From positions 498 through 57,447 of the forward strand of contig CACXIP010000030.1 in the NCBI GenBank assembly GCA_902767775.1: a DNA stretch of 56,950 nucleotides, read 5' to 3'. The notes below the pieces were generated by a model. That model was not told the DNA's origin, made no database searches, and saw only the letters and a list, made by a program, of their open reading frames with translations. The position numbers and the translations under genes are program-made. This document shows, piece after piece, positions 1 through 56,950 of the stretch. The DNA comes from an uncultured Prevotellaceae bacterium. Lineage in GTDB: Bacteria > Bacteroidota > Bacteroidia > Bacteroidales > Bacteroidaceae. Position 1 is the stretch's first letter. Every line of letters starts with the position of its first letter.

Positions 1-420
1 GACTACACACTTGTCGGGTGCATTGAGGGCGGTTTTGCGGTCACCTTCCACCAATGGGAAGTCGAACAACTGGAAAAAGGACGAATCGGCCAACATGATA
101 ATACCATTCTCACCATCAGCATCCTTCACCTCTTTGTCTCCATACTGAATACGCCCCATCTGACTCATCACGCAACAGGTCTGCTCCACATCGGGGCACA
201 GCCGTTGGATGCCCTCTGCCGCCTGAGGCCATAGGAAGAAATAACTCTCTTCACCCATCAGGTAGATGCGGTCGGCATTCTTGTGCCAAGAGTCAATGCT
301 ATACTGCCGCCAGGTGTAGTCGCCCATCAGGATGATGAACATCAGCGACACCACCAGCCCCGCTATATTAATTAACGTATATAGCTTATTGCGTGAAAGG
401 AATCTGAAAAAACTCTTCAT
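1..420 (-). CDS. ABC transporter permease, MacB/FtsX type (partial, N-terminal 140 aa)
   Basis: This gene runs off the left edge; 140 codons are present and open. It starts at the ATG read from 420 on the minus strand. The N-terminus (MKSFFRFLSRNK) followed by one hydrophobic segment at about residues 15-33 and then a soluble periplasmic stretch (INxAG near residue 18-21, later FFQLFDFPLVEGD) is the standard opening of Bacteroidetes MacB-like permeases: first membrane helix, then the MacB_PCD periplasmic core. It follows the other permease after only 5 bp, so it is the fourth gene of a leftward tolC-hlyD-permease-permease operon. An ATPase subunit, if the operon has one, would lie left of the window. 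Function inferred: inner-membrane half of a tripartite efflux or lipoprotein/peptide export pump. Confidence 0.85.
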   Translation of the reverse strand, partial: MKSFFRFLSRNKLYTLINIAGLVVSLMFIILMGDYTWRQYSIDSWHKNADRIYLMGEESYFFLWPQAAEGIQRLCPDVEQTCCVMSQMGRIQYGDKEVKDADGENGIIMLADSSFFQLFDFPLVEGDRKTALNAPDKCVV

Positions 421-425
421 TTCTA

Positions 426-2807
426 TTATTCATTCTTAATACTGTTGACGGGATTCTCAGAAGCGGCGCGCCAGCTCTGGATGATGACGGTTGCAAGGGT
501 GATGCTGCCTACGGCGAGGAGTGCCAGTGGGAAGAGCCACCAATAGATGGGAGTTCGCTCTGCAAAGCTCTGCAACCATTGGTTGCCGAAATGCCAAGCC
601 AACGGTGCAGCGATGACAAAACTGATGAGCAGCAGCCAAACATAGCGGCGGCACAGCATGGCGAGAATCTCTCCTACAGAGCTGCCCATCACCTTTCGGA
701 TGCCGATTTCCTTGCGGCGGTACTCCGTCTCGAACATTGTCATGCAGAACACACCAATGAGCGTGATGATGAGACAGATGACGCTGAACACCAATACCTG
801 CCGCATGAAGCGGAATTCCTCTTGATAGAGTTCTTCTAAATGTTGGTCAAGGAACTTCACCTCAGGTTCATTTTGCATTCCCAACTTCATGCAAATATCT
901 TTGATTTTCTGTCGCATCTGCACTTTGTCGGTGCCTGCTGCTACACGCACATTCATTATATTCAATGGAGGAACCCAACCTTCGCTCTTTAAGATATCAC
1001 GAGCTACGATGAATGCCAACGGCGAATCGTTGTTGTCAATGCGCGTAGAGCCGAAGCGAATATTACGGCACACACCAATTACCGGCAGGTCATCATCCAA
1101 CAGTTTTTTGTCCATCTCCACCCAGTTCCATTTCTTACGGGCAGCCTCGTTGATGATATAGCAATCGCCATCATGCTCTGTGAAGTCATGGCCTTCAACC
1201 ACCTTGATTCCCAACGTACGAAGGTAATGACAATCGACAGGCAGCACCGTGTATTGTATCTTATGGTCTTTGTCGCTCCGTCCCCAGTTCATATACGTGT
1301 CGTTGAAACCCAAAGCGAATTGAGAGAAAGCAACGTCAACCACCCCCATCTGTTGCATGAGTTCAGACCGCAGAGCATCTTGCTTGTCATTCAGTTCACC
1401 TGTAGATGCATATAAGATTTCATCTTTAGAAAAACCATAGTCGGAATTGAAGATGTAGTGGCTTTGCAGATAGAGAATCCCGATGTAGACCACCACGACG
1501 CTTGTAATCAAGAATTGAAGGCAGAGCAATGCCGTACGTAGTTTGCGACCTTGTGGAGAGAGCCCGAATGCGCCCTTCAGCACCAATGCCGGTTGGAACG
1601 AAGTGATGTAGAATGCTGGGTAGATACCTGCCACGACGCCTACCAAGACAGCGACCAATGCCAGTGCAAGGATGAGGATGACATGATTGCTGAGCGCTAT
1701 GCTATCTACCATGAGTTCGCTGATAAATGGCCAGTATGACAGCAGCCAGCAGATGACCATGGCCATGAGGAATGCCATGAGCGACATGATGAGAGTCTCT
1801 GCTATGAGTCCCATTCTCAATGAACTGACGCTGCTGCCCAACACCCTCTTTGTATTGACGCTCTTGATGCGCATCGGGCTCTCTGCCAACACGAAATTAA
1901 GAAAGTTGATGGTAGCGATGATGATAACCAACAGGCACGATAACCGAAGAATCCAATCTACGGTTTTGTTCCCTTTGTCCAGTTCTGGGTCTACGCCCGA
2001 GTACCACGTTTTCGAGATGGGTTGCAAGCGCATGGCGAATGACATGCTGCCTTTCTCTTCTTCCCATTGTGCTTCCATACCGTTTTCAATAAACAGCTGA
2101 TGCCATTTCTCCATCATGGCATCCCGCATGCTGCGGTTGACTTGGGCTGTATCAATCTGAGCATTGAGCCTTAAGTAACAAACGTAGTTGTAATTATTGA
2201 TGTTGCCCTGGTTTTCATCGCGCATGTTGGAATAGATGCAATTGCTTACAGAGCAGTTTTTGGGGAAGTCGGCAAACACGCCTTTAACCATGGCACTGTC
2301 TCCACTCTCCCACATCATGTGGCGGCCAGCCACCTGTACAGAACCGAAATACTGCATCGCTATGGACGCCGGAATGACCAATCCTTTTTGGTCACCATCC
2401 TTCCAGGTGATATCGCCATCGAGTAGCCGAGGGGCAAACGTTGCCAGCGCATCATTGTTGACACGGCACCAAGGAAAGGAGAATTCGGTAAAGTCCTTTT
2501 TAGCTGTACAATTGTTACACCACCCCTCCATTAAAGCCATACTTTCTACCTGAGGCATGGCAGCCAGTTGTTCTGCTATGTAACGACTGACATGTGATTG
2601 CCATTCACGGTTTTCTGCCATACCAGGCACTTCAACACGATACAACTGTTCATAGTTGGTCAGTCCCTTGTTGTAGGAATGGCTATAAGTGACCTGTGTC
2701 AGGAACAGGTAGCAAGCAGCAAATGCCACAGAGAGTCCGCTGAAATTGAGCACCGTCGCCGTCTTGAAGCGGCGTGCCATGTAAAGCATGTTTCTGAAGA
2801 TATTCAT
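426..2807 (-). CDS. ABC transporter permease, MacB/FtsX family
   Basis: A full-length 793-aa permease with the double FtsX layout: an N-terminal membrane helix at about residues 20-42, a large periplasmic MacB_PCD region to about 280, three helices around 285-410, a second long periplasmic region, and three more helices near 670-780. The EYRRKEIGIRKVMGSS motif before the penultimate helices is a hallmark of this family. Proteins of this type are the membrane parts of MacAB-TolC-like pumps and do not carry their own ATPase. It lies 104 bp downstream of the HlyD-type adaptor and 5 bp upstream of a second permease of the same kind, so the two may form a heterodimer. Substrate cannot be told from sequence. 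Confidence 0.9.
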   Translation of the reverse strand: MNIFRNMLYMARRFKTATVLNFSGLSVAFAACYLFLTQVTYSHSYNKGLTNYEQLYRVEVPGMAENREWQSHVSRYIAEQLAAMPQVESMALMEGWCNNCTAKKDFTEFSFPWCRVNNDALATFAPRLLDGDITWKDGDQKGLVIPASIAMQYFGSVQVAGRHMMWESGDSAMVKGVFADFPKNCSVSNCIYSNMRDENQGNINNYNYVCYLRLNAQIDTAQVNRSMRDAMMEKWHQLFIENGMEAQWEEEKGSMSFAMRLQPISKTWYSGVDPELDKGNKTVDWILRLSCLLVIIIATINFLNFVLAESPMRIKSVNTKRVLGSSVSSLRMGLIAETLIMSLMAFLMAMVICWLLSYWPFISELMVDSIALSNHVILILALALVAVLVGVVAGIYPAFYITSFQPALVLKGAFGLSPQGRKLRTALLCLQFLITSVVVVYIGILYLQSHYIFNSDYGFSKDEILYASTGELNDKQDALRSELMQQMGVVDVAFSQFALGFNDTYMNWGRSDKDHKIQYTVLPVDCHYLRTLGIKVVEGHDFTEHDGDCYIINEAARKKWNWVEMDKKLLDDDLPVIGVCRNIRFGSTRIDNNDSPLAFIVARDILKSEGWVPPLNIMNVRVAAGTDKVQMRQKIKDICMKLGMQNEPEVKFLDQHLEELYQEEFRFMRQVLVFSVICLIITLIGVFCMTMFETEYRRKEIGIRKVMGSSVGEILAMLCRRYVWLLLISFVIAAPLAWHFGNQWLQSFAERTPIYWWLFPLALLAVGSITLATVIIQSWRAASENPVNSIKNE

Positions 2808-2911
2808 AATTTTGGAGTTTTAATTGGGAGTTTAAAATAGCGTGATGGTTCGCGGTTTACTACTTTCTGCTGCGGCGAAGCCACAGCGTACGGAGGTTTT
2901 TCATATTTCAA

Positions 2912-4168
2912 TCATTTTTTTATATCCAATACTTCATTGTCCTTGAATGCCTCGTAGCCGCTGGTGACAACACGCTCACCTGGCTCCAGACCTTCGAGCA
3001 CTTCGTAGTACTGCGGATTCTGGCGACCTACACGGATTGGGCGGCGATAGGCCTTGGTTCCGGTTTTGTCGAGCACAAAAATCCATTGGCCTCCAGTGGT
3101 CTGGAAGAAGGTGCCGCGAGGAATAAGGATGGCCTGTTCTGGCTGGCCCAACTCCAAATCAATGTAATAAGTCTGACCTGTGCGGATGTTCTCAGGACGC
3201 TCGCCACGGAATACGAAGTCGCAGCGGAACTTCCCCTCGCGCACTTCGGGATAGACCTTGCGCACCTGAAGCTGGTACTTTTTGTCTCCACGGGTGAAGG
3301 TGGCAGTCAATCCCTGACGCACGCGGTCGATATAGTGCTCGTCAATCTGTGCCTGCACCTTATAGTCAGAGAGGTCGTTGATTTGCCCGATCATCTGTCC
3401 AGACTGAATGCTTTGTCCTAACTCCACGTCGAGCAGTCCCAGTTCGCCTGTGGCAGTAGCCCTCACCTCGAGTTTGCTCTTGCGCTGTCTCACCAGCATG
3501 ACATTCCGGCGCATGTTCTGCAGGTTGTCCTCCATCTGGTCCATCTGGACAGTTCGGTATAGACTGTCTTGTTTCAACCGACGCCCCACCAGATTACGCT
3601 TTCTTGCCGACAGTTGGTAGTCCTCCTGTGACTGCACGAATGTCTCACGGTTAATCATCTTCGCATCATAGAGACGTTTGTTCTGCTCGAATGTACGCTG
3701 TTTGCGATGCGTGTCCATATCCAACTGCGCCTGTTCTGTCAGGTTGTTGAGTCTGTCCTGCTGCATGGCCACCTGTGTGTTGCGCAACAGGTTTTGTTTT
3801 TCTGCCAGTTCCGACTCTGCATTCAGAATTTGCAAGTCGAGGTTGGAATTGCTAAGACGTACGATGACATCGCCTTTGTGCACCATCGAACCCTCCTCAA
3901 CGACTTTCTCCATCACGATGCCGCCCTCCTCTGGAGATATCTGCACCACCTGGATGGGCATGACCTGACCATTGGTGCGCACATAGTCTTTAAACTCGGC
4001 ACTCTTCACCTCGCTGATGGTCAACTCGTCATGGCTCACTCTCAGTGTTGAAGCGTGATTGCCGAAGAGCAGCCAACCCAGTATCGCCAGCAGCAAGCAT
4101 CCGCCAGCCACATATGGCCAATACTTCATCAGCCTTTGTCCTTTTGTTTTTTCGATTACTCTGTCCAT
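2912..4168 (-). CDS. Efflux periplasmic adaptor, HlyD/MacA-like membrane fusion protein
   Basis: A 418-aa adaptor protein. It has an N-terminal membrane anchor at about residues 15-33, a biotinyl-lipoyl-like half domain (VQISPEEGGIVMEKVVEEGSMVHKGDVIVRL), a long coiled-coil hairpin rich in Gln, Asn, Arg and Leu at about 100-230, the second lipoyl half (GELGLLDVELGQSIQSGQMIGQI), and a beta-barrel/membrane-proximal part ending in YEVLEGLEPGERVVTSGYEAF. It would bridge the inner-membrane permeases to TolC across the periplasm. I chose the ATG at 4168 because it is preceded by AAGGA and leads straight into the anchor; an in-frame ATG at 4228 would add 20 residues without family likeness. Its start overlaps the end of tolC by 13 bp, which suggests translational coupling. 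Confidence 0.9.
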   Translation of the reverse strand: MDRVIEKTKGQRLMKYWPYVAGGCLLLAILGWLLFGNHASTLRVSHDELTISEVKSAEFKDYVRTNGQVMPIQVVQISPEEGGIVMEKVVEEGSMVHKGDVIVRLSNSNLDLQILNAESELAEKQNLLRNTQVAMQQDRLNNLTEQAQLDMDTHRKQRTFEQNKRLYDAKMINRETFVQSQEDYQLSARKRNLVGRRLKQDSLYRTVQMDQMEDNLQNMRRNVMLVRQRKSKLEVRATATGELGLLDVELGQSIQSGQMIGQINDLSDYKVQAQIDEHYIDRVRQGLTATFTRGDKKYQLQVRKVYPEVREGKFRCDFVFRGERPENIRTGQTYYIDLELGQPEQAILIPRGTFFQTTGGQWIFVLDKTGTKAYRRPIRVGRQNPQYYEVLEGLEPGERVVTSGYEAFKDNEVLDIKK

Positions 4169-5532
4169 ATTGTTATTCCTTGATAATATCTTACTAATTG
4201 TTCCTTGACCATAGCCATTAGTCGGCACTGCAGCAGCGTAGCCTTCGAATGCAGCAGTTGTGCTGAAGTGTTTTGCAGGTCGATAGCGGTGCTCAGTCCT
4301 TCCTCATACTGATGGTATGTCAGTTGATAAGCCAGGCTGTCCGCCTCCACTTTTTTCTCCATCTGTACCGTCTGTTTGAGGTATCCCTGCCAGTCGAGCC
4401 ATGCCTCGCGGCTGAGTTTCTCCAATTCGGCATGTTTCTGCTCAAAAGCCTCACATGCTTTTTGGTAATTGTTCTTCGCCTTGCGGATGTTGCCCACCGT
4501 CTGCATGCGATTGAAAATCGGGATGCTCAGCGTGACACCCACATACTCGCCCATGTTATTGCTGAATTGTTTTGCAAAAGATTGAGCATTCTCTGTATGC
4601 AAAGTCTTATAATAAGTGGTGCTCAGGCCCGCACTCAGTGAGAGAGTTGGGTAAAGGGCGGCGCGGGCCTGGTTCCACTCATGTTTTGATGTTTCCACCT
4701 GATACTGTGCCTGCTGCAAGGCAGGGTGCAACGGAGAACAAAATGGTTGAGCACCTGTATCCTTCTGTTGGAGGGGATTTGAAATCCCCGGCTTATGGGA
4801 TGCGGATTTCAAATCCGCATCAACGAACGACACCGCATCAACGAACGAGAAAGGCAGCACAACAGCAATGCTGTCTGTCAACGGATATGCCATCTCTTTT
4901 TTCAGTTCCAACAATGCTGCGGCAAGGAGGTTTTGTTGACGGGTTACCTCATAGTCGGCCTCGGCATGCTGCGACTCCACCAAAGCCACGTCGGCGGCAC
5001 TTTTGCGTCCCACCTCCTCTAAAAGACGAGTCTGCCGCAGCAGCAGTTCTGTTTCCTGCAGTTTCTCCTGAGCCATCTTGACCATTCCCTCATCATACGC
5101 CACATTGACGTATGCCTGCAGCACATTCAGCGCTGTCAGATTCTGTTGCTGTCTCAGCGCCTGATGCCCCATCAGCACACCCGCCTTGGCAGCCTTCAGT
5201 GCATGCAGGCGGCTGAATCCGTCAAACACAGGCAACAATGCCTGAACGGAGTAGCCATTGTAAAAGGTGCTTACATTGGTGTAGCCGTTGGTCTCAGGGT
5301 CAATCGCCCTTCCGAAGTTGTACTGCGCACCGATGTTGGCATCAACGGCAGGAAGGAAGCGCCCGGCAGCATTGTTTTTGGCTACCTTATAATTGTCGAG
5401 TTCCAGCTCTGCCCGCCTCACCTCATGGTTATGCTCCACGGCATACTGCATGCACTGCATGGCAGTCCAACGCGGCTGTGCCTGCGTCTGTGCAGCATAT
5501 AATGCCAGGATAGCAATTATTACTTTTCTCAT
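4156..5532 (-). CDS. TolC-family outer membrane efflux protein with an in-frame REP-like insertion
   Basis: A 458-aa outer-membrane channel protein: signal peptide to about residue 18 (cleavage after TQA), then two TolC repeats with long Ala/Gln/Leu/Glu-rich helices and the strand segments YNFGRAIDPETNGYTN and LSAGLSTTYYKT. It is the first gene of the leftward efflux operon, with its own promoter at 5557-5588. The odd part is residues about 229-262: this low-complexity stretch has two copies of a SFVDA motif and is encoded by palindromes and an 18-bp tandem duplication, described separately. It lies just before the second repeat (HPALQQAQ), where TolC relatives have a short loop, and leaves the frame open. 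The channel is probably still functional; that is inference. Confidence 0.9.
   Translation of the reverse strand: MRKVIIAILALYAAQTQAQPRWTAMQCMQYAVEHNHEVRRAELELDNYKVAKNNAAGRFLPAVDANIGAQYNFGRAIDPETNGYTNVSTFYNGYSVQALLPVFDGFSRLHALKAAKAGVLMGHQALRQQQNLTALNVLQAYVNVAYDEGMVKMAQEKLQETELLLRQTRLLEEVGRKSAADVALVESQHAEADYEVTRQQNLLAAALLELKKEMAYPLTDSIAVVLPFSFVDAVSFVDADLKSASHKPGISNPLQQKDTGAQPFCSPLHPALQQAQYQVETSKHEWNQARAALYPTLSLSAGLSTTYYKTLHTENAQSFAKQFSNNMGEYVGVTLSIPIFNRMQTVGNIRKAKNNYQKACEAFEQKHAELEKLSREAWLDWQGYLKQTVQMEKKVEADSLAYQLTYHQYEEGLSTAIDLQNTSAQLLHSKATLLQCRLMAMVKEQLVRYYQGITIWTE
4773..4848. repeat. REP-like palindrome pair plus 18-bp tandem duplication inside tolC
   Basis: Positions 4773-4789 form an odd palindrome around G4781 (arms GGGGATTT/AAATCCCC). 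Positions 4800-4820 form a second one around C4810 (arms ATGCGGATTT/AAATCCGCAT). The two cores are reverse complements of each other, so the pair can also fold as one larger hairpin. Directly after it, a 16-bp sequence starting CCGCATCAACG occurs at 4815-4830 and again at 4833-4848, an 18-bp period that keeps the reading frame. Short GGATTT/AAATCC palindromes of this type resemble REP elements dispersed between genes in Bacteroidetes; finding one inside a translated reading frame is unusual. Identity as a REP element is inference from shape only. Confidence 0.7.
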
Positions 5533-5556
5533 ACCTTTTTTTGTTTTTGTTCACTG

Positions 5557-5588
5557 CAAAGATATGGTCCTTTTGAAGAACCCACAAT
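5557..5588 (-). promoter_or_regulatory. Predicted promoter of the tolC efflux operon
   Basis: Read on the minus strand there is an ATTG -33 element (5585-5588), a 20-bp spacer and a perfect Bacteroidetes -7 box TATCTTTG (5557-5564), 24 bp before the tolC ATG. It faces away from the response-regulator gene, so a regulator bound in 5589-5670 could control both directions. Confidence 0.6.
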
Positions 5589-5674
5589 CTTTTTGGGGCG
5601 GTGGAAAGCTGATTGTCTAAAAATTATACACCCCGACGTATGATTCTTTGACGCTTTATTAGTACCTTCGCACC

Positions 5675-6202
5675 ATGAAAAAGTATGGAACTATTTTAAT
5701 CGCTGATGACAATGCAGCAGTGCTGACGGCTATGCGCTATTTGCTTGACTCCACATTTGAGCAAATCTTGACCACATCACAGCCAGACGACATTTTGAAG
5801 ATGATGGCCCAACAGCCCGTCGACATCGTCTTGTTGGACATGAATTTCACCCTTGGGGTGAACAGTGGCAACGAGGGTCTTTTTTGGCTGAGGACTATCC
5901 GCAAGCACCATCCCCAGACTCCTGTCGTGCTGCTGACCGCTTATGCTGATGTCAGTCTGGCTGTGAAAGGGCTGAAAAGCGGTGCCTCGGACTTTATTTC
6001 CAAGCCTTGGGACAATGATGAGTTGGTGCGCAAACTGAAAGACGTGCTTGACATGCAGAGCGAGATTGTCACCCTCGATGAGATGGAAGCACAGCACATC
6101 CGACGTGCCATTGACCATTGCCACGGCAACTTGAGCCGTGCTGCTGAGATGTTGGGTATCACCCGGCAGACCTTATACAACAAGATGAAGAGGTTGGATT
6201 AG
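5675..6202 (+). CDS. Response regulator with receiver and Fis-type HTH, no AAA+ domain
   Basis: A 175-aa two-component regulator. Receiver residues are all present: acidic pair D11-D12, phosphoacceptor D55 (VLLDMNF), T88 and K110 (SKPWD). After a short linker the C-terminus (about 137-175, [27 protein letters not shown]) is a Fis-type helix-turn-helix like those of NtrC-family regulators. The central sigma-54-interacting AAA+ ATPase domain of about 240 residues usual in NtrC proteins is absent, giving a PrrA/RegA-like layout. It is divergent from the efflux operon and followed by its kinase, so regulation of the pump is the likely role (inference). A weak -7 box (TACCTTCG, 5663-5670) ends only 4 bp before the ATG, so the mRNA may be nearly leaderless. 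Confidence 0.9.
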
Positions 6203-6286
6203 GGGTGAGGGGTGAGAAGTGAGAGGTGAGAAGTGAGAGGTGAGAAGTGAGAGGTGAGAAGTGAGAGGTGAGAAGTAAGGGGTGAG
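6203..6286 (+). repeat. Twelve-unit heptamer tandem array filling the gap between regulator and kinase
   Basis: Twelve consecutive 7-bp units start at the base after the TAG stop of the response regulator: GGGTGAG twice, then alternating AAGTGAG and AGGTGAG, an AAGTAAG and a final GGGTGAG. The kinase ATG follows after 6 bp. Because AAGTGAG and AGGTGAG alternate, the array can also be read as a 14-bp repeat. It leaves no other sequence for a ribosome site, so the purine-rich units themselves must serve the kinase start. A related array follows menG at 36581. Confidence 0.95.
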
Positions 6287-6292
6287 AGATAG

Positions 6293-7183
6293 ATGATTAT
6301 GTTGTATATCATATTAGGTGTCATTATTTTGGCTTGTTTTGCTTGGCTTGTATATCATCAGCGGAAGCTGAGGATACGAGCCCACATTATGCAGGAAGCT
6401 ATCCGCAACCATGACTTCACGTTCCGGTTGCCCACTCGAGGTATGCTCTTTGGTGAACGCGCCATGCAGGAAACTCTCAACCAGATGAGTGAAACCATCC
6501 GCCAGGAAATCAATCAAAATGAGGTGGAATCCTGGGAACGATTGACACGGGTGCTGACCCATGAGATGATGAACGCTACCGCCCCCATCACCAGCATCAG
6601 TCAGTCGCTGCTCGGCCGTCCAGAGGTCAAGGACACGCCCCTTGAGGACGGCATCCAAGCCATCTATGAGACCTCCAAGCATCTGAGTGAGTTTGTGACC
6701 AGTTATCGGAAAATGTCCCAACTGGAGAAGCCTTCGTTAAGTGAGGTCGCCCTTCGTCCGTTGCTGGGTGACCTCAGCCGTACTTATCCTCAGTTAACAT
6801 GGGAAATTGACGTGCCTTTCATCACGGTGCATGCTGATTCGGGCATGCTGCGACAAGTGTTGATGAACATGGTGAAAAATGCCATCGAGGCCAAAGCCCA
6901 AAAGATGGTAGTCAAGTTAATGGAACAAAAAACGGCTACCCTATCGTATGGCAGCACCAAGCAAGTGTGTCTGTATGTAGGCAACGACGGCTTGCCCATT
7001 CCCGCTGAAGCCCGTCAGTCGGTTTTCGTGCCTTTCTTCACGACGAAACGCAGTGGCAGTGGAATCGGCCTCTCGCTGAGCCGCAGAATGATGCTTCAAC
7101 AAGGAGGCATGTTGGAATTGGCCGAACAGCCTCGCCATGGCTGCCGTGTAGGATTTGTGCTGACCATTCGTCAAATTCTTTGA
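6293..7183 (+). CDS. Sensor histidine kinase
   Basis: A 296-aa membrane kinase. It has one N-terminal helix (residues about 3-21) and almost no periplasmic part, so it probably senses a membrane or cytoplasmic signal. The kinase core is complete: H-box histidine H90 ([12 protein letters not shown]), N-box ([12 protein letters not shown]196), G1 box NDG (231-233), F-box (FVPFFTT) and G2 box (GSGIGL, 255-260). It is the partner of the receiver/Fis regulator upstream, from which it is separated only by a heptamer array, and together they sit divergently from the efflux operon. An ATG two codons further in (6299) is an alternative start. Confidence 0.92.
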
Positions 7184-7221
7184 GAGGCTTCACCTAAATT
7201 AATGAAAAGACCTGACAGTTT

Positions 7222-7725
7222 TTAGTAATTCTCAAGGATTTCCCGCGCTTTCTCTCTTCTTTTGGCTTTTGAGCTTTTCTTGGAAATCAGTTTTCCGAAG
7301 GCTTTACCTATTAGGGCAAGGAGATTACCTCCATTGGCGGGGTCAATGGCGAGTAATTGAGCATCGGTCTTGTTGAGCGCCACCATTTTATTGATGCGAT
7401 CAGCAAGACCATCATCCTTTCCTCTGCCGAAGACCACCACTTCGCGCACACCCAAATCTTTTGACACAAGAAAAACAGTGTCACGTACCTCATTGACATT
7501 GAGCAACCGACTCTCATAATTAAGATGCGAGAGCAAAAGGCTCTTGCAAGTGTCAGGCACAGAAAACAAACCCAAAGAGTCACTTACAAAGACTCCGGCA
7601 CTACTTTGCACACTCACGCTGCTGATTGGTTCAGATGTTTCCACATCGCACACCATCAACTGTCGCTGTGCTGCCACAGAAACAAAATGAAGTATCAAAA
7701 ATATGAGAAGGAAGCTTCTATTCAT
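7222..7725 (-). CDS. Small secreted protein with carboxypeptidase-regulatory-like beta-sandwich
   Basis: A 167-aa exported protein of unknown role. The signal peptide is MNRSFLLIFLILHFVSVAAQ. Residues about 20-95 (VCDVETSEPISSVSVQSSAGVFVSDSLGLFSVP...LLLSHLNYESRLL) match the CarbopepD_reg_2-type beta-sandwich found at the start of TonB-dependent receptors, but no receptor follows. The C-terminus is basic (KLISKKSSKAKRREKAREILENY). I start it at the ATG at 7725 because the signal peptide begins there; an upstream in-frame ATG at 7761 lies within the -33 box of the predicted promoter. It is convergent with the kinase gene, 38 bp apart. Confidence 0.75.
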   Translation of the reverse strand: MNRSFLLIFLILHFVSVAAQRQLMVCDVETSEPISSVSVQSSAGVFVSDSLGLFSVPDTCKSLLLSHLNYESRLLNVNEVRDTVFLVSKDLGVREVVVFGRGKDDGLADRINKMVALNKTDAQLLAIDPANGGNLLALIGKAFGKLISKKSSKAKRREKAREILENY

Positions 7726-7730
7726 AACAA

Positions 7731-7762
7731 CAAAAGTAATTGTTTTTTTGAGGTGCGACAAA
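7731..7762 (-). promoter_or_regulatory. Predicted promoter of the small secreted protein gene
   Basis: On the minus strand TTTG (7759-7762), a 20-bp spacer and TACTTTTG (7731-7738) fit the Bacteroidetes consensus closely. The -7 box ends 5 bp before the ATG at 7725, so transcription would start at or next to the start codon (leaderless or nearly so). Confidence 0.6.
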
Positions 7763-7907
7763 CTTTTTCAATCTAATTAAAAACTATTAGCAGACCTTTG
7801 CAAAACCTTTCTGTCCATCATGGTCGCTTCGTGAGAAGGATAGTGATATATCAATGCCCATATTGCTTTTTTGAAAATGCCCAACCATTTATTCTGTCTT
7901 TTATTCT

Positions 7908-7935
7908 TTTGTTTAACAAAAAAATAGTACCTTTG
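7908..7935 (+). promoter_or_regulatory. Predicted promoter of the GH2 gene
   Basis: A TTTG element (7908-7911) and a perfect -7 box TACCTTTG (7928-7935) lie 40 bp before the GH2 ATG. The spacer of 16 bp is a little short for the family, so the -33 assignment is less sure than the -7 box. Confidence 0.55.
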
Positions 7936-7975
7936 ATGTCATCTAAGATGAATCAAATACTATTTCCAAGAAAAT

Positions 7976-10630
7976 ATGAAGAACAAGACGAAAAAAGCGA
8001 CGCTCAGCCGAGCAAGTTTCAAAGTGCAGCATCTGTGTGTGCAGATGATAGTCATCGCTGCCTTTTTGAGTATTGGAACAGCCCATGCACAGGTATCGTT
8101 TGGGCGTGCCACCCTATTCAATGACGACTGGCGGTTTGCCCTTATCGGCACAGACTGGCGGGCGCCATCAGGAGGCAATCCCGCTGTGGAGGCCGTAAGC
8201 AAGGGTAAGGCAGCAGCGACAGCCGACCGCGAGCGCAACGCACAATCTGCGGTTTTTGATGACTCCGCCGCCAGCCAGCCCAACTTTGATGACTCCCGTT
8301 GGCGCCGGCAGCCACTCCCCCACGACTGGTCGGTGGAGCATCCCATGTCACCCCAACTTTTTTCATGTACGGGATACTTACCCGGCGGTGTAGGATGGTA
8401 TCGCAAGCATTTCTCAATTAAAGAGAGCAACCGTCCCTCCGACACCCAGTGGTTTGTCTATTTTGAAGGCATCTACAACCGGGCGGAAGTCTACCTCAAC
8501 GGTCATCTGCTCGGTATGCGTCCCAACGGCTATGCCTCTGTGTTATATGACATGACGCCATGGCTCAACAAGGAAGGTGACAATGTGCTCGCCGTGCGTG
8601 TAGACCACTCGCGACAAGCCGACTCTCGTTGGTATACAGGAAGCGGCATTTACAGAAATGTATGGTTGGTGGAGTCGGGTCCGGTGCATCTTGCGCAATG
8701 GGGAAGTGCCTGGAGACTCAAGCAACTGAACCGAGGTGCCGCCACTGTAGAGGTGGACGTAGAGACCACCACGGCAAAAGGTTATGAAAAGAACGTTTCC
8801 TCATTAAAAGCACAGGTGACCATCTACGATGCTCAGGGACGAGAGGTCGTACAAAAACAGACTGCCATCGGCAACCAGGAACGCCTGACTATGCAACTGA
8901 AGATATCGCAACCGCAAATATGGGATGTGGGAAGCGGTTATCTTTATACCGTAAAAACTGAGTTATGTGACGCACACACCAAAGCCGTCATCGACACCAG
9001 CAGCATGCGCATGGGTCTCAGGACATTACGTTTCGATTCAGACAAAGGCTTCTTTATCAACGGCAAAAACATCAAGGTGAAAGGTGTCTGCCTACACCAT
9101 GACGCAGGAGTATTAGGCGCTGTGGTACCCCGCGACGTGTGGGAACGGAGGCTTATCAACCTGCAGGCCATCGGTGTGAATGCCATCCGCATGAGCCACA
9201 ACCCACAGGCCCCCGTGGTCTATGACCTATGTGATTCCCTCGGTCTGCTCGTCATGGACGAAGCCAGTGACGAATGGGAGTTTCCCAAGCGGAAATGGCT
9301 GGAAGGATGGAACCGCGGAACACCAGGTTATGAAGGTTCATATGACTTTTTTGAGGAATGGATAGACCGCGATGTGGCTGACATGGTGCGCCGCGACCGC
9401 AACCATCCCAGTGTTTTCCTATGGTCTATCGGCAATGAGGTAGATTATCCCAACGACCCCTACACCCATCCTGTGCTCGACGGCAGCAGCATCACGCAAC
9501 CCATGTACGGAGGCTACAAACCTGGGCAACCGGAAGCCCAGCGTATCGGGCGTATTGCGGAGCGGCTCACAAAGGTGGTGAGGCAGATAGACAGCAGCCG
9601 TCCTACGACGGGCGCATTGGCTGGCGTGGTGATGTCGAACGAGACCTCATATCCACAGGCCGTCGATGTGGTGGGCTACAATTATACTGAGAGCCGCTAT
9701 GATGAAGACCACAGGACCTATCCCAAACGCGTGATATACGGTTCGGAGAACCGTCATGACTTGGAGGCATGGAAAGCCGTAGCAGAGCACGACTTCATTT
9801 TCGGACAATTCCTCTGGACCGGTATCGACTACCTTGGAGAAAGCGGTGCATGGCCGGCACGAGGTTCCTCTGCTGGACTGCTCGACCTGAAAGGAGAACG
9901 GAAACCTCAGGGCTGGTGGCGTGCCTCACTTTGGAGCGAGAAGCCTGTGTGCTACATCGGCACATATCCCACGATGGGCAATGGTGGCAACCGCCGTGGT
10001 CGCCAGGCAGGACGGCGTGACCCAGGCGTGTCAATCTATGCACAAGACACGTGGAACTATCGTGACGGACAGACCATCCGTGTGGTGTGCATGACCAACC
10101 AAGAGCAAGCACGACTGCTGCTCAATGGTAAGGAAATCGCTGCACCAAAGGCAAAAGACCAGACAACAGGAGCCATATGGTGGGACATTCCCTATCAACC
10201 GGGAGTGCTCAGGGCAGAGGCAATGGACAACGAAGGCCATGCTGTGGCATCTTATGAAATAGCCACCACAGGAAGACCTGCAGCCCTGAGGTTGACGGCA
10301 GACAAGACCACGCTGACGGGGCGCGGACGAATCGCTCACGTCATCATCGAGGTCATTGACTCGGAAGGGAGAACCGTGCCACTTTCCGACAACGAGATAT
10401 CCGTACGTGTGACTGGTGCAGGCCGTCTGTTGGGACTTGAGGGCGGCGACATGAGCGACACCAGCAACCTGCGCGACTGGCGGCAGCGTGTAGTCCGCGG
10501 CAGACTACTTGCCTATGTAGAGGCCACACAAGAGGATGGCACCATCAACGTGAGGGCAGATTCGCCATTGCTCGAGGGAGGAGAGAAGGAAATAGGGATA
10601 AAAGATAAAAGATTAAAGATTAAAGATTAA
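7976..10630 (+). CDS. Secreted glycoside hydrolase family 2 (beta-galactosidase-like)
   Basis: An 884-aa exported GH2 enzyme. A signal peptide with a long basic n-region ends near residue 39 (GTAHAQ). Then come the sugar-binding jelly roll (about 45-240, with GGVGWYRKHF and SGIYRNVWL), an immunoglobulin-like domain (about 250-350), the TIM barrel (about 355-640), and C-terminal beta-sandwich domains (about 690-870) of the kind seen in Bacteroidetes GH2 proteins. The acid/base Glu is E488 (SIGNEVD) and the nucleophile Glu is E591 (YGSENRH). The substrate could be a beta-galactoside or another beta-linked sugar; sequence alone does not decide. No susC/susD pair is adjacent. The last few residues (DKRLKIKD) are encoded by the start of a heptamer array that also contains the stop codon, so the native C-terminus has been overwritten or extended. 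Confidence 0.92.
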   Translation: MKNKTKKATLSRASFKVQHLCVQMIVIAAFLSIGTAHAQVSFGRATLFNDDWRFALIGTDWRAPSGGNPAVEAVSKGKAAATADRERNAQSAVFDDSAASQPNFDDSRWRRQPLPHDWSVEHPMSPQLFSCTGYLPGGVGWYRKHFSIKESNRPSDTQWFVYFEGIYNRAEVYLNGHLLGMRPNGYASVLYDMTPWLNKEGDNVLAVRVDHSRQADSRWYTGSGIYRNVWLVESGPVHLAQWGSAWRLKQLNRGAATVEVDVETTTAKGYEKNVSSLKAQVTIYDAQGREVVQKQTAIGNQERLTMQLKISQPQIWDVGSGYLYTVKTELCDAHTKAVIDTSSMRMGLRTLRFDSDKGFFINGKNIKVKGVCLHHDAGVLGAVVPRDVWERRLINLQAIGVNAIRMSHNPQAPVVYDLCDSLGLLVMDEASDEWEFPKRKWLEGWNRGTPGYEGSYDFFEEWIDRDVADMVRRDRNHPSVFLWSIGNEVDYPNDPYTHPVLDGSSITQPMYGGYKPGQPEAQRIGRIAERLTKVVRQIDSSRPTTGALAGVVMSNETSYPQAVDVVGYNYTESRYDEDHRTYPKRVIYGSENRHDLEAWKAVAEHDFIFGQFLWTGIDYLGESGAWPARGSSAGLLDLKGERKPQGWWRASLWSEKPVCYIGTYPTMGNGGNRRGRQAGRRDPGVSIYAQDTWNYRDGQTIRVVCMTNQEQARLLLNGKEIAAPKAKDQTTGAIWWDIPYQPGVLRAEAMDNEGHAVASYEIATTGRPAALRLTADKTTLTGRGRIAHVIIEVIDSEGRTVPLSDNEISVRVTGAGRLLGLEGGDMSDTSNLRDWRQRVVRGRLLAYVEATQEDGTINVRADSPLLEGGEKEIGIKDKRLKIKD

Positions 10631-10656
10631 AAATTAAAAATTAAAAATTAAAGATT
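10601..10656 (+). repeat. Eight-unit heptamer array spanning the GH2 stop codon
   Basis: Units AAAGATA, AAAGATT (three times), AAAAATT (three times) and AAAGATT follow one another without gaps. The GH2 stop TAA (10628-10630) lies inside the array, so the first units encode the end of the protein. Confidence 0.9.
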
Positions 10657-10762
10657 GAAGTTTCCCACTCCATTCAAATGCGCTAATCTTTGATTTTTCA
10701 CGAATTAGGGAATTAGAGAATTATTTCATTACGATAAGAATTAAAAAGGAATTGGAGAAGAA

Positions 10763-10852
10763 ATGGCAAGCCATTCTGCAATATATTGCCTGAGTATCGA
10801 ACGCCAAAAACGCAACGACAAGATGGGCTTTTTTCACTGCCTTCCTGACTAA
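10763..10852 (+). CDS. Possible 29-aa small protein
   Basis: The frame starts ATGGCAAGCCATTC and is preceded by GGAGAAGAA at ideal distance; it ends TAA at 10850-10852. The peptide (MASHSAIYCLSIERQKRND, then KMGFFHCLPD) is basic, with two cysteines and no membrane segment. I recognise no family. It may be a real small protein, a fragment of a lost gene, or chance. Confidence 0.2.
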   Translation: MASHSAIYCLSIERQKRNDKMGFFHCLPD

Positions 10853-10870
10853 AAGAAAAACTGGACTATC

Positions 10871-10910
10871 GTAATCCCAAACAAAAAATAGCTTTTTTGT
10901 TTGGGATTAC
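10871..10910. repeat. Perfect inverted repeat, 18-bp arms, 4-bp loop
   Basis: The left arm is 10871-10888 (GTAATCCCAAACAAAAAA), the loop TAGC (10889-10892), the right arm 10893-10910, with no mismatch. The A and T tracts flank the loop and there is no T-run after the stem, so it is not a canonical terminator. The right arm carries the TTTG -33 elements of the downstream promoter, which suggests an operator or a cruciform-forming control site. Confidence 0.85.
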
Positions 10911-10957
10911 TCTTGTTTTACACTACCTTTGCATAATCAAGACAATCATTACCTTTG
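10900..10957 (+). promoter_or_regulatory. Two interlocked promoters of the TPM gene
   Basis: Promoter 1: TTTG (10900-10903), 20 bp, TACCTTTG (10924-10931). Promoter 2: the last TTTG of that -7 box (10928-10931) is also placed as a -33 element, 18 bp before a second TACCTTTG (10950-10957). Both boxes are followed by GCAT(A/C)ATCAA, so the region is a 26-bp direct duplication. The ATG is at 10982. Confidence 0.6.
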
Positions 10958-10981
10958 CATCATCAATAAAATAGATATTAT

Positions 10982-12205
10982 ATGAAAAAACTCATAAAAA
11001 GTTGTTTGAATGGGTTGGCGTTAAGCGCCAAGTCGTGGTTGTTTTTCGCTCTTCTGCTGCCCATCCTGTTTTTCATCGTTCATCCGTTTGACCCCATGTT
11101 GGTGTTGGGTGTTTCGGTGATAGGCGTGCTTCTCTATTTCTCCGCGAAATGGAAGAAAGAAGCACCTGCCGCCCAGCAGGCAACTGAAGAGGCTATACGT
11201 GCCGGAGTGAAATTTGAAGACCCCCACCCCACTGACGAGACAAAAGAGAGTCCGCTGAAGCGTTACAAGAACAAGTATTACACTGCTCTTTGGACCTCTA
11301 TCCTCTCTGCCTGTATGATGAGCTGTTCCTATCAGATGATATACAACAACACATCAAAGAGGACGTCTACTGTTGCCTCCGTTCCAGCCAGCCCCGCCAC
11401 CGACGCGGTTAAAACCGGACGCACCGTGGCTGCCGCTGACTCCGATTCTGTGACCATATGGAATGCCTCCAATATCAAGATGGTGCACCTTGCTGATGCC
11501 AGCCAATATGTGACCAACAGCGACAGCATCCTGAGTGACAGCACTGTGGCTGCAATGAATGCCCAGCTGAAGGAACTCGACTCTATCGTCGGTGTGAAAC
11601 CCGCCGTGGTGGTATGCCGGCGTGTGGATGAGGGCGGCACCTACCGCACCGCCGTCGACCTTATCAACAAATATAAAATTGGCAACAAAGAAACAGGTCG
11701 TGGTATATGTGTTGTCGTAGCCTACGACCAGCGGCAATACACCATCGCCCCAAGTCGTGACCTCGAAGGCGACCTGACAGATGTGGAATGCAGCAGACTT
11801 GGCCGCAATTGCTTGAAGCCTTACCTGAAGAGCGAGTTGCCCGACAGCGCCCTGCTTTGCCTTACCCAGGCTCTCTATGACACACTGAAGGATGAGGAAG
11901 CCGATGAGGGCATCAACATCTCCTCGCTGAAGAGTGGCGGATTGTTCAGCGGTGAGAATGGTACGATGATGCTCACCATCCTCGTGTTGTGCATGATATT
12001 CGGCATCTACGATGACAAGAACAAGTGGAACAAACCCGCCAAACATTTAGCCAAAGTTGTCGACCAACCTGAAGAACCCAAAGATGATGAGCCTGAGGAG
12101 GAAGTAAAGAAGGAGTCGCCCAGACCAGAAGAGCCCCAGAAACCCAAAGGCGGTCATTATGGTGGTGGTTCATCCGGTGGCGGAGGAGCCACGGGAGATT
12201 GGTGA
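10982..12205 (+). CDS. TPM-domain membrane protein (YgcG-like)
   Basis: A 407-aa protein. Two N-terminal membrane segments (about 16-36 and 38-55), a third hydrophobic stretch near 100-118, then a TPM domain at about residues 160-300: LSDSTVAAMNAQLKELDSI, AVVVCRR and GICVVVAYDQRQYTIAPSRDLEGDL are typical of this family. A further membrane helix follows (about 325-342), then an acidic Pro/Glu-rich tail ending in a Gly-rich GGGSSGGGGATGDW, as many TPM proteins do. TPM domains have been linked to phosphatase-like activity and to photosystem or membrane-protein maintenance in other organisms; the role here is unknown. A small lipoprotein gene follows. Confidence 0.8.
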   Translation: MKKLIKSCLNGLALSAKSWLFFALLLPILFFIVHPFDPMLVLGVSVIGVLLYFSAKWKKEAPAAQQATEEAIRAGVKFEDPHPTDETKESPLKRYKNKYYTALWTSILSACMMSCSYQMIYNNTSKRTSTVASVPASPATDAVKTGRTVAAADSDSVTIWNASNIKMVHLADASQYVTNSDSILSDSTVAAMNAQLKELDSIVGVKPAVVVCRRVDEGGTYRTAVDLINKYKIGNKETGRGICVVVAYDQRQYTIAPSRDLEGDLTDVECSRLGRNCLKPYLKSELPDSALLCLTQALYDTLKDEEADEGINISSLKSGGLFSGENGTMMLTILVLCMIFGIYDDKNKWNKPAKHLAKVVDQPEEPKDDEPEEEVKKESPRPEEPQKPKGGHYGGGSSGGGGATGDW

Positions 12206-12210
12206 TTTTT

Positions 12211-12253
12211 TTAGGAGTTTAGGAGTTTAGGAGTCTGGGAGTTTAGACATATG
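12211..12253 (+). repeat. Octamer tandem array after the TPM gene, with conserved tail
   Basis: Three TTAGGAGT units, one CTGGGAGT and TTAGACATATG begin 5 bp after the TPM stop codon. The last 16 bp (12238-12253, GGAGTTTAGACATATG) recur exactly at 24546-24561 at the end of another octamer array. Confidence 0.9.
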
Positions 12254-12301
12254 CTCTTTTTGAGGAGTGTAGGAAAGTAATAATTATAAAACTGAAATGA
12301 T

Positions 12302-12661
12302 ATGAAACTACGCACATTATTTTTTGCACTGGTGATTGGCATGACGCTGACACTGACCACATCATGCTATACAAGGACAGGATGCATCAACCAAATGGAG
12401 CGCCTGTCTAACGACCTGCGCGACAACGCCGCATACTATACCATCCATGACTGGAAAAATGCCGTCAACAAGTTTGGTGATATCCGCAAGCGTATGACAC
12501 GCTACCACTACACCCCCGAAGAACGCCGACGCATCGGTGAGTTGGAGGGTGAGTGTGCCCGTTACATGGCAAAGGGCGTCAAGGAAGGCGCTATCAACGG
12601 TATCATGAGTGTTGGCAACGAGATACGCGGCATCCTTGACGCCCTTGGTGTCAAATACTGA
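12302..12661 (+). CDS. Small lipoprotein of unknown function
   Basis: A 119-aa protein with a lipoprotein signal peptide (MKLRTLFFALVIGMTLTLTTSC, lipobox ending at C22). The mature part is short, helical and charged (QMERLSNDLRDNAAYY, KRMTRYHYTPEERRRIGEL), with no family I recognise. It sits behind the TPM gene, probably in one transcript, and its stop codon TGA (12659-12661) directly abuts the stop of the convergent pncB gene with no base between. Confidence 0.8.
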   Translation: MKLRTLFFALVIGMTLTLTTSCYTRTGCINQMERLSNDLRDNAAYYTIHDWKNAVNKFGDIRKRMTRYHYTPEERRRIGELEGECARYMAKGVKEGAINGIMSVGNEIRGILDALGVKY

Positions 12662-13870
12662 TTAATCCTCTTTGAACTTTATGGTATCCATATACCGGCG
12701 AATCACTTCTGGTTTGCCGGTATGTTTTCCTTTGTCCTCACTGAGTTTGCAAGTGTCGTTGTAGAAATCCCATGACTCAGTGATTTTGGCAGCCACCAAT
12801 TTGATGACGATATTCATTGGCACCACACCTTCGAAGTCGTTGGTGAAATGTGTGCCAATGCCAAACGACGGCAAGCAATAGTCCTTGGCATATTCATGGA
12901 TTTTGATTGCACGGTCGGTGTCGAGCGCATTGCTGAAAATCACCTGTTTTGAACGTGGGTCGATACCCAGCGACTTGTATTTTGCAACAATTTTCTGCAA
13001 CTGCTCATAATTGTCGCCACTATCGATGCGGAGTCCCTTGAAGAGGTTGGCGAAGTCTTCTGAGAAATTAAGGCTGAAGACATGCCATCCGAAACTGTCG
13101 TAGAGGAATGTACCGAGAGCGCCACGGAACGTGTTGCGCCATGCCTCCATTGCCATGTAGTTGGCCATCTGCGGACCATACATTGCTGCGATGGCGCATA
13201 CAAACTCATGTGCCATTGTGCCCACGGGTGTGAGGTCGTATTTCATGGCGAGATATACGTTGCTCGTACCTACGAAGGTGCCGCTCCATTTCTGAGAATT
13301 CTGGCAGTCTTTCATCGCTCTGACTACGACATCTTCTGCCTCGAACGAAGCACGACGGCGCGTACCGAAGTCACTGTAGCAGCATCCGGCACCCAGCAGT
13401 CTGGAAGCCTTGTCGTAAGCCTTGGTGTAATATTTCTCATAGTCAAGCTTGTCGGTCTGTCCCGTCATGATGTAGAACAATTCTGATATGATGGCGAGCA
13501 GTTTCACTTCCAGGAGGATGGTATTAGCCCAATATCCCTCAATCTCAAGATGTAGGTGTCCTTCCTCGTCTTGCCATGCTTTCACCCAGTCCTTGCTGAA
13601 GCGGAAGCCCTTGAGATAAGGATAGAACCAGTTGGGGATATAGTAGCATTTCCGTTTCATGAAGTCGAGTTCTTCCTCCGTGACAACCACACTCTCGAGC
13701 GTGGCAATCTGTCGATTGAGTTCATCAGCGAATCCCTCTGGATATACGGTGTTGTTGCGGTCCACGAACATGTACTTGACCATCGCACGCGGATAATTGT
13801 CGATGACGGCGCAGCACATGGAGAGCTTGTAGAGGTCATCGTCTGTGAAATGAGTGATAATTTGTTTCAT
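12662..13870 (-). CDS. pncB: Nicotinate phosphoribosyltransferase
   Basis: A 402-aa enzyme that makes nicotinate mononucleotide from nicotinate and PRPP with ATP, the entry of NAD salvage. Family features: the N-terminal FTDDDLYKLSMCCAVIDNYPRAMVKYMF, the central FGTRRRASFEAEDVVVRAM, the GTSNVYLAMKY segment, and the phosphate-binding region IGTHFTND near residue 330. Length agrees with PncB (about 400 aa). I use the ATG at 13870; an in-frame ATG at 13957 lies upstream of the -7 box at 13903-13910 and adds a non-homologous hydrophobic stretch. Confidence 0.95.
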   Translation of the reverse strand: MKQIITHFTDDDLYKLSMCCAVIDNYPRAMVKYMFVDRNNTVYPEGFADELNRQIATLESVVVTEEELDFMKRKCYYIPNWFYPYLKGFRFSKDWVKAWQDEEGHLHLEIEGYWANTILLEVKLLAIISELFYIMTGQTDKLDYEKYYTKAYDKASRLLGAGCCYSDFGTRRRASFEAEDVVVRAMKDCQNSQKWSGTFVGTSNVYLAMKYDLTPVGTMAHEFVCAIAAMYGPQMANYMAMEAWRNTFRGALGTFLYDSFGWHVFSLNFSEDFANLFKGLRIDSGDNYEQLQKIVAKYKSLGIDPRSKQVIFSNALDTDRAIKIHEYAKDYCLPSFGIGTHFTNDFEGVVPMNIVIKLVAAKITESWDFYNDTCKLSEDKGKHTGKPEVIRRYMDTIKFKED

Positions 13871-13902
13871 ATTGATTGGAATGAAGTGATGATTTTCGGT
13901 GC

Positions 13903-13910
13903 CAAAATTA
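13903..13910 (-). promoter_or_regulatory. Predicted -7 box of pncB
   Basis: TAATTTTG on the minus strand, 32 bp before the pncB ATG. No convincing -33 TTTG was seen at the right distance. Confidence 0.4.
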
Positions 13911-14028
13911 ATAAAAAACCATATAACCATGACATAAAATGCATATTTTTCACACAAATCGAAATCTATTATTTGCAGATTGGCTGAGAAAAAAAGCCGA
14001 TTCGTTGAAAATAATAAAGAATAATAGA

Positions 14029-14046
14029 TATTTTTGCATAATTTTG
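14029..14046 (+). promoter_or_regulatory. Predicted promoter of the dockerin/beta-helix protein gene
   Basis: Two overlapping -7 candidates, TATTTTTG (14029-14036) and TAATTTTG (14039-14046), precede the ATG at 14072. A GTTG (14004-14007) is 21 bp before the first of them. Confidence 0.45.
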
Positions 14047-14071
14047 CCTAATCAAAAAACTAAAAGCAAAC

Positions 14072-17000
14072 ATGAAACGAATCATTACCACATTCTTATT
14101 TTGCACATGTGTATTGTTGGCCTACCCGAGGTATATTGGCGACCTCAACAATGACAACAAACTCAATGTCACAGATGTCATGCTGTTGGTCAACATTGTT
14201 TTAGTAAACCACACTGACTATGAATTTATCGTAGCAGATATCAATGAAGACGAGGCGATAAATGTAACTGATGTGATGTGTCTCGTCAGAATCGTTTTAG
14301 ATGATGAAGAACCCAAGGAGATAGATGAGGTTGACGCCCTTTACATTTCATATTCTGATGAAGAAGTCACCTACAAAATGCCCTCATCCTGGAAAGACGA
14401 TGTCACCGTGAGCATCACCGGCGGTCATGTGGAAGTTGTGAACACCAACACCACTGAAGAGTATGTGACCGTGCTCAGTGGTTCATGCACCGATGGTTCG
14501 CTCACCTATACAGGTTCTTATAAAACGACATTACGGCTAAACGGCGTCACACTCACCAACCCCAATGGTGGATGTATTGACATCGAAAACGGCAAACGTT
14601 TAAGTCTTGAACTTACTGACGGTACGGTCAACACCCTTACCGATGGTGCCGGAAGCCAAAAAGCCGCCTTTTATTGCAAAGGACATCTGGAAGTCAGCGG
14701 CGGCGGCACGCTCAACGTGACGGGAAATCTGAAGCACGCCATCAGGTCGAAGGAGTATATGGAACTGAAAAAGACAACAGGCATAATCCACATTCTCAGT
14801 TCCGCAAGTGACGGCATCCATGCAGGACAATATTTTGAGATGAAAGGCGGTACAGTCACTATGGATGAAATAGCAGGCGACGGCATTCAATCAGAGGCTC
14901 TGTTAGAAGGAGATGACAATGACGGCCAATTGTTCATCAAAGGCGGCAAACTCGAAGTCAACCTGACCGGCAACGACGCATCCGCCCTCAAGTGTGACTC
15001 CCTGCTGACCATCAGCGGAGGCGAGTTGACAATCAATTCCACCGGCGATGACGTGAAAGCCATCAAATCGAAGAGCGACATCCAAATCAGCGGTGGCATC
15101 CTATCCATCACCCAAACAGGCAGTTATCTTATCAGCGAGGTGACAACCGATGGCGAAACCACTTACGACCCCTCATACACCACCGCTATCAAGAGTGACG
15201 GCAATCTGACGGTAACTGGAGGTGAAATCACCATCAGCAACACCGCTGAAGGTGGCCGTGGTCTTGCTGCCGACGGGAACATCACCATCTTGGGAGGTAC
15301 ACTCAACGTGACAGCTGATGGCGATGGCGGCATTCTCGACATCAGCAGCAGTTCCTCCTCATCCAAGAGTTATCGGTTGTATGTGGCATTGCCCACCAAT
15401 GGCAGCAGTGGAAATCCATTTGGCAGTCGTTCAGCTTGGACAAATGTCTATCTCTATGACAGCAGTGACAACATGGTAGCGCAGCTCACCAACCAAACCA
15501 GTTTCACAGCCAACGGTAAGACCTTGACGTTCTATTATTATGACTTTGGCACCGAAACATCCGGCTCCTACTATTTCAAGAGCGATGACTACACGAGCGG
15601 TGGTGGGTTTGGCGGAGGTTCCACCTATGCCATTCAGAGCACATCTTTTGACATCAACCTCACTGGCAGCAACGTTTTCTACAATATCAGCAACAGTTAT
15701 CAGACCAGCAGCGGAACACGAACCTACTCCATCAGCAATGTGACCTCCACTTATGCCAATGCCGCCACCGCCACTGCTGAAGGCGAAACATACAAAGCGT
15801 TCTGTTTGAAAGCAGACGGTGACATTACTATAGACAACGGCGCCCTCACGCTTATACACAACGGCATCATCAGCAAAGGTATCAAATCCGACAAAACCGT
15901 CTATGTCAAGGGTGGAAGCATCAATGACACTGTTGGCGGCACCTATATGATTATTGGCACCGACCCGTCGTACAGCACGGCCATAAAAACCCAGAACTAT
16001 ATTGGCACTGGCGGCAATGTTATTGTGAACGCAATAGGTTCAGCCTCACGAGGCATTTCCGCTGATGGTACATTGGACATCAGCGACGGCACCTACGACA
16101 TCACTCTAAGTGGTGACGGAGCCACATATACTGGCAATGGCGAGACCGAAGGAGCTGGCAGCCGTGGTATGAAAAGCGACAGCAACATGACGCTGAAAGG
16201 AGGTTCTGTCTCCATACATTGTTCAGCCAAAGGAGGAAAAGGCATCAAAGTAGGCACCAGCAGTGTTACGGGTGAGAAAGGTGCCCAACTCACCATCGGC
16301 GATGAGGCAGCTTCTGGGACAGGTCCAACCCTCACTGTTGAGACCACTGGTTCTTACCTGAGCACCTCCAACTCATCTGGCGGTATGGGCGGTATGATGG
16401 GAGAAGAGTTCATCGGCAGTTGCAAAGCAGTGAAATGCATGGGTCCCATCACCATTTATGGAGGTGACATCTACCTGAGCACCAACCATGACAGCGGTGA
16501 GGGTCTTGAAAGCAAATCGACCATCACTATCAATGGTGGAACAATTGAGAGCAACACTTATGATGATGCCATCAACGCAGCGTCCACCATCACCTTCAAC
16601 GGTGGCAACACATGGGCCCACGCATCTGGGAATGACGCCATCGACTCCAATGACAAGACGACTGGTATAGTCATCAACAACGGCATCGTGATTGCCTCAG
16701 GAACCAGTTCGCCTGAGGAAGGCTTTGACTGCGACAATGCGGCTTTCATCATCAATGGCGGAACGGTTATAGGCACCGGTGGTTCGCAGGGTGGCGGCAG
16801 CCAAGGCGGTGGCATGCCTACAAGTGCCACTCAGGCATATGCCACGTTATCCTCTGTCTCTCTCACCAAGGACACTTATCTCAGTCTGAAGGACAATGGT
16901 GGAACAGTGGTTTTCAGTTACAAGTTGCCAAATACCACCAGACAGTCGACTATTTTGGTAAGCAGTCCTCGACTGAGCAAAGGTAAAACTGCCACTATCG

Positions 17001-17110
17001 TCTATGGCAGTTCTTCCATCAGTAATCCCACCAATAGTATTTGGAATGGAGTCTATACAATAGGTGCCACAGTTTCAGGAGGAACGACGTCTTCCGTGTC
17101 GCCAAAATAA
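14072..17110 (+). CDS. Large secreted dockerin-like plus Cthe_2159-type carbohydrate-binding beta-helix protein
   Basis: A 1012-aa exported protein. The signal peptide ends near residue 18. Residues about 24-45 and 56-77 are two dockerin type I calcium loops (GDLNNDNKLNVTDVMLLVNI and ADINEDEAINVTDVMCLV) with the Asp/Asn ladder D24, N26, D28, D35 and D56, N58, D60, D67. The rest is a long repetitive beta-structure in which short strands such as LTISGGELTINSTGDD, IQISGGILSITQTGS and ITINGGTIESNTYDDAI recur; this matches the Cthe_2159 carbohydrate-binding (pectate-binding) beta-helix family. A Gly-rich stretch (GGSQGGGSQGGG) separates a C-terminal beta domain. No catalytic site is evident. Dockerins are usually C-terminal; here the pair is N-terminal and no cohesin is encoded nearby. 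Confidence 0.85.
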   Translation: MKRIITTFLFCTCVLLAYPRYIGDLNNDNKLNVTDVMLLVNIVLVNHTDYEFIVADINEDEAINVTDVMCLVRIVLDDEEPKEIDEVDALYISYSDEEVTYKMPSSWKDDVTVSITGGHVEVVNTNTTEEYVTVLSGSCTDGSLTYTGSYKTTLRLNGVTLTNPNGGCIDIENGKRLSLELTDGTVNTLTDGAGSQKAAFYCKGHLEVSGGGTLNVTGNLKHAIRSKEYMELKKTTGIIHILSSASDGIHAGQYFEMKGGTVTMDEIAGDGIQSEALLEGDDNDGQLFIKGGKLEVNLTGNDASALKCDSLLTISGGELTINSTGDDVKAIKSKSDIQISGGILSITQTGSYLISEVTTDGETTYDPSYTTAIKSDGNLTVTGGEITISNTAEGGRGLAADGNITILGGTLNVTADGDGGILDISSSSSSSKSYRLYVALPTNGSSGNPFGSRSAWTNVYLYDSSDNMVAQLTNQTSFTANGKTLTFYYYDFGTETSGSYYFKSDDYTSGGGFGGGSTYAIQSTSFDINLTGSNVFYNISNSYQTSSGTRTYSISNVTSTYANAATATAEGETYKAFCLKADGDITIDNGALTLIHNGIISKGIKSDKTVYVKGGSINDTVGGTYMIIGTDPSYSTAIKTQNYIGTGGNVIVNAIGSASRGISADGTLDISDGTYDITLSGDGATYTGNGETEGAGSRGMKSDSNMTLKGGSVSIHCSAKGGKGIKVGTSSVTGEKGAQLTIGDEAASGTGPTLTVETTGSYLSTSNSSGGMGGMMGEEFIGSCKAVKCMGPITIYGGDIYLSTNHDSGEGLESKSTITINGGTIESNTYDDAINAASTITFNGGNTWAHASGNDAIDSNDKTTGIVINNGIVIASGTSSPEEGFDCDNAAFIINGGTVIGTGGSQGGGSQGGGMPTSATQAYATLSSVSLTKDTYLSLKDNGGTVVFSYKLPNTTRQSTILVSSPRLSKGKTATIVYGSSSISNPTNSIWNGVYTIGATVSGGTTSSVSPK

Positions 17111-17150
17111 GGTCACTTTATGACCATGAAGCATAGATCGTTTCATCCTG

Positions 17151-17177
17151 GCCCGCCGTTTTTAGGCGGGCTTTTTT
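17151..17177 (+). terminator. Rho-independent terminator
   Basis: GCCCGCC (17151-17157), a 7-base loop, GGCGGGC (17165-17171) and six Ts. It stands 40 bp after the stop of the beta-helix protein gene and is the clearest canonical terminator in the window. Confidence 0.92.
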
Positions 17178-17230
17178 ATGAACAGCCTCATGCACACTGT
17201 GCCAACTCAATAAAAAATACATTGTTTCAC

Positions 17231-17259
17231 TTGGATATCATAAAGATTATGTATCTTTG
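17231..17259 (+). promoter_or_regulatory. Predicted promoter of the maoC-folK-kinase-GT10-licD operon
   Basis: TTG (17231-17233), 18 bp, TATCTTTG (17252-17259), followed by the MaoC-type ATG at 17298. Since the next four genes all overlap their predecessor, this is probably the only promoter of the group. Confidence 0.55.
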
Positions 17260-17297
17260 CATGATAAAAATGTTCAATCATAATATCCAACATCATC

Positions 17298-17759
17298 ATG
17301 TTAGTTATCAACTCATACGAAGAATTTGCCTCTCATCTGGGTGAGGAACTCGGCCACTCCGACTGGTTGCTGATTGACCAGGAGCGCATCAATCTCTTTG
17401 CTGACGCCACCCTTGACCACCAATGGATACATGTCGACACAGAAAGAGCCAGCAAGGAGAGTCCCTACAAGAGCACCATCGCCCATGGTTATTTGACCCT
17501 GTCGGTGCTCCCCTATCTTTGGGCACAGATTATCCAAGTAAACAACATCAAGATGCTTGTCAACTATGGTATGGACAAGATGCGTTTCGGTCAGCCAGTG
17601 GTGACCGGCAGCCGTGTGCGCATGGTGACGAAGCTGCACAACATCCAAAATCTACGCGGCATCTGCAAGACAGAGGTTGACTTCAAGATAGAAATAGAAG
17701 GGCAAAGGAAACCAGCTCTTGAGGGCATCGCCACCTTCCTATATTATTTCAATGCCTGA
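17298..17759 (+). CDS. MaoC-family dehydratase (R-specific enoyl-CoA hydratase-like)
   Basis: A 153-aa single hot-dog-fold protein. The hydratase 2 motif is present: FADATLDHQWIHVD with the catalytic Asp/His (DxxxxH), followed by the SPYKSTIAHGYLTLSVLPYLW helix and VNYGMDKMRFGQPVVTGSRVR, the typical NodN/MaoC pattern. It would hydrate trans-2-enoyl-CoA or act on a related thioester. Its stop codon overlaps the folK start (ATGCCTGA, 17752-17759), making it the first gene of a tightly packed five-gene operon. Confidence 0.88.
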   Translation: MLVINSYEEFASHLGEELGHSDWLLIDQERINLFADATLDHQWIHVDTERASKESPYKSTIAHGYLTLSVLPYLWAQIIQVNNIKMLVNYGMDKMRFGQPVVTGSRVRMVTKLHNIQNLRGICKTEVDFKIEIEGQRKPALEGIATFLYYFNA

Positions 17760-18195
17760 CGCCATCGGCCATACCGTCATCATAGCGCTCGGCAGCAACC
17801 ATGAGGAGGCAGAAGCAAAGATTGCCAAAGCTATCCAACTGATGAGCAGCTACATCACAGACATGCACTGCACCAAAATCCTGACGACCGAACCCATTGG
17901 CATCCAGTCGGGACCATTTTGCAACTGCCTCATAACAGGGTGCACCACCCTCGATGCTCCTGCCCTCATTGCTGCCATCAAACAGACCGAACGAGACTGC
18001 GGCGACAGAAGGTCGCTACGGCGAAAGAACGTCATCGTGATGGATATCGACCTATTGCTGCACGGCACAAAGAGATACCATCCGATGGACTGGGAGAGAA
18101 GCTATATCCAGCAGTTGTTGTCATTGTGTTGGGAAGACGAATCAGAAAAAATATTGTATGAAATTGACAGTGAGTCCCCTATATCAACATCTTGA
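17752..18195 (+). CDS. folK: 2-amino-4-hydroxy-6-hydroxymethyldihydropteridine diphosphokinase
   Basis: A 147-aa HPPK-type protein, which transfers pyrophosphate from ATP to 6-hydroxymethyl-dihydropterin in folate synthesis. The N-terminal IIALGSN, EPIGIQSGPFCNCLITG and the metal-binding VMDIDLLLHG segment fit the family. The usual GPRxxDxDILL motif is altered (RKNVIVMDIDLLL) and the protein is somewhat short, so it is a divergent member. The ATG at 17752 overlaps the maoC stop by 8 bp; an upstream start at 17719 would extend it into maoC without family support. Its end overlaps the next gene by 38 bp. Confidence 0.8.
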   Translation: MPDAIGHTVIIALGSNHEEAEAKIAKAIQLMSSYITDMHCTKILTTEPIGIQSGPFCNCLITGCTTLDAPALIAAIKQTERDCGDRRSLRRKNVIVMDIDLLLHGTKRYHPMDWERSYIQQLLSLCWEDESEKILYEIDSESPISTS

Positions 18196-18853
18196 TAGTT
18201 GGCTGCAGCAAGTACCCCAATTGTTTGCATCCAACCAAGGAACGCTGTTGTATGACGGCAGAAATCAAATTCGCCTATTTGAAGTGGACGGGGACTTCTT
18301 CCGAAAAAGCAAAGCACGCAGGTCATATGAAAATGCTATAGGGTTAAAGGTACGTGGTTTTTCAACTCCACAAGAAGTCGCTTATATGGAAGAGCGGTGT
18401 GCCGGACTGATTCGACAGGTCTATTATGTCTGCACTTACACCAATAGCCAACCCATCAAACCACGTTTGATTGAGCAAGAACCTTTTGATGAAGCCTTGG
18501 CAGAGGCGTATGCCCATTATGTGGCGTTGCTCCATGAGAAAGGGGTTCTGCACCGCGACCTGAACCCCACAAACGTCCTTTATCAGAAGAAAGGAGAGGA
18601 ATATGAGTTTGAGCTGATAGACATCAACCGCATGCAGTTTTTCGATGGTTGTGTGCCTCAAGCCGAATGTATGGAAAACCTGACTTTGTTTTGGTGGCTT
18701 TCGCCCGTCTACCGCTATATTTTGAAGATTTATGCCTCCGACAGGCATTGGACGGAAGATGATGTGGAAAAAGCAATAGAAGTCAAGAGAACGCACGACA
18801 AGCACTGGGTGCGCCGCAAAAGAATTACACATTTGTTCAAGAAGAAAAAATAA
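18158..18853 (+). CDS. Lipopolysaccharide (Kdo/WaaP-type) kinase family protein
   Basis: A 231-aa small-molecule kinase of the protein-kinase fold. The catalytic loop is HRDLNPTNVLY (around residues 131-141) and the metal-binding motif FELIDINRM follows; both match the Kdo/WaaP family, which phosphorylates sugars of the LPS inner core. The N-terminal region (LLYDGRNQIRLFEVDGDFFRKSK) supplies the nucleotide lobe. The C-terminus is strongly basic (KHWVRRKRITHLFKKKK), consistent with a membrane-surface location. It overlaps folK by 38 bp and shares one base with the GT10 gene (TAATG), so translation of the group is likely coupled. Confidence 0.85.
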   Translation: MKLTVSPLYQHLDSWLQQVPQLFASNQGTLLYDGRNQIRLFEVDGDFFRKSKARRSYENAIGLKVRGFSTPQEVAYMEERCAGLIRQVYYVCTYTNSQPIKPRLIEQEPFDEALAEAYAHYVALLHEKGVLHRDLNPTNVLYQKKGEEYEFELIDINRMQFFDGCVPQAECMENLTLFWWLSPVYRYILKIYASDRHWTEDDVEKAIEVKRTHDKHWVRRKRITHLFKKKK

Positions 18854-19923
18854 TGCCGAATCACGCCGACAAGATATTGAAAATAAGATTCATGCCCTAC
18901 CGTGATGGTTTGGCGACCATCATGCACAGGCAGACACCCGGGCACCGACTGATGTCCCAGGACGGGCGGTATGAGTTCTGTTTGGATGACAGCCTGCAGG
19001 AAGCAGACTTCTGGGTGGTTCAGGGCAAGGGAGTGCGTGAAGACCAAACCTGCCGAGTGGCACCCGAGAACACCATATTGCTGACCACAGAGCCACGTTC
19101 TGTATTGGTTTATCCCCAACGGTATATCGACCAATTCGGGATGGTGGTGACCTGTCAGGAACAAATGCATCATCCCAACATGCGTTTTGGTCCCGCCATC
19201 TTGCCATGGTTTGTGGGTTACAAGCCCGACGGCAAGGGCGGCTATATCTACTTCAAGGACTATGATTCACTGAGACAACCCTCCGACCCTGCGGAGAAGA
19301 CCAAACTGCTGTCTGTCATCACCAGCAACAAGGCGTTCACCCGAGGCCATGTGGACCGCATCAAATTTGTGGAGAAGCTGAAAGAGCATTTCGGCGATAA
19401 GATTGACATTTTTGGAAGAGGATTTCATCCCTTTGAAGACAAATGGGATGTGCTTCGTCCCTACAAATACCATATCGCCATAGAGAACTCATCGCAGCTT
19501 TACTATTGGACAGAGAAGATATCCGACTGCTATCTGACAGAAACCTTCCCCTTCTATTACGGCTGCACAAATATCGGTGACTATTTCCCAAAGGAAGCCT
19601 ATTTGCCCATAGACATCCGTCAGCCAGAGAAAGCCATAGCTGCTATTGAGACCACGATGAATGCCCATCGCTATGAGCAATCCATCCCCTTTCTTGAAGA
19701 ATGCAAACAGCGGGTTTTGGGAGAGTACAACATGTTTGAGTATGTAGCCCATCTGTGTGACCAAATGAATCCCGATGCCCCCAAGCAACAGGTGACGATT
19801 CATCCATGCCGTTCAGGTCAGTCATTGGAGAATTTCCTGAACTATACATTCCGGCACAACTATTACAAACTGATTACGAAGTTGCATTTTTTGAGATATG
19901 GAAACAAACTGCAGTCCACATAA
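18853..19923 (+). CDS. Glycosyltransferase family 10 (fucosyltransferase-like)
   Basis: A 356-aa cytoplasmic glycosyltransferase. The GT10 nucleotide-sugar signature is clear: RPYKYHIAIENSSQLYYWTE, then KISDCYLTETFPFYYGC, then IGDYFPKEAYLPIDI. GT10 enzymes usually move L-fucose from GDP-fucose to GlcNAc or galactose, as in Helicobacter and Bacteroides surface glycans, but other donors are known in bacteria. The ATG overlaps the kinase stop by one base. Context (LPS kinase before, LicD after) points to lipopolysaccharide or capsule decoration. Confidence 0.85.
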   Translation: MPNHADKILKIRFMPYRDGLATIMHRQTPGHRLMSQDGRYEFCLDDSLQEADFWVVQGKGVREDQTCRVAPENTILLTTEPRSVLVYPQRYIDQFGMVVTCQEQMHHPNMRFGPAILPWFVGYKPDGKGGYIYFKDYDSLRQPSDPAEKTKLLSVITSNKAFTRGHVDRIKFVEKLKEHFGDKIDIFGRGFHPFEDKWDVLRPYKYHIAIENSSQLYYWTEKISDCYLTETFPFYYGCTNIGDYFPKEAYLPIDIRQPEKAIAAIETTMNAHRYEQSIPFLEECKQRVLGEYNMFEYVAHLCDQMNPDAPKQQVTIHPCRSGQSLENFLNYTFRHNYYKLITKLHFLRYGNKLQST

Positions 19924-20773
19924 GCAAGCTCTTGACATGCATGGCGACCGCATCAACGAGGAGACACGTCAGGTGCAAGCCCGTTTGTTGGAGATTCTGA
20001 AAGTGATAGACCAAGTATGCCGTGAGCACCATCTCACCTACTACTTGCTTGCTGGCACCATGTTAGGAGCGGTTCGCCATGGCGGATTCATCCCATGGGA
20101 TGACGATGCAGATGTGGGCATGCCCCGTACTGATTATGACCAGTTTGTTGCCCATGCCGACGAATGGCTTCCCGACGGATTTGAGTTGGTGAGCGGCGGC
20201 AAAACCAAAGGTTATCCCTATCCCTTTGCCCGTGTCCAAGATGCCCGTTCCACCTACATCATGCACCGTAGTTATGATTTTGTAGGAGGACTACCCATCG
20301 ACTTGTTTCCCCTTGACGGGATGACGGGACCCTCATTGAGCAGAACTTGGCATTATTTTCGTTACCGCCGATGGCGAAAAATACTCTATCTCATCCATAC
20401 TGACCCCTATAAGCATGGTAAAGGCTTCCGCAGTATGCTCACCCTCTTCTTACGAAAGATTTTCAAGGCAGAAAATGTACACAGGCATCTTGACGATGTA
20501 CGCCGTCAGTGGGACTGCCAAAGCAGTCCGCTCATAGCCGACCATGACTACAAAGCCGACAAGGGAGCGCAACCCAAAGAGAACTATGGGTGTCCGGTTC
20601 CTATCTCATTTGAGGGAATCATGCTGATGGGAGTAGCCCGTCCCGATGCATACCTACGCCATCTCTACGGCAACTACATGGAAATACCGAAGGAAATCCC
20701 ATCCCAGAATTATCGGTATTTGGATTTGAACAAACCCTGGCGCCAATACATGGATGAGCTCAAGACGACCTAA
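19898..20773 (+). CDS. LicD family phosphotransferase
   Basis: A 291-aa LicD-type protein. The core motif AGTMLGAVRHGGFIPWDDDADVGMPRTDYDQF is at about residues 52-82 and contains the nucleotidyltransferase-like acidic cluster; GGLPIDLFPLDG follows at about 129-140. LicD proteins attach phosphocholine, phosphoethanolamine or related phospho-groups from a CDP-activated donor to surface glycans. The ATG used overlaps the GT10 end by 26 bp; an alternative ATG at 19937, just past the GT10 stop, would leave the conserved part untouched and is about equally likely. The last four bases overlap the convergent gene. Confidence 0.88.
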   Translation: METNCSPHKQALDMHGDRINEETRQVQARLLEILKVIDQVCREHHLTYYLLAGTMLGAVRHGGFIPWDDDADVGMPRTDYDQFVAHADEWLPDGFELVSGGKTKGYPYPFARVQDARSTYIMHRSYDFVGGLPIDLFPLDGMTGPSLSRTWHYFRYRRWRKILYLIHTDPYKHGKGFRSMLTLFLRKIFKAENVHRHLDDVRRQWDCQSSPLIADHDYKADKGAQPKENYGCPVPISFEGIMLMGVARPDAYLRHLYGNYMEIPKEIPSQNYRYLDLNKPWRQYMDELKTT

Positions 20774-21822
20774 CGCCGTTTCACGTTGCCGAATGTCTTG
20801 ATGCAAACATATTTGCGCCAAAGATTGAGTTTGCGTTTTTCTGGAACACCATTTCGGAGGATGTAATCTTTCACGCCCTCCAACATGCGATGCGCCACCA
20901 ATCCGTCGCTATAAGGGTCATAGTTCTCAATAATCCAACGACGCTTCTCCGCCATCTCAGGACTGTTCTGTACTTCCTCATATGCATCAGATAGTTCTGC
21001 AGCATCCTTGATGTCTTTCCAATAAGGATTTTTGGATACCGTGTCAAGTGTGACAACGGGTTTGTCGAGCAACAGCATCTCATAGATGGTGGAGGAGGTG
21101 TCGCTGACCATGACATCGGCCAACAGCATATATTTTGTCACTGCATTGTCCTCCTCGAAAATGATGTTTGCATGGCTGTTTGCCAATGCCTTGTATTCAT
21201 CCACCCATTCACGGGAAGTAAGCGGATGGAGTTTGATGAGCAAGAGAACATTCTTCTGATTCACAAGGTCTGTGAGTGCCTGCTTTATTTTTGGCAAGGA
21301 GGTCAGACGGGGAGAGAAAGTAGGAGCATAGAGCACTATCTGTCGGCAGTTGTGCGCTCTCAGCATCTGCTCCCTTTCCTTTTCGAAATCATGTCGATGT
21401 GCCACAATCCAGTCCTGCCTTGTCCAACCCGTCTCCAACACCTCAAAATCATTATGATGCTGCCGGAGTTTCTCGAACTCCTGAGTGAAATATCGCCCCT
21501 GAGTCATATAGATGTCAAAGTAATTGCGAATGCGGAACTGGTCTCTCTTTTCCGCAGCATAGCCATGAAAAATGGATACTTTCACCCCAGAAAGGTAGTA
21601 TGGCACGATATTTCCCGGTGCGAAAACAGCATCGGGATGGAAGTCATACGCCTCCTGAATAGAAAAAGTATATTTGACCTCATTTGAAAGAGGAAACTGG
21701 GGGATTTTCTTTTGATGCACATACCACAAGACCTCGTGCCCACCTTGTCTGTTGGCCTCGGTCTGCAATGGGTTGAGGATGTCAACTGCATACTTGTTCT
21801 CACAAAAAAGCAGAATTTTCAT
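20770..21822 (-). CDS. CDP-glycerol glycerophosphotransferase family protein (TagB/TagF-like)
   Basis: A 350-aa GT-B-like transferase of the teichoic-acid polymerase family. Family marks: VFAPGNIVPYYLSGVKVSIFHGYAAEKRDQF, IVLYAPTFSPRL, LLIKLHPLT, and ADVMVSDTSSTIYEMLLLDKPVV near residues 237-259. In Gram-negatives such proteins move glycerol- or other alditol-phosphate, or related groups, onto capsule or LPS. It meets licD tail to tail with a 4-bp overlap. It has its own good promoter at 21863-21894. Confidence 0.88.
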   Translation of the reverse strand: MKILLFCENKYAVDILNPLQTEANRQGGHEVLWYVHQKKIPQFPLSNEVKYTFSIQEAYDFHPDAVFAPGNIVPYYLSGVKVSIFHGYAAEKRDQFRIRNYFDIYMTQGRYFTQEFEKLRQHHNDFEVLETGWTRQDWIVAHRHDFEKEREQMLRAHNCRQIVLYAPTFSPRLTSLPKIKQALTDLVNQKNVLLLIKLHPLTSREWVDEYKALANSHANIIFEEDNAVTKYMLLADVMVSDTSSTIYEMLLLDKPVVTLDTVSKNPYWKDIKDAAELSDAYEEVQNSPEMAEKRRWIIENYDPYSDGLVAHRMLEGVKDYILRNGVPEKRKLNLWRKYVCIKTFGNVKRR

Positions 21823-21862
21823 AATTGGCTGTTTTGAGATGGTTGCTTCTCCATTTTATCGG

Positions 21863-21894
21863 CAAAAATACTTAAAAACGAGTGAAAAGCCAAA
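21863..21894 (-). promoter_or_regulatory. Predicted promoter of the TagB-like gene
   Basis: On the minus strand TTTG (21891-21894), 20 bp, TATTTTTG (21863-21870), 41 bp before the ATG at 21822. It is back to back with the aminotransferase promoter 57 bp away. Confidence 0.65.
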
Positions 21895-21951
21895 TGTATC
21901 CAAGCTTTTCGTCGTGAAAGTATCATCGACGGCAGTCAAAGTTACTATAAA

Positions 21952-21983
21952 TTTGTGTGAGAGAAAAAAAAAGCGTAACTTTG
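21952..21983 (+). promoter_or_regulatory. Predicted promoter of the class V aminotransferase gene
   Basis: TTTG (21952-21955), 20 bp, TAACTTTG (21976-21983). This places transcription start downstream of the ATG at 21957 and supports the ATG at 22008 as the real start. Confidence 0.7.
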
Positions 21984-22007
21984 CCAACAAATAAAAGCCA
22001 ACTAAAG

Positions 22008-23093
22008 ATGAAAGGTATGTTGAATTTTACAATAGGTCCTGTGATGTCAAGTGAGTCAGTATTGGCCATCGGCAATGAGCAGGTGCCATATTTCAGGACC
22101 GCCGAGTTTTCCGAGGTGATGTTAGAGAACGAGCGTTTGGTGATGCAGTTCGCCCATGCTCCAGCCCACTCACGTGTGGCATTTATCACGGGTTCGGGTA
22201 CCGCCTCGATGGAAGCGGTGATTATGAATGTGCTTAGCCCTGCAGACAAAGCCATTGTCATCAATGGCGGTTCTTTTGGAGAGCGTTTCGTGCAACTGTG
22301 CCAAATACATGGCATTCCCTACAGCGAGGTGAAATTGGCATACGGACAGCCTCTGACGGAAGAGCATCTGGCATCTCTTGACGGCCAAGGGCATACTGCC
22401 TTTGTGGTCAACATGCATGAGACCTCCACGGGTGTTTTGTATGACATGGAGATGATCAGTCGCTTCTGCAAGGCAAATGGCATACTGTTGGTCGTAGATG
22501 CCATCAGTTCTTTCCTTGCCGACCCATTCAACATGGAGGCACTGGAAGCAGACGTGATGATTACTGGTTCGCAGAAAGCCCTGGCTTGTCCTCCCGGAAT
22601 CTCTTTGATTGTGTTGTCGCCAAGAGCGCTGGAGAGAGTTGCTGAGAGCAAGACACGTTGCATGTATCTTGATTTAAAAGACGCGCTAAAGAATGGAGAG
22701 AGAGGCCAGACACCATTTACTCCTGCCGTGAGCGTTCTTCTGCAAATCAACAAGAGGTTGCATGAAATAGATGCTTTAGGCGGGGATGAATATGAAACCA
22801 ACCGTACGAAAGCATTGGCAGCCGATTTCCGTCAGAAGATACAAACCCTACCCTTCAAGATGTTCACCAACTCACCATCGAATGCCGTAACCTCGCTGAG
22901 TCCCATCAACGTTTCCGCTTTTGACATATTCATCACACTCAAGGACGAGTATCAGATATGGATATGCCCCAATGGTGGAGATTTGCGCGACAAGGTATTC
23001 CGTGTAGGACATATTGGAGCACTCACTCCCGACGACAACACAGTCTTGGTTGATGCCATGAATGACATGTTCAGAAGGGGACTAATCAGATAA
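22008..23093 (+). CDS. Class V aminotransferase, alanine-glyoxylate/2-aminoethylphosphonate aminotransferase-like
   Basis: A 361-aa PLP enzyme of fold type [33 protein letters not shown] (PLP phosphate site), [12 protein letters not shown] (PLP ring Asp) and [11 protein letters not shown] with the Schiff-base lysine are typical of the AGXT/PhnW group. Substrate is not determined; in capsule loci enzymes of this group make 2-aminoethylphosphonate from phosphonoacetaldehyde, and the neighbouring LicD and TagB-like genes fit such a decoration, but no phosphonate-forming mutase or decarboxylase is in the window. The start at 22008 follows the predicted promoter; an in-frame ATG at 21957 lies inside it. 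Confidence 0.85.
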
Positions 23094-23160
23094 CTCACAG
23101 TCTGAAAAAGGAAAGTATTTTATAGTAGGCAGAGAAGATAAGTAATTAAGTCAATCGTCA

Positions 23161-24462
23161 ATGCGAAAGTTGAGCCAAATAATCCGACAATTCCTGTTTC
23201 TTCTTTTTCTCGTTATGTCACTCAACGGCATGGCGCAGGATTTTGACCGGTATTTCACCGATGCCACGCTACGCCTTGACTATATATTCTCTGGTGATGT
23301 GAGAAGACAGGAAATATCCGTCGACGCCCTCCACCAACTGCCCCGGTGGTATGGCAAGCGCCACCATCTTTCGGAGGTGCCGATGAAAGGCAACGGACAG
23401 GTTGTTGTCCGAGACCACACCACAGGTTCCGTCATCTACCGCAACTCCTTCTCCACCCTATTTCAGGAATGGCTGTCCTACCCTGAGGCACAGACCATAC
23501 GCCGATCGTTTGAGAACGTGTTTCTCACCCCTATGCCCAAGGACACCGCCGACGTGACCATAGAACTCTACAACACCCACCAGGAGGTGATGGCAACAAT
23601 GACCCATACTGTTGTGCCAACCGACATTCTCATTCGCCGAACTGGCTATGATAACGTCACACCATATGTCACCCTACAGCAAGCAGCCGACACCACCCGT
23701 TGCATCCACATCGCATACGTAGCTGAAGGCTATCAGGAAAGTGAGATGAACGTCTTCCTTGACGATGTGCGTGAGGCGATGTCTGCCCTCTTTGCCCATG
23801 AGCCGTTCAAGTCACTCCGCAACCGTTTCTATATTGTCGCTCTCCTCAGTTCTTCGGTAGACAGCGGCACCAGTTCACCTCGCAAGGGTATCTGGAAGAA
23901 CACAGTTCTCCACTCTCACTACGACACGTTCTACAGCGAGCGCTACCTGACCACGCTTCATCTGAAGAGTCTTCATGACTGTCTGGCAGGCACTCCCTAT
24001 GAACACATCATCGTATTGGTGAACTCAGAGCAATATGGCGGTGGCGGCATACTCAACTCCTACAACCTAACCAGCACCCACCACTCACGCTTCAAGCCCG
24101 TGGTAGTGCATGAGTTCGGTCACAGTTTTGCCGGACTGGGCGACGAATATGCCTATGAGACAGAAGAAGTGCCGATGTACCCACATGATGTGGAGCCATG
24201 GGAGCCCAACCTCACTACATTGGCAGACTTCCACAACAAATGGGAAGACCTGATTGCCACAGGCACCCCCATCCCCACTCCACCTACCAAAGACAGGCAA
24301 TCCATCCAAAGCCGTATCGGCGTCTTTGAAGGCGCCGGCTATTCACCAAGGGGTGTCTACCGTGCCTGTCAGGACTGCCGCATGCGCACCAATGAGTACC
24401 CCGTATTCTGTCCCGTCTGCGACAGGGCATTGAGGAGGGTTATTGAGTTTTACACGGAGTAG
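23161..24462 (+). CDS. Secreted M64-family metallopeptidase
   Basis: A 433-aa exported zinc peptidase. The signal peptide ends near residue 25 (LNGMAQ). An N-terminal beta-rich M64 propeptide-type domain (about 30-155) is followed by the catalytic domain with HEFGHSFAGLGDEY: zinc ligands H317, H321 and probably D328, catalytic E318. M64 includes the Clostridium ramosum IgA peptidase, but most Bacteroidetes members have no known substrate, so IgA cleavage should not be assumed. The C-terminus has a four-Cys cluster (CQDCRMRTNEYPVFCPVC). It lies 67 bp after the aminotransferase; its stop is followed at once by an octamer array. Confidence 0.92.
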   Translation: MRKLSQIIRQFLFLLFLVMSLNGMAQDFDRYFTDATLRLDYIFSGDVRRQEISVDALHQLPRWYGKRHHLSEVPMKGNGQVVVRDHTTGSVIYRNSFSTLFQEWLSYPEAQTIRRSFENVFLTPMPKDTADVTIELYNTHQEVMATMTHTVVPTDILIRRTGYDNVTPYVTLQQAADTTRCIHIAYVAEGYQESEMNVFLDDVREAMSALFAHEPFKSLRNRFYIVALLSSSVDSGTSSPRKGIWKNTVLHSHYDTFYSERYLTTLHLKSLHDCLAGTPYEHIIVLVNSEQYGGGGILNSYNLTSTHHSRFKPVVVHEFGHSFAGLGDEYAYETEEVPMYPHDVEPWEPNLTTLADFHNKWEDLIATGTPIPTPPTKDRQSIQSRIGVFEGAGYSPRGVYRACQDCRMRTNEYPVFCPVCDRALRRVIEFYTE

Positions 24463-24561
24463 TTGGTCGTTTGGTCGTTTGGGCGTTTGGTTGTTTAGTC
24501 GTTTGGTCGTTTAGTTGTTTGGGTGTTTGGGTGTTTAGGAGTTTAGGAGTTTAGACATATG
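24463..24561 (+). repeat. Twelve-unit octamer array directly after the M64 stop codon, with conserved tail
   Basis: The first unit begins at the base after TAG (24460-24462). Units: TTGGTCGT twice, TTGGGCGT, TTGGTTGT, TTAGTCGT, TTGGTCGT, TTAGTTGT, TTGGGTGT twice, TTAGGAGT twice, TTAGACAT, then ATG. The last 16 bp equal 12238-12253. Confidence 0.95.
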
Positions 24562-24610
24562 ATTTCTTTTGGAGTTTTTGAGATTGGGTATTTTGTCTTC
24601 TCACCCATCA

Positions 24611-24631
24611 ACTATGAACTATGAACTATGA
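24611..24631 (+). repeat. Three ACTATGA heptamers at the TPR gene start
   Basis: Each unit contributes an ATG (24614, 24621, 24628) in a different frame; only the last opens the TPR gene. The frame from 24621 stops after six codons. Confidence 0.85.
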
Positions 24632-25596
24632 ACTGCCATAAGTTCCTTTGTGGTGTAATTATTGCCATACTGTTCATCGCCTCGGTATGGGCAGAGACGG
24701 AAACGATGCCGTCTCTACCGTTTAGCATGTGCGTGGTGGACGACGAACCTCGTGACCCAGTAAGGTTGGGTATGGCAATAGAGTATTTCCAAAGCGGGAA
24801 ATACCATGAGGCACTTTTGATTTTTGAGAAGCTCGACCAGGAATACGAACTCAATGCCCGTTATCATGCCTATATGGGCGTCTGCTGTTATTATGACTGG
24901 CTGTATGAGGAAGCCTGCCGATATCTGGATGAGGCGATTCCCCAACTCGATGCCTTTGCACCCCATGAGCGGTCAGTCTACTATTATTGCAATGGAGAGA
25001 GTCATTTCCAACTGCACCAATACAAGGAAGCCATCCCCTTTTTTGAGCGTGCGCTGACCGTATGCTATGAAAATGAGAAAGGCGACATCCACTATCGTCT
25101 TGGTCTGTGCCATATGTTTGCAGAGGAATGGCAGCAAGCCCACGACCATTATCAATCCGCTCTTGACAACTACCTGACCTATCGCGACACTCCCGACATG
25201 CGTGCCCGCATCCATCAGACCGCACATATGATGAAAGGTTGCGAGGAACATCTTAAAAACCAAAAGGGAGGACTGACAGAGGCCGATTTCGGTTCGGCAT
25301 TTGCAGAAAACACCAATCAAAAAGACAGTATCAATCAGATTGACATGAGCAATCAACTGGAGATTGCCAATGAGATAGAGAGCGCCCTTCCTACCGAGTC
25401 AGCCATCAACTTGCCTACGATTCCCTTGCTGACCGCCGACAGCATCCATATCTCAGCACCTATCATCAAACCATCAATTATCAACAACACAACGCAGGTG
25501 TCCAATGTTGTACACAAGGACACCATCCGGAGCGAAGTGCCCCGAACTGTCAACATCCAAGATATCTACAACCAGAAGATTGATGTGGCGGAATAG
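24628..25596 (+). CDS. Secreted tetratricopeptide-repeat protein
   Basis: A 322-aa exported protein. A signal peptide (FLCGVIIAILFIASVWA) is followed by TPR-like helical hairpins at about residues 47-180: MAIEYFQSGKYHEALLIFEKL, HAYMGVCCYYDWLYEEACRYLDEA, YYYCNGESHFQLHQYKEAIPFFERAL and HYRLGLCHMFAEEWQQAHDHYQSAL. The rest is a polar, Asn/Ile-rich tail without a fold I recognise. TPR proteins act as protein scaffolds; nothing here names the partner. The gene ends 4 bp from the convergent cdd gene. Confidence 0.8.
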   Translation: MNCHKFLCGVIIAILFIASVWAETETMPSLPFSMCVVDDEPRDPVRLGMAIEYFQSGKYHEALLIFEKLDQEYELNARYHAYMGVCCYYDWLYEEACRYLDEAIPQLDAFAPHERSVYYYCNGESHFQLHQYKEAIPFFERALTVCYENEKGDIHYRLGLCHMFAEEWQQAHDHYQSALDNYLTYRDTPDMRARIHQTAHMMKGCEEHLKNQKGGLTEADFGSAFAENTNQKDSINQIDMSNQLEIANEIESALPTESAINLPTIPLLTADSIHISAPIIKPSIINNTTQVSNVVHKDTIRSEVPRTVNIQDIYNQKIDVAE

Positions 25597-25600
25597 CCGT

Positions 25601-26080
25601 CTATCTCATGCTCTCGTCGATGAAACACAACGGCAGCAAGTCGCGCACCGAGTTGATGACATACACCCCAGTGGTGCCATAAAGCAGGATACGGATGGGT
25701 TGCTCATAGCGCTCCTCCATCTCGAGGATGACCTGACGGCATGAACCACAAGGCGACACCGGATTTGCCATGAACCCATTCTCGTTACGCGCTGCGATGG
25801 CAATTTTGAGGATAGATTGGTCGGGCCGCTGTGCCTGAGCTGCGAAGATGGCCGTCCGCTCTGCGCACAATCCGAGAGGGAATACTGCATTCTCCTGGTT
25901 GGCACCAATCACCACCGACCCATCTGCCAGAAGCAATGCAGCCCCTACCCTGAAATGGGAATACTTGGCATTGGAATTGTCGGTGGCCTTCATCGCCTTT
26001 TGCACCAATTCCTGATCATCGGCAGCCAGTTCGTCCAACTGAGCCAACACGATGTTGAATTTCATTTCTATATCTTTCAT
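25601..26080 (-). CDS. cdd: Cytidine deaminase
   Basis: A 159-aa zinc enzyme that deaminates cytidine and deoxycytidine to uridine and deoxyuridine in pyrimidine salvage. The zinc and catalytic residues are C72 and E74 (CAERTAIF) and C111 and C114 (PCGSC), with the substrate motif SHFRVGAALL. This is the homotetrameric CDA type with a Cys first ligand. It is probably the last gene of a leftward group with the beta-helix lipoprotein (45 bp upstream) and the exonuclease. Confidence 0.95.
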   Translation of the reverse strand: MKDIEMKFNIVLAQLDELAADDQELVQKAMKATDNSNAKYSHFRVGAALLLADGSVVIGANQENAVFPLGLCAERTAIFAAQAQRPDQSILKIAIAARNENGFMANPVSPCGSCRQVILEMEERYEQPIRILLYGTTGVYVINSVRDLLPLCFIDESMR

Positions 26081-26125
26081 AGTTTCTTATGAATTGACAG
26101 GTTATATGTAAAGCGCCTTCGCACC

Positions 26126-27565
26126 TTATTCTTTCACATATTCATAGCAGCCAATGTCCGGTTCATCATCACGCCTGACACCTAAGCGGTCAAAAGGCAG
26201 GTCTGGATTGGGCACGGCCTTACCAATGGCTATCGACACGGAGTCGAGTCTGAAATCATATTTGATGAGGTCGATATCTATCAGACGGAAGTGTTTTTCC
26301 CCCGTCCCTACAGTGTCCTTAGGATTCTCCCATATCACATCCTTGATATTTACTGTGTCGTTGACAGCCGGAGTACGCAGGATGCAGTGGTCGAAAAAGA
26401 AGGCATAGTTGGTCGTGGTGTCTGCTTCCGACATCACCACATCATCGGCATATCCTGTGACAAGACTATTGTAGCAGTTGAAATTATAGAGCGGATGTTC
26501 CGGACTGTTGCCAAAGCGGAGAGCAGCGCCTCTGTTGGCGTCATAGGGATAAAACTGTGCAATGGTGCAGTTCATGACCCTTGCCACGCCCCCGAACACC
26601 GCCATGCAATCGTAGAGTGCGTTGGTCAATTGGCAGTTGACCACATCCACTACGGAGTGGGTGGACTTGAGTCCGTAGCCTTGGCAATTGTGCACAACAG
26701 AGTTGTATAGGTAGAGTTTCATCTTGCTCACATCTGAGGAGTCGCACACGATGCCATCGTATGTGCTGTGGATATCAGCATAGTAGATGGCATTTTCGTA
26801 AGAAGGTTCATGAATGCGTATGCCCTGCCACTGTCCGCTGACGCGGTCGTAGGGCAGATAGTCGAACATATTGTCGATGCGGTCGCCCCTCAGCACCACA
26901 TTGTTGTCTGCCTCACCCCATATCACCAATCTCCCATAAACGTCGATGCCTGCATTCTCATGGAAATAAAGAGTAGTTCCTGCTCCGATGGTCAGTGTTG
27001 CCCCTTCGGCTACGGTAATGCCTCCATAAATGATGATAGGCCGTGAGGAGGTGATGGTGGAGTCGCGTTCAATTCTCATGTCCCTGTATTGCTCAGCATC
27101 CCATGTCCATGCGTTGAGGTTGACTTTTTGCTCTGTGCCACTCTCAAGATGGAAGACAAGATTGTCCTCCAACAAAGTTGGCTCCACCCGGTTGTTGACA
27201 GGTGAAGTGAGTTCTACGAACACGCGTATGCTGTCTTTGTTGCGCACCTCAATGTCATTTACCAAAAAGCCTTCCGAAGCACCAAGGTACGAACCATCCA
27301 CATTCACACGGTAACCTGTCTGGTTGCCTTTCTCAAGTCGTATATTGGAGCACCGGATGCCATGCCCCGACCTGTTGTAAACCCAGAAAGTCTTGGTAGC
27401 TGTAGGAACTTGTGAGAACACGGTGTCGAACGCCACAGAGTCCTCAGAGAATGTCAGACGCAGCGCTGCCGACGTCGAGAAATCATCGTCGTCGGTACAC
27501 GAAAATAGCACAACTGTTCCCAGAAGGGTCAGCATGCTGATGAGCCATTTCATTTTCATCATCAT
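26126..27565 (-). CDS. Lipoprotein with right-handed parallel beta-helix
   Basis: A 479-aa surface or periplasmic lipoprotein. The lipobox is VVLFSC near residue 23, followed by an acidic TDDDD, a pattern often seen on Bacteroidetes surface-exported lipoproteins. An N-terminal beta-sandwich (about 40-150) precedes a beta-helix (about 180-400) with repeats such as GGITVAEGATLTIGAGTTLYF, IYYADIHSTYDGI, LYNSVVHNCQGYGLKS and VVDVVNCQLTNALYDCM. The C-terminus ends DEPDIGCYEYVKE, the choice-of-anchor motif of this lipoprotein group. It may bind polysaccharide; no catalytic residues are recognisable. The first three codons are ATGs, so the exact start is uncertain by two codons. Confidence 0.82.
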   Translation of the reverse strand: MMMKMKWLISMLTLLGTVVLFSCTDDDDFSTSAALRLTFSEDSVAFDTVFSQVPTATKTFWVYNRSGHGIRCSNIRLEKGNQTGYRVNVDGSYLGASEGFLVNDIEVRNKDSIRVFVELTSPVNNRVEPTLLEDNLVFHLESGTEQKVNLNAWTWDAEQYRDMRIERDSTITSSRPIIIYGGITVAEGATLTIGAGTTLYFHENAGIDVYGRLVIWGEADNNVVLRGDRIDNMFDYLPYDRVSGQWQGIRIHEPSYENAIYYADIHSTYDGIVCDSSDVSKMKLYLYNSVVHNCQGYGLKSTHSVVDVVNCQLTNALYDCMAVFGGVARVMNCTIAQFYPYDANRGAALRFGNSPEHPLYNFNCYNSLVTGYADDVVMSEADTTTNYAFFFDHCILRTPAVNDTVNIKDVIWENPKDTVGTGEKHFRLIDIDLIKYDFRLDSVSIAIGKAVPNPDLPFDRLGVRRDDEPDIGCYEYVKE

Positions 27566-27601
27566 AACAATAACGTTAAAATGGCCTTTTTATTGCATCA
27601 G

Positions 27602-28258
27602 CTAATGCCTGTACTCCATCAGGCATCGCTCAGCCAGGGCTTTTGTTACCAGTACGTCGTTATCCGCCAAGTGCAAAGGGTTGGAGGACTGATTGACAGA
27701 AACCAAACGAAGAGCATTGTTCAACGCTCCAAGGTTATAGGAACGCATTTTAGGAAAGAGAATTCTGGACATAACAAGGGTGTCGAAACTTACGGGAAAT
27801 ACCTTTTCTCGGTATATACCGCAATCGCGCCTCAGATTATATTTCAAAATCTGGCAATCGTATTGCACATAATGTCCCAACACAGGAGAGTTGCCTACAA
27901 AGTCAAGAAACATTTTCAGTCCCTGTTCTCGGGGTAGTTTCTCACAATGCTCATACACACCGATGAGCGGATTGGGTATGTCGCCCAACATACGAGGGAT
28001 ATCCCTTTTTTTCTCCAAGAAGATATTGAAGGGTTCCCCCACCACTTGTCCGTCCCTCACCCGTACGGCAGCTATCTGTACAATCTCATCATACAAAACA
28101 TTCAGCCCAGTTGTCTCCGTGTCAAAGATAACGATATCATTGTCATAGGCTTCTGCAAAGTGTCGCAGATAGTTTTTCCGTTGGATGACAGGTCTCAGAA
28201 AATAAACTGCCAACCCTAAAACGGCTATTCCTACGGCAATTAGGATGATTGTTGTCAT
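27602..28258 (-). CDS. Membrane-anchored DEDDh 3'-5' exonuclease (DnaQ-like)
   Basis: A 218-aa protein with one N-terminal membrane helix (about 3-21) and a complete DEDDh exonuclease domain: D46 and E48 (DTETTG), D134 (GHYVQYD), H196 and D201 (HLADND). Such domains remove nucleotides from 3' ends of DNA or RNA, as in DNA polymerase III epsilon or RNase T. The membrane anchor is unusual for this family. The ATG at 28258 is used; in-frame ATGs further upstream run into the divergent promoter region. It leads the group exonuclease, beta-helix lipoprotein, cdd. Confidence 0.85.
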   Translation of the reverse strand: MTTIILIAVGIAVLGLAVYFLRPVIQRKNYLRHFAEAYDNDIVIFDTETTGLNVLYDEIVQIAAVRVRDGQVVGEPFNIFLEKKRDIPRMLGDIPNPLIGVYEHCEKLPREQGLKMFLDFVGNSPVLGHYVQYDCQILKYNLRRDCGIYREKVFPVSFDTLVMSRILFPKMRSYNLGALNNALRLVSVNQSSNPLHLADNDVLVTKALAERCLMEYRH

Positions 28259-28395
28259 ATGAGTTTCTTTTGTTTGATGAACCTTTATTGATATAGCAAA
28301 TACTCTTGAACGTTGCGAAATAACGAACAAAAATACGAACGGCCATTCGCAAAGCAAAAATATAGAAAGTTTTTCTTTTTTCCAACCTTTTATTA

Positions 28396-28403
28396 TAATT
28401 TTG
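28396..28403 (+). promoter_or_regulatory. Predicted -7 box of the gene at 28445
   Basis: TAATTTTG, 41 bp before the ATG at 28445; no clear -33 element. It argues against the in-frame ATG at 28313, which would lie upstream of it. Confidence 0.4.
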
Positions 28404-28444
28404 CAAAGAATGGGGAAAAATGCCTGCCAAAAAGAAAAAAAGTC

Positions 28445-29677
28445 ATGGTGAAAGAAATAGTTTTCAAGAACCTGCCCTTTGTTCCGATAAGCGGACAAGT
28501 CATCTATGTTGAGTCATCCTATCATGAGAGGCTCAACACTTTCATCCATGACCACTACATTTGGTTAAGGGAATTATTTGAGAATTGTGGTTTTGAGTTC
28601 TGCTATCTTCCCTCATTATCCGAAGAAGCCATCAGATATCGTGTCCCCACGCTCACCCCAGAGAAGTGCCGTGAGATAATCGAACATCTTCCATCACTTG
28701 CCCAATATGCCGTTGGTGCCGAAGTCATCGAGCCTTCACTTGTGTTTGCGCTGGACTTTCCCATAGATGATGCCCATGGCAACACCATTTTGCAATCTGT
28801 TGCAATAAAAGAGAAATGGTTTCTTTCCCTAAAATGGACCTTCAGGCTTTTAGCCAATAAAATCAAACGAGCTGCACGAGACCTGAACCAAGACTATTAC
28901 AAACACAGGCCAAGAAGACAGAAAACGTCAGAAGACATAAAACAAGATGATACCGGAGGAGCAAAGAAAGAAGAAGAAAAAAGGAAGTCAAGCGCCGTCC
29001 GGTTCAGTTTAGGAAATGATGAAAATCAGGAATCAGCATCATCCACTGGAGACACTCGTTTCAGCATTGATGAAGAATCAACATCAGGAGACACTCGTTT
29101 CAGTATTGATGACAACTTTGTTCCAAAGACAAATTACAGAATCGAATCATCAGATTATGCCGATGACCAATTCGGTTTCCAAGCAGAAGAAATCATAGAA
29201 GAAATCAAAGAGCGCATCAGGGCTTTGCAGGTAAGAGGAGTCAACACGTTGTTTCTTCACGACCTCATCGACGAATGCGAGCAAGTGAGTCGTCTGCGCA
29301 TCACGAAGGACTTCCGCATTTTCCTTATAGACTACAACAACATGGAGGTAAGATTGTCTGTCCTCCCCAAGGCTGTTTTCCTGTTGTTCCTTCATCATCC
29401 CGAAGGCATACGTTTCAAGGAGTTGGCAGACTATTATTCGGAGTTGCTTCAAATCTACCTGAAACTTAATCCCATTGGTGGCCGTATGCGGCAGGAACAA
29501 AGCATCCGTGACATCACCAACCCCTGCAGCAACAGCATCAATGAGAAATGTGCCCGTATACGCGAGGCATTCGTCAGCAACTTTGACGAGAGACTTGCCA
29601 AAAACTATTTCATCACCGGAAATCGTGGCGAACCCAAGCGCATTGCTCTCGACCCGTCAATGGTTATATGGGAATAA
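28445..29677 (+). CDS. Protein of unknown function with three RFS(I/L) linker repeats
   Basis: A 410-aa cytoplasmic protein that I do not recognise. Residues about 1-150 form one globular part (SGQVIYVESSYHERLNTFIHDHY, then FALDFPIDDAHGNTIL). Residues about 155-235 are a charged, probably disordered linker in which RFS occurs at 186-188, 205-207 and 218-220; the last two copies sit in a 13-residue repeat (GDTRFSID) encoded by a 39-bp DNA period. Residues about 245-410 are a second globular part with LFLHDLIDECEQVSRLRITKDFRIFL and AVFLLFLHHPEGIRFKELADYYSELLQIY, which could be a winged-helix-like fold, and a C-terminus ending DPSMVIWE. It is divergent from the exonuclease gene. Confidence 0.65.
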   Translation: MVKEIVFKNLPFVPISGQVIYVESSYHERLNTFIHDHYIWLRELFENCGFEFCYLPSLSEEAIRYRVPTLTPEKCREIIEHLPSLAQYAVGAEVIEPSLVFALDFPIDDAHGNTILQSVAIKEKWFLSLKWTFRLLANKIKRAARDLNQDYYKHRPRRQKTSEDIKQDDTGGAKKEEEKRKSSAVRFSLGNDENQESASSTGDTRFSIDEESTSGDTRFSIDDNFVPKTNYRIESSDYADDQFGFQAEEIIEEIKERIRALQVRGVNTLFLHDLIDECEQVSRLRITKDFRIFLIDYNNMEVRLSVLPKAVFLLFLHHPEGIRFKELADYYSELLQIYLKLNPIGGRMRQEQSIRDITNPCSNSINEKCARIREAFVSNFDERLAKNYFITGNRGEPKRIALDPSMVIWE

Positions 29678-29823
29678 TGTTTGGGACAATAGACATGTGA
29701 TTCTTATGTGAAGAAGGATGGCATATTAAAATTGAAGAGAGCGGTCAAAAAAAGTGACACGCCCTCCTCAATGTTTGTGCTGTAGTCTGTACAGCCACAC
29801 CTTCGGACCAACCATCGAGGCAT

Positions 29824-30852
29824 TTACTTGACCTCCTCGCCTCTGCCGTTGAGAAGGATAGCCTCAGAGTATCCGATATAGCAGAGATAGAGGTCAGGGC
29901 CAACACCTTTGATGCTGTTATACAATGGGGCGGTAATGCGTCGTCCTTCGGGTGACATCAGTCCAACATAGGAATCACCCGCCTCATATTTCAGGCAACG
30001 GCATACGCCCAAGGGCTTTTCATCACCATACTCATCTTCGCCATATTTGATATTTTCGATGTCATTATAGGCAAAATCTACCATCAACTTGCCGTCGAAA
30101 TCAAAAAGTTGCATGGTATGGTCCTCGTAGGTAACACAGATAGCATCCCCTGACACATCAACATCCTTGCTCACCTTGTCAATCACCAACTTGCCAAGGT
30201 TGTCGGCGACATATTCATAACCTTCAGCATCTTCAAGATACCAGTAACCATTTTTGCATGTTGGATAGATGGATGTATAAATTGGAGGAATCACCCATTT
30301 TCCCTGACGGTCAATCAATCCCATGTATCCCTTGCCATCGGTCATCACACACATTTGATTCTCAAATTGGTAGTCGAAATCAATCTCGTAGACAAAAGTG
30401 GAGTCTTCAATCACAATATTTCCATTGCAATCGATGAACTTGACTTTGTTGTCCCAGTCAACGACAGCAGCCAGGCTGTCGCTCGGCAGCCAAGCGTGCT
30501 TATATTTCGGCTCGACGACCACCTCTCCGGTATTGCGGTCAAGGAATCCCCTCTTTCCCCCTTTGGAGAAGCAAGCGAGAGGTTGGTCGTCATCATCCGA
30601 CACATATAGCCATTCCAATCCCCGCATGATAATACGGTTGTCATTCAAGCGATAAATATACTTTCCATCATTATCTTCAAACCAATAGCCCAGATTGGGA
30701 CTGATGTCCCTCTGGTAATAGCTCCAATCTCCTTTTTCATGATAGAGGTAGCGATGTACTTTCGTACCAACCCAATAAATGACCATCACGGCAATGAGGA
30801 TGCCGAACAATTTGACCAAGAGGCCAAACCAACTGAATGAATTCTTTTCCAT
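29824..30852 (-). CDS. WG-repeat protein with N-terminal membrane anchor
   Basis: A 342-aa protein with one membrane helix (about 10-30) and then WG (beta-rich) repeats: GKRGFLDRNTGEVVVEPKYKHA, GYMGLIDRQGKWVIPPIYTSI and SYVGLMSPEGRRITAPLYNSI, with weaker copies between. WG-repeat proteins are common in Bacteroidetes and their role is unknown; the repeats probably form a propeller-like or solenoid surface domain. I start it at the ATG at 30852, where the basic/aromatic lead to the membrane helix begins; an in-frame ATG at 30945 has no support. 146 bp of unassigned sequence separates its end from the preceding gene. Confidence 0.82.
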   Translation of the reverse strand: MEKNSFSWFGLLVKLFGILIAVMVIYWVGTKVHRYLYHEKGDWSYYQRDISPNLGYWFEDNDGKYIYRLNDNRIIMRGLEWLYVSDDDDQPLACFSKGGKRGFLDRNTGEVVVEPKYKHAWLPSDSLAAVVDWDNKVKFIDCNGNIVIEDSTFVYEIDFDYQFENQMCVMTDGKGYMGLIDRQGKWVIPPIYTSIYPTCKNGYWYLEDAEGYEYVADNLGKLVIDKVSKDVDVSGDAICVTYEDHTMQLFDFDGKLMVDFAYNDIENIKYGEDEYGDEKPLGVCRCLKYEAGDSYVGLMSPEGRRITAPLYNSIKGVGPDLYLCYIGYSEAILLNGRGEEVK

Positions 30853-30987
30853 GACTGAAAACATTAAAAAATAAAACAAAGACGATAATAAACGCTGTTC
30901 TGGATTGCTGTCAACGGTGGCGTACCATCTTGACATCCCATTCAAGAGAAGAGAGGAAGTTTTTACAGAAAATCTTTCAAAAAAAAT

Positions 30988-31017
30988 AAAAAAGTCTCAC
31001 AGCTGTGAGACTTTTTT
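30988..31017 (-). terminator. Rho-independent terminator after ridA
   Basis: A perfect palindrome GTCTCACAGCTGTGAGAC (30994-31011) flanked by A6 and T7 runs, 24 bp after the ridA stop. Being symmetric it could also stop plus-strand transcription. Confidence 0.85.
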
Positions 31018-31041
31018 TGTGAGTTGAAGTTTTTTCTGCTT

Positions 31042-31422
31042 TTATGGCATCACCGCCACTACTTCGATTTCGACCGATGCTCCTTTGGGGAGGGTTTTAA
31101 CTGCCACAGCGGAGCGTGCAGGGTATGGTTCGGAGAAGAATTCCGCATAGACGGCATTCATATCAGCGAAATCGGACATGTCGGCCATGAAAACTGTTGT
31201 TTTCACCACATTCTCCATCGATGCCCCAGCTTCTTCAAGGATGGCCTTGACATTGAGAAGCGACTGACGGGTCTGCTCTTTGATGCCGCCCTCGGGAAAA
31301 GAACCAGTAGCGGGATCTACCGGAAGTTGTCCAGATGTATAAATCATTTTTCCTACTTGGATGGCCTGACTGTAAGGACCGATGGCAGATGGAGCCTTTT
31401 CTGTACTAATCACTTGTTTCAT
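31042..31422 (-). CDS. RidA family reactive imine/enamine deaminase
   Basis: A 126-aa RidA protein (YjgF/YER057c/UK114). Family signature: APSAIGPYSQAI, MIYTSGQLPVDPATG, EEAGASMENVVKTTVFMADM and ARSAVAVKTLPKGASVEIEVVA, with the catalytic arginine R103. RidA hydrolyses reactive 2-aminoacrylate-type intermediates released by PLP enzymes. The ATG at 31422 gives the normal family length; a start at 31452 would add ten residues. A -7 box TATTTTTG lies at 31469-31476 on the minus strand. Confidence 0.93.
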   Translation of the reverse strand: MKQVISTEKAPSAIGPYSQAIQVGKMIYTSGQLPVDPATGSFPEGGIKEQTRQSLLNVKAILEEAGASMENVVKTTVFMADMSDFADMNAVYAEFFSEPYPARSAVAVKTLPKGASVEIEVVAVMP

Positions 31423-31529
31423 ATTTGATGAATGTTTAGGTTGAATTGCCAAATCATACTTTCACTTGCAAAAATAGCCATTTTTTTCGGAATATGAACG
31501 ACTAAGGGTATTTATCTTCGGTTCATTTT

Positions 31530-32108
31530 TTATTCCTTGGTGAAATCGTCTATCTCCTCGATGATTTGTGTGTAATCATCCTGATTCTTGAAGTGGACTT
31601 TCAATCCGACAGCGCCACCCAGCAGAGCACAGACCACACACATCACCACAATGTAGATACTGTCTTCACCACCGGTCACCTTCCACATCTCATATCCGAA
31701 ATAGGCCAGCCATAGGATGATGAGAGGAATTCCTATCTTCAACCAGTCCTGGTCAAGTTTCTTTGCCTTTGCCATTTTAATCCGAGCCTGAACCAAGTCT
31801 TTCTCATAGACACGGCTGTTGAGATAACGGCCAGTATATTGGGTATAGACAAAAACGATGAGCATCAGGATGCAGGTGGCGAGCCAAAGCCATATCGACA
31901 TGCCAGTCAATTTGACGAAAGCCCAATATGAATAGGGAACCATCAAGATGCACAGGACGGACACTATTGTATATCTTCTGTTGATGCCCTTGACATTTCG
32001 CCGCATGGAGCGACGGAATACTCTGTCGTTGACGATTTCCTGCTTCTGCAGTTTTTCCTTCAGGATGTTCATTTGCTGGCGCATCTCTTCGAAATCATTA
32101 TTGTTCAT
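31530..32108 (-). CDS. Membrane protein encoded with an ECF sigma factor (putative anti-sigma)
   Basis: A 192-aa protein with a polar, coiled N-terminus (about 1-45, rich in Gln, Glu, Lys) and four hydrophobic segments at about 47-65, 70-88, 125-140 and 152-170, plus a charged C-terminus. It starts 12 bp after the sigma-factor gene and must be co-transcribed with it. In that position a membrane anti-sigma factor is expected, and the cytoplasmic N-terminal coil would be the sigma-binding part. No zinc-binding or FecR-type anti-sigma motif is visible, so the role is inferred from position. Confidence 0.65.
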   Translation of the reverse strand: MNNNDFEEMRQQMNILKEKLQKQEIVNDRVFRRSMRRNVKGINRRYTIVSVLCILMVPYSYWAFVKLTGMSIWLWLATCILMLIVFVYTQYTGRYLNSRVYEKDLVQARIKMAKAKKLDQDWLKIGIPLIILWLAYFGYEMWKVTGGEDSIYIVVMCVVCALLGGAVGLKVHFKNQDDYTQIIEEIDDFTKE

Positions 32109-32120
32109 GGTTTACGGGTT

Positions 32121-32600
32121 TTAATTGTTTGACATTTGTTTCAACTGCTCTTTGATTCTGAACAAGCGCACGCTGACATTTTTGGTGGAAATACCGACGA
32201 TTTGCCCTATTTCCTCATAAGAGAGGTTTTCGAGCCATAGCAAGACGATAGCCCTGTCGAACGGTTTCAGTTGTGAGATTCGCTGGTGGAGCATATCCAC
32301 CTGTTTGGTGTCCTCATCACTGTCCTTAAACAGGTTGATGTCCATTGAAAGCGAAGATTCCGGTTGTCTCCGCTTTTTACGGTCAATCGAGATACAAGTG
32401 TTGAGCGCCACACGATAGATCCATGTTTTGATGTCGCTCCGGTGCTCAAAACCATCAAATCCCTTCCAAAGGTTGATGAGCGACTCCTGAAACAGGTCGT
32501 TCACCTCGTCCGAATCATTGGAGAACATATAGCACACAGTATATATGGTGCTTTTATTCTTCATGATGGTCTGCTGAAATTGTTTTTCTTTTGTTGTCAT
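32121..32600 (-). CDS. RNA polymerase sigma factor, ECF subfamily
   Basis: A 159-aa ECF sigma factor. Region 2 contains NDSDEVNDLFQESLINLWKGFDGFEHRSDIKTWIYRVALNTCIS, including the DLFQE and FxxWIYRVAxN motifs; region 4 is LKPFDRAIVLLWLENLSYEEIGQIVGISTKNVSVRLFRIKEQL with the helix-turn-helix. It would direct polymerase to a small regulon, possibly its own promoter. It is followed by its membrane partner. Upstream (32601-32712) there is an A/T-rich stretch, but no consensus -33/-7 promoter. Confidence 0.93.
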   Translation of the reverse strand: MTTKEKQFQQTIMKNKSTIYTVCYMFSNDSDEVNDLFQESLINLWKGFDGFEHRSDIKTWIYRVALNTCISIDRKKRRQPESSLSMDINLFKDSDEDTKQVDMLHQRISQLKPFDRAIVLLWLENLSYEEIGQIVGISTKNVSVRLFRIKEQLKQMSNN

Positions 32601-32712
32601 GTTGCGTTTTGTTCAGATGATTTTTACCCGTTTGACGTACATTGTTCGGAAAAACTACAGAAAACTTAAAAAAATTTTTGATGCATCTGATTATATAGGG
32701 TTAATGAAAGGT

Positions 32713-33744
32713 TTATCGGTATTTCTCAAGGTGCTCAATGAGCAATTCTACGAGGCGAGGGATGGCATATTCATCAATATCGCTCTCACGAATCCAGATG
32801 TAGTCAGGTGGCAGCATGGGACGAGAGACCGTTTCCCACAGATAGAAGTCCGCCCACAGAATGCGATGGGTAAGCACGTGTTTCACCCTTTGCTGAAGGA
32901 GCGTGAGCACCCCTGTGCTAAAGTCGATACCGCAGTCACCTGCCATGCCTTCACTTTGGGATTCCACAAGCAGCGGTTCCCACAGCCCCTGCCAGATGTC
33001 TCCCCCACCCCGTTGGTGAATCGCCACATCACCATTGCAGCGTATATAATAATATGTGAGGTATCGCTCACGCACCTTCATCTTCCTCAGTTTTACAGGC
33101 AATTCCTCCACCCTATGTTCCCTCCATGCCACACATGACTCAGCCAATGGACATTCCGTGCAATGGGGTGAACGAGGTGTGCACTGCATCGCCCCAAAGT
33201 CCATCATCGCCTGATTAAATGCTGAAGGTACGTCATGAGGAAGGAGGGATTGAGCAAGAGCAGCAAACTCCTTTTTCCCCTCGGAAGAGTTGATGGGCGT
33301 GTCGATGCCGAAATAGCGGGCAAGCACCCGATATACGTTGCCATCTACTGCCGCAACAGGAAGAGAGAAGGCGATGCTCCCTATGGCTGCCGCAGTGTAG
33401 TCGCCTACCCCTTTCAGACTTCGGATGCCTTCGTATGTAGTAGGGAATCCACCCATCTCTACGATTTGCCGCGCCGCCTGATGTAGATTGCGGGCACGTG
33501 AGTAATAGCCCAGTCCCTGCCACTCTCGCAGCACCTCATCCTCAGAAGCGTCAGCCAATTTTTCCACTGTAGGCCACCGGTTCATGAACCGTTCCCAATA
33601 TGCCCATCCCTGCTGGATGCGTGTCTGTTGGAGGATGACCTCTGACAACCAGATGGCATAAGGGTCGCGTGTGCCCCGCCATGGAAGTTCACGAGCATGG
33701 GTCTTGAACCAGCGAAGTAGAGAGGACGGCAGTTCTGAGTTCAT
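32713..33744 (-). CDS. mutY: A/G-specific adenine glycosylase
   Basis: A 343-aa base-excision-repair enzyme that removes adenine mispaired with 8-oxoguanine. Catalytic E35 (SEVILQQTRIQQ), the helix-hairpin-helix LKGVGDYTAAAIGSIAF, catalytic D134 (AAVDGNVYRVLAR), and the iron-sulfur ligands C188, C195, C198 and C204 are all present, followed by a C-terminal NUDIX-like 8-oxoG recognition domain. The ATG at 33744 places the protein at the usual length; in-frame codons up to 33864 cross the phoH promoter region. It is divergent from phoH. Confidence 0.94.
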   Translation of the reverse strand: MNSELPSSLLRWFKTHARELPWRGTRDPYAIWLSEVILQQTRIQQGWAYWERFMNRWPTVEKLADASEDEVLREWQGLGYYSRARNLHQAARQIVEMGGFPTTYEGIRSLKGVGDYTAAAIGSIAFSLPVAAVDGNVYRVLARYFGIDTPINSSEGKKEFAALAQSLLPHDVPSAFNQAMMDFGAMQCTPRSPHCTECPLAESCVAWREHRVEELPVKLRKMKVRERYLTYYYIRCNGDVAIHQRGGGDIWQGLWEPLLVESQSEGMAGDCGIDFSTGVLTLLQQRVKHVLTHRILWADFYLWETVSRPMLPPDYIWIRESDIDEYAIPRLVELLIEHLEKYR

Positions 33745-33807
33745 AGTTAACAATTGATTGTTTAGAGTTTTGAGTGAAACTCCCCAACTCCTTTTTGTCT
33801 GCTTTTG

Positions 33808-33857
33808 CAAAATTACTATAAAAAATAAAGATAATTGCAGAAATTTGCCTAATTTTG
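33808..33857. promoter_or_regulatory. Back-to-back -7 boxes of mutY and phoH
   Basis: TAATTTTG on the minus strand at 33808-33815 faces mutY; TAATTTTG on the plus strand at 33850-33857 faces phoH, 43 bp before its start. Neither has a clear TTTG -33 element at 17-23 bp, so confidence is moderate. Confidence 0.4.
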
Positions 33858-33900
33858 CAGCCAAATATCACACAGACTTTTACAGAACAACATACAGACA

Positions 33901-34860
33901 TTGATAGAGAAGCATATTGTACTTGAAGACATCGACCCCGTGGTATTCTACGGCATCAACAACGTTCACCTGCAAATGGTCAAATCGTTGTTCCCCAAGT
34001 TGCGCATTGTAGCAAGGGGCAATGTCATCAGGGTTCTCGGCGATGACGATGAGATGGAGCGCTTTGAGGACAACATTGAGGCGATGCGCAAACACGTTGA
34101 GCGTTTCAACACCATCAATGAGGAAGACATCCTCGACATTATCAAAGGGCGAAAGACAAAGGCCGAGAGTGTGAAGGGCGTGATTGTATACAGCATTTCC
34201 GGCCGTCCCATCAAGAGCCGGAGCGCCAACCAACAAGCACTCATCGACGCTTATGAGACTTGCGACATGGTTTTTGCTGAAGGTCCTGCCGGAACCGGCA
34301 AGACTTATCTAAGCATCGCCCTTGCCGTAAAAGCTTTGAAGGAGAAAACCGCCAAGAAGATTATCCTAAGCCGCCCTGCCGTGGAAGCAGGAGAGAAATT
34401 GGGCTTTCTTCCTGGCGACATGAAGGACAAGATAGACCCCTATCTACAACCCCTATATGATGCGCTTGAGGACATGATTCCCGCCAGTAAACTTCAGGAG
34501 ATGATGGAGAAGCGCATCATCCAGATAGCCCCCCTCGCATTTATGAGAGGACGCACACTCAGTGACGCCGTCGTCATCCTCGACGAGGCTCAGAACACCA
34601 CAGCAGCCCAGATACGTATGTTTCTCACCCGCATGGGTTGGAACACGAAGATGATTATCACCGGCGACCTGACCCAGATAGACCTTCCCCGCGGACAGCG
34701 CAGTGGCCTGAGCGAGGCCTTGGAGTTGCTGACCGACATCGAGGGCATCGGTTTTGTAAGGATGGACAAGAAAGATATTGTCCGCCACAAACTCGTCACC
34801 CGCATTGTCAATGCATATGAGACAGCCGACAGAGCCCACGGCAAGGAAGAAGCCTCATGA
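33901..34860 (+). CDS. phoH: PhoH family ATPase
   Basis: A 319-aa PhoH-like P-loop protein. The N-terminal KH-like part (about 10-75) is followed by the ATPase domain: Walker A EGPAGTGKT at 127-135, ILSRPAVEAGEKLGFLPGDM, Walker B DAVVILDEAQN, and the conserved TGDLTQIDLP and GIGFVRM segments. PhoH proteins are thought to act in RNA metabolism; the exact role is open. The start is TTG: the family N-terminus MIEKHIVLEDIDPVVFYGIN reads directly from it and no ATG is available. It is the first gene of a long plus-strand block. Confidence 0.93.
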   Translation: MIEKHIVLEDIDPVVFYGINNVHLQMVKSLFPKLRIVARGNVIRVLGDDDEMERFEDNIEAMRKHVERFNTINEEDILDIIKGRKTKAESVKGVIVYSISGRPIKSRSANQQALIDAYETCDMVFAEGPAGTGKTYLSIALAVKALKEKTAKKIILSRPAVEAGEKLGFLPGDMKDKIDPYLQPLYDALEDMIPASKLQEMMEKRIIQIAPLAFMRGRTLSDAVVILDEAQNTTAAQIRMFLTRMGWNTKMIITGDLTQIDLPRGQRSGLSEALELLTDIEGIGFVRMDKKDIVRHKLVTRIVNAYETADRAHGKEEAS

Positions 34861-34892
34861 CATCAAACAACAATCCAATACAAGAATAAAAG

Positions 34893-35843
34893 ATGAAAGC
34901 ATTAACCAGAACAGACTTTTCGTTTGCAGGACAAACCAGTGTTTACCATGGCAAGGTACGTGATGTTTACACCATCAATGACGACTTGATGGTGATGGTA
35001 GCCACCGACCGCATTTCTGCTTTCGATGTGATTCTGCCCAAGGGCATTCCTTTCAAAGGCCAGGTCCTCAATCAGATTGCCGCCAAATTTCTTGACAGCA
35101 CAAGTGACATCTGCCCCAACTGGAAGTTGGGCACCCCCGACCCGATGGTGACCGTGGGTTTGAAATGTGAGGGATTCCGTGTGGAGATGATTATCCGCTC
35201 CATCCTTACAGGTTCGGCATGGCGCGCCTACAAAGACGGTTGCCGCGAATTGTGTGGGGTGGCATTGCCCGACGGAATGGTGGAGAACCAACGTTTCCCT
35301 GAGCCCATCATCACCCCCACGACCAAGGCTGACGAAGGTCATGACATGAACATCTCCCGTGAGGAGATAATCAGTCAGGGACTGGTGTCCGCAGAGGACT
35401 ATGCCGTAATGGAAGACTACACACGTCGTCTGTTCGCACGCGGTCAGGAGATAGCTGCCCGCCACGGACTCATCCTGGTGGATACCAAATATGAGTTTGG
35501 CAAGCGTGACGGCAAAGTATATCTCATCGATGAGATTCATACTCCCGACAGTAGCCGCTATTTCTATGCCGATGGCTACGAGGAGAAACTCGCCGCCGGC
35601 GAGCCCCAGCGCCAACTCTCCAAGGAATTTGTCCGCCAATGGCTTATTGAACACGGTTTCATGAACGAACCGGGTCAGACGATGCCCGTCATCACCGACG
35701 AATATGCAGAGAGCGTGAGTGAGCGATATATTGAACTCTATGAGCACATCACCGGCGAGACCTTCGTCAAGAGTGCTTCCGACGGCGACTTAGCCGCCCG
35801 CATTGAGAAGAATGTGAGCGATTATCTGGCCACCCTCCGATAG
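34893..35843 (+). CDS. purC: Phosphoribosylaminoimidazole-succinocarboxamide synthase
   Basis: A 316-aa SAICAR synthetase of the long (type I) form, which joins aspartate to CAIR with ATP in purine synthesis. Recognisable parts: [74 protein letters not shown] (metal and substrate site). It begins 32 bp after phoH and ends 1 bp before menG. Another purine gene, purM, lies further along the same block. Confidence 0.96.
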
Positions 35844-35844
35844 G

Positions 35845-36579
35845 ATGTACGAACAAGAGAAAATCAAGCCCTACGATGAGGGTGGTGCTAAAGGTGAACA
35901 AGTCGAACAAATGTTTGACGCCATCGCCTCGCGTTACGACACCCTCAACCACTGGATGTCGTTGGACATCGACCGCAGTTGGCGTCGGAAAGCCATCAAT
36001 CAGTTGGCACCATTCTCACCCAAGGAGATTCTTGACATTGCCACCGGAACAGGTGACTTCGCCATCCAGACTGCCAAGATGCTACACCCCATCAGACTGG
36101 TGGGAGCCGACATCTCGGAAGGCATGATGAAAGTGGGTCGAGAAAAAGTGGCCCGTGAGCATTTGGACAGCATCATCTCGTTTGCCAAAGAAGACTGTAT
36201 GCAGTTGTCGTACGCCGATGAGAGTTTCGACGCCGTTACTGCAGCCTTCGGCATCCGCAACTTCGCTGACCTCGACCAAGGGTTGAGAGAGATGTGCCGT
36301 GTACTTCGTCCCGGAGGGCATCTTAGTGTTGTGGAACTCACCCACCCCACACGCTTCCCGATGAAGCAACTGTTCAAAATCTACAGCCACACCATCCTTC
36401 CCATATATGGCAGGTTGGTATCCAAAGACAAAAGAGCCTACAGCTATCTGACCGCCACCATCGAGGCATTCCCTCAGGGAGAGGAGATGATGAACATTCT
36501 CCGGAAAGCCGGTTTCAAGTCCGCCTCCTTCAAACGGCTCACCTTTGGCATCTGCACAATGTATTTGGCGGAGAAGTGA
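35845..36579 (+). CDS. menG: Demethylmenaquinone methyltransferase
   Basis: A 244-aa class I methyltransferase of the UbiE/MenG family, the last step of menaquinone synthesis, using S-adenosylmethionine. Motifs: [29 protein letters not shown], the SAM site [45 protein letters not shown] and [28 protein letters not shown]. It starts one base after the purC stop. The TGA stop (36577-36579) lies in purine-rich sequence that runs straight into a heptamer array. Confidence 0.95.
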
Positions 36580-36580
36580 G

Positions 36581-36650
36581 AAGAAAGAGGTGAGAAGTGA
36601 GGGGTGAGAGGTGTGAGGTGAGAGGTGTGAGGTGAGAGGTGTGAGGTGAG
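36581..36650 (+). repeat. Ten-unit heptamer array after the menG stop codon
   Basis: Units AAGAAAG, AGGTGAG, AAGTGAG, GGGTGAG, then AGGTGTG and AGGTGAG alternating three times. The same AGGTGAG/AAGTGAG/GGGTGAG units make the array at 6203-6286. Confidence 0.92.
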
Positions 36651-36715
36651 AGAATGATGTATAAAATAAGGACGTGATGCAACGCGACCGTTAAGATAAC
36701 AATATATACTGACAA

Positions 36716-37459
36716 ATGGAAAAATACGGACTGATAGGATATCCTCTTGGGCACTCGTTCTCCATCGGATATTTCAATGAGAAATTCCAAAACGAAGGCA
36801 TTGATGCCGAGTATGTGAATTTTGAGATTCCCCAGATAGACATGTTGTCTGAGGTGATTGCCTCCAACCCTGATTTGGTGGGGCTCAACGTGACCATCCC
36901 TTACAAGGAGAAAGTCATCAGCTACCTCGACTATGTTAGTCCTGAGGCCCGCACCATAGGTGCTGTCAACGTCATCAGCGTCATCCACAAAAACAAACGT
37001 GTCATCCTGAAGGGATACAACAGCGATGTGATTGGTTTCACAAAGAGCATCAAGCCCATGCTGGAACCCTTTCACAAGAAGGCTCTGATACTTGGAACTG
37101 GCGGTGCCTCCAAGGCAATCAATTATGGGCTGCGCTCACTGGGGCTGGAGACCGTTTTTGTCAGCCGTTTCGACCGTCCCGGCACCATCCGTTACGACCG
37201 CATCACTCCTGACGACATCCATGAGTACAATGTGATAGTAAACTGCACGCCCTGCGGTATGTTTCCCCACACCAATGAATGCCCCCTGCTGCCCTACGAG
37301 GCGATGGACAGCCACAACCTGCTATACGACCTCATCTACAACCCCGACGAAACCATGTTCATGCACAAGGGAGCAGAGCACGGAGCCACCGTGGTTAACG
37401 GTCTTGAAATGCTGTTGCTGCAAGCCTTCGCAAGTTGGGAGTTTTGGCATAACAGGTGA
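36716..37459 (+). CDS. aroE: Shikimate dehydrogenase
   Basis: A 247-aa NADP-dependent enzyme of aromatic amino-acid synthesis. The substrate site is GLIGYPLGHSFS, NVTIPYKEKV with catalytic K64, and GYNSDVIGF with D104; the NADP site is LILGTGGASKAINYGL; and the C-terminal NGLEMLLLQAFASWEFW is typical. It is slightly short compared with the E. coli enzyme (272 aa), as Bacteroidetes members are. It is framed by tandem-repeat arrays on both sides (36581-36650 and 37468-37534). Confidence 0.95.
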   Translation: MEKYGLIGYPLGHSFSIGYFNEKFQNEGIDAEYVNFEIPQIDMLSEVIASNPDLVGLNVTIPYKEKVISYLDYVSPEARTIGAVNVISVIHKNKRVILKGYNSDVIGFTKSIKPMLEPFHKKALILGTGGASKAINYGLRSLGLETVFVSRFDRPGTIRYDRITPDDIHEYNVIVNCTPCGMFPHTNECPLLPYEAMDSHNLLYDLIYNPDETMFMHKGAEHGATVVNGLEMLLLQAFASWEFWHNR

Positions 37460-37467
37460 TTTTTATA

Positions 37468-37534
37468 CCGGAAAGACCGGAAAATCCGGAAAGTCCGGAA
37501 TATCCGGAATATCCGGAAAGTCCGGAAATACCGG
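37468..37534 (+). repeat. Seven-unit nonamer array between aroE and purM
   Basis: CCGGAAAGA, CCGGAAAAT, CCGGAAAGT, CCGGAATAT twice, CCGGAAAGT, CCGGAAATA and a terminal CCGG. It starts 8 bp after the aroE stop. Most junctions form TCCGGA, which is self-complementary, so neighbouring units can pair into small hairpins. Confidence 0.93.
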
Positions 37535-37560
37535 GAAAAAACAAAACCAAAAAATAAGAA

Positions 37561-38736
37561 ATGGAATCAAACAAGAGCAACCGCTATATGATGCGCGGCG
37601 TGTCGGCAGCCAAGGAAGATGTACACAGCGCTATCAAGAACATCGACAAGGGGCTTTATCCGCAGGCATTCTGCAAGATTATCCCCGACATTCTTGGCGG
37701 CGACTCCGACTATTGCAACATCATGCATGCCGACGGAGCTGGTACGAAGTCTTCTCTCGCCTATATGTATTGGAAAGAGACCGGCGACCTAAGTGTTTGG
37801 AAAGGCATTGCCCAAGACGCCATCGTGATGAACACCGACGACCTGCTCTGTGTGGGAGCAGTTGACAATATTTTGGTTTCCAGCACGATAGGCCGCAACA
37901 AAAATCTCATCCCCGGCGAGGTGATATCAGCCATCATCAACGGTACCGATGAACTGTTGGCAGAGATGCGCGAGATGGGTATCGGCATCTGGCCTACTGG
38001 TGGTGAAACCGCCGATGTGGGCGACCTGGTGCGTACCATTATCGTTGACTCCACCGTCACTTGCCGCATGAAGCGCAGTGATGTCATCGACAATGCCAAC
38101 ATCCAACCAGGCGACGTCATCGTTGGGCTCTCCTCCACAGGACAAGCCACCTATGAACACACATACAACGGCGGCATGGGAAGCAATGGTCTGACCTCTG
38201 CCCGCCACGACGTGTTTTCCAAATATCTCGCAGAACGATTCCCAGAGAGTTATGACCCTGCCGTTCCCGATGAGTTGGTGTACAGCGGCATCAAGCGACT
38301 GACCGATGCCGTAGAAGGTGTGCCCCTTGATGCGGGACGTCTGGTGCTCTCCCCCACCCGCACCTATGCCCCCGTCATCAAGCGCATTCTCGACCTTCAC
38401 CGCGCCGACATCCACGGAATGGTACACTGTACAGGCGGTGCCCAGACCAAGGTACTTCATTTCGTGGGTGACAACTGCCATGTGGTGAAGGACAACCTCT
38501 TTGATGTACCTCCCCTTTTCCGCCTGATTCAGGAAGCCAGCGGCACTGATTGGCGTGAGATGTATCAGGTATTCAACATGGGTCACCGCATGGAAATCTA
38601 CGTTGATTCTGAAATGGCTGATGCCATCATCGCCATCTCCAAGTCATTTGGCATCGATGCTCAGGTGGTGGGGCACATCGAAGAAGGCCCAAAAAGTCTT
38701 ACGATTCGGTCAGTGTACGGAGAATTCAACTATTAA
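37561..38736 (+). CDS. purM: Phosphoribosylformylglycinamidine cyclo-ligase (AIR synthase)
   Basis: A 391-aa PurM-family enzyme that closes the imidazole ring in purine synthesis with ATP. Family parts: HADGAGTKSSLAYMYWKETGDLSVWKGIAQDAIVMNTDDLLCVGA, GIGIWPTGGETADVGD, VIVGLSSTGQATYEHTYNGGMGSNGLTSARHDVF and GMVHCTGGAQTKVL. It is about 45 residues longer than E. coli PurM, the usual Bacteroidetes form. It is the second purine gene of this block. Confidence 0.94.
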   Translation: MESNKSNRYMMRGVSAAKEDVHSAIKNIDKGLYPQAFCKIIPDILGGDSDYCNIMHADGAGTKSSLAYMYWKETGDLSVWKGIAQDAIVMNTDDLLCVGAVDNILVSSTIGRNKNLIPGEVISAIINGTDELLAEMREMGIGIWPTGGETADVGDLVRTIIVDSTVTCRMKRSDVIDNANIQPGDVIVGLSSTGQATYEHTYNGGMGSNGLTSARHDVFSKYLAERFPESYDPAVPDELVYSGIKRLTDAVEGVPLDAGRLVLSPTRTYAPVIKRILDLHRADIHGMVHCTGGAQTKVLHFVGDNCHVVKDNLFDVPPLFRLIQEASGTDWREMYQVFNMGHRMEIYVDSEMADAIIAISKSFGIDAQVVGHIEEGPKSLTIRSVYGEFNY

Positions 38737-38752
38737 AAAGCGAACAAGTCTT

Positions 38753-38929
38753 ATGAAACGCTTCACCCTTTTCATATTTATTGGCAGTGTTATACTATTG
38801 ATAGTCAGTCTATTCCTGATATACTACAATTGGAGCCATGATTTATCCATATGGAGTCATGTCCTTGAAAGCATCGCCATGTTTGCCGTAGCTTATTCAA
38901 CATACCATTCATACAAGAAATACAAATAA
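38753..38929 (+). CDS. 58-aa small membrane protein
   Basis: ATG at 38753, TAA at 38927-38929, immediately followed by the prfA ATG at 38930 with no base between. The peptide has one strong membrane helix (FTLFIFIGSVILLIVSLFLIY), a short polar loop (NWSHDLSIWSH) and a weaker hydrophobic part (VLESIAMFAVAYS), then a basic tail (YHSYKKYK). No family is recognised. The clean fit between purM and prfA and the typical membrane pattern favour a real gene. Confidence 0.65.
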   Translation: MKRFTLFIFIGSVILLIVSLFLIYYNWSHDLSIWSHVLESIAMFAVAYSTYHSYKKYK

Positions 38930-40039
38930 ATGGACAACAACACCATACTTCAAAAGCTTGATGGGTTGGAGGCACGTTTTGAGGAAGTCTCCACCCTCAT
39001 TACCGACCCCGACGTCATCGCCGACCAGCAGCGCTTTGTGAAACTCACGAAAGAGTACAAAGACCTGAGCGACATCATGGATGCCCGCAAGCGCTACATC
39101 GCCTGTCTGACCACCATCAAAGAAGCCAAGGACATCATCGCCAACGAGAGCGACCCCGACATGCGCGAGATGGCCCGCGAGGAATTGGCACTGAACGAGG
39201 AACTCCAACCCAAGTTGGAAGAGGAAATCAAGCTTGCCTTGGTGCCCAAAGACCCTGAGGATGCCAAGAATGTGCAGATGGAGATCCGCGCCGGAACGGG
39301 TGGCGACGAAGCTTGTCTCTTCGCTGGTGACCTGTTCCAGATGTACAAGCGCTTCTGCGACTCCAAGGGATGGAAACTCTCCGTCACCAGTGTCAGCGAA
39401 GGAGCCGTCGGCGGCTATAAAGAGATAGACTTCGCCGTGAGCGGAGCCGATGTCTATGGCACCCTGAAATACGAATCAGGCGTTCACCGCGTGCAGCGTG
39501 TTCCCGCCACAGAAACCCAAGGCCGCATGCATACCTCCGCCGCCACCGTGGCTGTATTGCCCGAGGCCGACAAGTTTGAGGTGAACATTAACGAGGGTGA
39601 AATCAAGTGGGACACCTTCCGTTCGAGCGGTGCTGGCGGTCAGAATGTGAACAAAGTGGAATCTGGTGTCCGCCTTCGCTATATGTGGAAAAACCCCAAC
39701 ACCGGCGAGACCGAGGAAATCCTCATTGAGTGTACAGAGACCCGCGACCAGCCCAAAAACAAGGAGCGTGCCCTCTCGCGCCTCTATACCTTCATTTACG
39801 ACAAGGAGCACCAGAAATACATGGACGACATCGCCTCGCGCCGCAAGAGTCTTGTATCCACCGGTGACCGCTCCGCCAAAATCCGGACCTATAACTTCCC
39901 TCAGGGCCGTGTCACTGACCACCGCATCGGCTACACCACACATGACCTGCAAGGATTCCTCGGTGGCAACATCCAAGACATGATTGATGCCCTCACCGTG
40001 GCAGAGAACGCTGAGCGAATGAAGGAAAGCGAACTTTAA
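38930..40039 (+). CDS. prfA: Peptide chain release factor 1
   Basis: A 369-aa class I release factor. The PxT codon-recognition tripeptide is PAT at 192-194 (VPATETQGRMHTSA), which marks RF1 (UAA/UAG) rather than RF2 (SPF). The GGQ motif is at 236-238 (SSGAGGQNVNKVESGVRL), where Gln is methylated by PrmC in relatives. No programmed frameshift is present or expected for RF1. It abuts the 58-aa membrane-protein gene. Confidence 0.96.
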   Translation: MDNNTILQKLDGLEARFEEVSTLITDPDVIADQQRFVKLTKEYKDLSDIMDARKRYIACLTTIKEAKDIIANESDPDMREMAREELALNEELQPKLEEEIKLALVPKDPEDAKNVQMEIRAGTGGDEACLFAGDLFQMYKRFCDSKGWKLSVTSVSEGAVGGYKEIDFAVSGADVYGTLKYESGVHRVQRVPATETQGRMHTSAATVAVLPEADKFEVNINEGEIKWDTFRSSGAGGQNVNKVESGVRLRYMWKNPNTGETEEILIECTETRDQPKNKERALSRLYTFIYDKEHQKYMDDIASRRKSLVSTGDRSAKIRTYNFPQGRVTDHRIGYTTHDLQGFLGGNIQDMIDALTVAENAERMKESEL

Positions 40040-40073
40040 AAGAAAAGCAACAAGTTGACCAAACACAACGATT

Positions 40074-40901
40074 ATGACAAGAAAAGAACTCGTACACCAA
40101 ATTATCAGCAAGCGCTCATTCCTCTGTGTCGGTCTTGACACCGACATCAAGAAGATTCCCAAGCATCTGCTGACGGAAGCATCACCGCTGTTTGTGTTCA
40201 ATAAAGCCATCATCGATGCCACCGCCCCCTATTGCATTGCCTACAAACCCAATCTCGCTTTCTATGAGAGTCTGGGCGTGAGTGGTATGGCAGCCTTTGA
40301 GCGCACGGTAAGGTATATTCGCAAATACTATCCCAGCCATTTCATTATTGCCGATGCCAAGCGCGGCGACATCGGCAACACTTCTGCAATGTATGCCCGC
40401 ACTTTTTTTGAGGAATTCGACATCGACGCGCTGACCGTTGCACCCTATATGGGAGAGGACAGCGTAACCCCATTCCTGAGTTACGACGGCAAGTGGGTCA
40501 TCCTGCTCGCCCTGACCAGCAACCGCGGTTCGTCCGACTTCCAACTGATGGAAAGCAAAGACGGTGAGAGGCTCTTTGAGCGCGTGCTCCGCATCTCGCA
40601 ACAATGGGCGGATACCGACAAGATGATGTATGTGGTGGGAGCCACTCAGGGAAAGAAATTTGAGGAAATCCGCCGTCTTGTCCCCGACCATTTCCTCCTT
40701 GTGCCCGGAGTTGGTGCTCAGGGAGGCAGTCTGCATGAGGTATGCCAATATGGCATGACATCCGAATGCGGACTGATAGTGAACTCCTCACGAGGCATCA
40801 TCTATGCCAGCAACGGTGAGGACTTCGCCGAGGCAGCAGGCACTGCCGCTCATACCCTCCAGCAGGAAATGGCCGCCGAACTCGATGCTTTTGGCATCTG
40901 A
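40074..40901 (+). CDS. pyrF: Orotidine 5'-phosphate decarboxylase, type 2
   Basis: A 275-aa enzyme that makes UMP from OMP. The active-site lysine motif is [29 protein letters not shown] at the N-terminus and [15 protein letters not shown] and [13 protein letters not shown] at the phosphate site complete the type 2 (long, mycobacterial/Bacteroidetes) pattern. It starts 34 bp after prfA. Confidence 0.96.
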
Positions 40902-40929
40902 CGGCCGAAGTGAAACGAAAACCAATCAC

Positions 40930-42150
40930 ATGACAGACGGCAAGATCATCAATGACCCTGTATTTGGGTTCATCAAAATCCCTGGCGGCACGCTGATGGA
41001 CATTGTGGACCATCCGCTGATGCAGCGGTTGCGCCAGATTAAGCAGGTGGGACTGGCGTCAGTTGTCTATCCCGGTGCGCAGCACACTCGTTTTCAGCAC
41101 TCCCTTGGAGCCTATTACCTGATGAGTGAGGCAGTGCTGTCGCTCACCCAGAAAGGCATTTTTATTTTTGACAGCGAGGCCGAGGCCGTCATGGCAGCCA
41201 TTTTGCTTCACGACATCGGCCATGGCCCCTACTCCCATGTTCTTGAGCACACATTGGTCGACGGCGTCTCACACGAAGATGTGTCGCTGATGATGATGGA
41301 GCAAATCAACCGTGAGATGGGTGGTCGGCTCAACCTTGCCCTCAGCATCTTCAAAAACGACTACCCCAAGCGCTTTCTTCATCAACTCATCAGCAGCCAG
41401 CTCGACATGGACCGCCTCGACTATCTCCGCAGAGACAGTTTTTTTACAGGCGTGACCGAGGGAAACATCGGCAGTGCGCGTATCATCAAAATGCTCAACG
41501 TGGTGGACGACCAGCTGGTCGTGGAGTCGAAAGGAATTTACTCCATTGAGAACTACCTCACATCCCGTCGTCTGATGTACTGGCAGGTATATCTCCATAA
41601 GACTACTGTAGCCACAGAGAAGATGCTGGTCAACCTCCTGCTGCGCGCCAAGCACATGATGCAGGAAGGCAGAGACTTGTTTGCCACCCCATCACTGAAG
41701 TATTTCCTTCAGCACCACATCGATGCCGCCTATTTCGCAGAGCATCCCGAGGCATTGGAGAACTACGGCAAACTTGACGACACCGACATCCACTGCTCCA
41801 TCAAGGAATGGGCAAACAGCGATGATGCCGTGCTGTCGCTCCTGGCACGCAATGTCATTGCCCGCCGCCCCTTCAAGGTGGAGATTCACGACACACCCAT
41901 TACCGATTCGCGCATAGCAGAGATAGAAGACATGCTGATGGAAAAGACAGGAGTGAACCGCGAGGATGTGCGCTATCTCTATCAAGTAAGCACTATTTCC
42001 AAGGACATGTATGACGTCAACGATGACCACATCACCATCCTTTACAAGGACGGCACAATGAAAGATATCGCCGAGGCGTCAGAAATCCTCAATGTATCCT
42101 TACTTTCCAAAAAAATACGCAAATATTACCTTTGCTATCATAGAATGTGA
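40930..42150 (+). CDS. HD-domain phosphohydrolase (dNTPase-like)
   Basis: A 406-aa metal-dependent phosphohydrolase. The HD superfamily metal ligands are H57 (TRFQHSLGAYYL), H94-D95 (LLHDIGHGPYSHVLEH) and the Asp of SSQLDMDRLDYLRRD, the pattern of the SAMHD1/dGTPase-like group found in many bacteria. It probably cleaves a deoxynucleoside triphosphate or a related nucleotide; this is inference. The ATG at 40930 follows the pyrF end; a start at 40804 would overlap pyrF in another frame without family support. Its last codons contain a TACCTTTG sequence. Confidence 0.85.
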   Translation: MTDGKIINDPVFGFIKIPGGTLMDIVDHPLMQRLRQIKQVGLASVVYPGAQHTRFQHSLGAYYLMSEAVLSLTQKGIFIFDSEAEAVMAAILLHDIGHGPYSHVLEHTLVDGVSHEDVSLMMMEQINREMGGRLNLALSIFKNDYPKRFLHQLISSQLDMDRLDYLRRDSFFTGVTEGNIGSARIIKMLNVVDDQLVVESKGIYSIENYLTSRRLMYWQVYLHKTTVATEKMLVNLLLRAKHMMQEGRDLFATPSLKYFLQHHIDAAYFAEHPEALENYGKLDDTDIHCSIKEWANSDDAVLSLLARNVIARRPFKVEIHDTPITDSRIAEIEDMLMEKTGVNREDVRYLYQVSTISKDMYDVNDDHITILYKDGTMKDIAEASEILNVSLLSKKIRKYYLCYHRM

Positions 42151-42161
42151 AAAAAAAGTAG

Positions 42162-42169
42162 TAACTTTG
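42162..42169 (+). promoter_or_regulatory. Predicted -7 box upstream of lpxD
   Basis: TAACTTTG 21 bp before the lpxD ATG. A TTTG at 42131-42134 is 27 bp upstream, somewhat far for the consensus. It suggests that the lipid A genes have their own promoter within the long block. Confidence 0.4.
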
Positions 42170-42189
42170 CACACTAAGGCAATACAACA

Positions 42190-43230
42190 ATGGAATTTAC
42201 AGCTAGACAAATCGCAGAATATGTAGGCGGGCAAGTGGAAGGTTCCGCAGATGTTACCGTCAACACCTTCAGCAAGATAGAAGAAGGAAAGGCTGGCGCA
42301 CTCTCTTTTCTCTCCAATCCCAAATACACCCATTATCTTTATGAAACCCAGTCGAGTGTGGTATTGGTGAATGCCGACCTTCAATTGGAACGTCCCGTAT
42401 CCGCCACACTCATCCGTGTACCCAACGCTTACGAGAGCGTTGCCAAACTGCTTCAGTTATACGAATCGATGAAGCCCCGCAAGAGCGGTATCGACCCACT
42501 CGCCGTCGTGGCATCCAGTGCCAAGATTGGCGAAGGCTGCTACATCGGTGCGTTTGCTGTTATCTGCGAGGGAGCAGAAATCGGAGCGGGTTGCCAGATT
42601 TATCCTCACGCATACATTGGCGAAGGAGTAAGCATGGGTGATAACTGCATCGTCTATCCCAATGCCGTCATCTACCATGGTTGCCGTATCGGCAACCGTG
42701 TCACGCTGCATGCCGGCAGTGTCATCGGCGCCGACGGTTTCGGTTTTGCCCCCGGGGCCAATGGTTATGATAAGATTCCTCAAATCGGCATCGTGACCAT
42801 CGAGGATGATGTGGAGATTGGTGCCAACAGTTGTGTAGACCGCTCGACAATGGGCAGCACCTATGTGCGCAAGGGAGTGAAACTCGACAACCTGGTTCAG
42901 ATAGCCCACAACACGGACATTGGTTCCAACACCGTGATGTCAGCCCAAGTGGGTGTTGCAGGCAGCACCAAGGTAGGCCAGTGGTGCATGTTCGGCGGTC
43001 AGGTAGGCATAGCCGGCCATATCACTATTGGCGACAAGGTGATACTCGGAGCCCAGTCAGGTGCACCCGGCAGCATCGAGAGCAATCAGACACTCATTGG
43101 CACTCCTCCCCAGCCGCAGATGGCATTTTTCCGTCAGGTGGCCCTCGAGCGCCGTTTGCCAGAGATGATGAAGCAGTTGGCACAGTTGCAAAAAGAAATC
43201 AACGAACTCAAGAACAAAACAGAACAATAA
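42190..43230 (+). CDS. lpxD: UDP-3-O-acylglucosamine N-acyltransferase
   Basis: A 346-aa acyltransferase of lipid A synthesis that adds the second hydroxyacyl chain. An N-terminal uridine-binding domain (about 1-100, with [23 protein letters not shown]) precedes a left-handed beta-helix of hexapeptide repeats ([27 protein letters not shown] and on), with the conserved active-site His in [11 protein letters not shown]. The C-terminal helix follows [19 protein letters not shown]. Its TAA overlaps the lpxC-fabZ ATG by one base. Confidence 0.96.
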
Positions 43231-44615
43231 TGAATAAGCAAAGGACCCTCAAAGGCAGTTTCTCGCTTTATGGCAAAGGACTCCACACCGGTCTTAACCT
43301 GACCGTCACCTTCAATCCTGCCCCCGAGAACACAGGCATCAAGATTCAGCGTATCGACGTTGAAGGTCAGCCCATCATCGATGCGGTAGCAGAACGTGTC
43401 ACCGACACACAACGCGGCACCGTATTGAGTCAGAATGGTGTAAAGGTATCGACGGTAGAGCACGCTCTTGCAGCAATCTACGCTTTGGGCATCGACAACT
43501 GCCTCATTCAGGTGAACGGCCCCGAATTTCCCATCCTCGATGGCAGCGGAGCCATTTTTGTAGACCGCATCAAACAAGTGGGTTTTGAAGAGCAGAATGC
43601 TCCCAAAGACTGCTACATCATCCGCCACAAGATTGAGGTGCGTGATGAAGAGAGCGGCTCATGCATCACCATTCTCCCCGATGATACTTTCAGCATCACT
43701 GTGATGTGTTCCTTCGAGTCGAAATTCATCAACAGCCAGTTTGCCTCCCTCGACCACATCGACCAATTTGCCGAGGAAGTAGCGCCTGCCCGCACCTTCG
43801 TCTTCGTGCGTGACATCGAACCCTTGCTTAATGCCAACCTCATCAAGGGCGGCGACATGGACAATGCCATCGTCATCTACGAGAAGCAGATACCACAGGA
43901 CCGTCTCGACCAACTTGCCGACCTGTTGAAGGTGCCCCATATGGATGCCACCAAGATGGGCTACATCCAGCCCAAGCCTCTGAAATGGGAGAATGAGTGC
44001 ACCCGCCACAAACTGCTCGATATTGTCGGCGACATGGCACTCATTGGCAAACCCATCAAGGGCCGCATCATCGCCACCCGACCCGGTCACACCATCAACA
44101 ACAAATTTGCCCGCCTCATCCGCCGTGAAATCCGCAAACATGAGATACAGGCACCCATCTACGACCCCAATGACGCACCGGTGATGGACAACAACCGCAT
44201 CCGCGAGTTGCTCCCTCACCGATACCCAATGCAGTTGGTTGACAAGGTGATTGAACTGGGTCCCAACTACATCGTTGGTGTGAAGAACGTCACCTCCAAC
44301 GAACCGTTCTTCCAGGGCCACTTCCCCCAGGAGCCCGTCATGCCCGGCGTGCTGATGGTAGAAGCCATGGCTCAGTGCGGCGGTCTTCTCGTGCTCAACA
44401 CCCTTGAGGAGCCTGAGCGCTGGTCGACCTACTTCATGAAGATAGACGATGTGAAGTTCCGTCAGAAAATCGTCCCCGGCGACACGCTGCTCTTCAAGGT
44501 CGAACTGCTCCATCCGGTCCGCCACGGTGTCAGTTCGATGCGCGGCTATATGTTCGTGGGTGACCATGTGGTAGCCGAGGCATCCTTCACAGCCCAAATA
44601 GTCAAGAACAAATAA
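43230..44615 (+). CDS. lpxC/fabZ: Bifunctional LpxC deacetylase / FabZ 3-hydroxyacyl-ACP dehydratase
   Basis: A 461-aa fusion typical of Bacteroidetes. The LpxC part (about 1-305) is the zinc enzyme committing to lipid A synthesis, with ligands H78 ([17 protein letters not shown]) and H260 plus D264 ([10 protein letters not shown]). The FabZ part (about 320-460) dehydrates 3-hydroxyacyl-ACP, with catalytic H364 ([11 protein letters not shown]) and E378 (LMVEAMAQ). Both act on the hydroxyacyl-ACP pool, so the fusion links lipid A to fatty-acid synthesis. It starts within the lpxD stop codon. Confidence 0.97.
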
Positions 44616-44626
44616 CCCCAACAATA

Positions 44627-45397
44627 ATGAACACAATCAGTCCACTGGCCTATGTGCACACTGAGGCACAGATTGGCGACAACAATACGATAGGTCCGTT
44701 CTGCTATATTGACCGCAACACCGTGATTGGTGACAACAACGTGCTCCAGAACAGCGTCACCATCAACTACGGTGCCCGTATCGGCAACAACAATGAGTTC
44801 TTTGCTGGCGCGAGCATCTCCGCCAAGCCACAGGACCTGAAATTCCATGGTGAGGACACCATCTGCGAGATAGGTGATTTCAACAGTTTCCGTGAGAATG
44901 TGAACATCTCACGCGGCACCGCCTCGAAAGGTTCCACAAAGATAGGCAACCACTGTCTGCTGATGGAAGACGCGCATGTGGCCCACGACTGCGTGCTGGG
45001 CAACAATCTCATCATCGGCAACTCCACGAAATTCGCCGGTGAGGTAATCGTCGACGACAATGCCATCATCAGCGCCACCGTACTGGTTCACCAGTTCTGC
45101 CGCGTCGGAGGCTATGTGATGATCCAGGGCGGCACCCGTTTCAGCATGGACGCTCCCCCCTTCGTCATCATCGGCAAGGAGCCTGCCCGCTATTGCGGTC
45201 TCAACCTTGTGGGGCTTCGCCGCCGTGGTTTCTCCCCCGAGACCATCAACCAGATTCATGAGGCCTACCGTCTGCTCTACTCCAAGGGTGTGCTGACAGA
45301 GGCCATCGCCGCCATCCGGGAGCAGTTGCCTGCCACGAAGGAGATCGACTACATCGTCAGTTTCGCAGAAAACTCCAGGCGCGGCATCATCCGCTAA
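44627..45397 (+). CDS. lpxA: UDP-N-acetylglucosamine acyltransferase
   Basis: A 256-aa left-handed beta-helix enzyme, the first step of lipid A synthesis. Hexapeptide repeats run from about residue 5 to 180, with SAKPQDLKFHGE in the substrate site and the catalytic His in DAHVAHDCVLGNN; the C-terminal helical part GLRRRGFSPETINQIHEAYRLLY is typical. It is 11 bp after lpxC-fabZ. With lpxD and lpxC-fabZ it forms one lipid A cluster. Confidence 0.97.
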   Translation: MNTISPLAYVHTEAQIGDNNTIGPFCYIDRNTVIGDNNVLQNSVTINYGARIGNNNEFFAGASISAKPQDLKFHGEDTICEIGDFNSFRENVNISRGTASKGSTKIGNHCLLMEDAHVAHDCVLGNNLIIGNSTKFAGEVIVDDNAIISATVLVHQFCRVGGYVMIQGGTRFSMDAPPFVIIGKEPARYCGLNLVGLRRRGFSPETINQIHEAYRLLYSKGVLTEAIAAIREQLPATKEIDYIVSFAENSRRGIIR

Positions 45398-45415
45398 GTC
45401 ACCATCCGCCGTCTG

Positions 45416-46333
45416 ATGGATACCCTGTTCGTGATTACCGGCCCCACCGCTGTAGGCAAGAGTGAGCTCTGCCTGCGAGTAGCCCATCACTTAGGAGTAC
45501 CCATCATCAATGCCGACTCCCGTCAACTCTATGCCGGCATCCCTATTGGCACCGCTGCTCCTACCCAGAAGCAGTTGTCCGAAGTAAAGCACTATTTCGT
45601 AAGCACCCTGCCCCTGACCGAGTATTACAGTGCTTCGATGTATGAGCAGGACGTTCTCTCCCTTCTTAACGAACCCGGAGAGTTGAGCCATCATCCATAC
45701 GCCTTGCTCTCTGGTGGCAGTATGATGTATATCGACGCCGTCTGTGACGGCATCGACGACATCCCCACCATCGATGACGTCACCCGCAATCTGCTCCGCC
45801 AGCGGTTGGAGGAAGAAGGGTTGGAACGCCTGGTGGAAGAACTAAAGATAGCCGACCCCGAGTATTACGCCATCGTGGACAGGAAAAACACCCGCCGTGT
45901 GGTGCATGCGCTTGAGATCTGCTACATGACAGGACGCACATACACCTCCTATCGCGTGCGCCAGCAACACCCCCGCAGTTTCTCTGTGGTGAAGATTGGT
46001 CTCAACCGTGAGCGGCAGGAACTCTACGACCGCATCAACCGTCGTGTGGAACAGATGATGGAAGAAGGGTTGGAAGAAGAGGCACGCCGTGTATATCCCC
46101 TTAAAGGAGTCAACTCCCTCAACACGGTAGGATATCGCGAACTGTTTGATTATTTTGATGGTCGCTGCACCCTTGACGAGGCAGTGGAGCGCATTCAGGG
46201 AGCCACCCGCCGCTATTGTCGCAAGCAACTCACCTGGTTGAAACGCGACACCCGCATCAAGTGGTTTCACCCCGACCAAGGTGATGAGATACTCGCCTAT
46301 ATCGACTCAATAACCAGCAAGACCCCAAACTGA
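45416..46333 (+). CDS. miaA: tRNA dimethylallyltransferase
   Basis: A 305-aa enzyme that adds a dimethylallyl group to A37 of tRNAs reading UNN codons. P-loop [10 protein letters not shown] (residues 7-16), [53 protein letters not shown] and [11 protein letters not shown] are as in the family. Bacteroidetes often have two miaA genes; only one is in the window. It overlaps the PBP1A start by one base. Confidence 0.95.
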
Positions 46334-48783
46334 TGAGAAAGATACTCAGATGGTGCTGGCACATCATCAGGCGTCCCCTCTCCTGGTATGTGCATCTCTT
46401 CAAAGGTCGCCGATGGTATGTGAAGATACTGTCGGCGGTTGTCTCATTCATTGTGTTCATGTTGGTGTACTTGGGTATGGTGGACATCAATTTCCTGGGT
46501 CTTTTCGGCAAGTCGCCCGGTTTCTATGAGATACTCCATCCCCCAACAAGTGCCGCGTCGGAGGTTTACAGTGCCGACGGCAAACTGATAGGCAAGTTCT
46601 ACAACGAGAACCGCAGTCCGGTGAAATATGAAGATGTGGCACCCATATTCTGGAAAGCCTTGATAGATACTGAGGACGAGCGCTTTTACCAGCATCATGG
46701 TGTGGATTTTCGCGGCATACTGGGAGCGATGAAAGACGCCATCGTACACCAAGAGGCCCGCGGAGCGTCGACCATCACCCAGCAGTTGGCAAAAAACATG
46801 TTCCGCATGCGCACCCCAAACAGTTCGGGACTGCTGAGCAACATTCCCGGTCTGAGGATGATTATTATCAAGAGCAAGGAATGGATTATCGCCACAAAAA
46901 TAGAGATGGTGTATGAGAAGGAAGAAATCCTGACGATGTATGCCAACACCGTGGACTTCGGCAGCAATTGCTTTGGCATCAAGACTGCCAGCAAGACCTA
47001 CTTCAACACTACTCCTGGCGAACTGACCACCGACCAATCGGCTGTGCTGGTGGGCATTCTGAAAGCCACTTCTTTCTACAACCCCATCCTCAATCCTGAA
47101 AACAGCCATCGTCGCCGCAATGTGGTGATGTCGCTGATGATGAAGCATGGTCACCTTTCATCTTCTGAATATGAGCAACTTGCAGCCGTTCCCACCCCAC
47201 TTCATGTGACTCTCGAGAGCGGACACAAGAGCCACACAGCATATTTCAAGGATGCTGTGGAGGCAAGTCTTGCTCAGTGGTGTCACAACACGGGTTATGA
47301 CCTCTATACCTCAGGACTGAAAATCTACACCACGCTCGACACCCAGTTGCAGCAATTTGCTGAGGAAGCCGTTGCCGCCCAGATGCGACAGGTGCAGGCA
47401 CAGTTCAACACCGACTGGGGCAGCCAAGAACCATGGCGTGACGAAGAAGGCAAGGTCATCCCCTACTTTGTGGAGCAAGTTGCCAAGAAACTTCCTCTTT
47501 ACAATGACCTGAAGACTCGTTTCAATGGCAACACCGACTCCATTGACTACTATATGAACAAGCCTCATACGGTGAAACTCTTCAGTTACGACAAGGGCAC
47601 TTATGAGGCAGAGATGAGTACGCTCGACTCCATCCGTGTCATGGCACGCTTCATGCATGCCGGCTTTGTCGCCATGGAGCCACAGACCGGTGCTGTCGTC
47701 GCCTGGGTGGGCGATATCGACTACAACACTTGGCAATACGACAAGGTGACAGCGATGCGCCAGCCCGGTTCCACCTTCAAGGCGTTCATCTACACCGAAG
47801 CCATGAATCAAGGTCTTGTGCCCTGCGACAAGCGTCGTGACGAACCCGTGAAGGTGCCCATCTATGACGAGAAGACCCACACAGAGTCGCCTTGGAACCC
47901 CAACAACTCCAGCAAGAGTTTCTCCGGCGACTCAATGACGCTTAAGCGTGCGTTTGCCAAGAGCACCAACAGCATCGCCGTCAGGCTTGGTGTGGAAATG
48001 GGACTGAAAAACGTCATCAAAACCGCCCATGAGATGGGCATCAAGAGTGAACTCGACCCCCACCCCACTACCCTTCTTGGCTCTTCCGACGTCAACCTGC
48101 TCGAATTGGTCAACGCCTATTGTACGATAGCCAACAACGGCAAGCGCCATGAGCCCGTCTTGGTGACCCGCATCATCGACAGTGAGGGCAACCTCATCTA
48201 CGAAGGTCCCACCGACAGCCCGCGTGCATTGCCCTATCGGAGTGCGTTCTTCATGCAGCAGATGTTGATGGATGGTGTGCGCGAGGGCACCTCACACGCC
48301 CTCTCCTCCTATGTTGGCTATTGGGCGAACACCGATATCGGCGGAAAGACCGGCACCTCCAACAATGCCAGCGACGGTTGGTTTATCGGCGTCACCCCCA
48401 AGTTGGTTTGCGGAGCTTGGGTTGGCGGTGAATACCGTCAGATACACTTCCGCAGCGCACGTCTCGGTCAAGGCGCACACTCCGCACTTCCCATTTGTGG
48501 CAAATTTCTTCAACTGGTGCTCCGCGGCAACGACTACCTCAAATATCGTGGTCGTTATGAGATGCCCCCCGGCGAGGATGTCAACGTCGACCTTTTCAAC
48601 TGTGCGCCCAAAGCAAGCCAACGCTCCTCAAGCGAGGACAATGACTCAGCCAATGCCGGTGAGACCTACATCTACGATATCGACGGCAACCCCATCCCCA
48701 AGAGTTCCATCACCGCCCCCTCAAAAGAAGGCGACCTCTACACCCCCGACCAGGAGGACCTTGAGTTCATTATCGACGAATAA
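46333..48783 (+). CDS. Bifunctional penicillin-binding protein 1A (GT51 plus transpeptidase)
   Basis: An 816-aa class A PBP that polymerises and cross-links peptidoglycan. A basic N-terminus and membrane helix (about 30-50) precede the GT51 glycosyltransferase: catalytic E114 (TEDERFYQHHGVDFRG) and RGASTITQQLAKNMF. The transpeptidase domain has S480 (QPGSTFKAF), the SxN motif in FAKSTNSIAVRLG, and KTGTS at 672-676. The C-terminal tail is acidic. It follows miaA with a one-base overlap. Confidence 0.96.
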   Translation: MRKILRWCWHIIRRPLSWYVHLFKGRRWYVKILSAVVSFIVFMLVYLGMVDINFLGLFGKSPGFYEILHPPTSAASEVYSADGKLIGKFYNENRSPVKYEDVAPIFWKALIDTEDERFYQHHGVDFRGILGAMKDAIVHQEARGASTITQQLAKNMFRMRTPNSSGLLSNIPGLRMIIIKSKEWIIATKIEMVYEKEEILTMYANTVDFGSNCFGIKTASKTYFNTTPGELTTDQSAVLVGILKATSFYNPILNPENSHRRRNVVMSLMMKHGHLSSSEYEQLAAVPTPLHVTLESGHKSHTAYFKDAVEASLAQWCHNTGYDLYTSGLKIYTTLDTQLQQFAEEAVAAQMRQVQAQFNTDWGSQEPWRDEEGKVIPYFVEQVAKKLPLYNDLKTRFNGNTDSIDYYMNKPHTVKLFSYDKGTYEAEMSTLDSIRVMARFMHAGFVAMEPQTGAVVAWVGDIDYNTWQYDKVTAMRQPGSTFKAFIYTEAMNQGLVPCDKRRDEPVKVPIYDEKTHTESPWNPNNSSKSFSGDSMTLKRAFAKSTNSIAVRLGVEMGLKNVIKTAHEMGIKSELDPHPTTLLGSSDVNLLELVNAYCTIANNGKRHEPVLVTRIIDSEGNLIYEGPTDSPRALPYRSAFFMQQMLMDGVREGTSHALSSYVGYWANTDIGGKTGTSNNASDGWFIGVTPKLVCGAWVGGEYRQIHFRSARLGQGAHSALPICGKFLQLVLRGNDYLKYRGRYEMPPGEDVNVDLFNCAPKASQRSSSEDNDSANAGETYIYDIDGNPIPKSSITAPSKEGDLYTPDQEDLEFIIDE

Positions 48784-48791
48784 CCCAGCCA

Positions 48792-50531
48792 TTGTCAACA
48801 GTCATTCAGATAGACACTGAGAATGCCGAGATGCAGAAAGTGCTGCAACTTGTGCAATACACCAATCACAGCCTCTTCCTCACAGGCAAGGCCGGGACTG
48901 GCAAGTCGACATTGCTGCGCCACATCTGCCAAACCACGAAGAAAAAGCATGTGGTGCTCGCCCCCACCGGTATCGCCGCCATCAACGTGGGCGGCTGCAC
49001 ACTCCACAGCTTTTTCAAACTTCCTTTCCATCCCCTTCTTCCCAATGACGTGCGCTTCTCAGAGCGCAACATCCGTGAGACGCTGAAATACACCGGTGAG
49101 AAGCGCAAACTCATCCGTGAGGTGGAACTCATCATCATCGACGAAATCAGCATGGTGCGTGCCGACATCATTGACTTCATCGACAAGGTGCTCCGCATCT
49201 ACACCCGCAACCGCTATACACCCTTCGGTGGCAAACAGATGCTTTTTGTAGGCGACATCTACCAATTGGAACCCGTGGTGCGCGAGGAAGACCGCCAGCT
49301 GCTGCGGCCTTGGTATCCGTCACAGTTTTTCTTTGATGCCAAAATCTTCCAGACGATGACACTGGTAAGCATCGAACTTACCAAGGTGTACCGTCAAGAC
49401 GACCAACGGTTTATTGCCCTTCTCGACCATATCCGCACCAATCAAATCACGCAGCCGGAACTCTCCCTACTCAACCAACGGGTAGGCAAAAGCAATGAGT
49501 GGAGCGACGGACTCTCCATCACGCTCTCAACCCGTCGCAACACTGTCGACTACATCAACGAGCAGCATCTCAACGAATTGCCTGGCGATGTGACCATCCT
49601 CCACGGCACACTTGAGGGAGAGTTTCCCACCACCAGTCTTCCCACCCTCATGGAACTGGAGGTGAAAGTAGGTGCACAGGTTATCTTTGTGAAGAATGAC
49701 ATGGAGCACAGGTGGGTGAATGGCACGCTCGGCACCATCACAATGATAGACACCGACGATGACGGAGAGGAAATACTCGCTGTCCGTACCGACGAGGGTG
49801 ATGAGTATGAGGTCACGCGCGACATCTGGAGCAATATGCGCTACACATTCAATGAGCAAGAGGAGAAAATCGAGGAAGAGGAGATAGGCAGGTTCATCCA
49901 ATTCCCACTCCGCCTGGCGTGGGCTATCACCGTACACAAGAGCCAGGGACTGACCTTCCGCCATGTAGACATCGACTTATCGGGCGGAGCCTTTGCTGGC
50001 GGACAGACTTATGTCGCCCTCTCACGCTGCCAGTCGCTTGAAGGCATCTGTCTGAAGGAACCCATCCGCTATTCCGACATCTTCGTCCGCTCCGAGGTGG
50101 TGAGGTTCGCCCGTACCTACAACGATGAGCGCATTATCAACGCCGCACTTGAGGAGTCGATGGCCGACAAGGAATACCACGATGCCGTCGTCGCACTCGA
50201 CAACAATGATGCCGATACCTTTCTCGACAATTTCTTCAAAGCCATCCACCACCGCTATGACCTGGAAAAGCCTGTCGTCCGCCGCTTCATCCGCCGCAAG
50301 CTCAACCAGTTGTTCGCCCTTCGCGAGGAGAACCGACAGTTGCGTGAGGCAGCTGCCGGACGCTCCAACTTCCTGCAACGACTTGCTGCCGAATATACAC
50401 TGATGGGCAAGGATTGCGAGCGTGAGGGCATGCCAGATGCCGCCATCGCCAACTACCGCAAAGCGCTTGAACTCTGGCCTGATGCCAAAGAACCCCAACG
50501 GCGCATCAAGAAACTTCAAAGACCCAAATAA
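48792..50531 (+). CDS. PIF1/RecD-like DNA helicase with C-terminal TPR-like tail
   Basis: A 579-aa SF1B-type helicase. Walker A is TGKAGTGKST (31-40), followed by VVLAPTGIAAINVGG, LHSFFKLPF, Walker B with the PIF1-type LIIIDEISMVRADIID, VGDIYQLEPV, and the C-terminal ITVHKSQGLTFRHVDIDLSGGAFAGGQTYVALSRCQ. After about residue 450 there is a helical extension ending in a TPR-like segment (EREGMPDAAIANYRKALELWPDAKEPQRRIKKL). Start is TTG at 48792; the next in-frame ATG (48828) would remove conserved residues. It lies 8 bp after the PBP1A stop. Confidence 0.88.
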   Translation: MSTVIQIDTENAEMQKVLQLVQYTNHSLFLTGKAGTGKSTLLRHICQTTKKKHVVLAPTGIAAINVGGCTLHSFFKLPFHPLLPNDVRFSERNIRETLKYTGEKRKLIREVELIIIDEISMVRADIIDFIDKVLRIYTRNRYTPFGGKQMLFVGDIYQLEPVVREEDRQLLRPWYPSQFFFDAKIFQTMTLVSIELTKVYRQDDQRFIALLDHIRTNQITQPELSLLNQRVGKSNEWSDGLSITLSTRRNTVDYINEQHLNELPGDVTILHGTLEGEFPTTSLPTLMELEVKVGAQVIFVKNDMEHRWVNGTLGTITMIDTDDDGEEILAVRTDEGDEYEVTRDIWSNMRYTFNEQEEKIEEEEIGRFIQFPLRLAWAITVHKSQGLTFRHVDIDLSGGAFAGGQTYVALSRCQSLEGICLKEPIRYSDIFVRSEVVRFARTYNDERIINAALEESMADKEYHDAVVALDNNDADTFLDNFFKAIHHRYDLEKPVVRRFIRRKLNQLFALREENRQLREAAAGRSNFLQRLAAEYTLMGKDCEREGMPDAAIANYRKALELWPDAKEPQRRIKKLQRPK

Positions 50532-50543
50532 AAAACTAAAAAT

Positions 50544-51149
50544 ATGGAAATAAAAACCTCCACCTTCGCCCTGAGCAGTCCCACTCTCGAGAGCTGCCCC
50601 AAAGATTTCAAGCCCGAATACGCATTCATCGGCCGCTCCAACGTGGGCAAGTCGAGCCTCATCAATATGCTCTGCAATCACAAAGGTCTTGCCAAGACCT
50701 CATCGACACCCGGCAAGACACTGCTCATCAACCATTTCCTCATCAACCACGACTGGTATCTTGTCGACCTTCCCGGCTATGGCTTCGCCAAGCGCTCAAA
50801 GAGTGTGCAGCAGAAAATACAGAACATGATATCATCCTATCTGCTGCTACGCCAGCAACTTGCCAATGTGTTTGTGCTCATCGACATCCGCCTGGAGCCA
50901 CAAGCCATCGACCGCGAGTTCATCAACTGGCTCGGACAGAGCAGCATCCCCTTCTCCATCGTGTTCACCAAAGCCGACAAGCTCTCCAATATGAAAGCCC
51001 AGGAGAGTGTCAAGCGCTTCATGGATGCCCTGCGTGAGGAATGGGAAGAACTCCCACCCTATTTCGTGACGAGCAGCGAGAAGCGCACAGGCAGAGAAGA
51101 GCTGCTTGCCTACATCGACAGCATCAACAAAGACATCGCACAACCATAA
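50544..51149 (+). CDS. engB: Ribosome biogenesis GTPase EngB/YihA
   Basis: A 201-aa small GTPase needed for large-subunit assembly. G1 [15 protein letters not shown]3 [12 protein letters not shown], and G4 VFTKADKLS are present, and length and C-terminus ([24 protein letters not shown], containing the G5 segment) fit the family. It starts 12 bp after the helicase. Confidence 0.95.
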
Positions 51150-51158
51150 CCCACCAAC

Positions 51159-52925
51159 ATGAATGCCTATCTCGACGTCCAAGGCCTGACGAAATCATTC
51201 GGTGCGCTTCAGCTCTTCGACAACCTCTCGTTCTCCATCAGCGAGGGGCAACACGTAGGATTGGTAGCCCGAAACGGAGTGGGCAAGTCGACTCTGCTGT
51301 CCATCCTCACAGGCAAGGAAGGCTACGACAGCGGTGAAATCATCTATCGCCGCGACCTGAAGGTTGGTTATCTGGAGCAGTCGCCACGTTTCGACCCCGA
51401 CGAGACGGTCCTTGATGCTTGTTTCAACCATCAAGGAGACGAAGAAAAGATACTCCGCGCCAAACAAGTGCTTACCCAACTGAAGATTCGCGACCTTCAG
51501 CAACCTATGGGACAGTTGAGCGGTGGTCAGCAGAAGCGTGTCGCCCTTGCCAACGTGCTGCTCACCGAACCCGACCTGTTGATTCTCGATGAGCCAACCA
51601 ACCACCTCGACCTTGACATGATAGAATGGTTGGAGGGCTACCTGTCACGTGGCAGCAAGACGTTACTGATGGTGACGCACGACCGTTTTTTCCTTGACCG
51701 CGTGTGCGACACCATCATCGAACTCGATGACCGCACCCTCTATACCTACCGCGGCAACTACGCCTACTATCTTGAGAAACGGCAGCACCGCATCGACGTG
51801 GCACGCGCCGAGATAGAACGCGCCAACAACCTCTACCGCCGTGAGCTGGAATGGATGCGGCGCATGCCTCAGGCACGAGGACACAAGGCAAAATATCGTG
51901 AGGACGCATTCTATGAACTGGAGCGCAAGGCAAAACAGCGTATCGAGGAGCGACAGATGCGGCTGAAGTCCTCCAACGTATATATCGGCAGCAAGATTTT
52001 CGAATGCCAGTATGTTTCGAAGTCATGGGGCGACCAGGTGATGCTCAAGGATTTCTACTACAATTTCGCCCGTTTTGAGAAGATGGGCATTGTGGGCAAC
52101 AACGGCACGGGTAAATCCACATTTCTGAAACTGCTGCTCGGCCTTGAACCCGTAGACTCAGGACAGTTTGACATCGGTGAGACCGTGCGTTTCGGCTATT
52201 TCTCACAAGAAGGTCTGCATTTTGATGAGCAGCAGAAGGTGATTGACGTGGTGCGCGACATCGCCGACTATATCGACCTTGGGGGCGGACGACATTTCAC
52301 CGCCTCCCAACTGCTCCAGCACTTTCAATTCACCCCCGACCAGCAATACAACTATGTCTATAAGCTCAGCGGCGGTGAGCGACGCAAACTCTACCTATGC
52401 ACCGTGCTGATGCGCAACCCCAATTTTCTTGTCCTCGACGAGCCTACCAACGACCTCGACATCCAGACTTTGCAGATTTTGGAGGAATACCTTGTCGACT
52501 TTCCAGGCTGCGTCATCGTGGTGAGCCACGACCGCTATTTTATGGACAAGGTGGTGGACCACTTGCTCGTGTTCAAGGGCAATGGCGAAATCAAAGATTT
52601 CCCTGGCAACTACACGCAGTATCGTGAATGGTGCGCTCTCCGCCCCAAGGATGAGAGCGCTGCTGAGAAAGCCGACAAGCGCCCCAAGCGAGAATACCGC
52701 AATACCGAGAAGCGCAAGATGACCTATAAGGAGAAGACCGAGTTTGCTCAGTTGGAGAAGGACATCGCCGCCCTTGAGGAAGAGCAGAAACGCATCGAGG
52801 AAGCACTCTGCGGCGGCACCGTAGATATCGATGAAATCACGAAGATGAGCAAACGGCTCCCACTACTCAAGGCAGAACTCGATGAGAAGAGCATGCGTTG
52901 GCTTGAGCTGAGTGAGATAGAGTGA
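51159..52925 (+). CDS. ABC-F family ATP-binding protein (Uup-like)
   Basis: A 588-aa soluble double-ABC ATPase without membrane domains, of the translation-factor/DNA-associated ABC-F group. First ABC: Walker A NGVGKST (39-45), signature LSGGQQ (120-125), Walker B LLILDEPTNHLDL. A linker helix (about 215-275) joins the second ABC: Walker A NNGTGKST, signature LSGGERR, Walker B FLVLDEPTNDLDI. A C-terminal coiled coil (EKTEFAQLEKDIAALEEEQKRIEEAL) resembles the Uup C-terminal domain. It starts 9 bp after engB and ends the plus-strand block; 21 bp separate it from the convergent GH30 gene. Confidence 0.94.
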   Translation: MNAYLDVQGLTKSFGALQLFDNLSFSISEGQHVGLVARNGVGKSTLLSILTGKEGYDSGEIIYRRDLKVGYLEQSPRFDPDETVLDACFNHQGDEEKILRAKQVLTQLKIRDLQQPMGQLSGGQQKRVALANVLLTEPDLLILDEPTNHLDLDMIEWLEGYLSRGSKTLLMVTHDRFFLDRVCDTIIELDDRTLYTYRGNYAYYLEKRQHRIDVARAEIERANNLYRRELEWMRRMPQARGHKAKYREDAFYELERKAKQRIEERQMRLKSSNVYIGSKIFECQYVSKSWGDQVMLKDFYYNFARFEKMGIVGNNGTGKSTFLKLLLGLEPVDSGQFDIGETVRFGYFSQEGLHFDEQQKVIDVVRDIADYIDLGGGRHFTASQLLQHFQFTPDQQYNYVYKLSGGERRKLYLCTVLMRNPNFLVLDEPTNDLDIQTLQILEEYLVDFPGCVIVVSHDRYFMDKVVDHLLVFKGNGEIKDFPGNYTQYREWCALRPKDESAAEKADKRPKREYRNTEKRKMTYKEKTEFAQLEKDIAALEEEQKRIEEALCGGTVDIDEITKMSKRLPLLKAELDEKSMRWLELSEIE

Positions 52926-52946
52926 CAGAAGTATCGAGACTTATTG

Positions 52947-54461
52947 TCAGTTATCTATGTAGACTTTCCGAGAAGAACCATTTGCCCCTCTTTCGATACA
53001 TAGTCCACGTGGCTGATTCAATCGACGTCCACCCATATCGTAATAGGTCTTGGCTATGGATTGTTCAGTCGGAGTGATGTCCTTGATGGCTGCACTGCCT
53101 TGGTCGATGATGAAGATATAGGTATTCAGGCTTCGAGCCGGCAAGGCAACCATTATCTCATCCATGGGTTCGCTGATGTCGATTTGAGATTCCTTCAAGA
53201 GAGAATTGTTGGCTGTAGACAGCAGATGAGTACCACTTTTCACCTTAAAGGGCAGTTTGATTTTCAGGTCGTGGGCATACTTTGTGGTATCGATGGCCAT
53301 GACAATCAGGGAGTCGCCCTTGATGTAGGCAGATGTCTCAAAAGCCGAGTTGGTGCCTGTAGTGACGCTCGATGTTGTTCCAAGGCGTGTTGAGCCCGTC
53401 ACATGCTTCGAGAAGTGTGACATGACATAGGCGCGTGGCAACAACGCGTTTTTTGTATTACCGGGATTGTACTTTGTCTCTCCCGTACCAACAAAGGCCC
53501 AATGGGCGCGCATATACCAGTAGATGTAACCTGTGCAGCCAGCCAGCATACATTCATTAAGTTCCTCGGCAAAAATCAGTTGCTCATGCCAGTTGGGCAG
53601 TCGGTCGATATTGTCGGTCACGGAGTGCTCCGTCATCCACACTTCCTTGCCGTATTTTGCAGCGAGTGTGGCAGCGCTCTTCATGTTGCCAAGAGGTGGA
53701 TGTCCGTAGAGATGCCCCGCAATGATGTCTATTTGGTCACGTGCCACCTCATCTCTCAAGAGCAGGTTGGAATAGCTGGGGTCGAAGCCAAGGGGTTCGG
53801 CACTGATGAGTCGCACACCATTGTATTTCTCCCTGTCAAGCATGTGTGCATAGTTTTTGACAAGGTTGAGCTGTTGTTGTGGCGTATAAAGACATCCTGA
53901 ATAATCTACCCACCAGTCGGGTTCGTTCTGGATAGACACCGCATCGACATTGACACCATTCTTCTTCATGTACTCCAAGAATGTGTTCAGCCACGGGAAG
54001 AATTTCTCATAGCAGTCCTGACGCAGTTCGCCGCGCTTTCTGCCCTGGTCATCGCTGTTGCCACCCTGCGCAGTTCCATTGGTCTTGTAATCACCCGGTG
54101 GTGACCAAGGTGTACCAAAGACAATGCCACCACGCTGCTTGACAATCTTAGCCGAAGGCAACGAGCCTTTCCAATCGTAAGGAGAATCCCAGTTGTTCCA
54201 CTCAGGAACAACAATGTCGCCAATGAAGTTGGGAGAAATCTCCATACGCATGATGTTGAGTCCGATTTTTGATGTGGGTCCGTAGAGCAGTTTTACGGGT
54301 TGTGTGTCGTTGCCGAATGGACACATGGCACCATCACAGCATGCAGCCCCAAAACCCGTTATCGTCTGGTAGCGGGTGTCGCTCACGGTAACTGTAATTA
54401 CTGCAGCATGGACAACCATAGCTGCGAACAGCACGAAAATGGAAGTTACAATTTTTCTCAT
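52947..54461 (-). CDS. Secreted glycoside hydrolase family 30 (xylanase-like)
   Basis: A 504-aa exported enzyme. Signal peptide to about residue 19; then the GH30 pattern of a (beta/alpha)8 barrel with a beta side domain: ITGFGAACCDGAM, GLNIMRMEISPNF, acid/base E180 (SIQNEPDWW), nucleophile E278 (VWMTEHSVTDN). The overall pattern is closest to subfamily 8 endoxylanases. The stretch YWYMRAHWAF has one Arg where canonical glucuronoxylanases read RR, so strict need for glucuronic acid side chains may be absent. The C-terminal YYDMGGRRLNQPRGLCIERG resembles the C-terminal module common on Prevotella secreted enzymes. Start ATG at 54461, with promoter 54492-54522. Confidence 0.9.
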   Translation of the reverse strand: MRKIVTSIFVLFAAMVVHAAVITVTVSDTRYQTITGFGAACCDGAMCPFGNDTQPVKLLYGPTSKIGLNIMRMEISPNFIGDIVVPEWNNWDSPYDWKGSLPSAKIVKQRGGIVFGTPWSPPGDYKTNGTAQGGNSDDQGRKRGELRQDCYEKFFPWLNTFLEYMKKNGVNVDAVSIQNEPDWWVDYSGCLYTPQQQLNLVKNYAHMLDREKYNGVRLISAEPLGFDPSYSNLLLRDEVARDQIDIIAGHLYGHPPLGNMKSAATLAAKYGKEVWMTEHSVTDNIDRLPNWHEQLIFAEELNECMLAGCTGYIYWYMRAHWAFVGTGETKYNPGNTKNALLPRAYVMSHFSKHVTGSTRLGTTSSVTTGTNSAFETSAYIKGDSLIVMAIDTTKYAHDLKIKLPFKVKSGTHLLSTANNSLLKESQIDISEPMDEIMVALPARSLNTYIFIIDQGSAAIKDITPTEQSIAKTYYDMGGRRLNQPRGLCIERGANGSSRKVYIDN

Positions 54462-54491
54462 TGGAATAAGAACGGTAATGAATTTCTGCTG

Positions 54492-54522
54492 CAAAGGTAC
54501 ATATTATTATCAGCATTTCAAA
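54492..54522 (-). promoter_or_regulatory. Predicted promoter of the GH30 gene
   Basis: On the minus strand TTTG (54519-54522), 19 bp, TACCTTTG (54492-54499): the best consensus promoter in the window, 30 bp before the ATG. Confidence 0.7.
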
Positions 54523-54565
54523 ACGATTGTCGAATAATAATACGAAACATCAGAAGCCGAATGGA

Positions 54566-54610
54566 GTTCACCATTGACAATTTGTTACATTCGTTCACCC
54601 ATTTGTTACA
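54566..54610. promoter_or_regulatory. Direct-repeat candidate operator between the GH30 and GH43 genes
   Basis: ATTTGTTACA occurs at 54580-54589 and 54601-54610, starts 21 bp apart (two helical turns). Each copy is preceded by GTTCACC (54566-54572 and 54593-54599). It lies between the two divergent promoters, just upstream of the expected -33 region of GH43, the place for an activator that binds as a dimer on direct repeats. Confidence 0.5.
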
Positions 54611-54640
54611 ATGTTTTCACGTCGTATGCAGGAAAAAACG

Positions 54641-54648
54641 TATCTTTG
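54641..54648 (+). promoter_or_regulatory. Predicted -7 box of the GH43 gene
   Basis: TATCTTTG, 26 bp before the ATG at 54675. The expected -33 position holds only TTTT (54614-54617), a weak match, as expected for an activator-dependent promoter. Confidence 0.5.
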
Positions 54649-54674
54649 CAAAAAATTCCAAAACTATATTTGAC

Positions 54675-55727
54675 ATGAAAAATGTTCTCCTCACACTGAC
54701 CTTTGCTGTTGTTTTTCAGACAGCAATAGCACAGGAACCACGCCGTCGTTTCAACCGCGAGGCATATACCACCGAGACGCCTATGGCTCACGACCCTGTA
54801 ATGGCCAAGGAAGGCGACACATATTATCTCTATGCCACTGGCATGGGCATCCAGCAAATGACATCGAAAGATAGGAAGACATGGACAGTGTCGCATCAAC
54901 CAGTGATGACAGTCATTCCGGGATGGACCACCGACTCCGTGCCCGGCTTCGGAAGTCATGTGTGGGCACCCGACATCATTCATTGGCACGGCCAGTGGTG
55001 GATGGCATACAGTTGTTCAACATTTGGCAAGAATGGTTCGGCAATCGGACTGCTCAGCAGTCGCTCGCTGGGTCGTAACATGTGGAAGGACGAAGGATGT
55101 ATCGTTACCTCGCACGAGAGGAAGCGCGATGCCAATGGTCGGATGATAGGTGACAATTGGAACGCCATCGACCCGAACTTCGTCATCGACGATGCTACCG
55201 ACACGCCGTGGCTGGTCTGGGGCTCGTTCTGGGATGGCATCCAATTAGCAAGGCTCGACTCTACCATGCATATCGCCAAGGGCGAACAGTCCCGCACCAT
55301 CGCCCGCCGCTACGACCCGAACTACAAGCCAACGGAACTCAACCCCACGTCGAAGTTTGCCGGCACCAACGCCATAGAGGCACCGTTTATTTTCAAACAT
55401 GGTGGATACTATTATCTCTTCGTATCATGGGACTACTGCTGCCGTGGTGCCAAGAGCAACTATCGTGTGGCCGTAGGGCGCAGCAAGACTGTAACTGGTC
55501 CGTATCTTGACCGTAACGGCAAGGATATGGCAAACGGCGGCGGCACACTCTTCCTTGAGGGAGACAAGAAGGAATGGGAAGCCGCCGGCCATTGTGCGGT
55601 CTACACTTTTGATGGTGAGGACGTGTTTATCTGCCACGGATACAGTGCCACTCAGAACGGAGCCGCCCTGCTCATCCAGCGCCCTATCGTCTGGACATCC
55701 GACGAATGGCCTGAACTGAAACCATAA
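54675..55727 (+). CDS. Secreted glycoside hydrolase family 43 (arabinanase-like)
   Basis: A 350-aa five-bladed beta-propeller enzyme with a signal peptide cleaved near residue 19 (TAIAQ). Catalytic triad: general base D40 (AHDPVMAKEGDTYYLYATG), pKa-modulating D166 (NAIDPNFVIDD) and acid E235 (NAIEAPFIFKHGGYYYLFVS). SHVWAPDIIHWHGQWWMAYSCSTFG is typical for the arabinan endo-1,5-alpha-L-arabinosidase-like subfamilies. It likely acts on arabinan or arabinoxylan side chains together with the divergent GH30 xylanase. The in-frame ATG at 54300 would start inside the GH30 gene and upstream of the promoter and is rejected. Confidence 0.9.
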   Translation: MKNVLLTLTFAVVFQTAIAQEPRRRFNREAYTTETPMAHDPVMAKEGDTYYLYATGMGIQQMTSKDRKTWTVSHQPVMTVIPGWTTDSVPGFGSHVWAPDIIHWHGQWWMAYSCSTFGKNGSAIGLLSSRSLGRNMWKDEGCIVTSHERKRDANGRMIGDNWNAIDPNFVIDDATDTPWLVWGSFWDGIQLARLDSTMHIAKGEQSRTIARRYDPNYKPTELNPTSKFAGTNAIEAPFIFKHGGYYYLFVSWDYCCRGAKSNYRVAVGRSKTVTGPYLDRNGKDMANGGGTLFLEGDKKEWEAAGHCAVYTFDGEDVFICHGYSATQNGAALLIQRPIVWTSDEWPELKP

Positions 55728-55736
55728 TGGCATCAA

Positions 55737-56075
55737 ATGACACTAAAACAACTTATACTATCTGTTAATCCAATTGATTTTCAGAGCAATGCTTTGTTTC
55801 AGCAGCTGAAGGAAATCAAACCAGAATATGGGTCAGGCGTTCGCATTAAGGTGTGCAAGAAAGGCGATACCGTCAGCGTGACCAATGTGCATGTCGGCTC
55901 TCATGGTGACATAGTTGCCAGTCCCATTGATGTGACAGACGAAACAGATCTTACCGACAAAGAGTTGTTGAAAGCCATTCTCGATGAGATGTCCAATGAA
56001 GGTTTCACTGAAGCTGACGCAGATGTTTTCTGGGACGATATGACGGACTTACAGAAAGCAAAAATCGTCAGGTAA
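55737..56075 (+). CDS. Small acidic protein of unknown function
   Basis: A 112-aa cytoplasmic protein, 9 bp after the GH43 stop. It reads LKQLILSVNPIDFQSNALFQQLKEI, then a beta-type stretch RIKVCKKGDTVSVTNVHVG, then an acidic helical half (DLTDKELLKAILDEMSNEGFTEADADVFWDDMTDLQ). No signal peptide, membrane helix or family is recognised. The following 170 bp up to 56245 hold no gene I can support. Confidence 0.6.
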   Translation: MTLKQLILSVNPIDFQSNALFQQLKEIKPEYGSGVRIKVCKKGDTVSVTNVHVGSHGDIVASPIDVTDETDLTDKELLKAILDEMSNEGFTEADADVFWDDMTDLQKAKIVR

Positions 56076-56245
56076 TACAGTGCGCCGCATCCGTTCTCTT
56101 CAATATCTTCTCTTCATTAAATATTGGGAAATCAGAAGAAGGGCTTGATGGTCCTCTTGGAACTTACCTGTCATATATGGAATATGAACGAGGCTGGCAT
56201 AGGAAGCATCGTCATTTCTTGCTGACTTCGATTTTAATGCTGCCG

Positions 56246-56935
56246 TCATTTATCCCTCGGATGAGGCCATAATTTAGGCACCAACTTAAGATATTCGGCA
56301 ATGGCACTTAAGGTAAGTCCTTTAAATTCAATACACCTTTTTTTGTTGTGTGTCCAGCTATCCATATCTTCTTCAAGATTGGCGTATGGGTAGAAATGCA
56401 TTTTACTATCCTCGTATTCGAGAATCATGCGACACTCTTGATATTCCATAATAATCCAATTATAATGATTATCTGAAACATACGCTTTGACTTCTTGCAA
56501 CCCAACTTGGTCCAAATAGCTGCGCAATCCAATATTATAAAATTTATTATTTAAAAGTTCTTTCATCAAGATGATAGCCTTTCCTAAAGGAATAGAGAGG
56601 TCATTGTTTGCAAAATCTCGTTCTGTTATTGCATCCATAAACTGCTTTATCTCCTTTAGTTTCTGTTTCAACGTTTTTTCGTTCCACGACTCCAAATCGA
56701 TACCGTCTGTTGTGACAGCATCCATCTTTCGAACCCTCAGGTGTTTGACATAGTAATTCAATTCCTCCTGACGCAGTTCCCATTCTGCAGCCATCTCCAT
56801 AAGCAGAAAGGCAACATTGAGCACCGTAAATCCCGTCTCTTCCATCAGCAATGGCGACTTCATCAATTGCACACAGGGATTGATCTCATAGTAGGCAAAC
56901 GGCAAATCTGGTATCGTATAGCGCTTGATGGTCAT
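56246..56935 (-). CDS. Protein of unknown function, possibly incomplete at its N-terminus
   Basis: A 229-aa acidic, mostly helical protein without signal peptide or membrane segment. Features: MLMEMAAEWELRQEELNYYVKHLRVRKMDAV, a charged coil (WNEKTLKQKLKEIKQFMDAIT), and a C-terminal half with aromatic pairs (HYNWIIMEYQECRMILEYEDSKMHFYPYANLEEDMDSW). The lower base composition in G and C compared with its neighbours is visible by eye. The ATG at 56935 is used, but the frame stays open to the window edge, so the true start may lie outside. Confidence 0.55.
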   Translation of the reverse strand: MTIKRYTIPDLPFAYYEINPCVQLMKSPLLMEETGFTVLNVAFLLMEMAAEWELRQEELNYYVKHLRVRKMDAVTTDGIDLESWNEKTLKQKLKEIKQFMDAITERDFANNDLSIPLGKAIILMKELLNNKFYNIGLRSYLDQVGLQEVKAYVSDNHYNWIIMEYQECRMILEYEDSKMHFYPYANLEEDMDSWTHNKKRCIEFKGLTLSAIAEYLKLVPKLWPHPRDK

Positions 56936-56950
56936 TGTCACTTGTCGATA

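Follow-up and report, generated by a model that had tools for sequence, protein, structure and literature searches.

In the window, which is the whole stretch of 56,950 nucleotides that was analysed, short tandem-repeat arrays are found at the stop codons of six genes, and this leads to the question of why a repeat should begin where a protein ends. The initial annotation had tied six arrays to stop codons, and both TRF and the raw sequence agree that all six are real. Measured from the end of the stop codon, their starts range from 34 nt ahead of it to 5-8 nt past it (Table 1). The gene names given there are backed by the Pfam domains Response_reg and HTH_8, GH2 domains, TPM, Peptidase_M64, Ubie methyltransferase, and Shikimate_dh_N. 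The list of six arrays stood but it had overlooked a seventh one, whose unit AACTATG is the reverse complement of the CATAGTT family, as well as the change of unit near the end of the M64 array. It had also been stated that all six lie behind plus-strand genes; this is a window effect, because elsewhere the stops of minus-strand genes adjoin arrays too.

Table 1. Arrays of the window and sequence features adjoining them.
Feature	Position	Strand	Relation to genes or other features	Basis
Array, GGTGAGA/AGTGAGA, period 7 (14-bp higher order)	6204..6288	+	1 bp past response-regulator stop 6200-6202	TRF, sequence
Array, GATTAAA, period 7	10597..10660	+	Covers GH2 stop 10628-10630 and about 10 preceding codons	TRF, sequence
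Array, TTTAGGAG, period 8	12210..12246	+	4 bp past TPM-gene stop 12203-12205	TRF, sequence
Distal junction of the TTTAGGAG family, GTTTAG followed by ACATATG	12241..12253	+		Sequence
Array, TTTGGTCG/TTTAGTCG changing to TTTAGGAG, period 8	24463..24552	+	0 bp past M64 stop 24460-24462	TRF, sequence
Distal junction, GGAGTTTAG followed by ACATATG	24546..24561	+	Same junction as 12241..12253	Sequence
Seventh array, AACTATG, period 7	24610..24634	+	Start side of the gene after M64	TRF, sequence
Array, GAGAGGT/GAGAAGT, period 7	36571..36652	+	Covers last two codons of menG (GAG AAG) and stop 36577-36579	TRF, sequence
Imperfect palindrome past menG array	36670..36689	+	Resembles hairpins GGACGCGATGTATCGCGTCC recurring in other spacers	
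Array, CCGGAAAAT, period 9, palindromic, foldable	37465/37468..37539	+	5-8 bp past aroE stop 37457-37459	TRF, sequence

When 1.26 Mb of the same genome was examined, 38 of 69 arrays were within 5 bp of a stop codon, compared to a mean of 17.2 and a maximum of 28 in 1000 simulations with the same spacers. At start codons, 12 of 58 arrays were within 5 bp where 11.5 were expected, and at the wider distance of 10 bp there were 22 of 58 against 15.1 (p 0.017). In the relative G009, 7 of 17 arrays were at a stop compared to 1.7 expected, and in 80 loci that were fetched by menG only, with repeats ignored, 47 of 80 arrays were at a stop compared to 34.9 expected. An even spread of array starts through the spacers had been named beforehand as the refuting outcome and a peak at stops was found; the tie to stop codons holds for the sample of this genome as well as for some of the relatives. 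These spacer tests excluded arrays inside called genes, at the ends of stretches, and of other periods, and also spacers longer than 450 bp, save in a test of long spacers in seven genomes that is described below; genes were called with our own hexamer script, in which stops are surer than starts. The periods of the non-coding arrays peak at 7 and 8 (48 and 29 of 140 arrays, respectively) and several families have units of 8-10 bp. The stretches of G006, G008, G019, and G044 were chosen on contigs with array hits and therefore their array densities are biased upward.

Orthologous gene ends were compared at three loci picked as array-rich (L038, L039, and L031) and in the window, using orthologues whose alignment left at most 25 C-terminal residues uncovered. 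At the level of sequence, this comparison showed that arrays are gains relative to orthologous spacers and that one orthologous gene end can bear different units in different species. The menG-aroE spacer is 136 bp here and 11 and 12 bp in two relatives, and the response-regulator spacer is 90 bp here versus 32 bp in G009, which has a similar purine-rich stretch and no long array. At the M64 locus of G009 and G019, the genes overlap when their ends are extrapolated; if the start of the following gene is called later, 44 bp lie between them. At one gene end (L039, 17541) the unit is GATGAAA here and CGTTGAA in G019, while G009 has a 10-mer some 20 nt past the stop and G006 has none. With a 13-bp array in L288 excluded from the count and a low TRF threshold, at which the arrays of L270 and L309 (aroE) and L271 (menG) look weak, a TRF array was found at the aroE stop in 10 of 74 relatives, with largely different units, and it was absent from the menG stop in 75 of 78, one of which, L266, has about 2 units. 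The menG array has about 8 units in L267, so that the copy number varies among close relatives. The counts of recurrence are only suggestive both in G009 (4 of 15 versus 4 of 67, Fisher p 0.034) and in G019 (4 of 10 versus 5 of 35, p 0.093), and one convergent spacer accounts for 4 of the 8 double rows. Spacer length and the sequence after the stop thus turn over fast in these genomes, which calls for caution against a regulatory reading by default. The initial annotation had offered a spacer for translational coupling as one explanation; this is not supported because the lengths of orthologous spacers are not conserved and differ widely and because menG arrays are rare.

The protein ends matched those of orthologues in about 11 of 15 array-bearing genes, as judged by reading, and so they are mostly native-looking, a reading that is biased because orthologues had to align close to the C terminus to be included. 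As a rule, therefore, arrays have not replaced protein tails. The GH2 protein of the window is a possible exception, as its Pfam C-terminal domain stops at residue 869 of 884 and its last residues may therefore be encoded by the array; the set used contained no orthologue of it. That the genes are metabolic or regulatory and that their ends are mostly native speaks against phase-variation repeats, as far as coding switches only are concerned. The periodicity of the array extended at least 5 nt into the coding sequence in 21 of 74 cases, compared to 3.2 expected and a maximum of 7 in 60 rounds of a pasting control. In L287, the gene itself supplies the 10-bp unit, AAT GAC TGA T, and in young arrays the seed still seems to be visible. 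Array-encoded tails, as possibly in GH2, would also raise the count of arrays in register with coding.

The best explanation, to which we give a probability of about one half, is that these are short tandem arrays resident in spacers, with units mostly of 7-10 bp, that are largely neutral, often seeded or anchored by homology at the 3' ends of genes, and whose units are copied between loci. The first step would be a duplication, or a switch of template from another array, at or across the stop codon, and since the first copy would still terminate the protein the new array would be harmless and would therefore survive. Slippage would afterwards alter the copy number, and units would be copied to other gene ends, those of the TTYAGGAG family also as longer foldback-like elements. 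The strand with stop codons and few C's would be the one best tolerated behind a gene, and a benefit to the cell would be unnecessary.

The TTYAGGAG family leads to an alternative that is unlikely but fares better than the others, namely that the arrays derive from mobile elements of a foldback or MITE-like type, as their ends or remnants, and that these elements prefer to insert behind stops. In 23 of 24 arrays of this family ACA is found at the distal junction, and a longer junction pattern has 60 copies in this genome and 0 in the reversed control. The pattern is present in 15 of 100 genomes of the genus, and among the matches listed its T/C variant is uniform, being T in G000 and C in G009. 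In G009, inverted pairs of arrays flank two near-identical segments of 72 bp and one of 83 bp, and there are at least six inverted pairs that are 56-64 bp apart. The TTYAGGAG family thus has, in G009, near-identical copies with inverted ends, the trait of a foldback or MITE-like element. However, the sampled stretches of G000 gave no inverted pair. The GATGAAA, GATTAAA, and GGTGAGA families at stops showed no shared flank by eye, and the aroE units differ among species and have no visible common core. A copying mechanism, which had been among the initial suggestions, thus gains support for at least one family from its fixed junction and foldback-like copies.

It is also conceivable, and in our estimation quite improbable, that the stop codon is a hot spot for the birth of repeats since translation ends there: with the ribosomes gone, the bare G-rich transcript would re-anneal to its template as an R-loop, and a template switch would proceed from the stop onward with the last codons and the stop serving as homology. 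If this were true, it would also cover the repeats of Xanthomonas and Nostoc, and stop codons would be visible in the mutation patterns of DNA.

When the strands of clean codirectional arrays were compared, 22 had G>C and 4 had C>G at stops, whereas near starts 9 had C>G and 1 had G>C. Thus, the G-rich strand is the sense strand at stops overall, but not in G019 alone, where the polarity is even (4 versus 4). Of 146 codirectional arrays, 45 are near both gene ends and their polarity is mixed (22 C>G versus 14 G>C). Background composition was ruled out as the cause of the polarity, as the GC skew after array-free stops is -0.02. C-rich, G-poor RNA loads Rho, and so the arrays might act on RNA, the inward C-rich and G-poor strand loading Rho and halting antisense or read-through transcription while the outward G-rich strand is inert. 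The polarity of the clean cases is consistent with this, as is the antisense strand, which is unstructured in 5 of the 6 window arrays, and the same geometry is reported for Xanthomonas in the accessible text of PMC4692102. We give this reading little credence, because most orthologous stops have no TRF array (64 of 74 for aroE, and menG as given above), arrays are few in the samples of G016 and G040, and in the 80 menG-chosen loci the polarity on the start side was absent (16 G>C versus 12 C>G). A signal for the mRNA 3' end had been proposed as well; in the form of intrinsic terminators it finds little support in predicted folding, as 5 of the 6 window arrays fold weakly, the palindromic CCGGA array being the one that folds strongly. 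G-quadruplexes were rejected, the motif being present in just 2 of the 117 short-unit arrays of this genome.

Another reading with a small chance of being right is that position alone explains the pattern, the ancestral spacers having been so short that any insertion adjoins a stop. Among 10 array spacers for which an orthologue was available, there are indeed 5 where the spacer of the relative is at most 35 bp, which also speaks for the gain of arrays, but spacers of that length hold only about 9% of the stop-bearing spacer DNA. Moreover, the peak stays where at least 80 bp of other spacer remains: in long spacers of seven genomes 25 of 90 arrays were at a stop compared to 4.5 expected, and in such a subset of the 80 menG-chosen loci 6 of 18 compared to 1.4. 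Some of the long spacer remainders may be later insertions. Neither the higher number of arrays per base at stops than elsewhere in long spacers nor the strand polarity is predicted by a purely neutral model, array-free stops being followed by sequence that lacks GC skew. Finally, it is very improbable that the arrays are fail-safe stops, in which units of 7 or 8 bp that include a stop codon would shut every reading frame downstream of the gene. Among 49 stop-abutting arrays, 37 have a stop in half or more of their units on the sense strand and 20 on the antisense strand, and 30 close all three frames. However, arrays also exist on the start side, sense stops are few or missing in the CCGGA and GTCCGAC families, and the available part of a survey (PMC6764699) reports that extra stops are not selected for in eubacteria. 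In 30 arrays that did not wholly contain the gene stop, this stop showed no clear excess of being in register with the stops of the units (6 versus 3.5 expected). This, the two observations that a purely neutral model does not predict, the excess at starts within 10 bp, the mixed polarity of arrays near both gene ends, the even polarity in G019, and the lack of start-side polarity in the 80 loci count against the best explanation given above.

The STRR of cyanobacteria are tandem heptamers between genes, as are arrays here, and the comparison with them in the initial annotation was apt. It had also put the tie to stop codons forward as not known to have been described, which is only partly right. 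The accessible text of Rehm et al. (2015, PMC4692102), which also mentions heptamers of Calothrix, reports that the heptamers GGGAATC and GGGGA(C/T)T of Xanthomonas and Nostoc are near or overlap stops on the coding strand and are near starts on the non-coding strand. Those repeats share with the arrays here the period of 7, the intergenic location, and the geometry at stops, but as described there they are of one G-quadruplex-forming type, whereas here there are about ten families of 7-10 bp, several per genome, with different units at orthologous ends and a fixed distal junction in one family. The units here are instead GGTGAGA, GATTAAA, GATGAAA, TTTAGGAG, TAGTTCA, and others. Our literature search found no report of stop-anchored arrays in Prevotella, but it covered open-licence papers only and so does not prove that such reports are absent. 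Heptamer repeats between genes are known from several phyla, and the available text of the papers cited gives no settled origin for them. A single stop that can be compared across species, with an array, with none, or with another unit, turns the origin of such repeats into a question for strain comparison.

Direct repeats of TAACTGA are described in the accessible part of MacGregor (2015, PMC4679880) from Beggiatoaceae, cyanobacteria, and some Bacteroidetes, mostly just upstream of starts and with one set directly past a stop in a Bacteroidetes genome. Like arrays here, they are intergenic heptamers with a stop codon in the unit that occur at many loci, but they have one unit and are mainly near starts, whereas here there are many units and these are mainly at stops; doubled TAACTGA was found in none of 346 loci including the window. 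BrickBuilt of Porphyromonas gingivalis, as far as the available text of PMC4596501 describes it, is a MITE with a 23-bp minisatellite that is at least 49 bp from coding sequences and has its own leader and tail; it shares with our case a tandem array in a related member of the order and differs in the longer unit and the distance from genes. In the part of PMC3733652 that was available, GTAG-tagged REP elements adjoin or overlap coding ends and their termini often give a TAG stop. They are thus sited at coding ends like the arrays here, but they are hairpins and not tandem repeats of short units. Next to some of the arrays there are hairpins with GTAG in front of them.

When the six short tandem-repeat arrays that the initial annotation had placed at stop codons in the window were examined with Tandem Repeats Finder (TRF) and in the raw sequence, all six were borne out, and the named domains are present in all six upstream genes. 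The arrays behind the GH2 gene and menG overlap the stop, and those behind the response regulator, TPM, M64 and aroE genes start 0 to 8 bp past it. The home genome, G000, is 4.64 Mb long, and 1.26 Mb of it was analysed: the window and 60 further stretches, each of 20 kb. With our own gene calls and a TRF score of at least 50, this sample gave 140 non-coding arrays, or 111 per Mb. Their periods are dominated by 7 (48 arrays), 8 (29) and 9 (14), with none of period 6, and in 32 of the 37 in-gene arrays the period is a multiple of 3. Spacers no longer than 450 bp and bounded by a stop on at least one side hold 69 arrays, of which 38 overlap the stop or start within 5 bp of it against 17.2 expected from random placement within the same spacers, where the maximum in 1000 rounds was 28. 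Thus the proposed peak at stop codons is present in the sampled part of this genome. At start codons, the counts were 12 of 58 arrays within 5 bp (11.5 expected) and 22 of 58 within 10 bp (15.1 expected, p = 0.017). In relatives' genomes, the counts at stops were 7 of 17 in G009 (1.7 expected) and, with a set of periods slightly wider than for G000, 10 of 18 in G019 (6.1 expected, p = 0.015), 7 of 16 in G008 (3.8, p = 0.035), 5 of 13 in G044 (3.4, p = 0.18), 2 of 5 in G006 (2.3) and 1 of 5 in G010 (0.6). Short-unit arrays were scarce in G016, in G040 and in a pair of outgroup genomes, whose samples yielded just 1, 2 and 1.

The reading that we favour is the recurrent birth of arrays at gene 3' ends. 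Its rivals are mobile elements that prefer such sites, an RNA role of the arrays related to Rho, a role as fail-safe stops, and the plain geometry of short spacers, in which an array would lie near a stop wherever it was placed. Geometry is countered by same-strand gene pairs whose spacer, the array aside, still measures 80 bp or more (90 arrays, seven genomes). Of these arrays, 25 begin no more than 5 bp from the stop, against 4.5 under uniform placement (2000 rounds, maximum 13), and 6 are equally close to the start codon, although orthologues reveal that part of these long remainders are later insertions. Short spacers are therefore not the whole story of the stop peak. The start-side peak is smaller and lies at about 0-15 bp. 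We also examined 80 loci found with the menG protein as query against named genome contigs, mostly MAGs labelled Prevotella or Prevotellaceae, with the highest menG identity in Prevotella sp. RGIG10223 from yak rumen (95%) and then Prevotella sp. Tb.RUG.168 (91%). With all periods up to 30 counted, 52 of these loci contain at least one non-coding array, and 37 contain a short-unit one. In a per-side test of 80 short-unit arrays, whose sites belong to one common gene region and are not independent, 47 had a stop within 5 bp (34.9 expected) and 28 had a start codon at that distance (33.3 expected); with at least 80 bp of spacer left, 6 of 18 were at the stop against 1.4 expected.

Recurrent birth at 3' ends would begin with a duplication, or with template switching guided by homology, that draws on the gene's final codons and stop, and slippage and then ectopic copying would follow; the arrays would be tolerated, and presumably neutral, because the protein end stays intact. 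When 76 stop-abutting arrays from all sampled genus genomes were entered in a register test, 74 were detected, and as a control each array was moved to a randomly drawn stop of its own genome (60 rounds), either freely or with its original stop codon retained. In 21 of the 74, the periodicity extends at least 5 nt upstream, past the stop and into the coding sequence, against means of 3.2 (maximum 7) for random stops and 4.6 (maximum 9) for the same stop codon. It runs at least 8 nt back in 13 of 74 (1.4 and 2.0, respectively) and 3 nt, the stop itself, in 27 of 74 (13.2 and 20.8). At one menG-chosen locus (L287) the array repeats the gene's own AAT GAC TGA T, at another (L306) the unit likewise matches the final codons and the stop, and in menG GAG AAG TGA does so, its last two residues being common to several relatives. 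For stops immediately beyond an array's edge, a register with the array is not clear (6 of 30, 3.5 expected), which counts against the coding end as a seed. For 15 array genes with an orthologue, a filter biased toward conserved ends, about 11 protein ends read as alike and 4 differ by a few residues, so that protein ends at arrays look mostly native.

Array-bearing spacers often exceed in length those of relatives, which are extrapolated from protein matches: 90 bp against 32 between the response regulator and the kinase, 136 against 11 and 12 between menG and aroE, 113 against 12 in G009 at L038 2654, and, behind M64, 165 bp against an overlap, or 264 against 44 if the next gene is taken to start later. 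The gene end at L039 17541 bears GATGAAA here, CGTTGAA in G019, a 10-mer with CTAGA starting ~20 nt past the stop in G009, and no array in G006. At one convergent pair the unit is GATGAAG in G000, GATGAAA in G009 and the 8-mer AAGGGTAA in G019, and three G019 genes followed by GGCAAGG arrays have counterparts in G000 with GATGAAA (one) or nothing (two). Thus, one orthologous gene end can bear different arrays in different species, and array presence is suggestively correlated between orthologous stops. With TRF at a low threshold, an array was found at the aroE stop in 10 of 74 relatives, with units that include TCCGGATTA, AGTTAAAGGGA, AATGACTGAT, GAAATATT, TAAATGA, AAGTAAAA and GTGAAGTGTGGAGT, and at the menG stop in 3 of 78.

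Strand composition was compared for the 146 codirectional arrays from the sampled genomes of the genus. Where an array lies at a stop but is distant from the start, its sense strand has more G than C in 22 cases, more C than G in 4 and a balance in 9; where it lies near a start but is distant from the stop, the counts are 1, 9 and 2, respectively. Polarity was mixed in the 45 arrays near both ends (14 G-rich to 22 C-rich) and the 54 near neither (19 to 22). In the 80 menG loci the stop side gave 37 to 8, and the start-side polarity was absent (16 to 12). Near stops the array sense strand is G-rich, and array-free post-stop sequence is without skew. For the Xanthomonas GGGAATC and Nostoc repeats, most downstream copies belong to the coding strand and overlap the stop or are at most 50 bp away from it, and most upstream copies are on the non-coding strand (Rehm et al. 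2015, PMC4692102), a geometry equal to that of the present arrays with a different unit. TAACTGA repeats lie mostly before starts, with one set directly past a stop in a Bacteroidetes genome (MacGregor 2015, PMC4679880). Beyond the available parts of these two accounts, the present arrays show many families, precise stop anchoring in several species, different units at one gene end, a coding-end register and a fixed junction in one family.

That family is TTYAGGAG: the distal junction reads ACA in 23 of the 24 arrays compared (20 from G000, 4 from G009). Unit families were found again at unrelated loci in G000 and in other species of the genus. The GGAGTTYAGACANTA pattern occurs 60 times in G000 and 53 times each in G009 and G052, and in 15 of 100 genomes, against once in all for the reversed control; among the matches listed, those of G000 have T at its variant base and those of G009 have C, as would be expected if copies were homogenised within each genome. 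In G009, inverted arrays also enclose a segment of 83 bp and two 72-bp segments that are nearly identical, an arrangement like that of foldback elements; no such inverted pair with a segment between was found in the sampled G000 stretches.

Arrays and neighbouring repeats by position
Feature	Position	Remark
Seventh window array	24610-24634	near next gene's start
GAGATTT + AAGCTTCGCTTGATTGTCGGCTGCACCTCGGCATACTGAAAGC segment	L039 17662-17825; L028 41-181; L019 1411-1557	arrays both sides of segment
GAGATTT + AAGCTTCGCTTGATTGTCGGCTGCACCTCGGCATACTGAAAGC segment	L017 13224; L048 14737	arrays adjoin segment
Recurring palindromes beside arrays	L023 6915; L033 308; L037 2783 and 16289; L180 5489; window 36670-36689	resemble REP hairpins
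Inverted arrays, same unit	L031 13693-13772	at both stops of convergent genes
Array clusters	L037 2783-16489; L180 5489-15863	long spacers, many arrays, several families
TAGTTCA arrays	L009 899, 2939, 4159	same place in three neighbouring genes
~40-bp tandem repeats with CCCTCCCAAAGGGAGGG hairpins	G019 spacer orthologous to window 40039-40073	directly past stop; absent at this spacer in G000 and G009

The ~75-bp segment (AAGCTTCGCTTGATTGTCGGCTGCACCTCGGCATACTGAAAGC...) that GAGATTT arrays adjoin is conserved and is a separate repeated element, and the palindromes often have GTAG just ahead of them. The inverted arrays of L031 could form a long hairpin, and the clusters of L037 and L180 are apparently in a repeating module order. 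The three L009 genes have similar 3' ends, each with its array, and therefore arrays may spread by gene duplication too. Period 22 accounts for 23 of the 138 non-coding arrays in the menG-chosen loci (L266-L345), a class separate from the 7-8 bp arrays.
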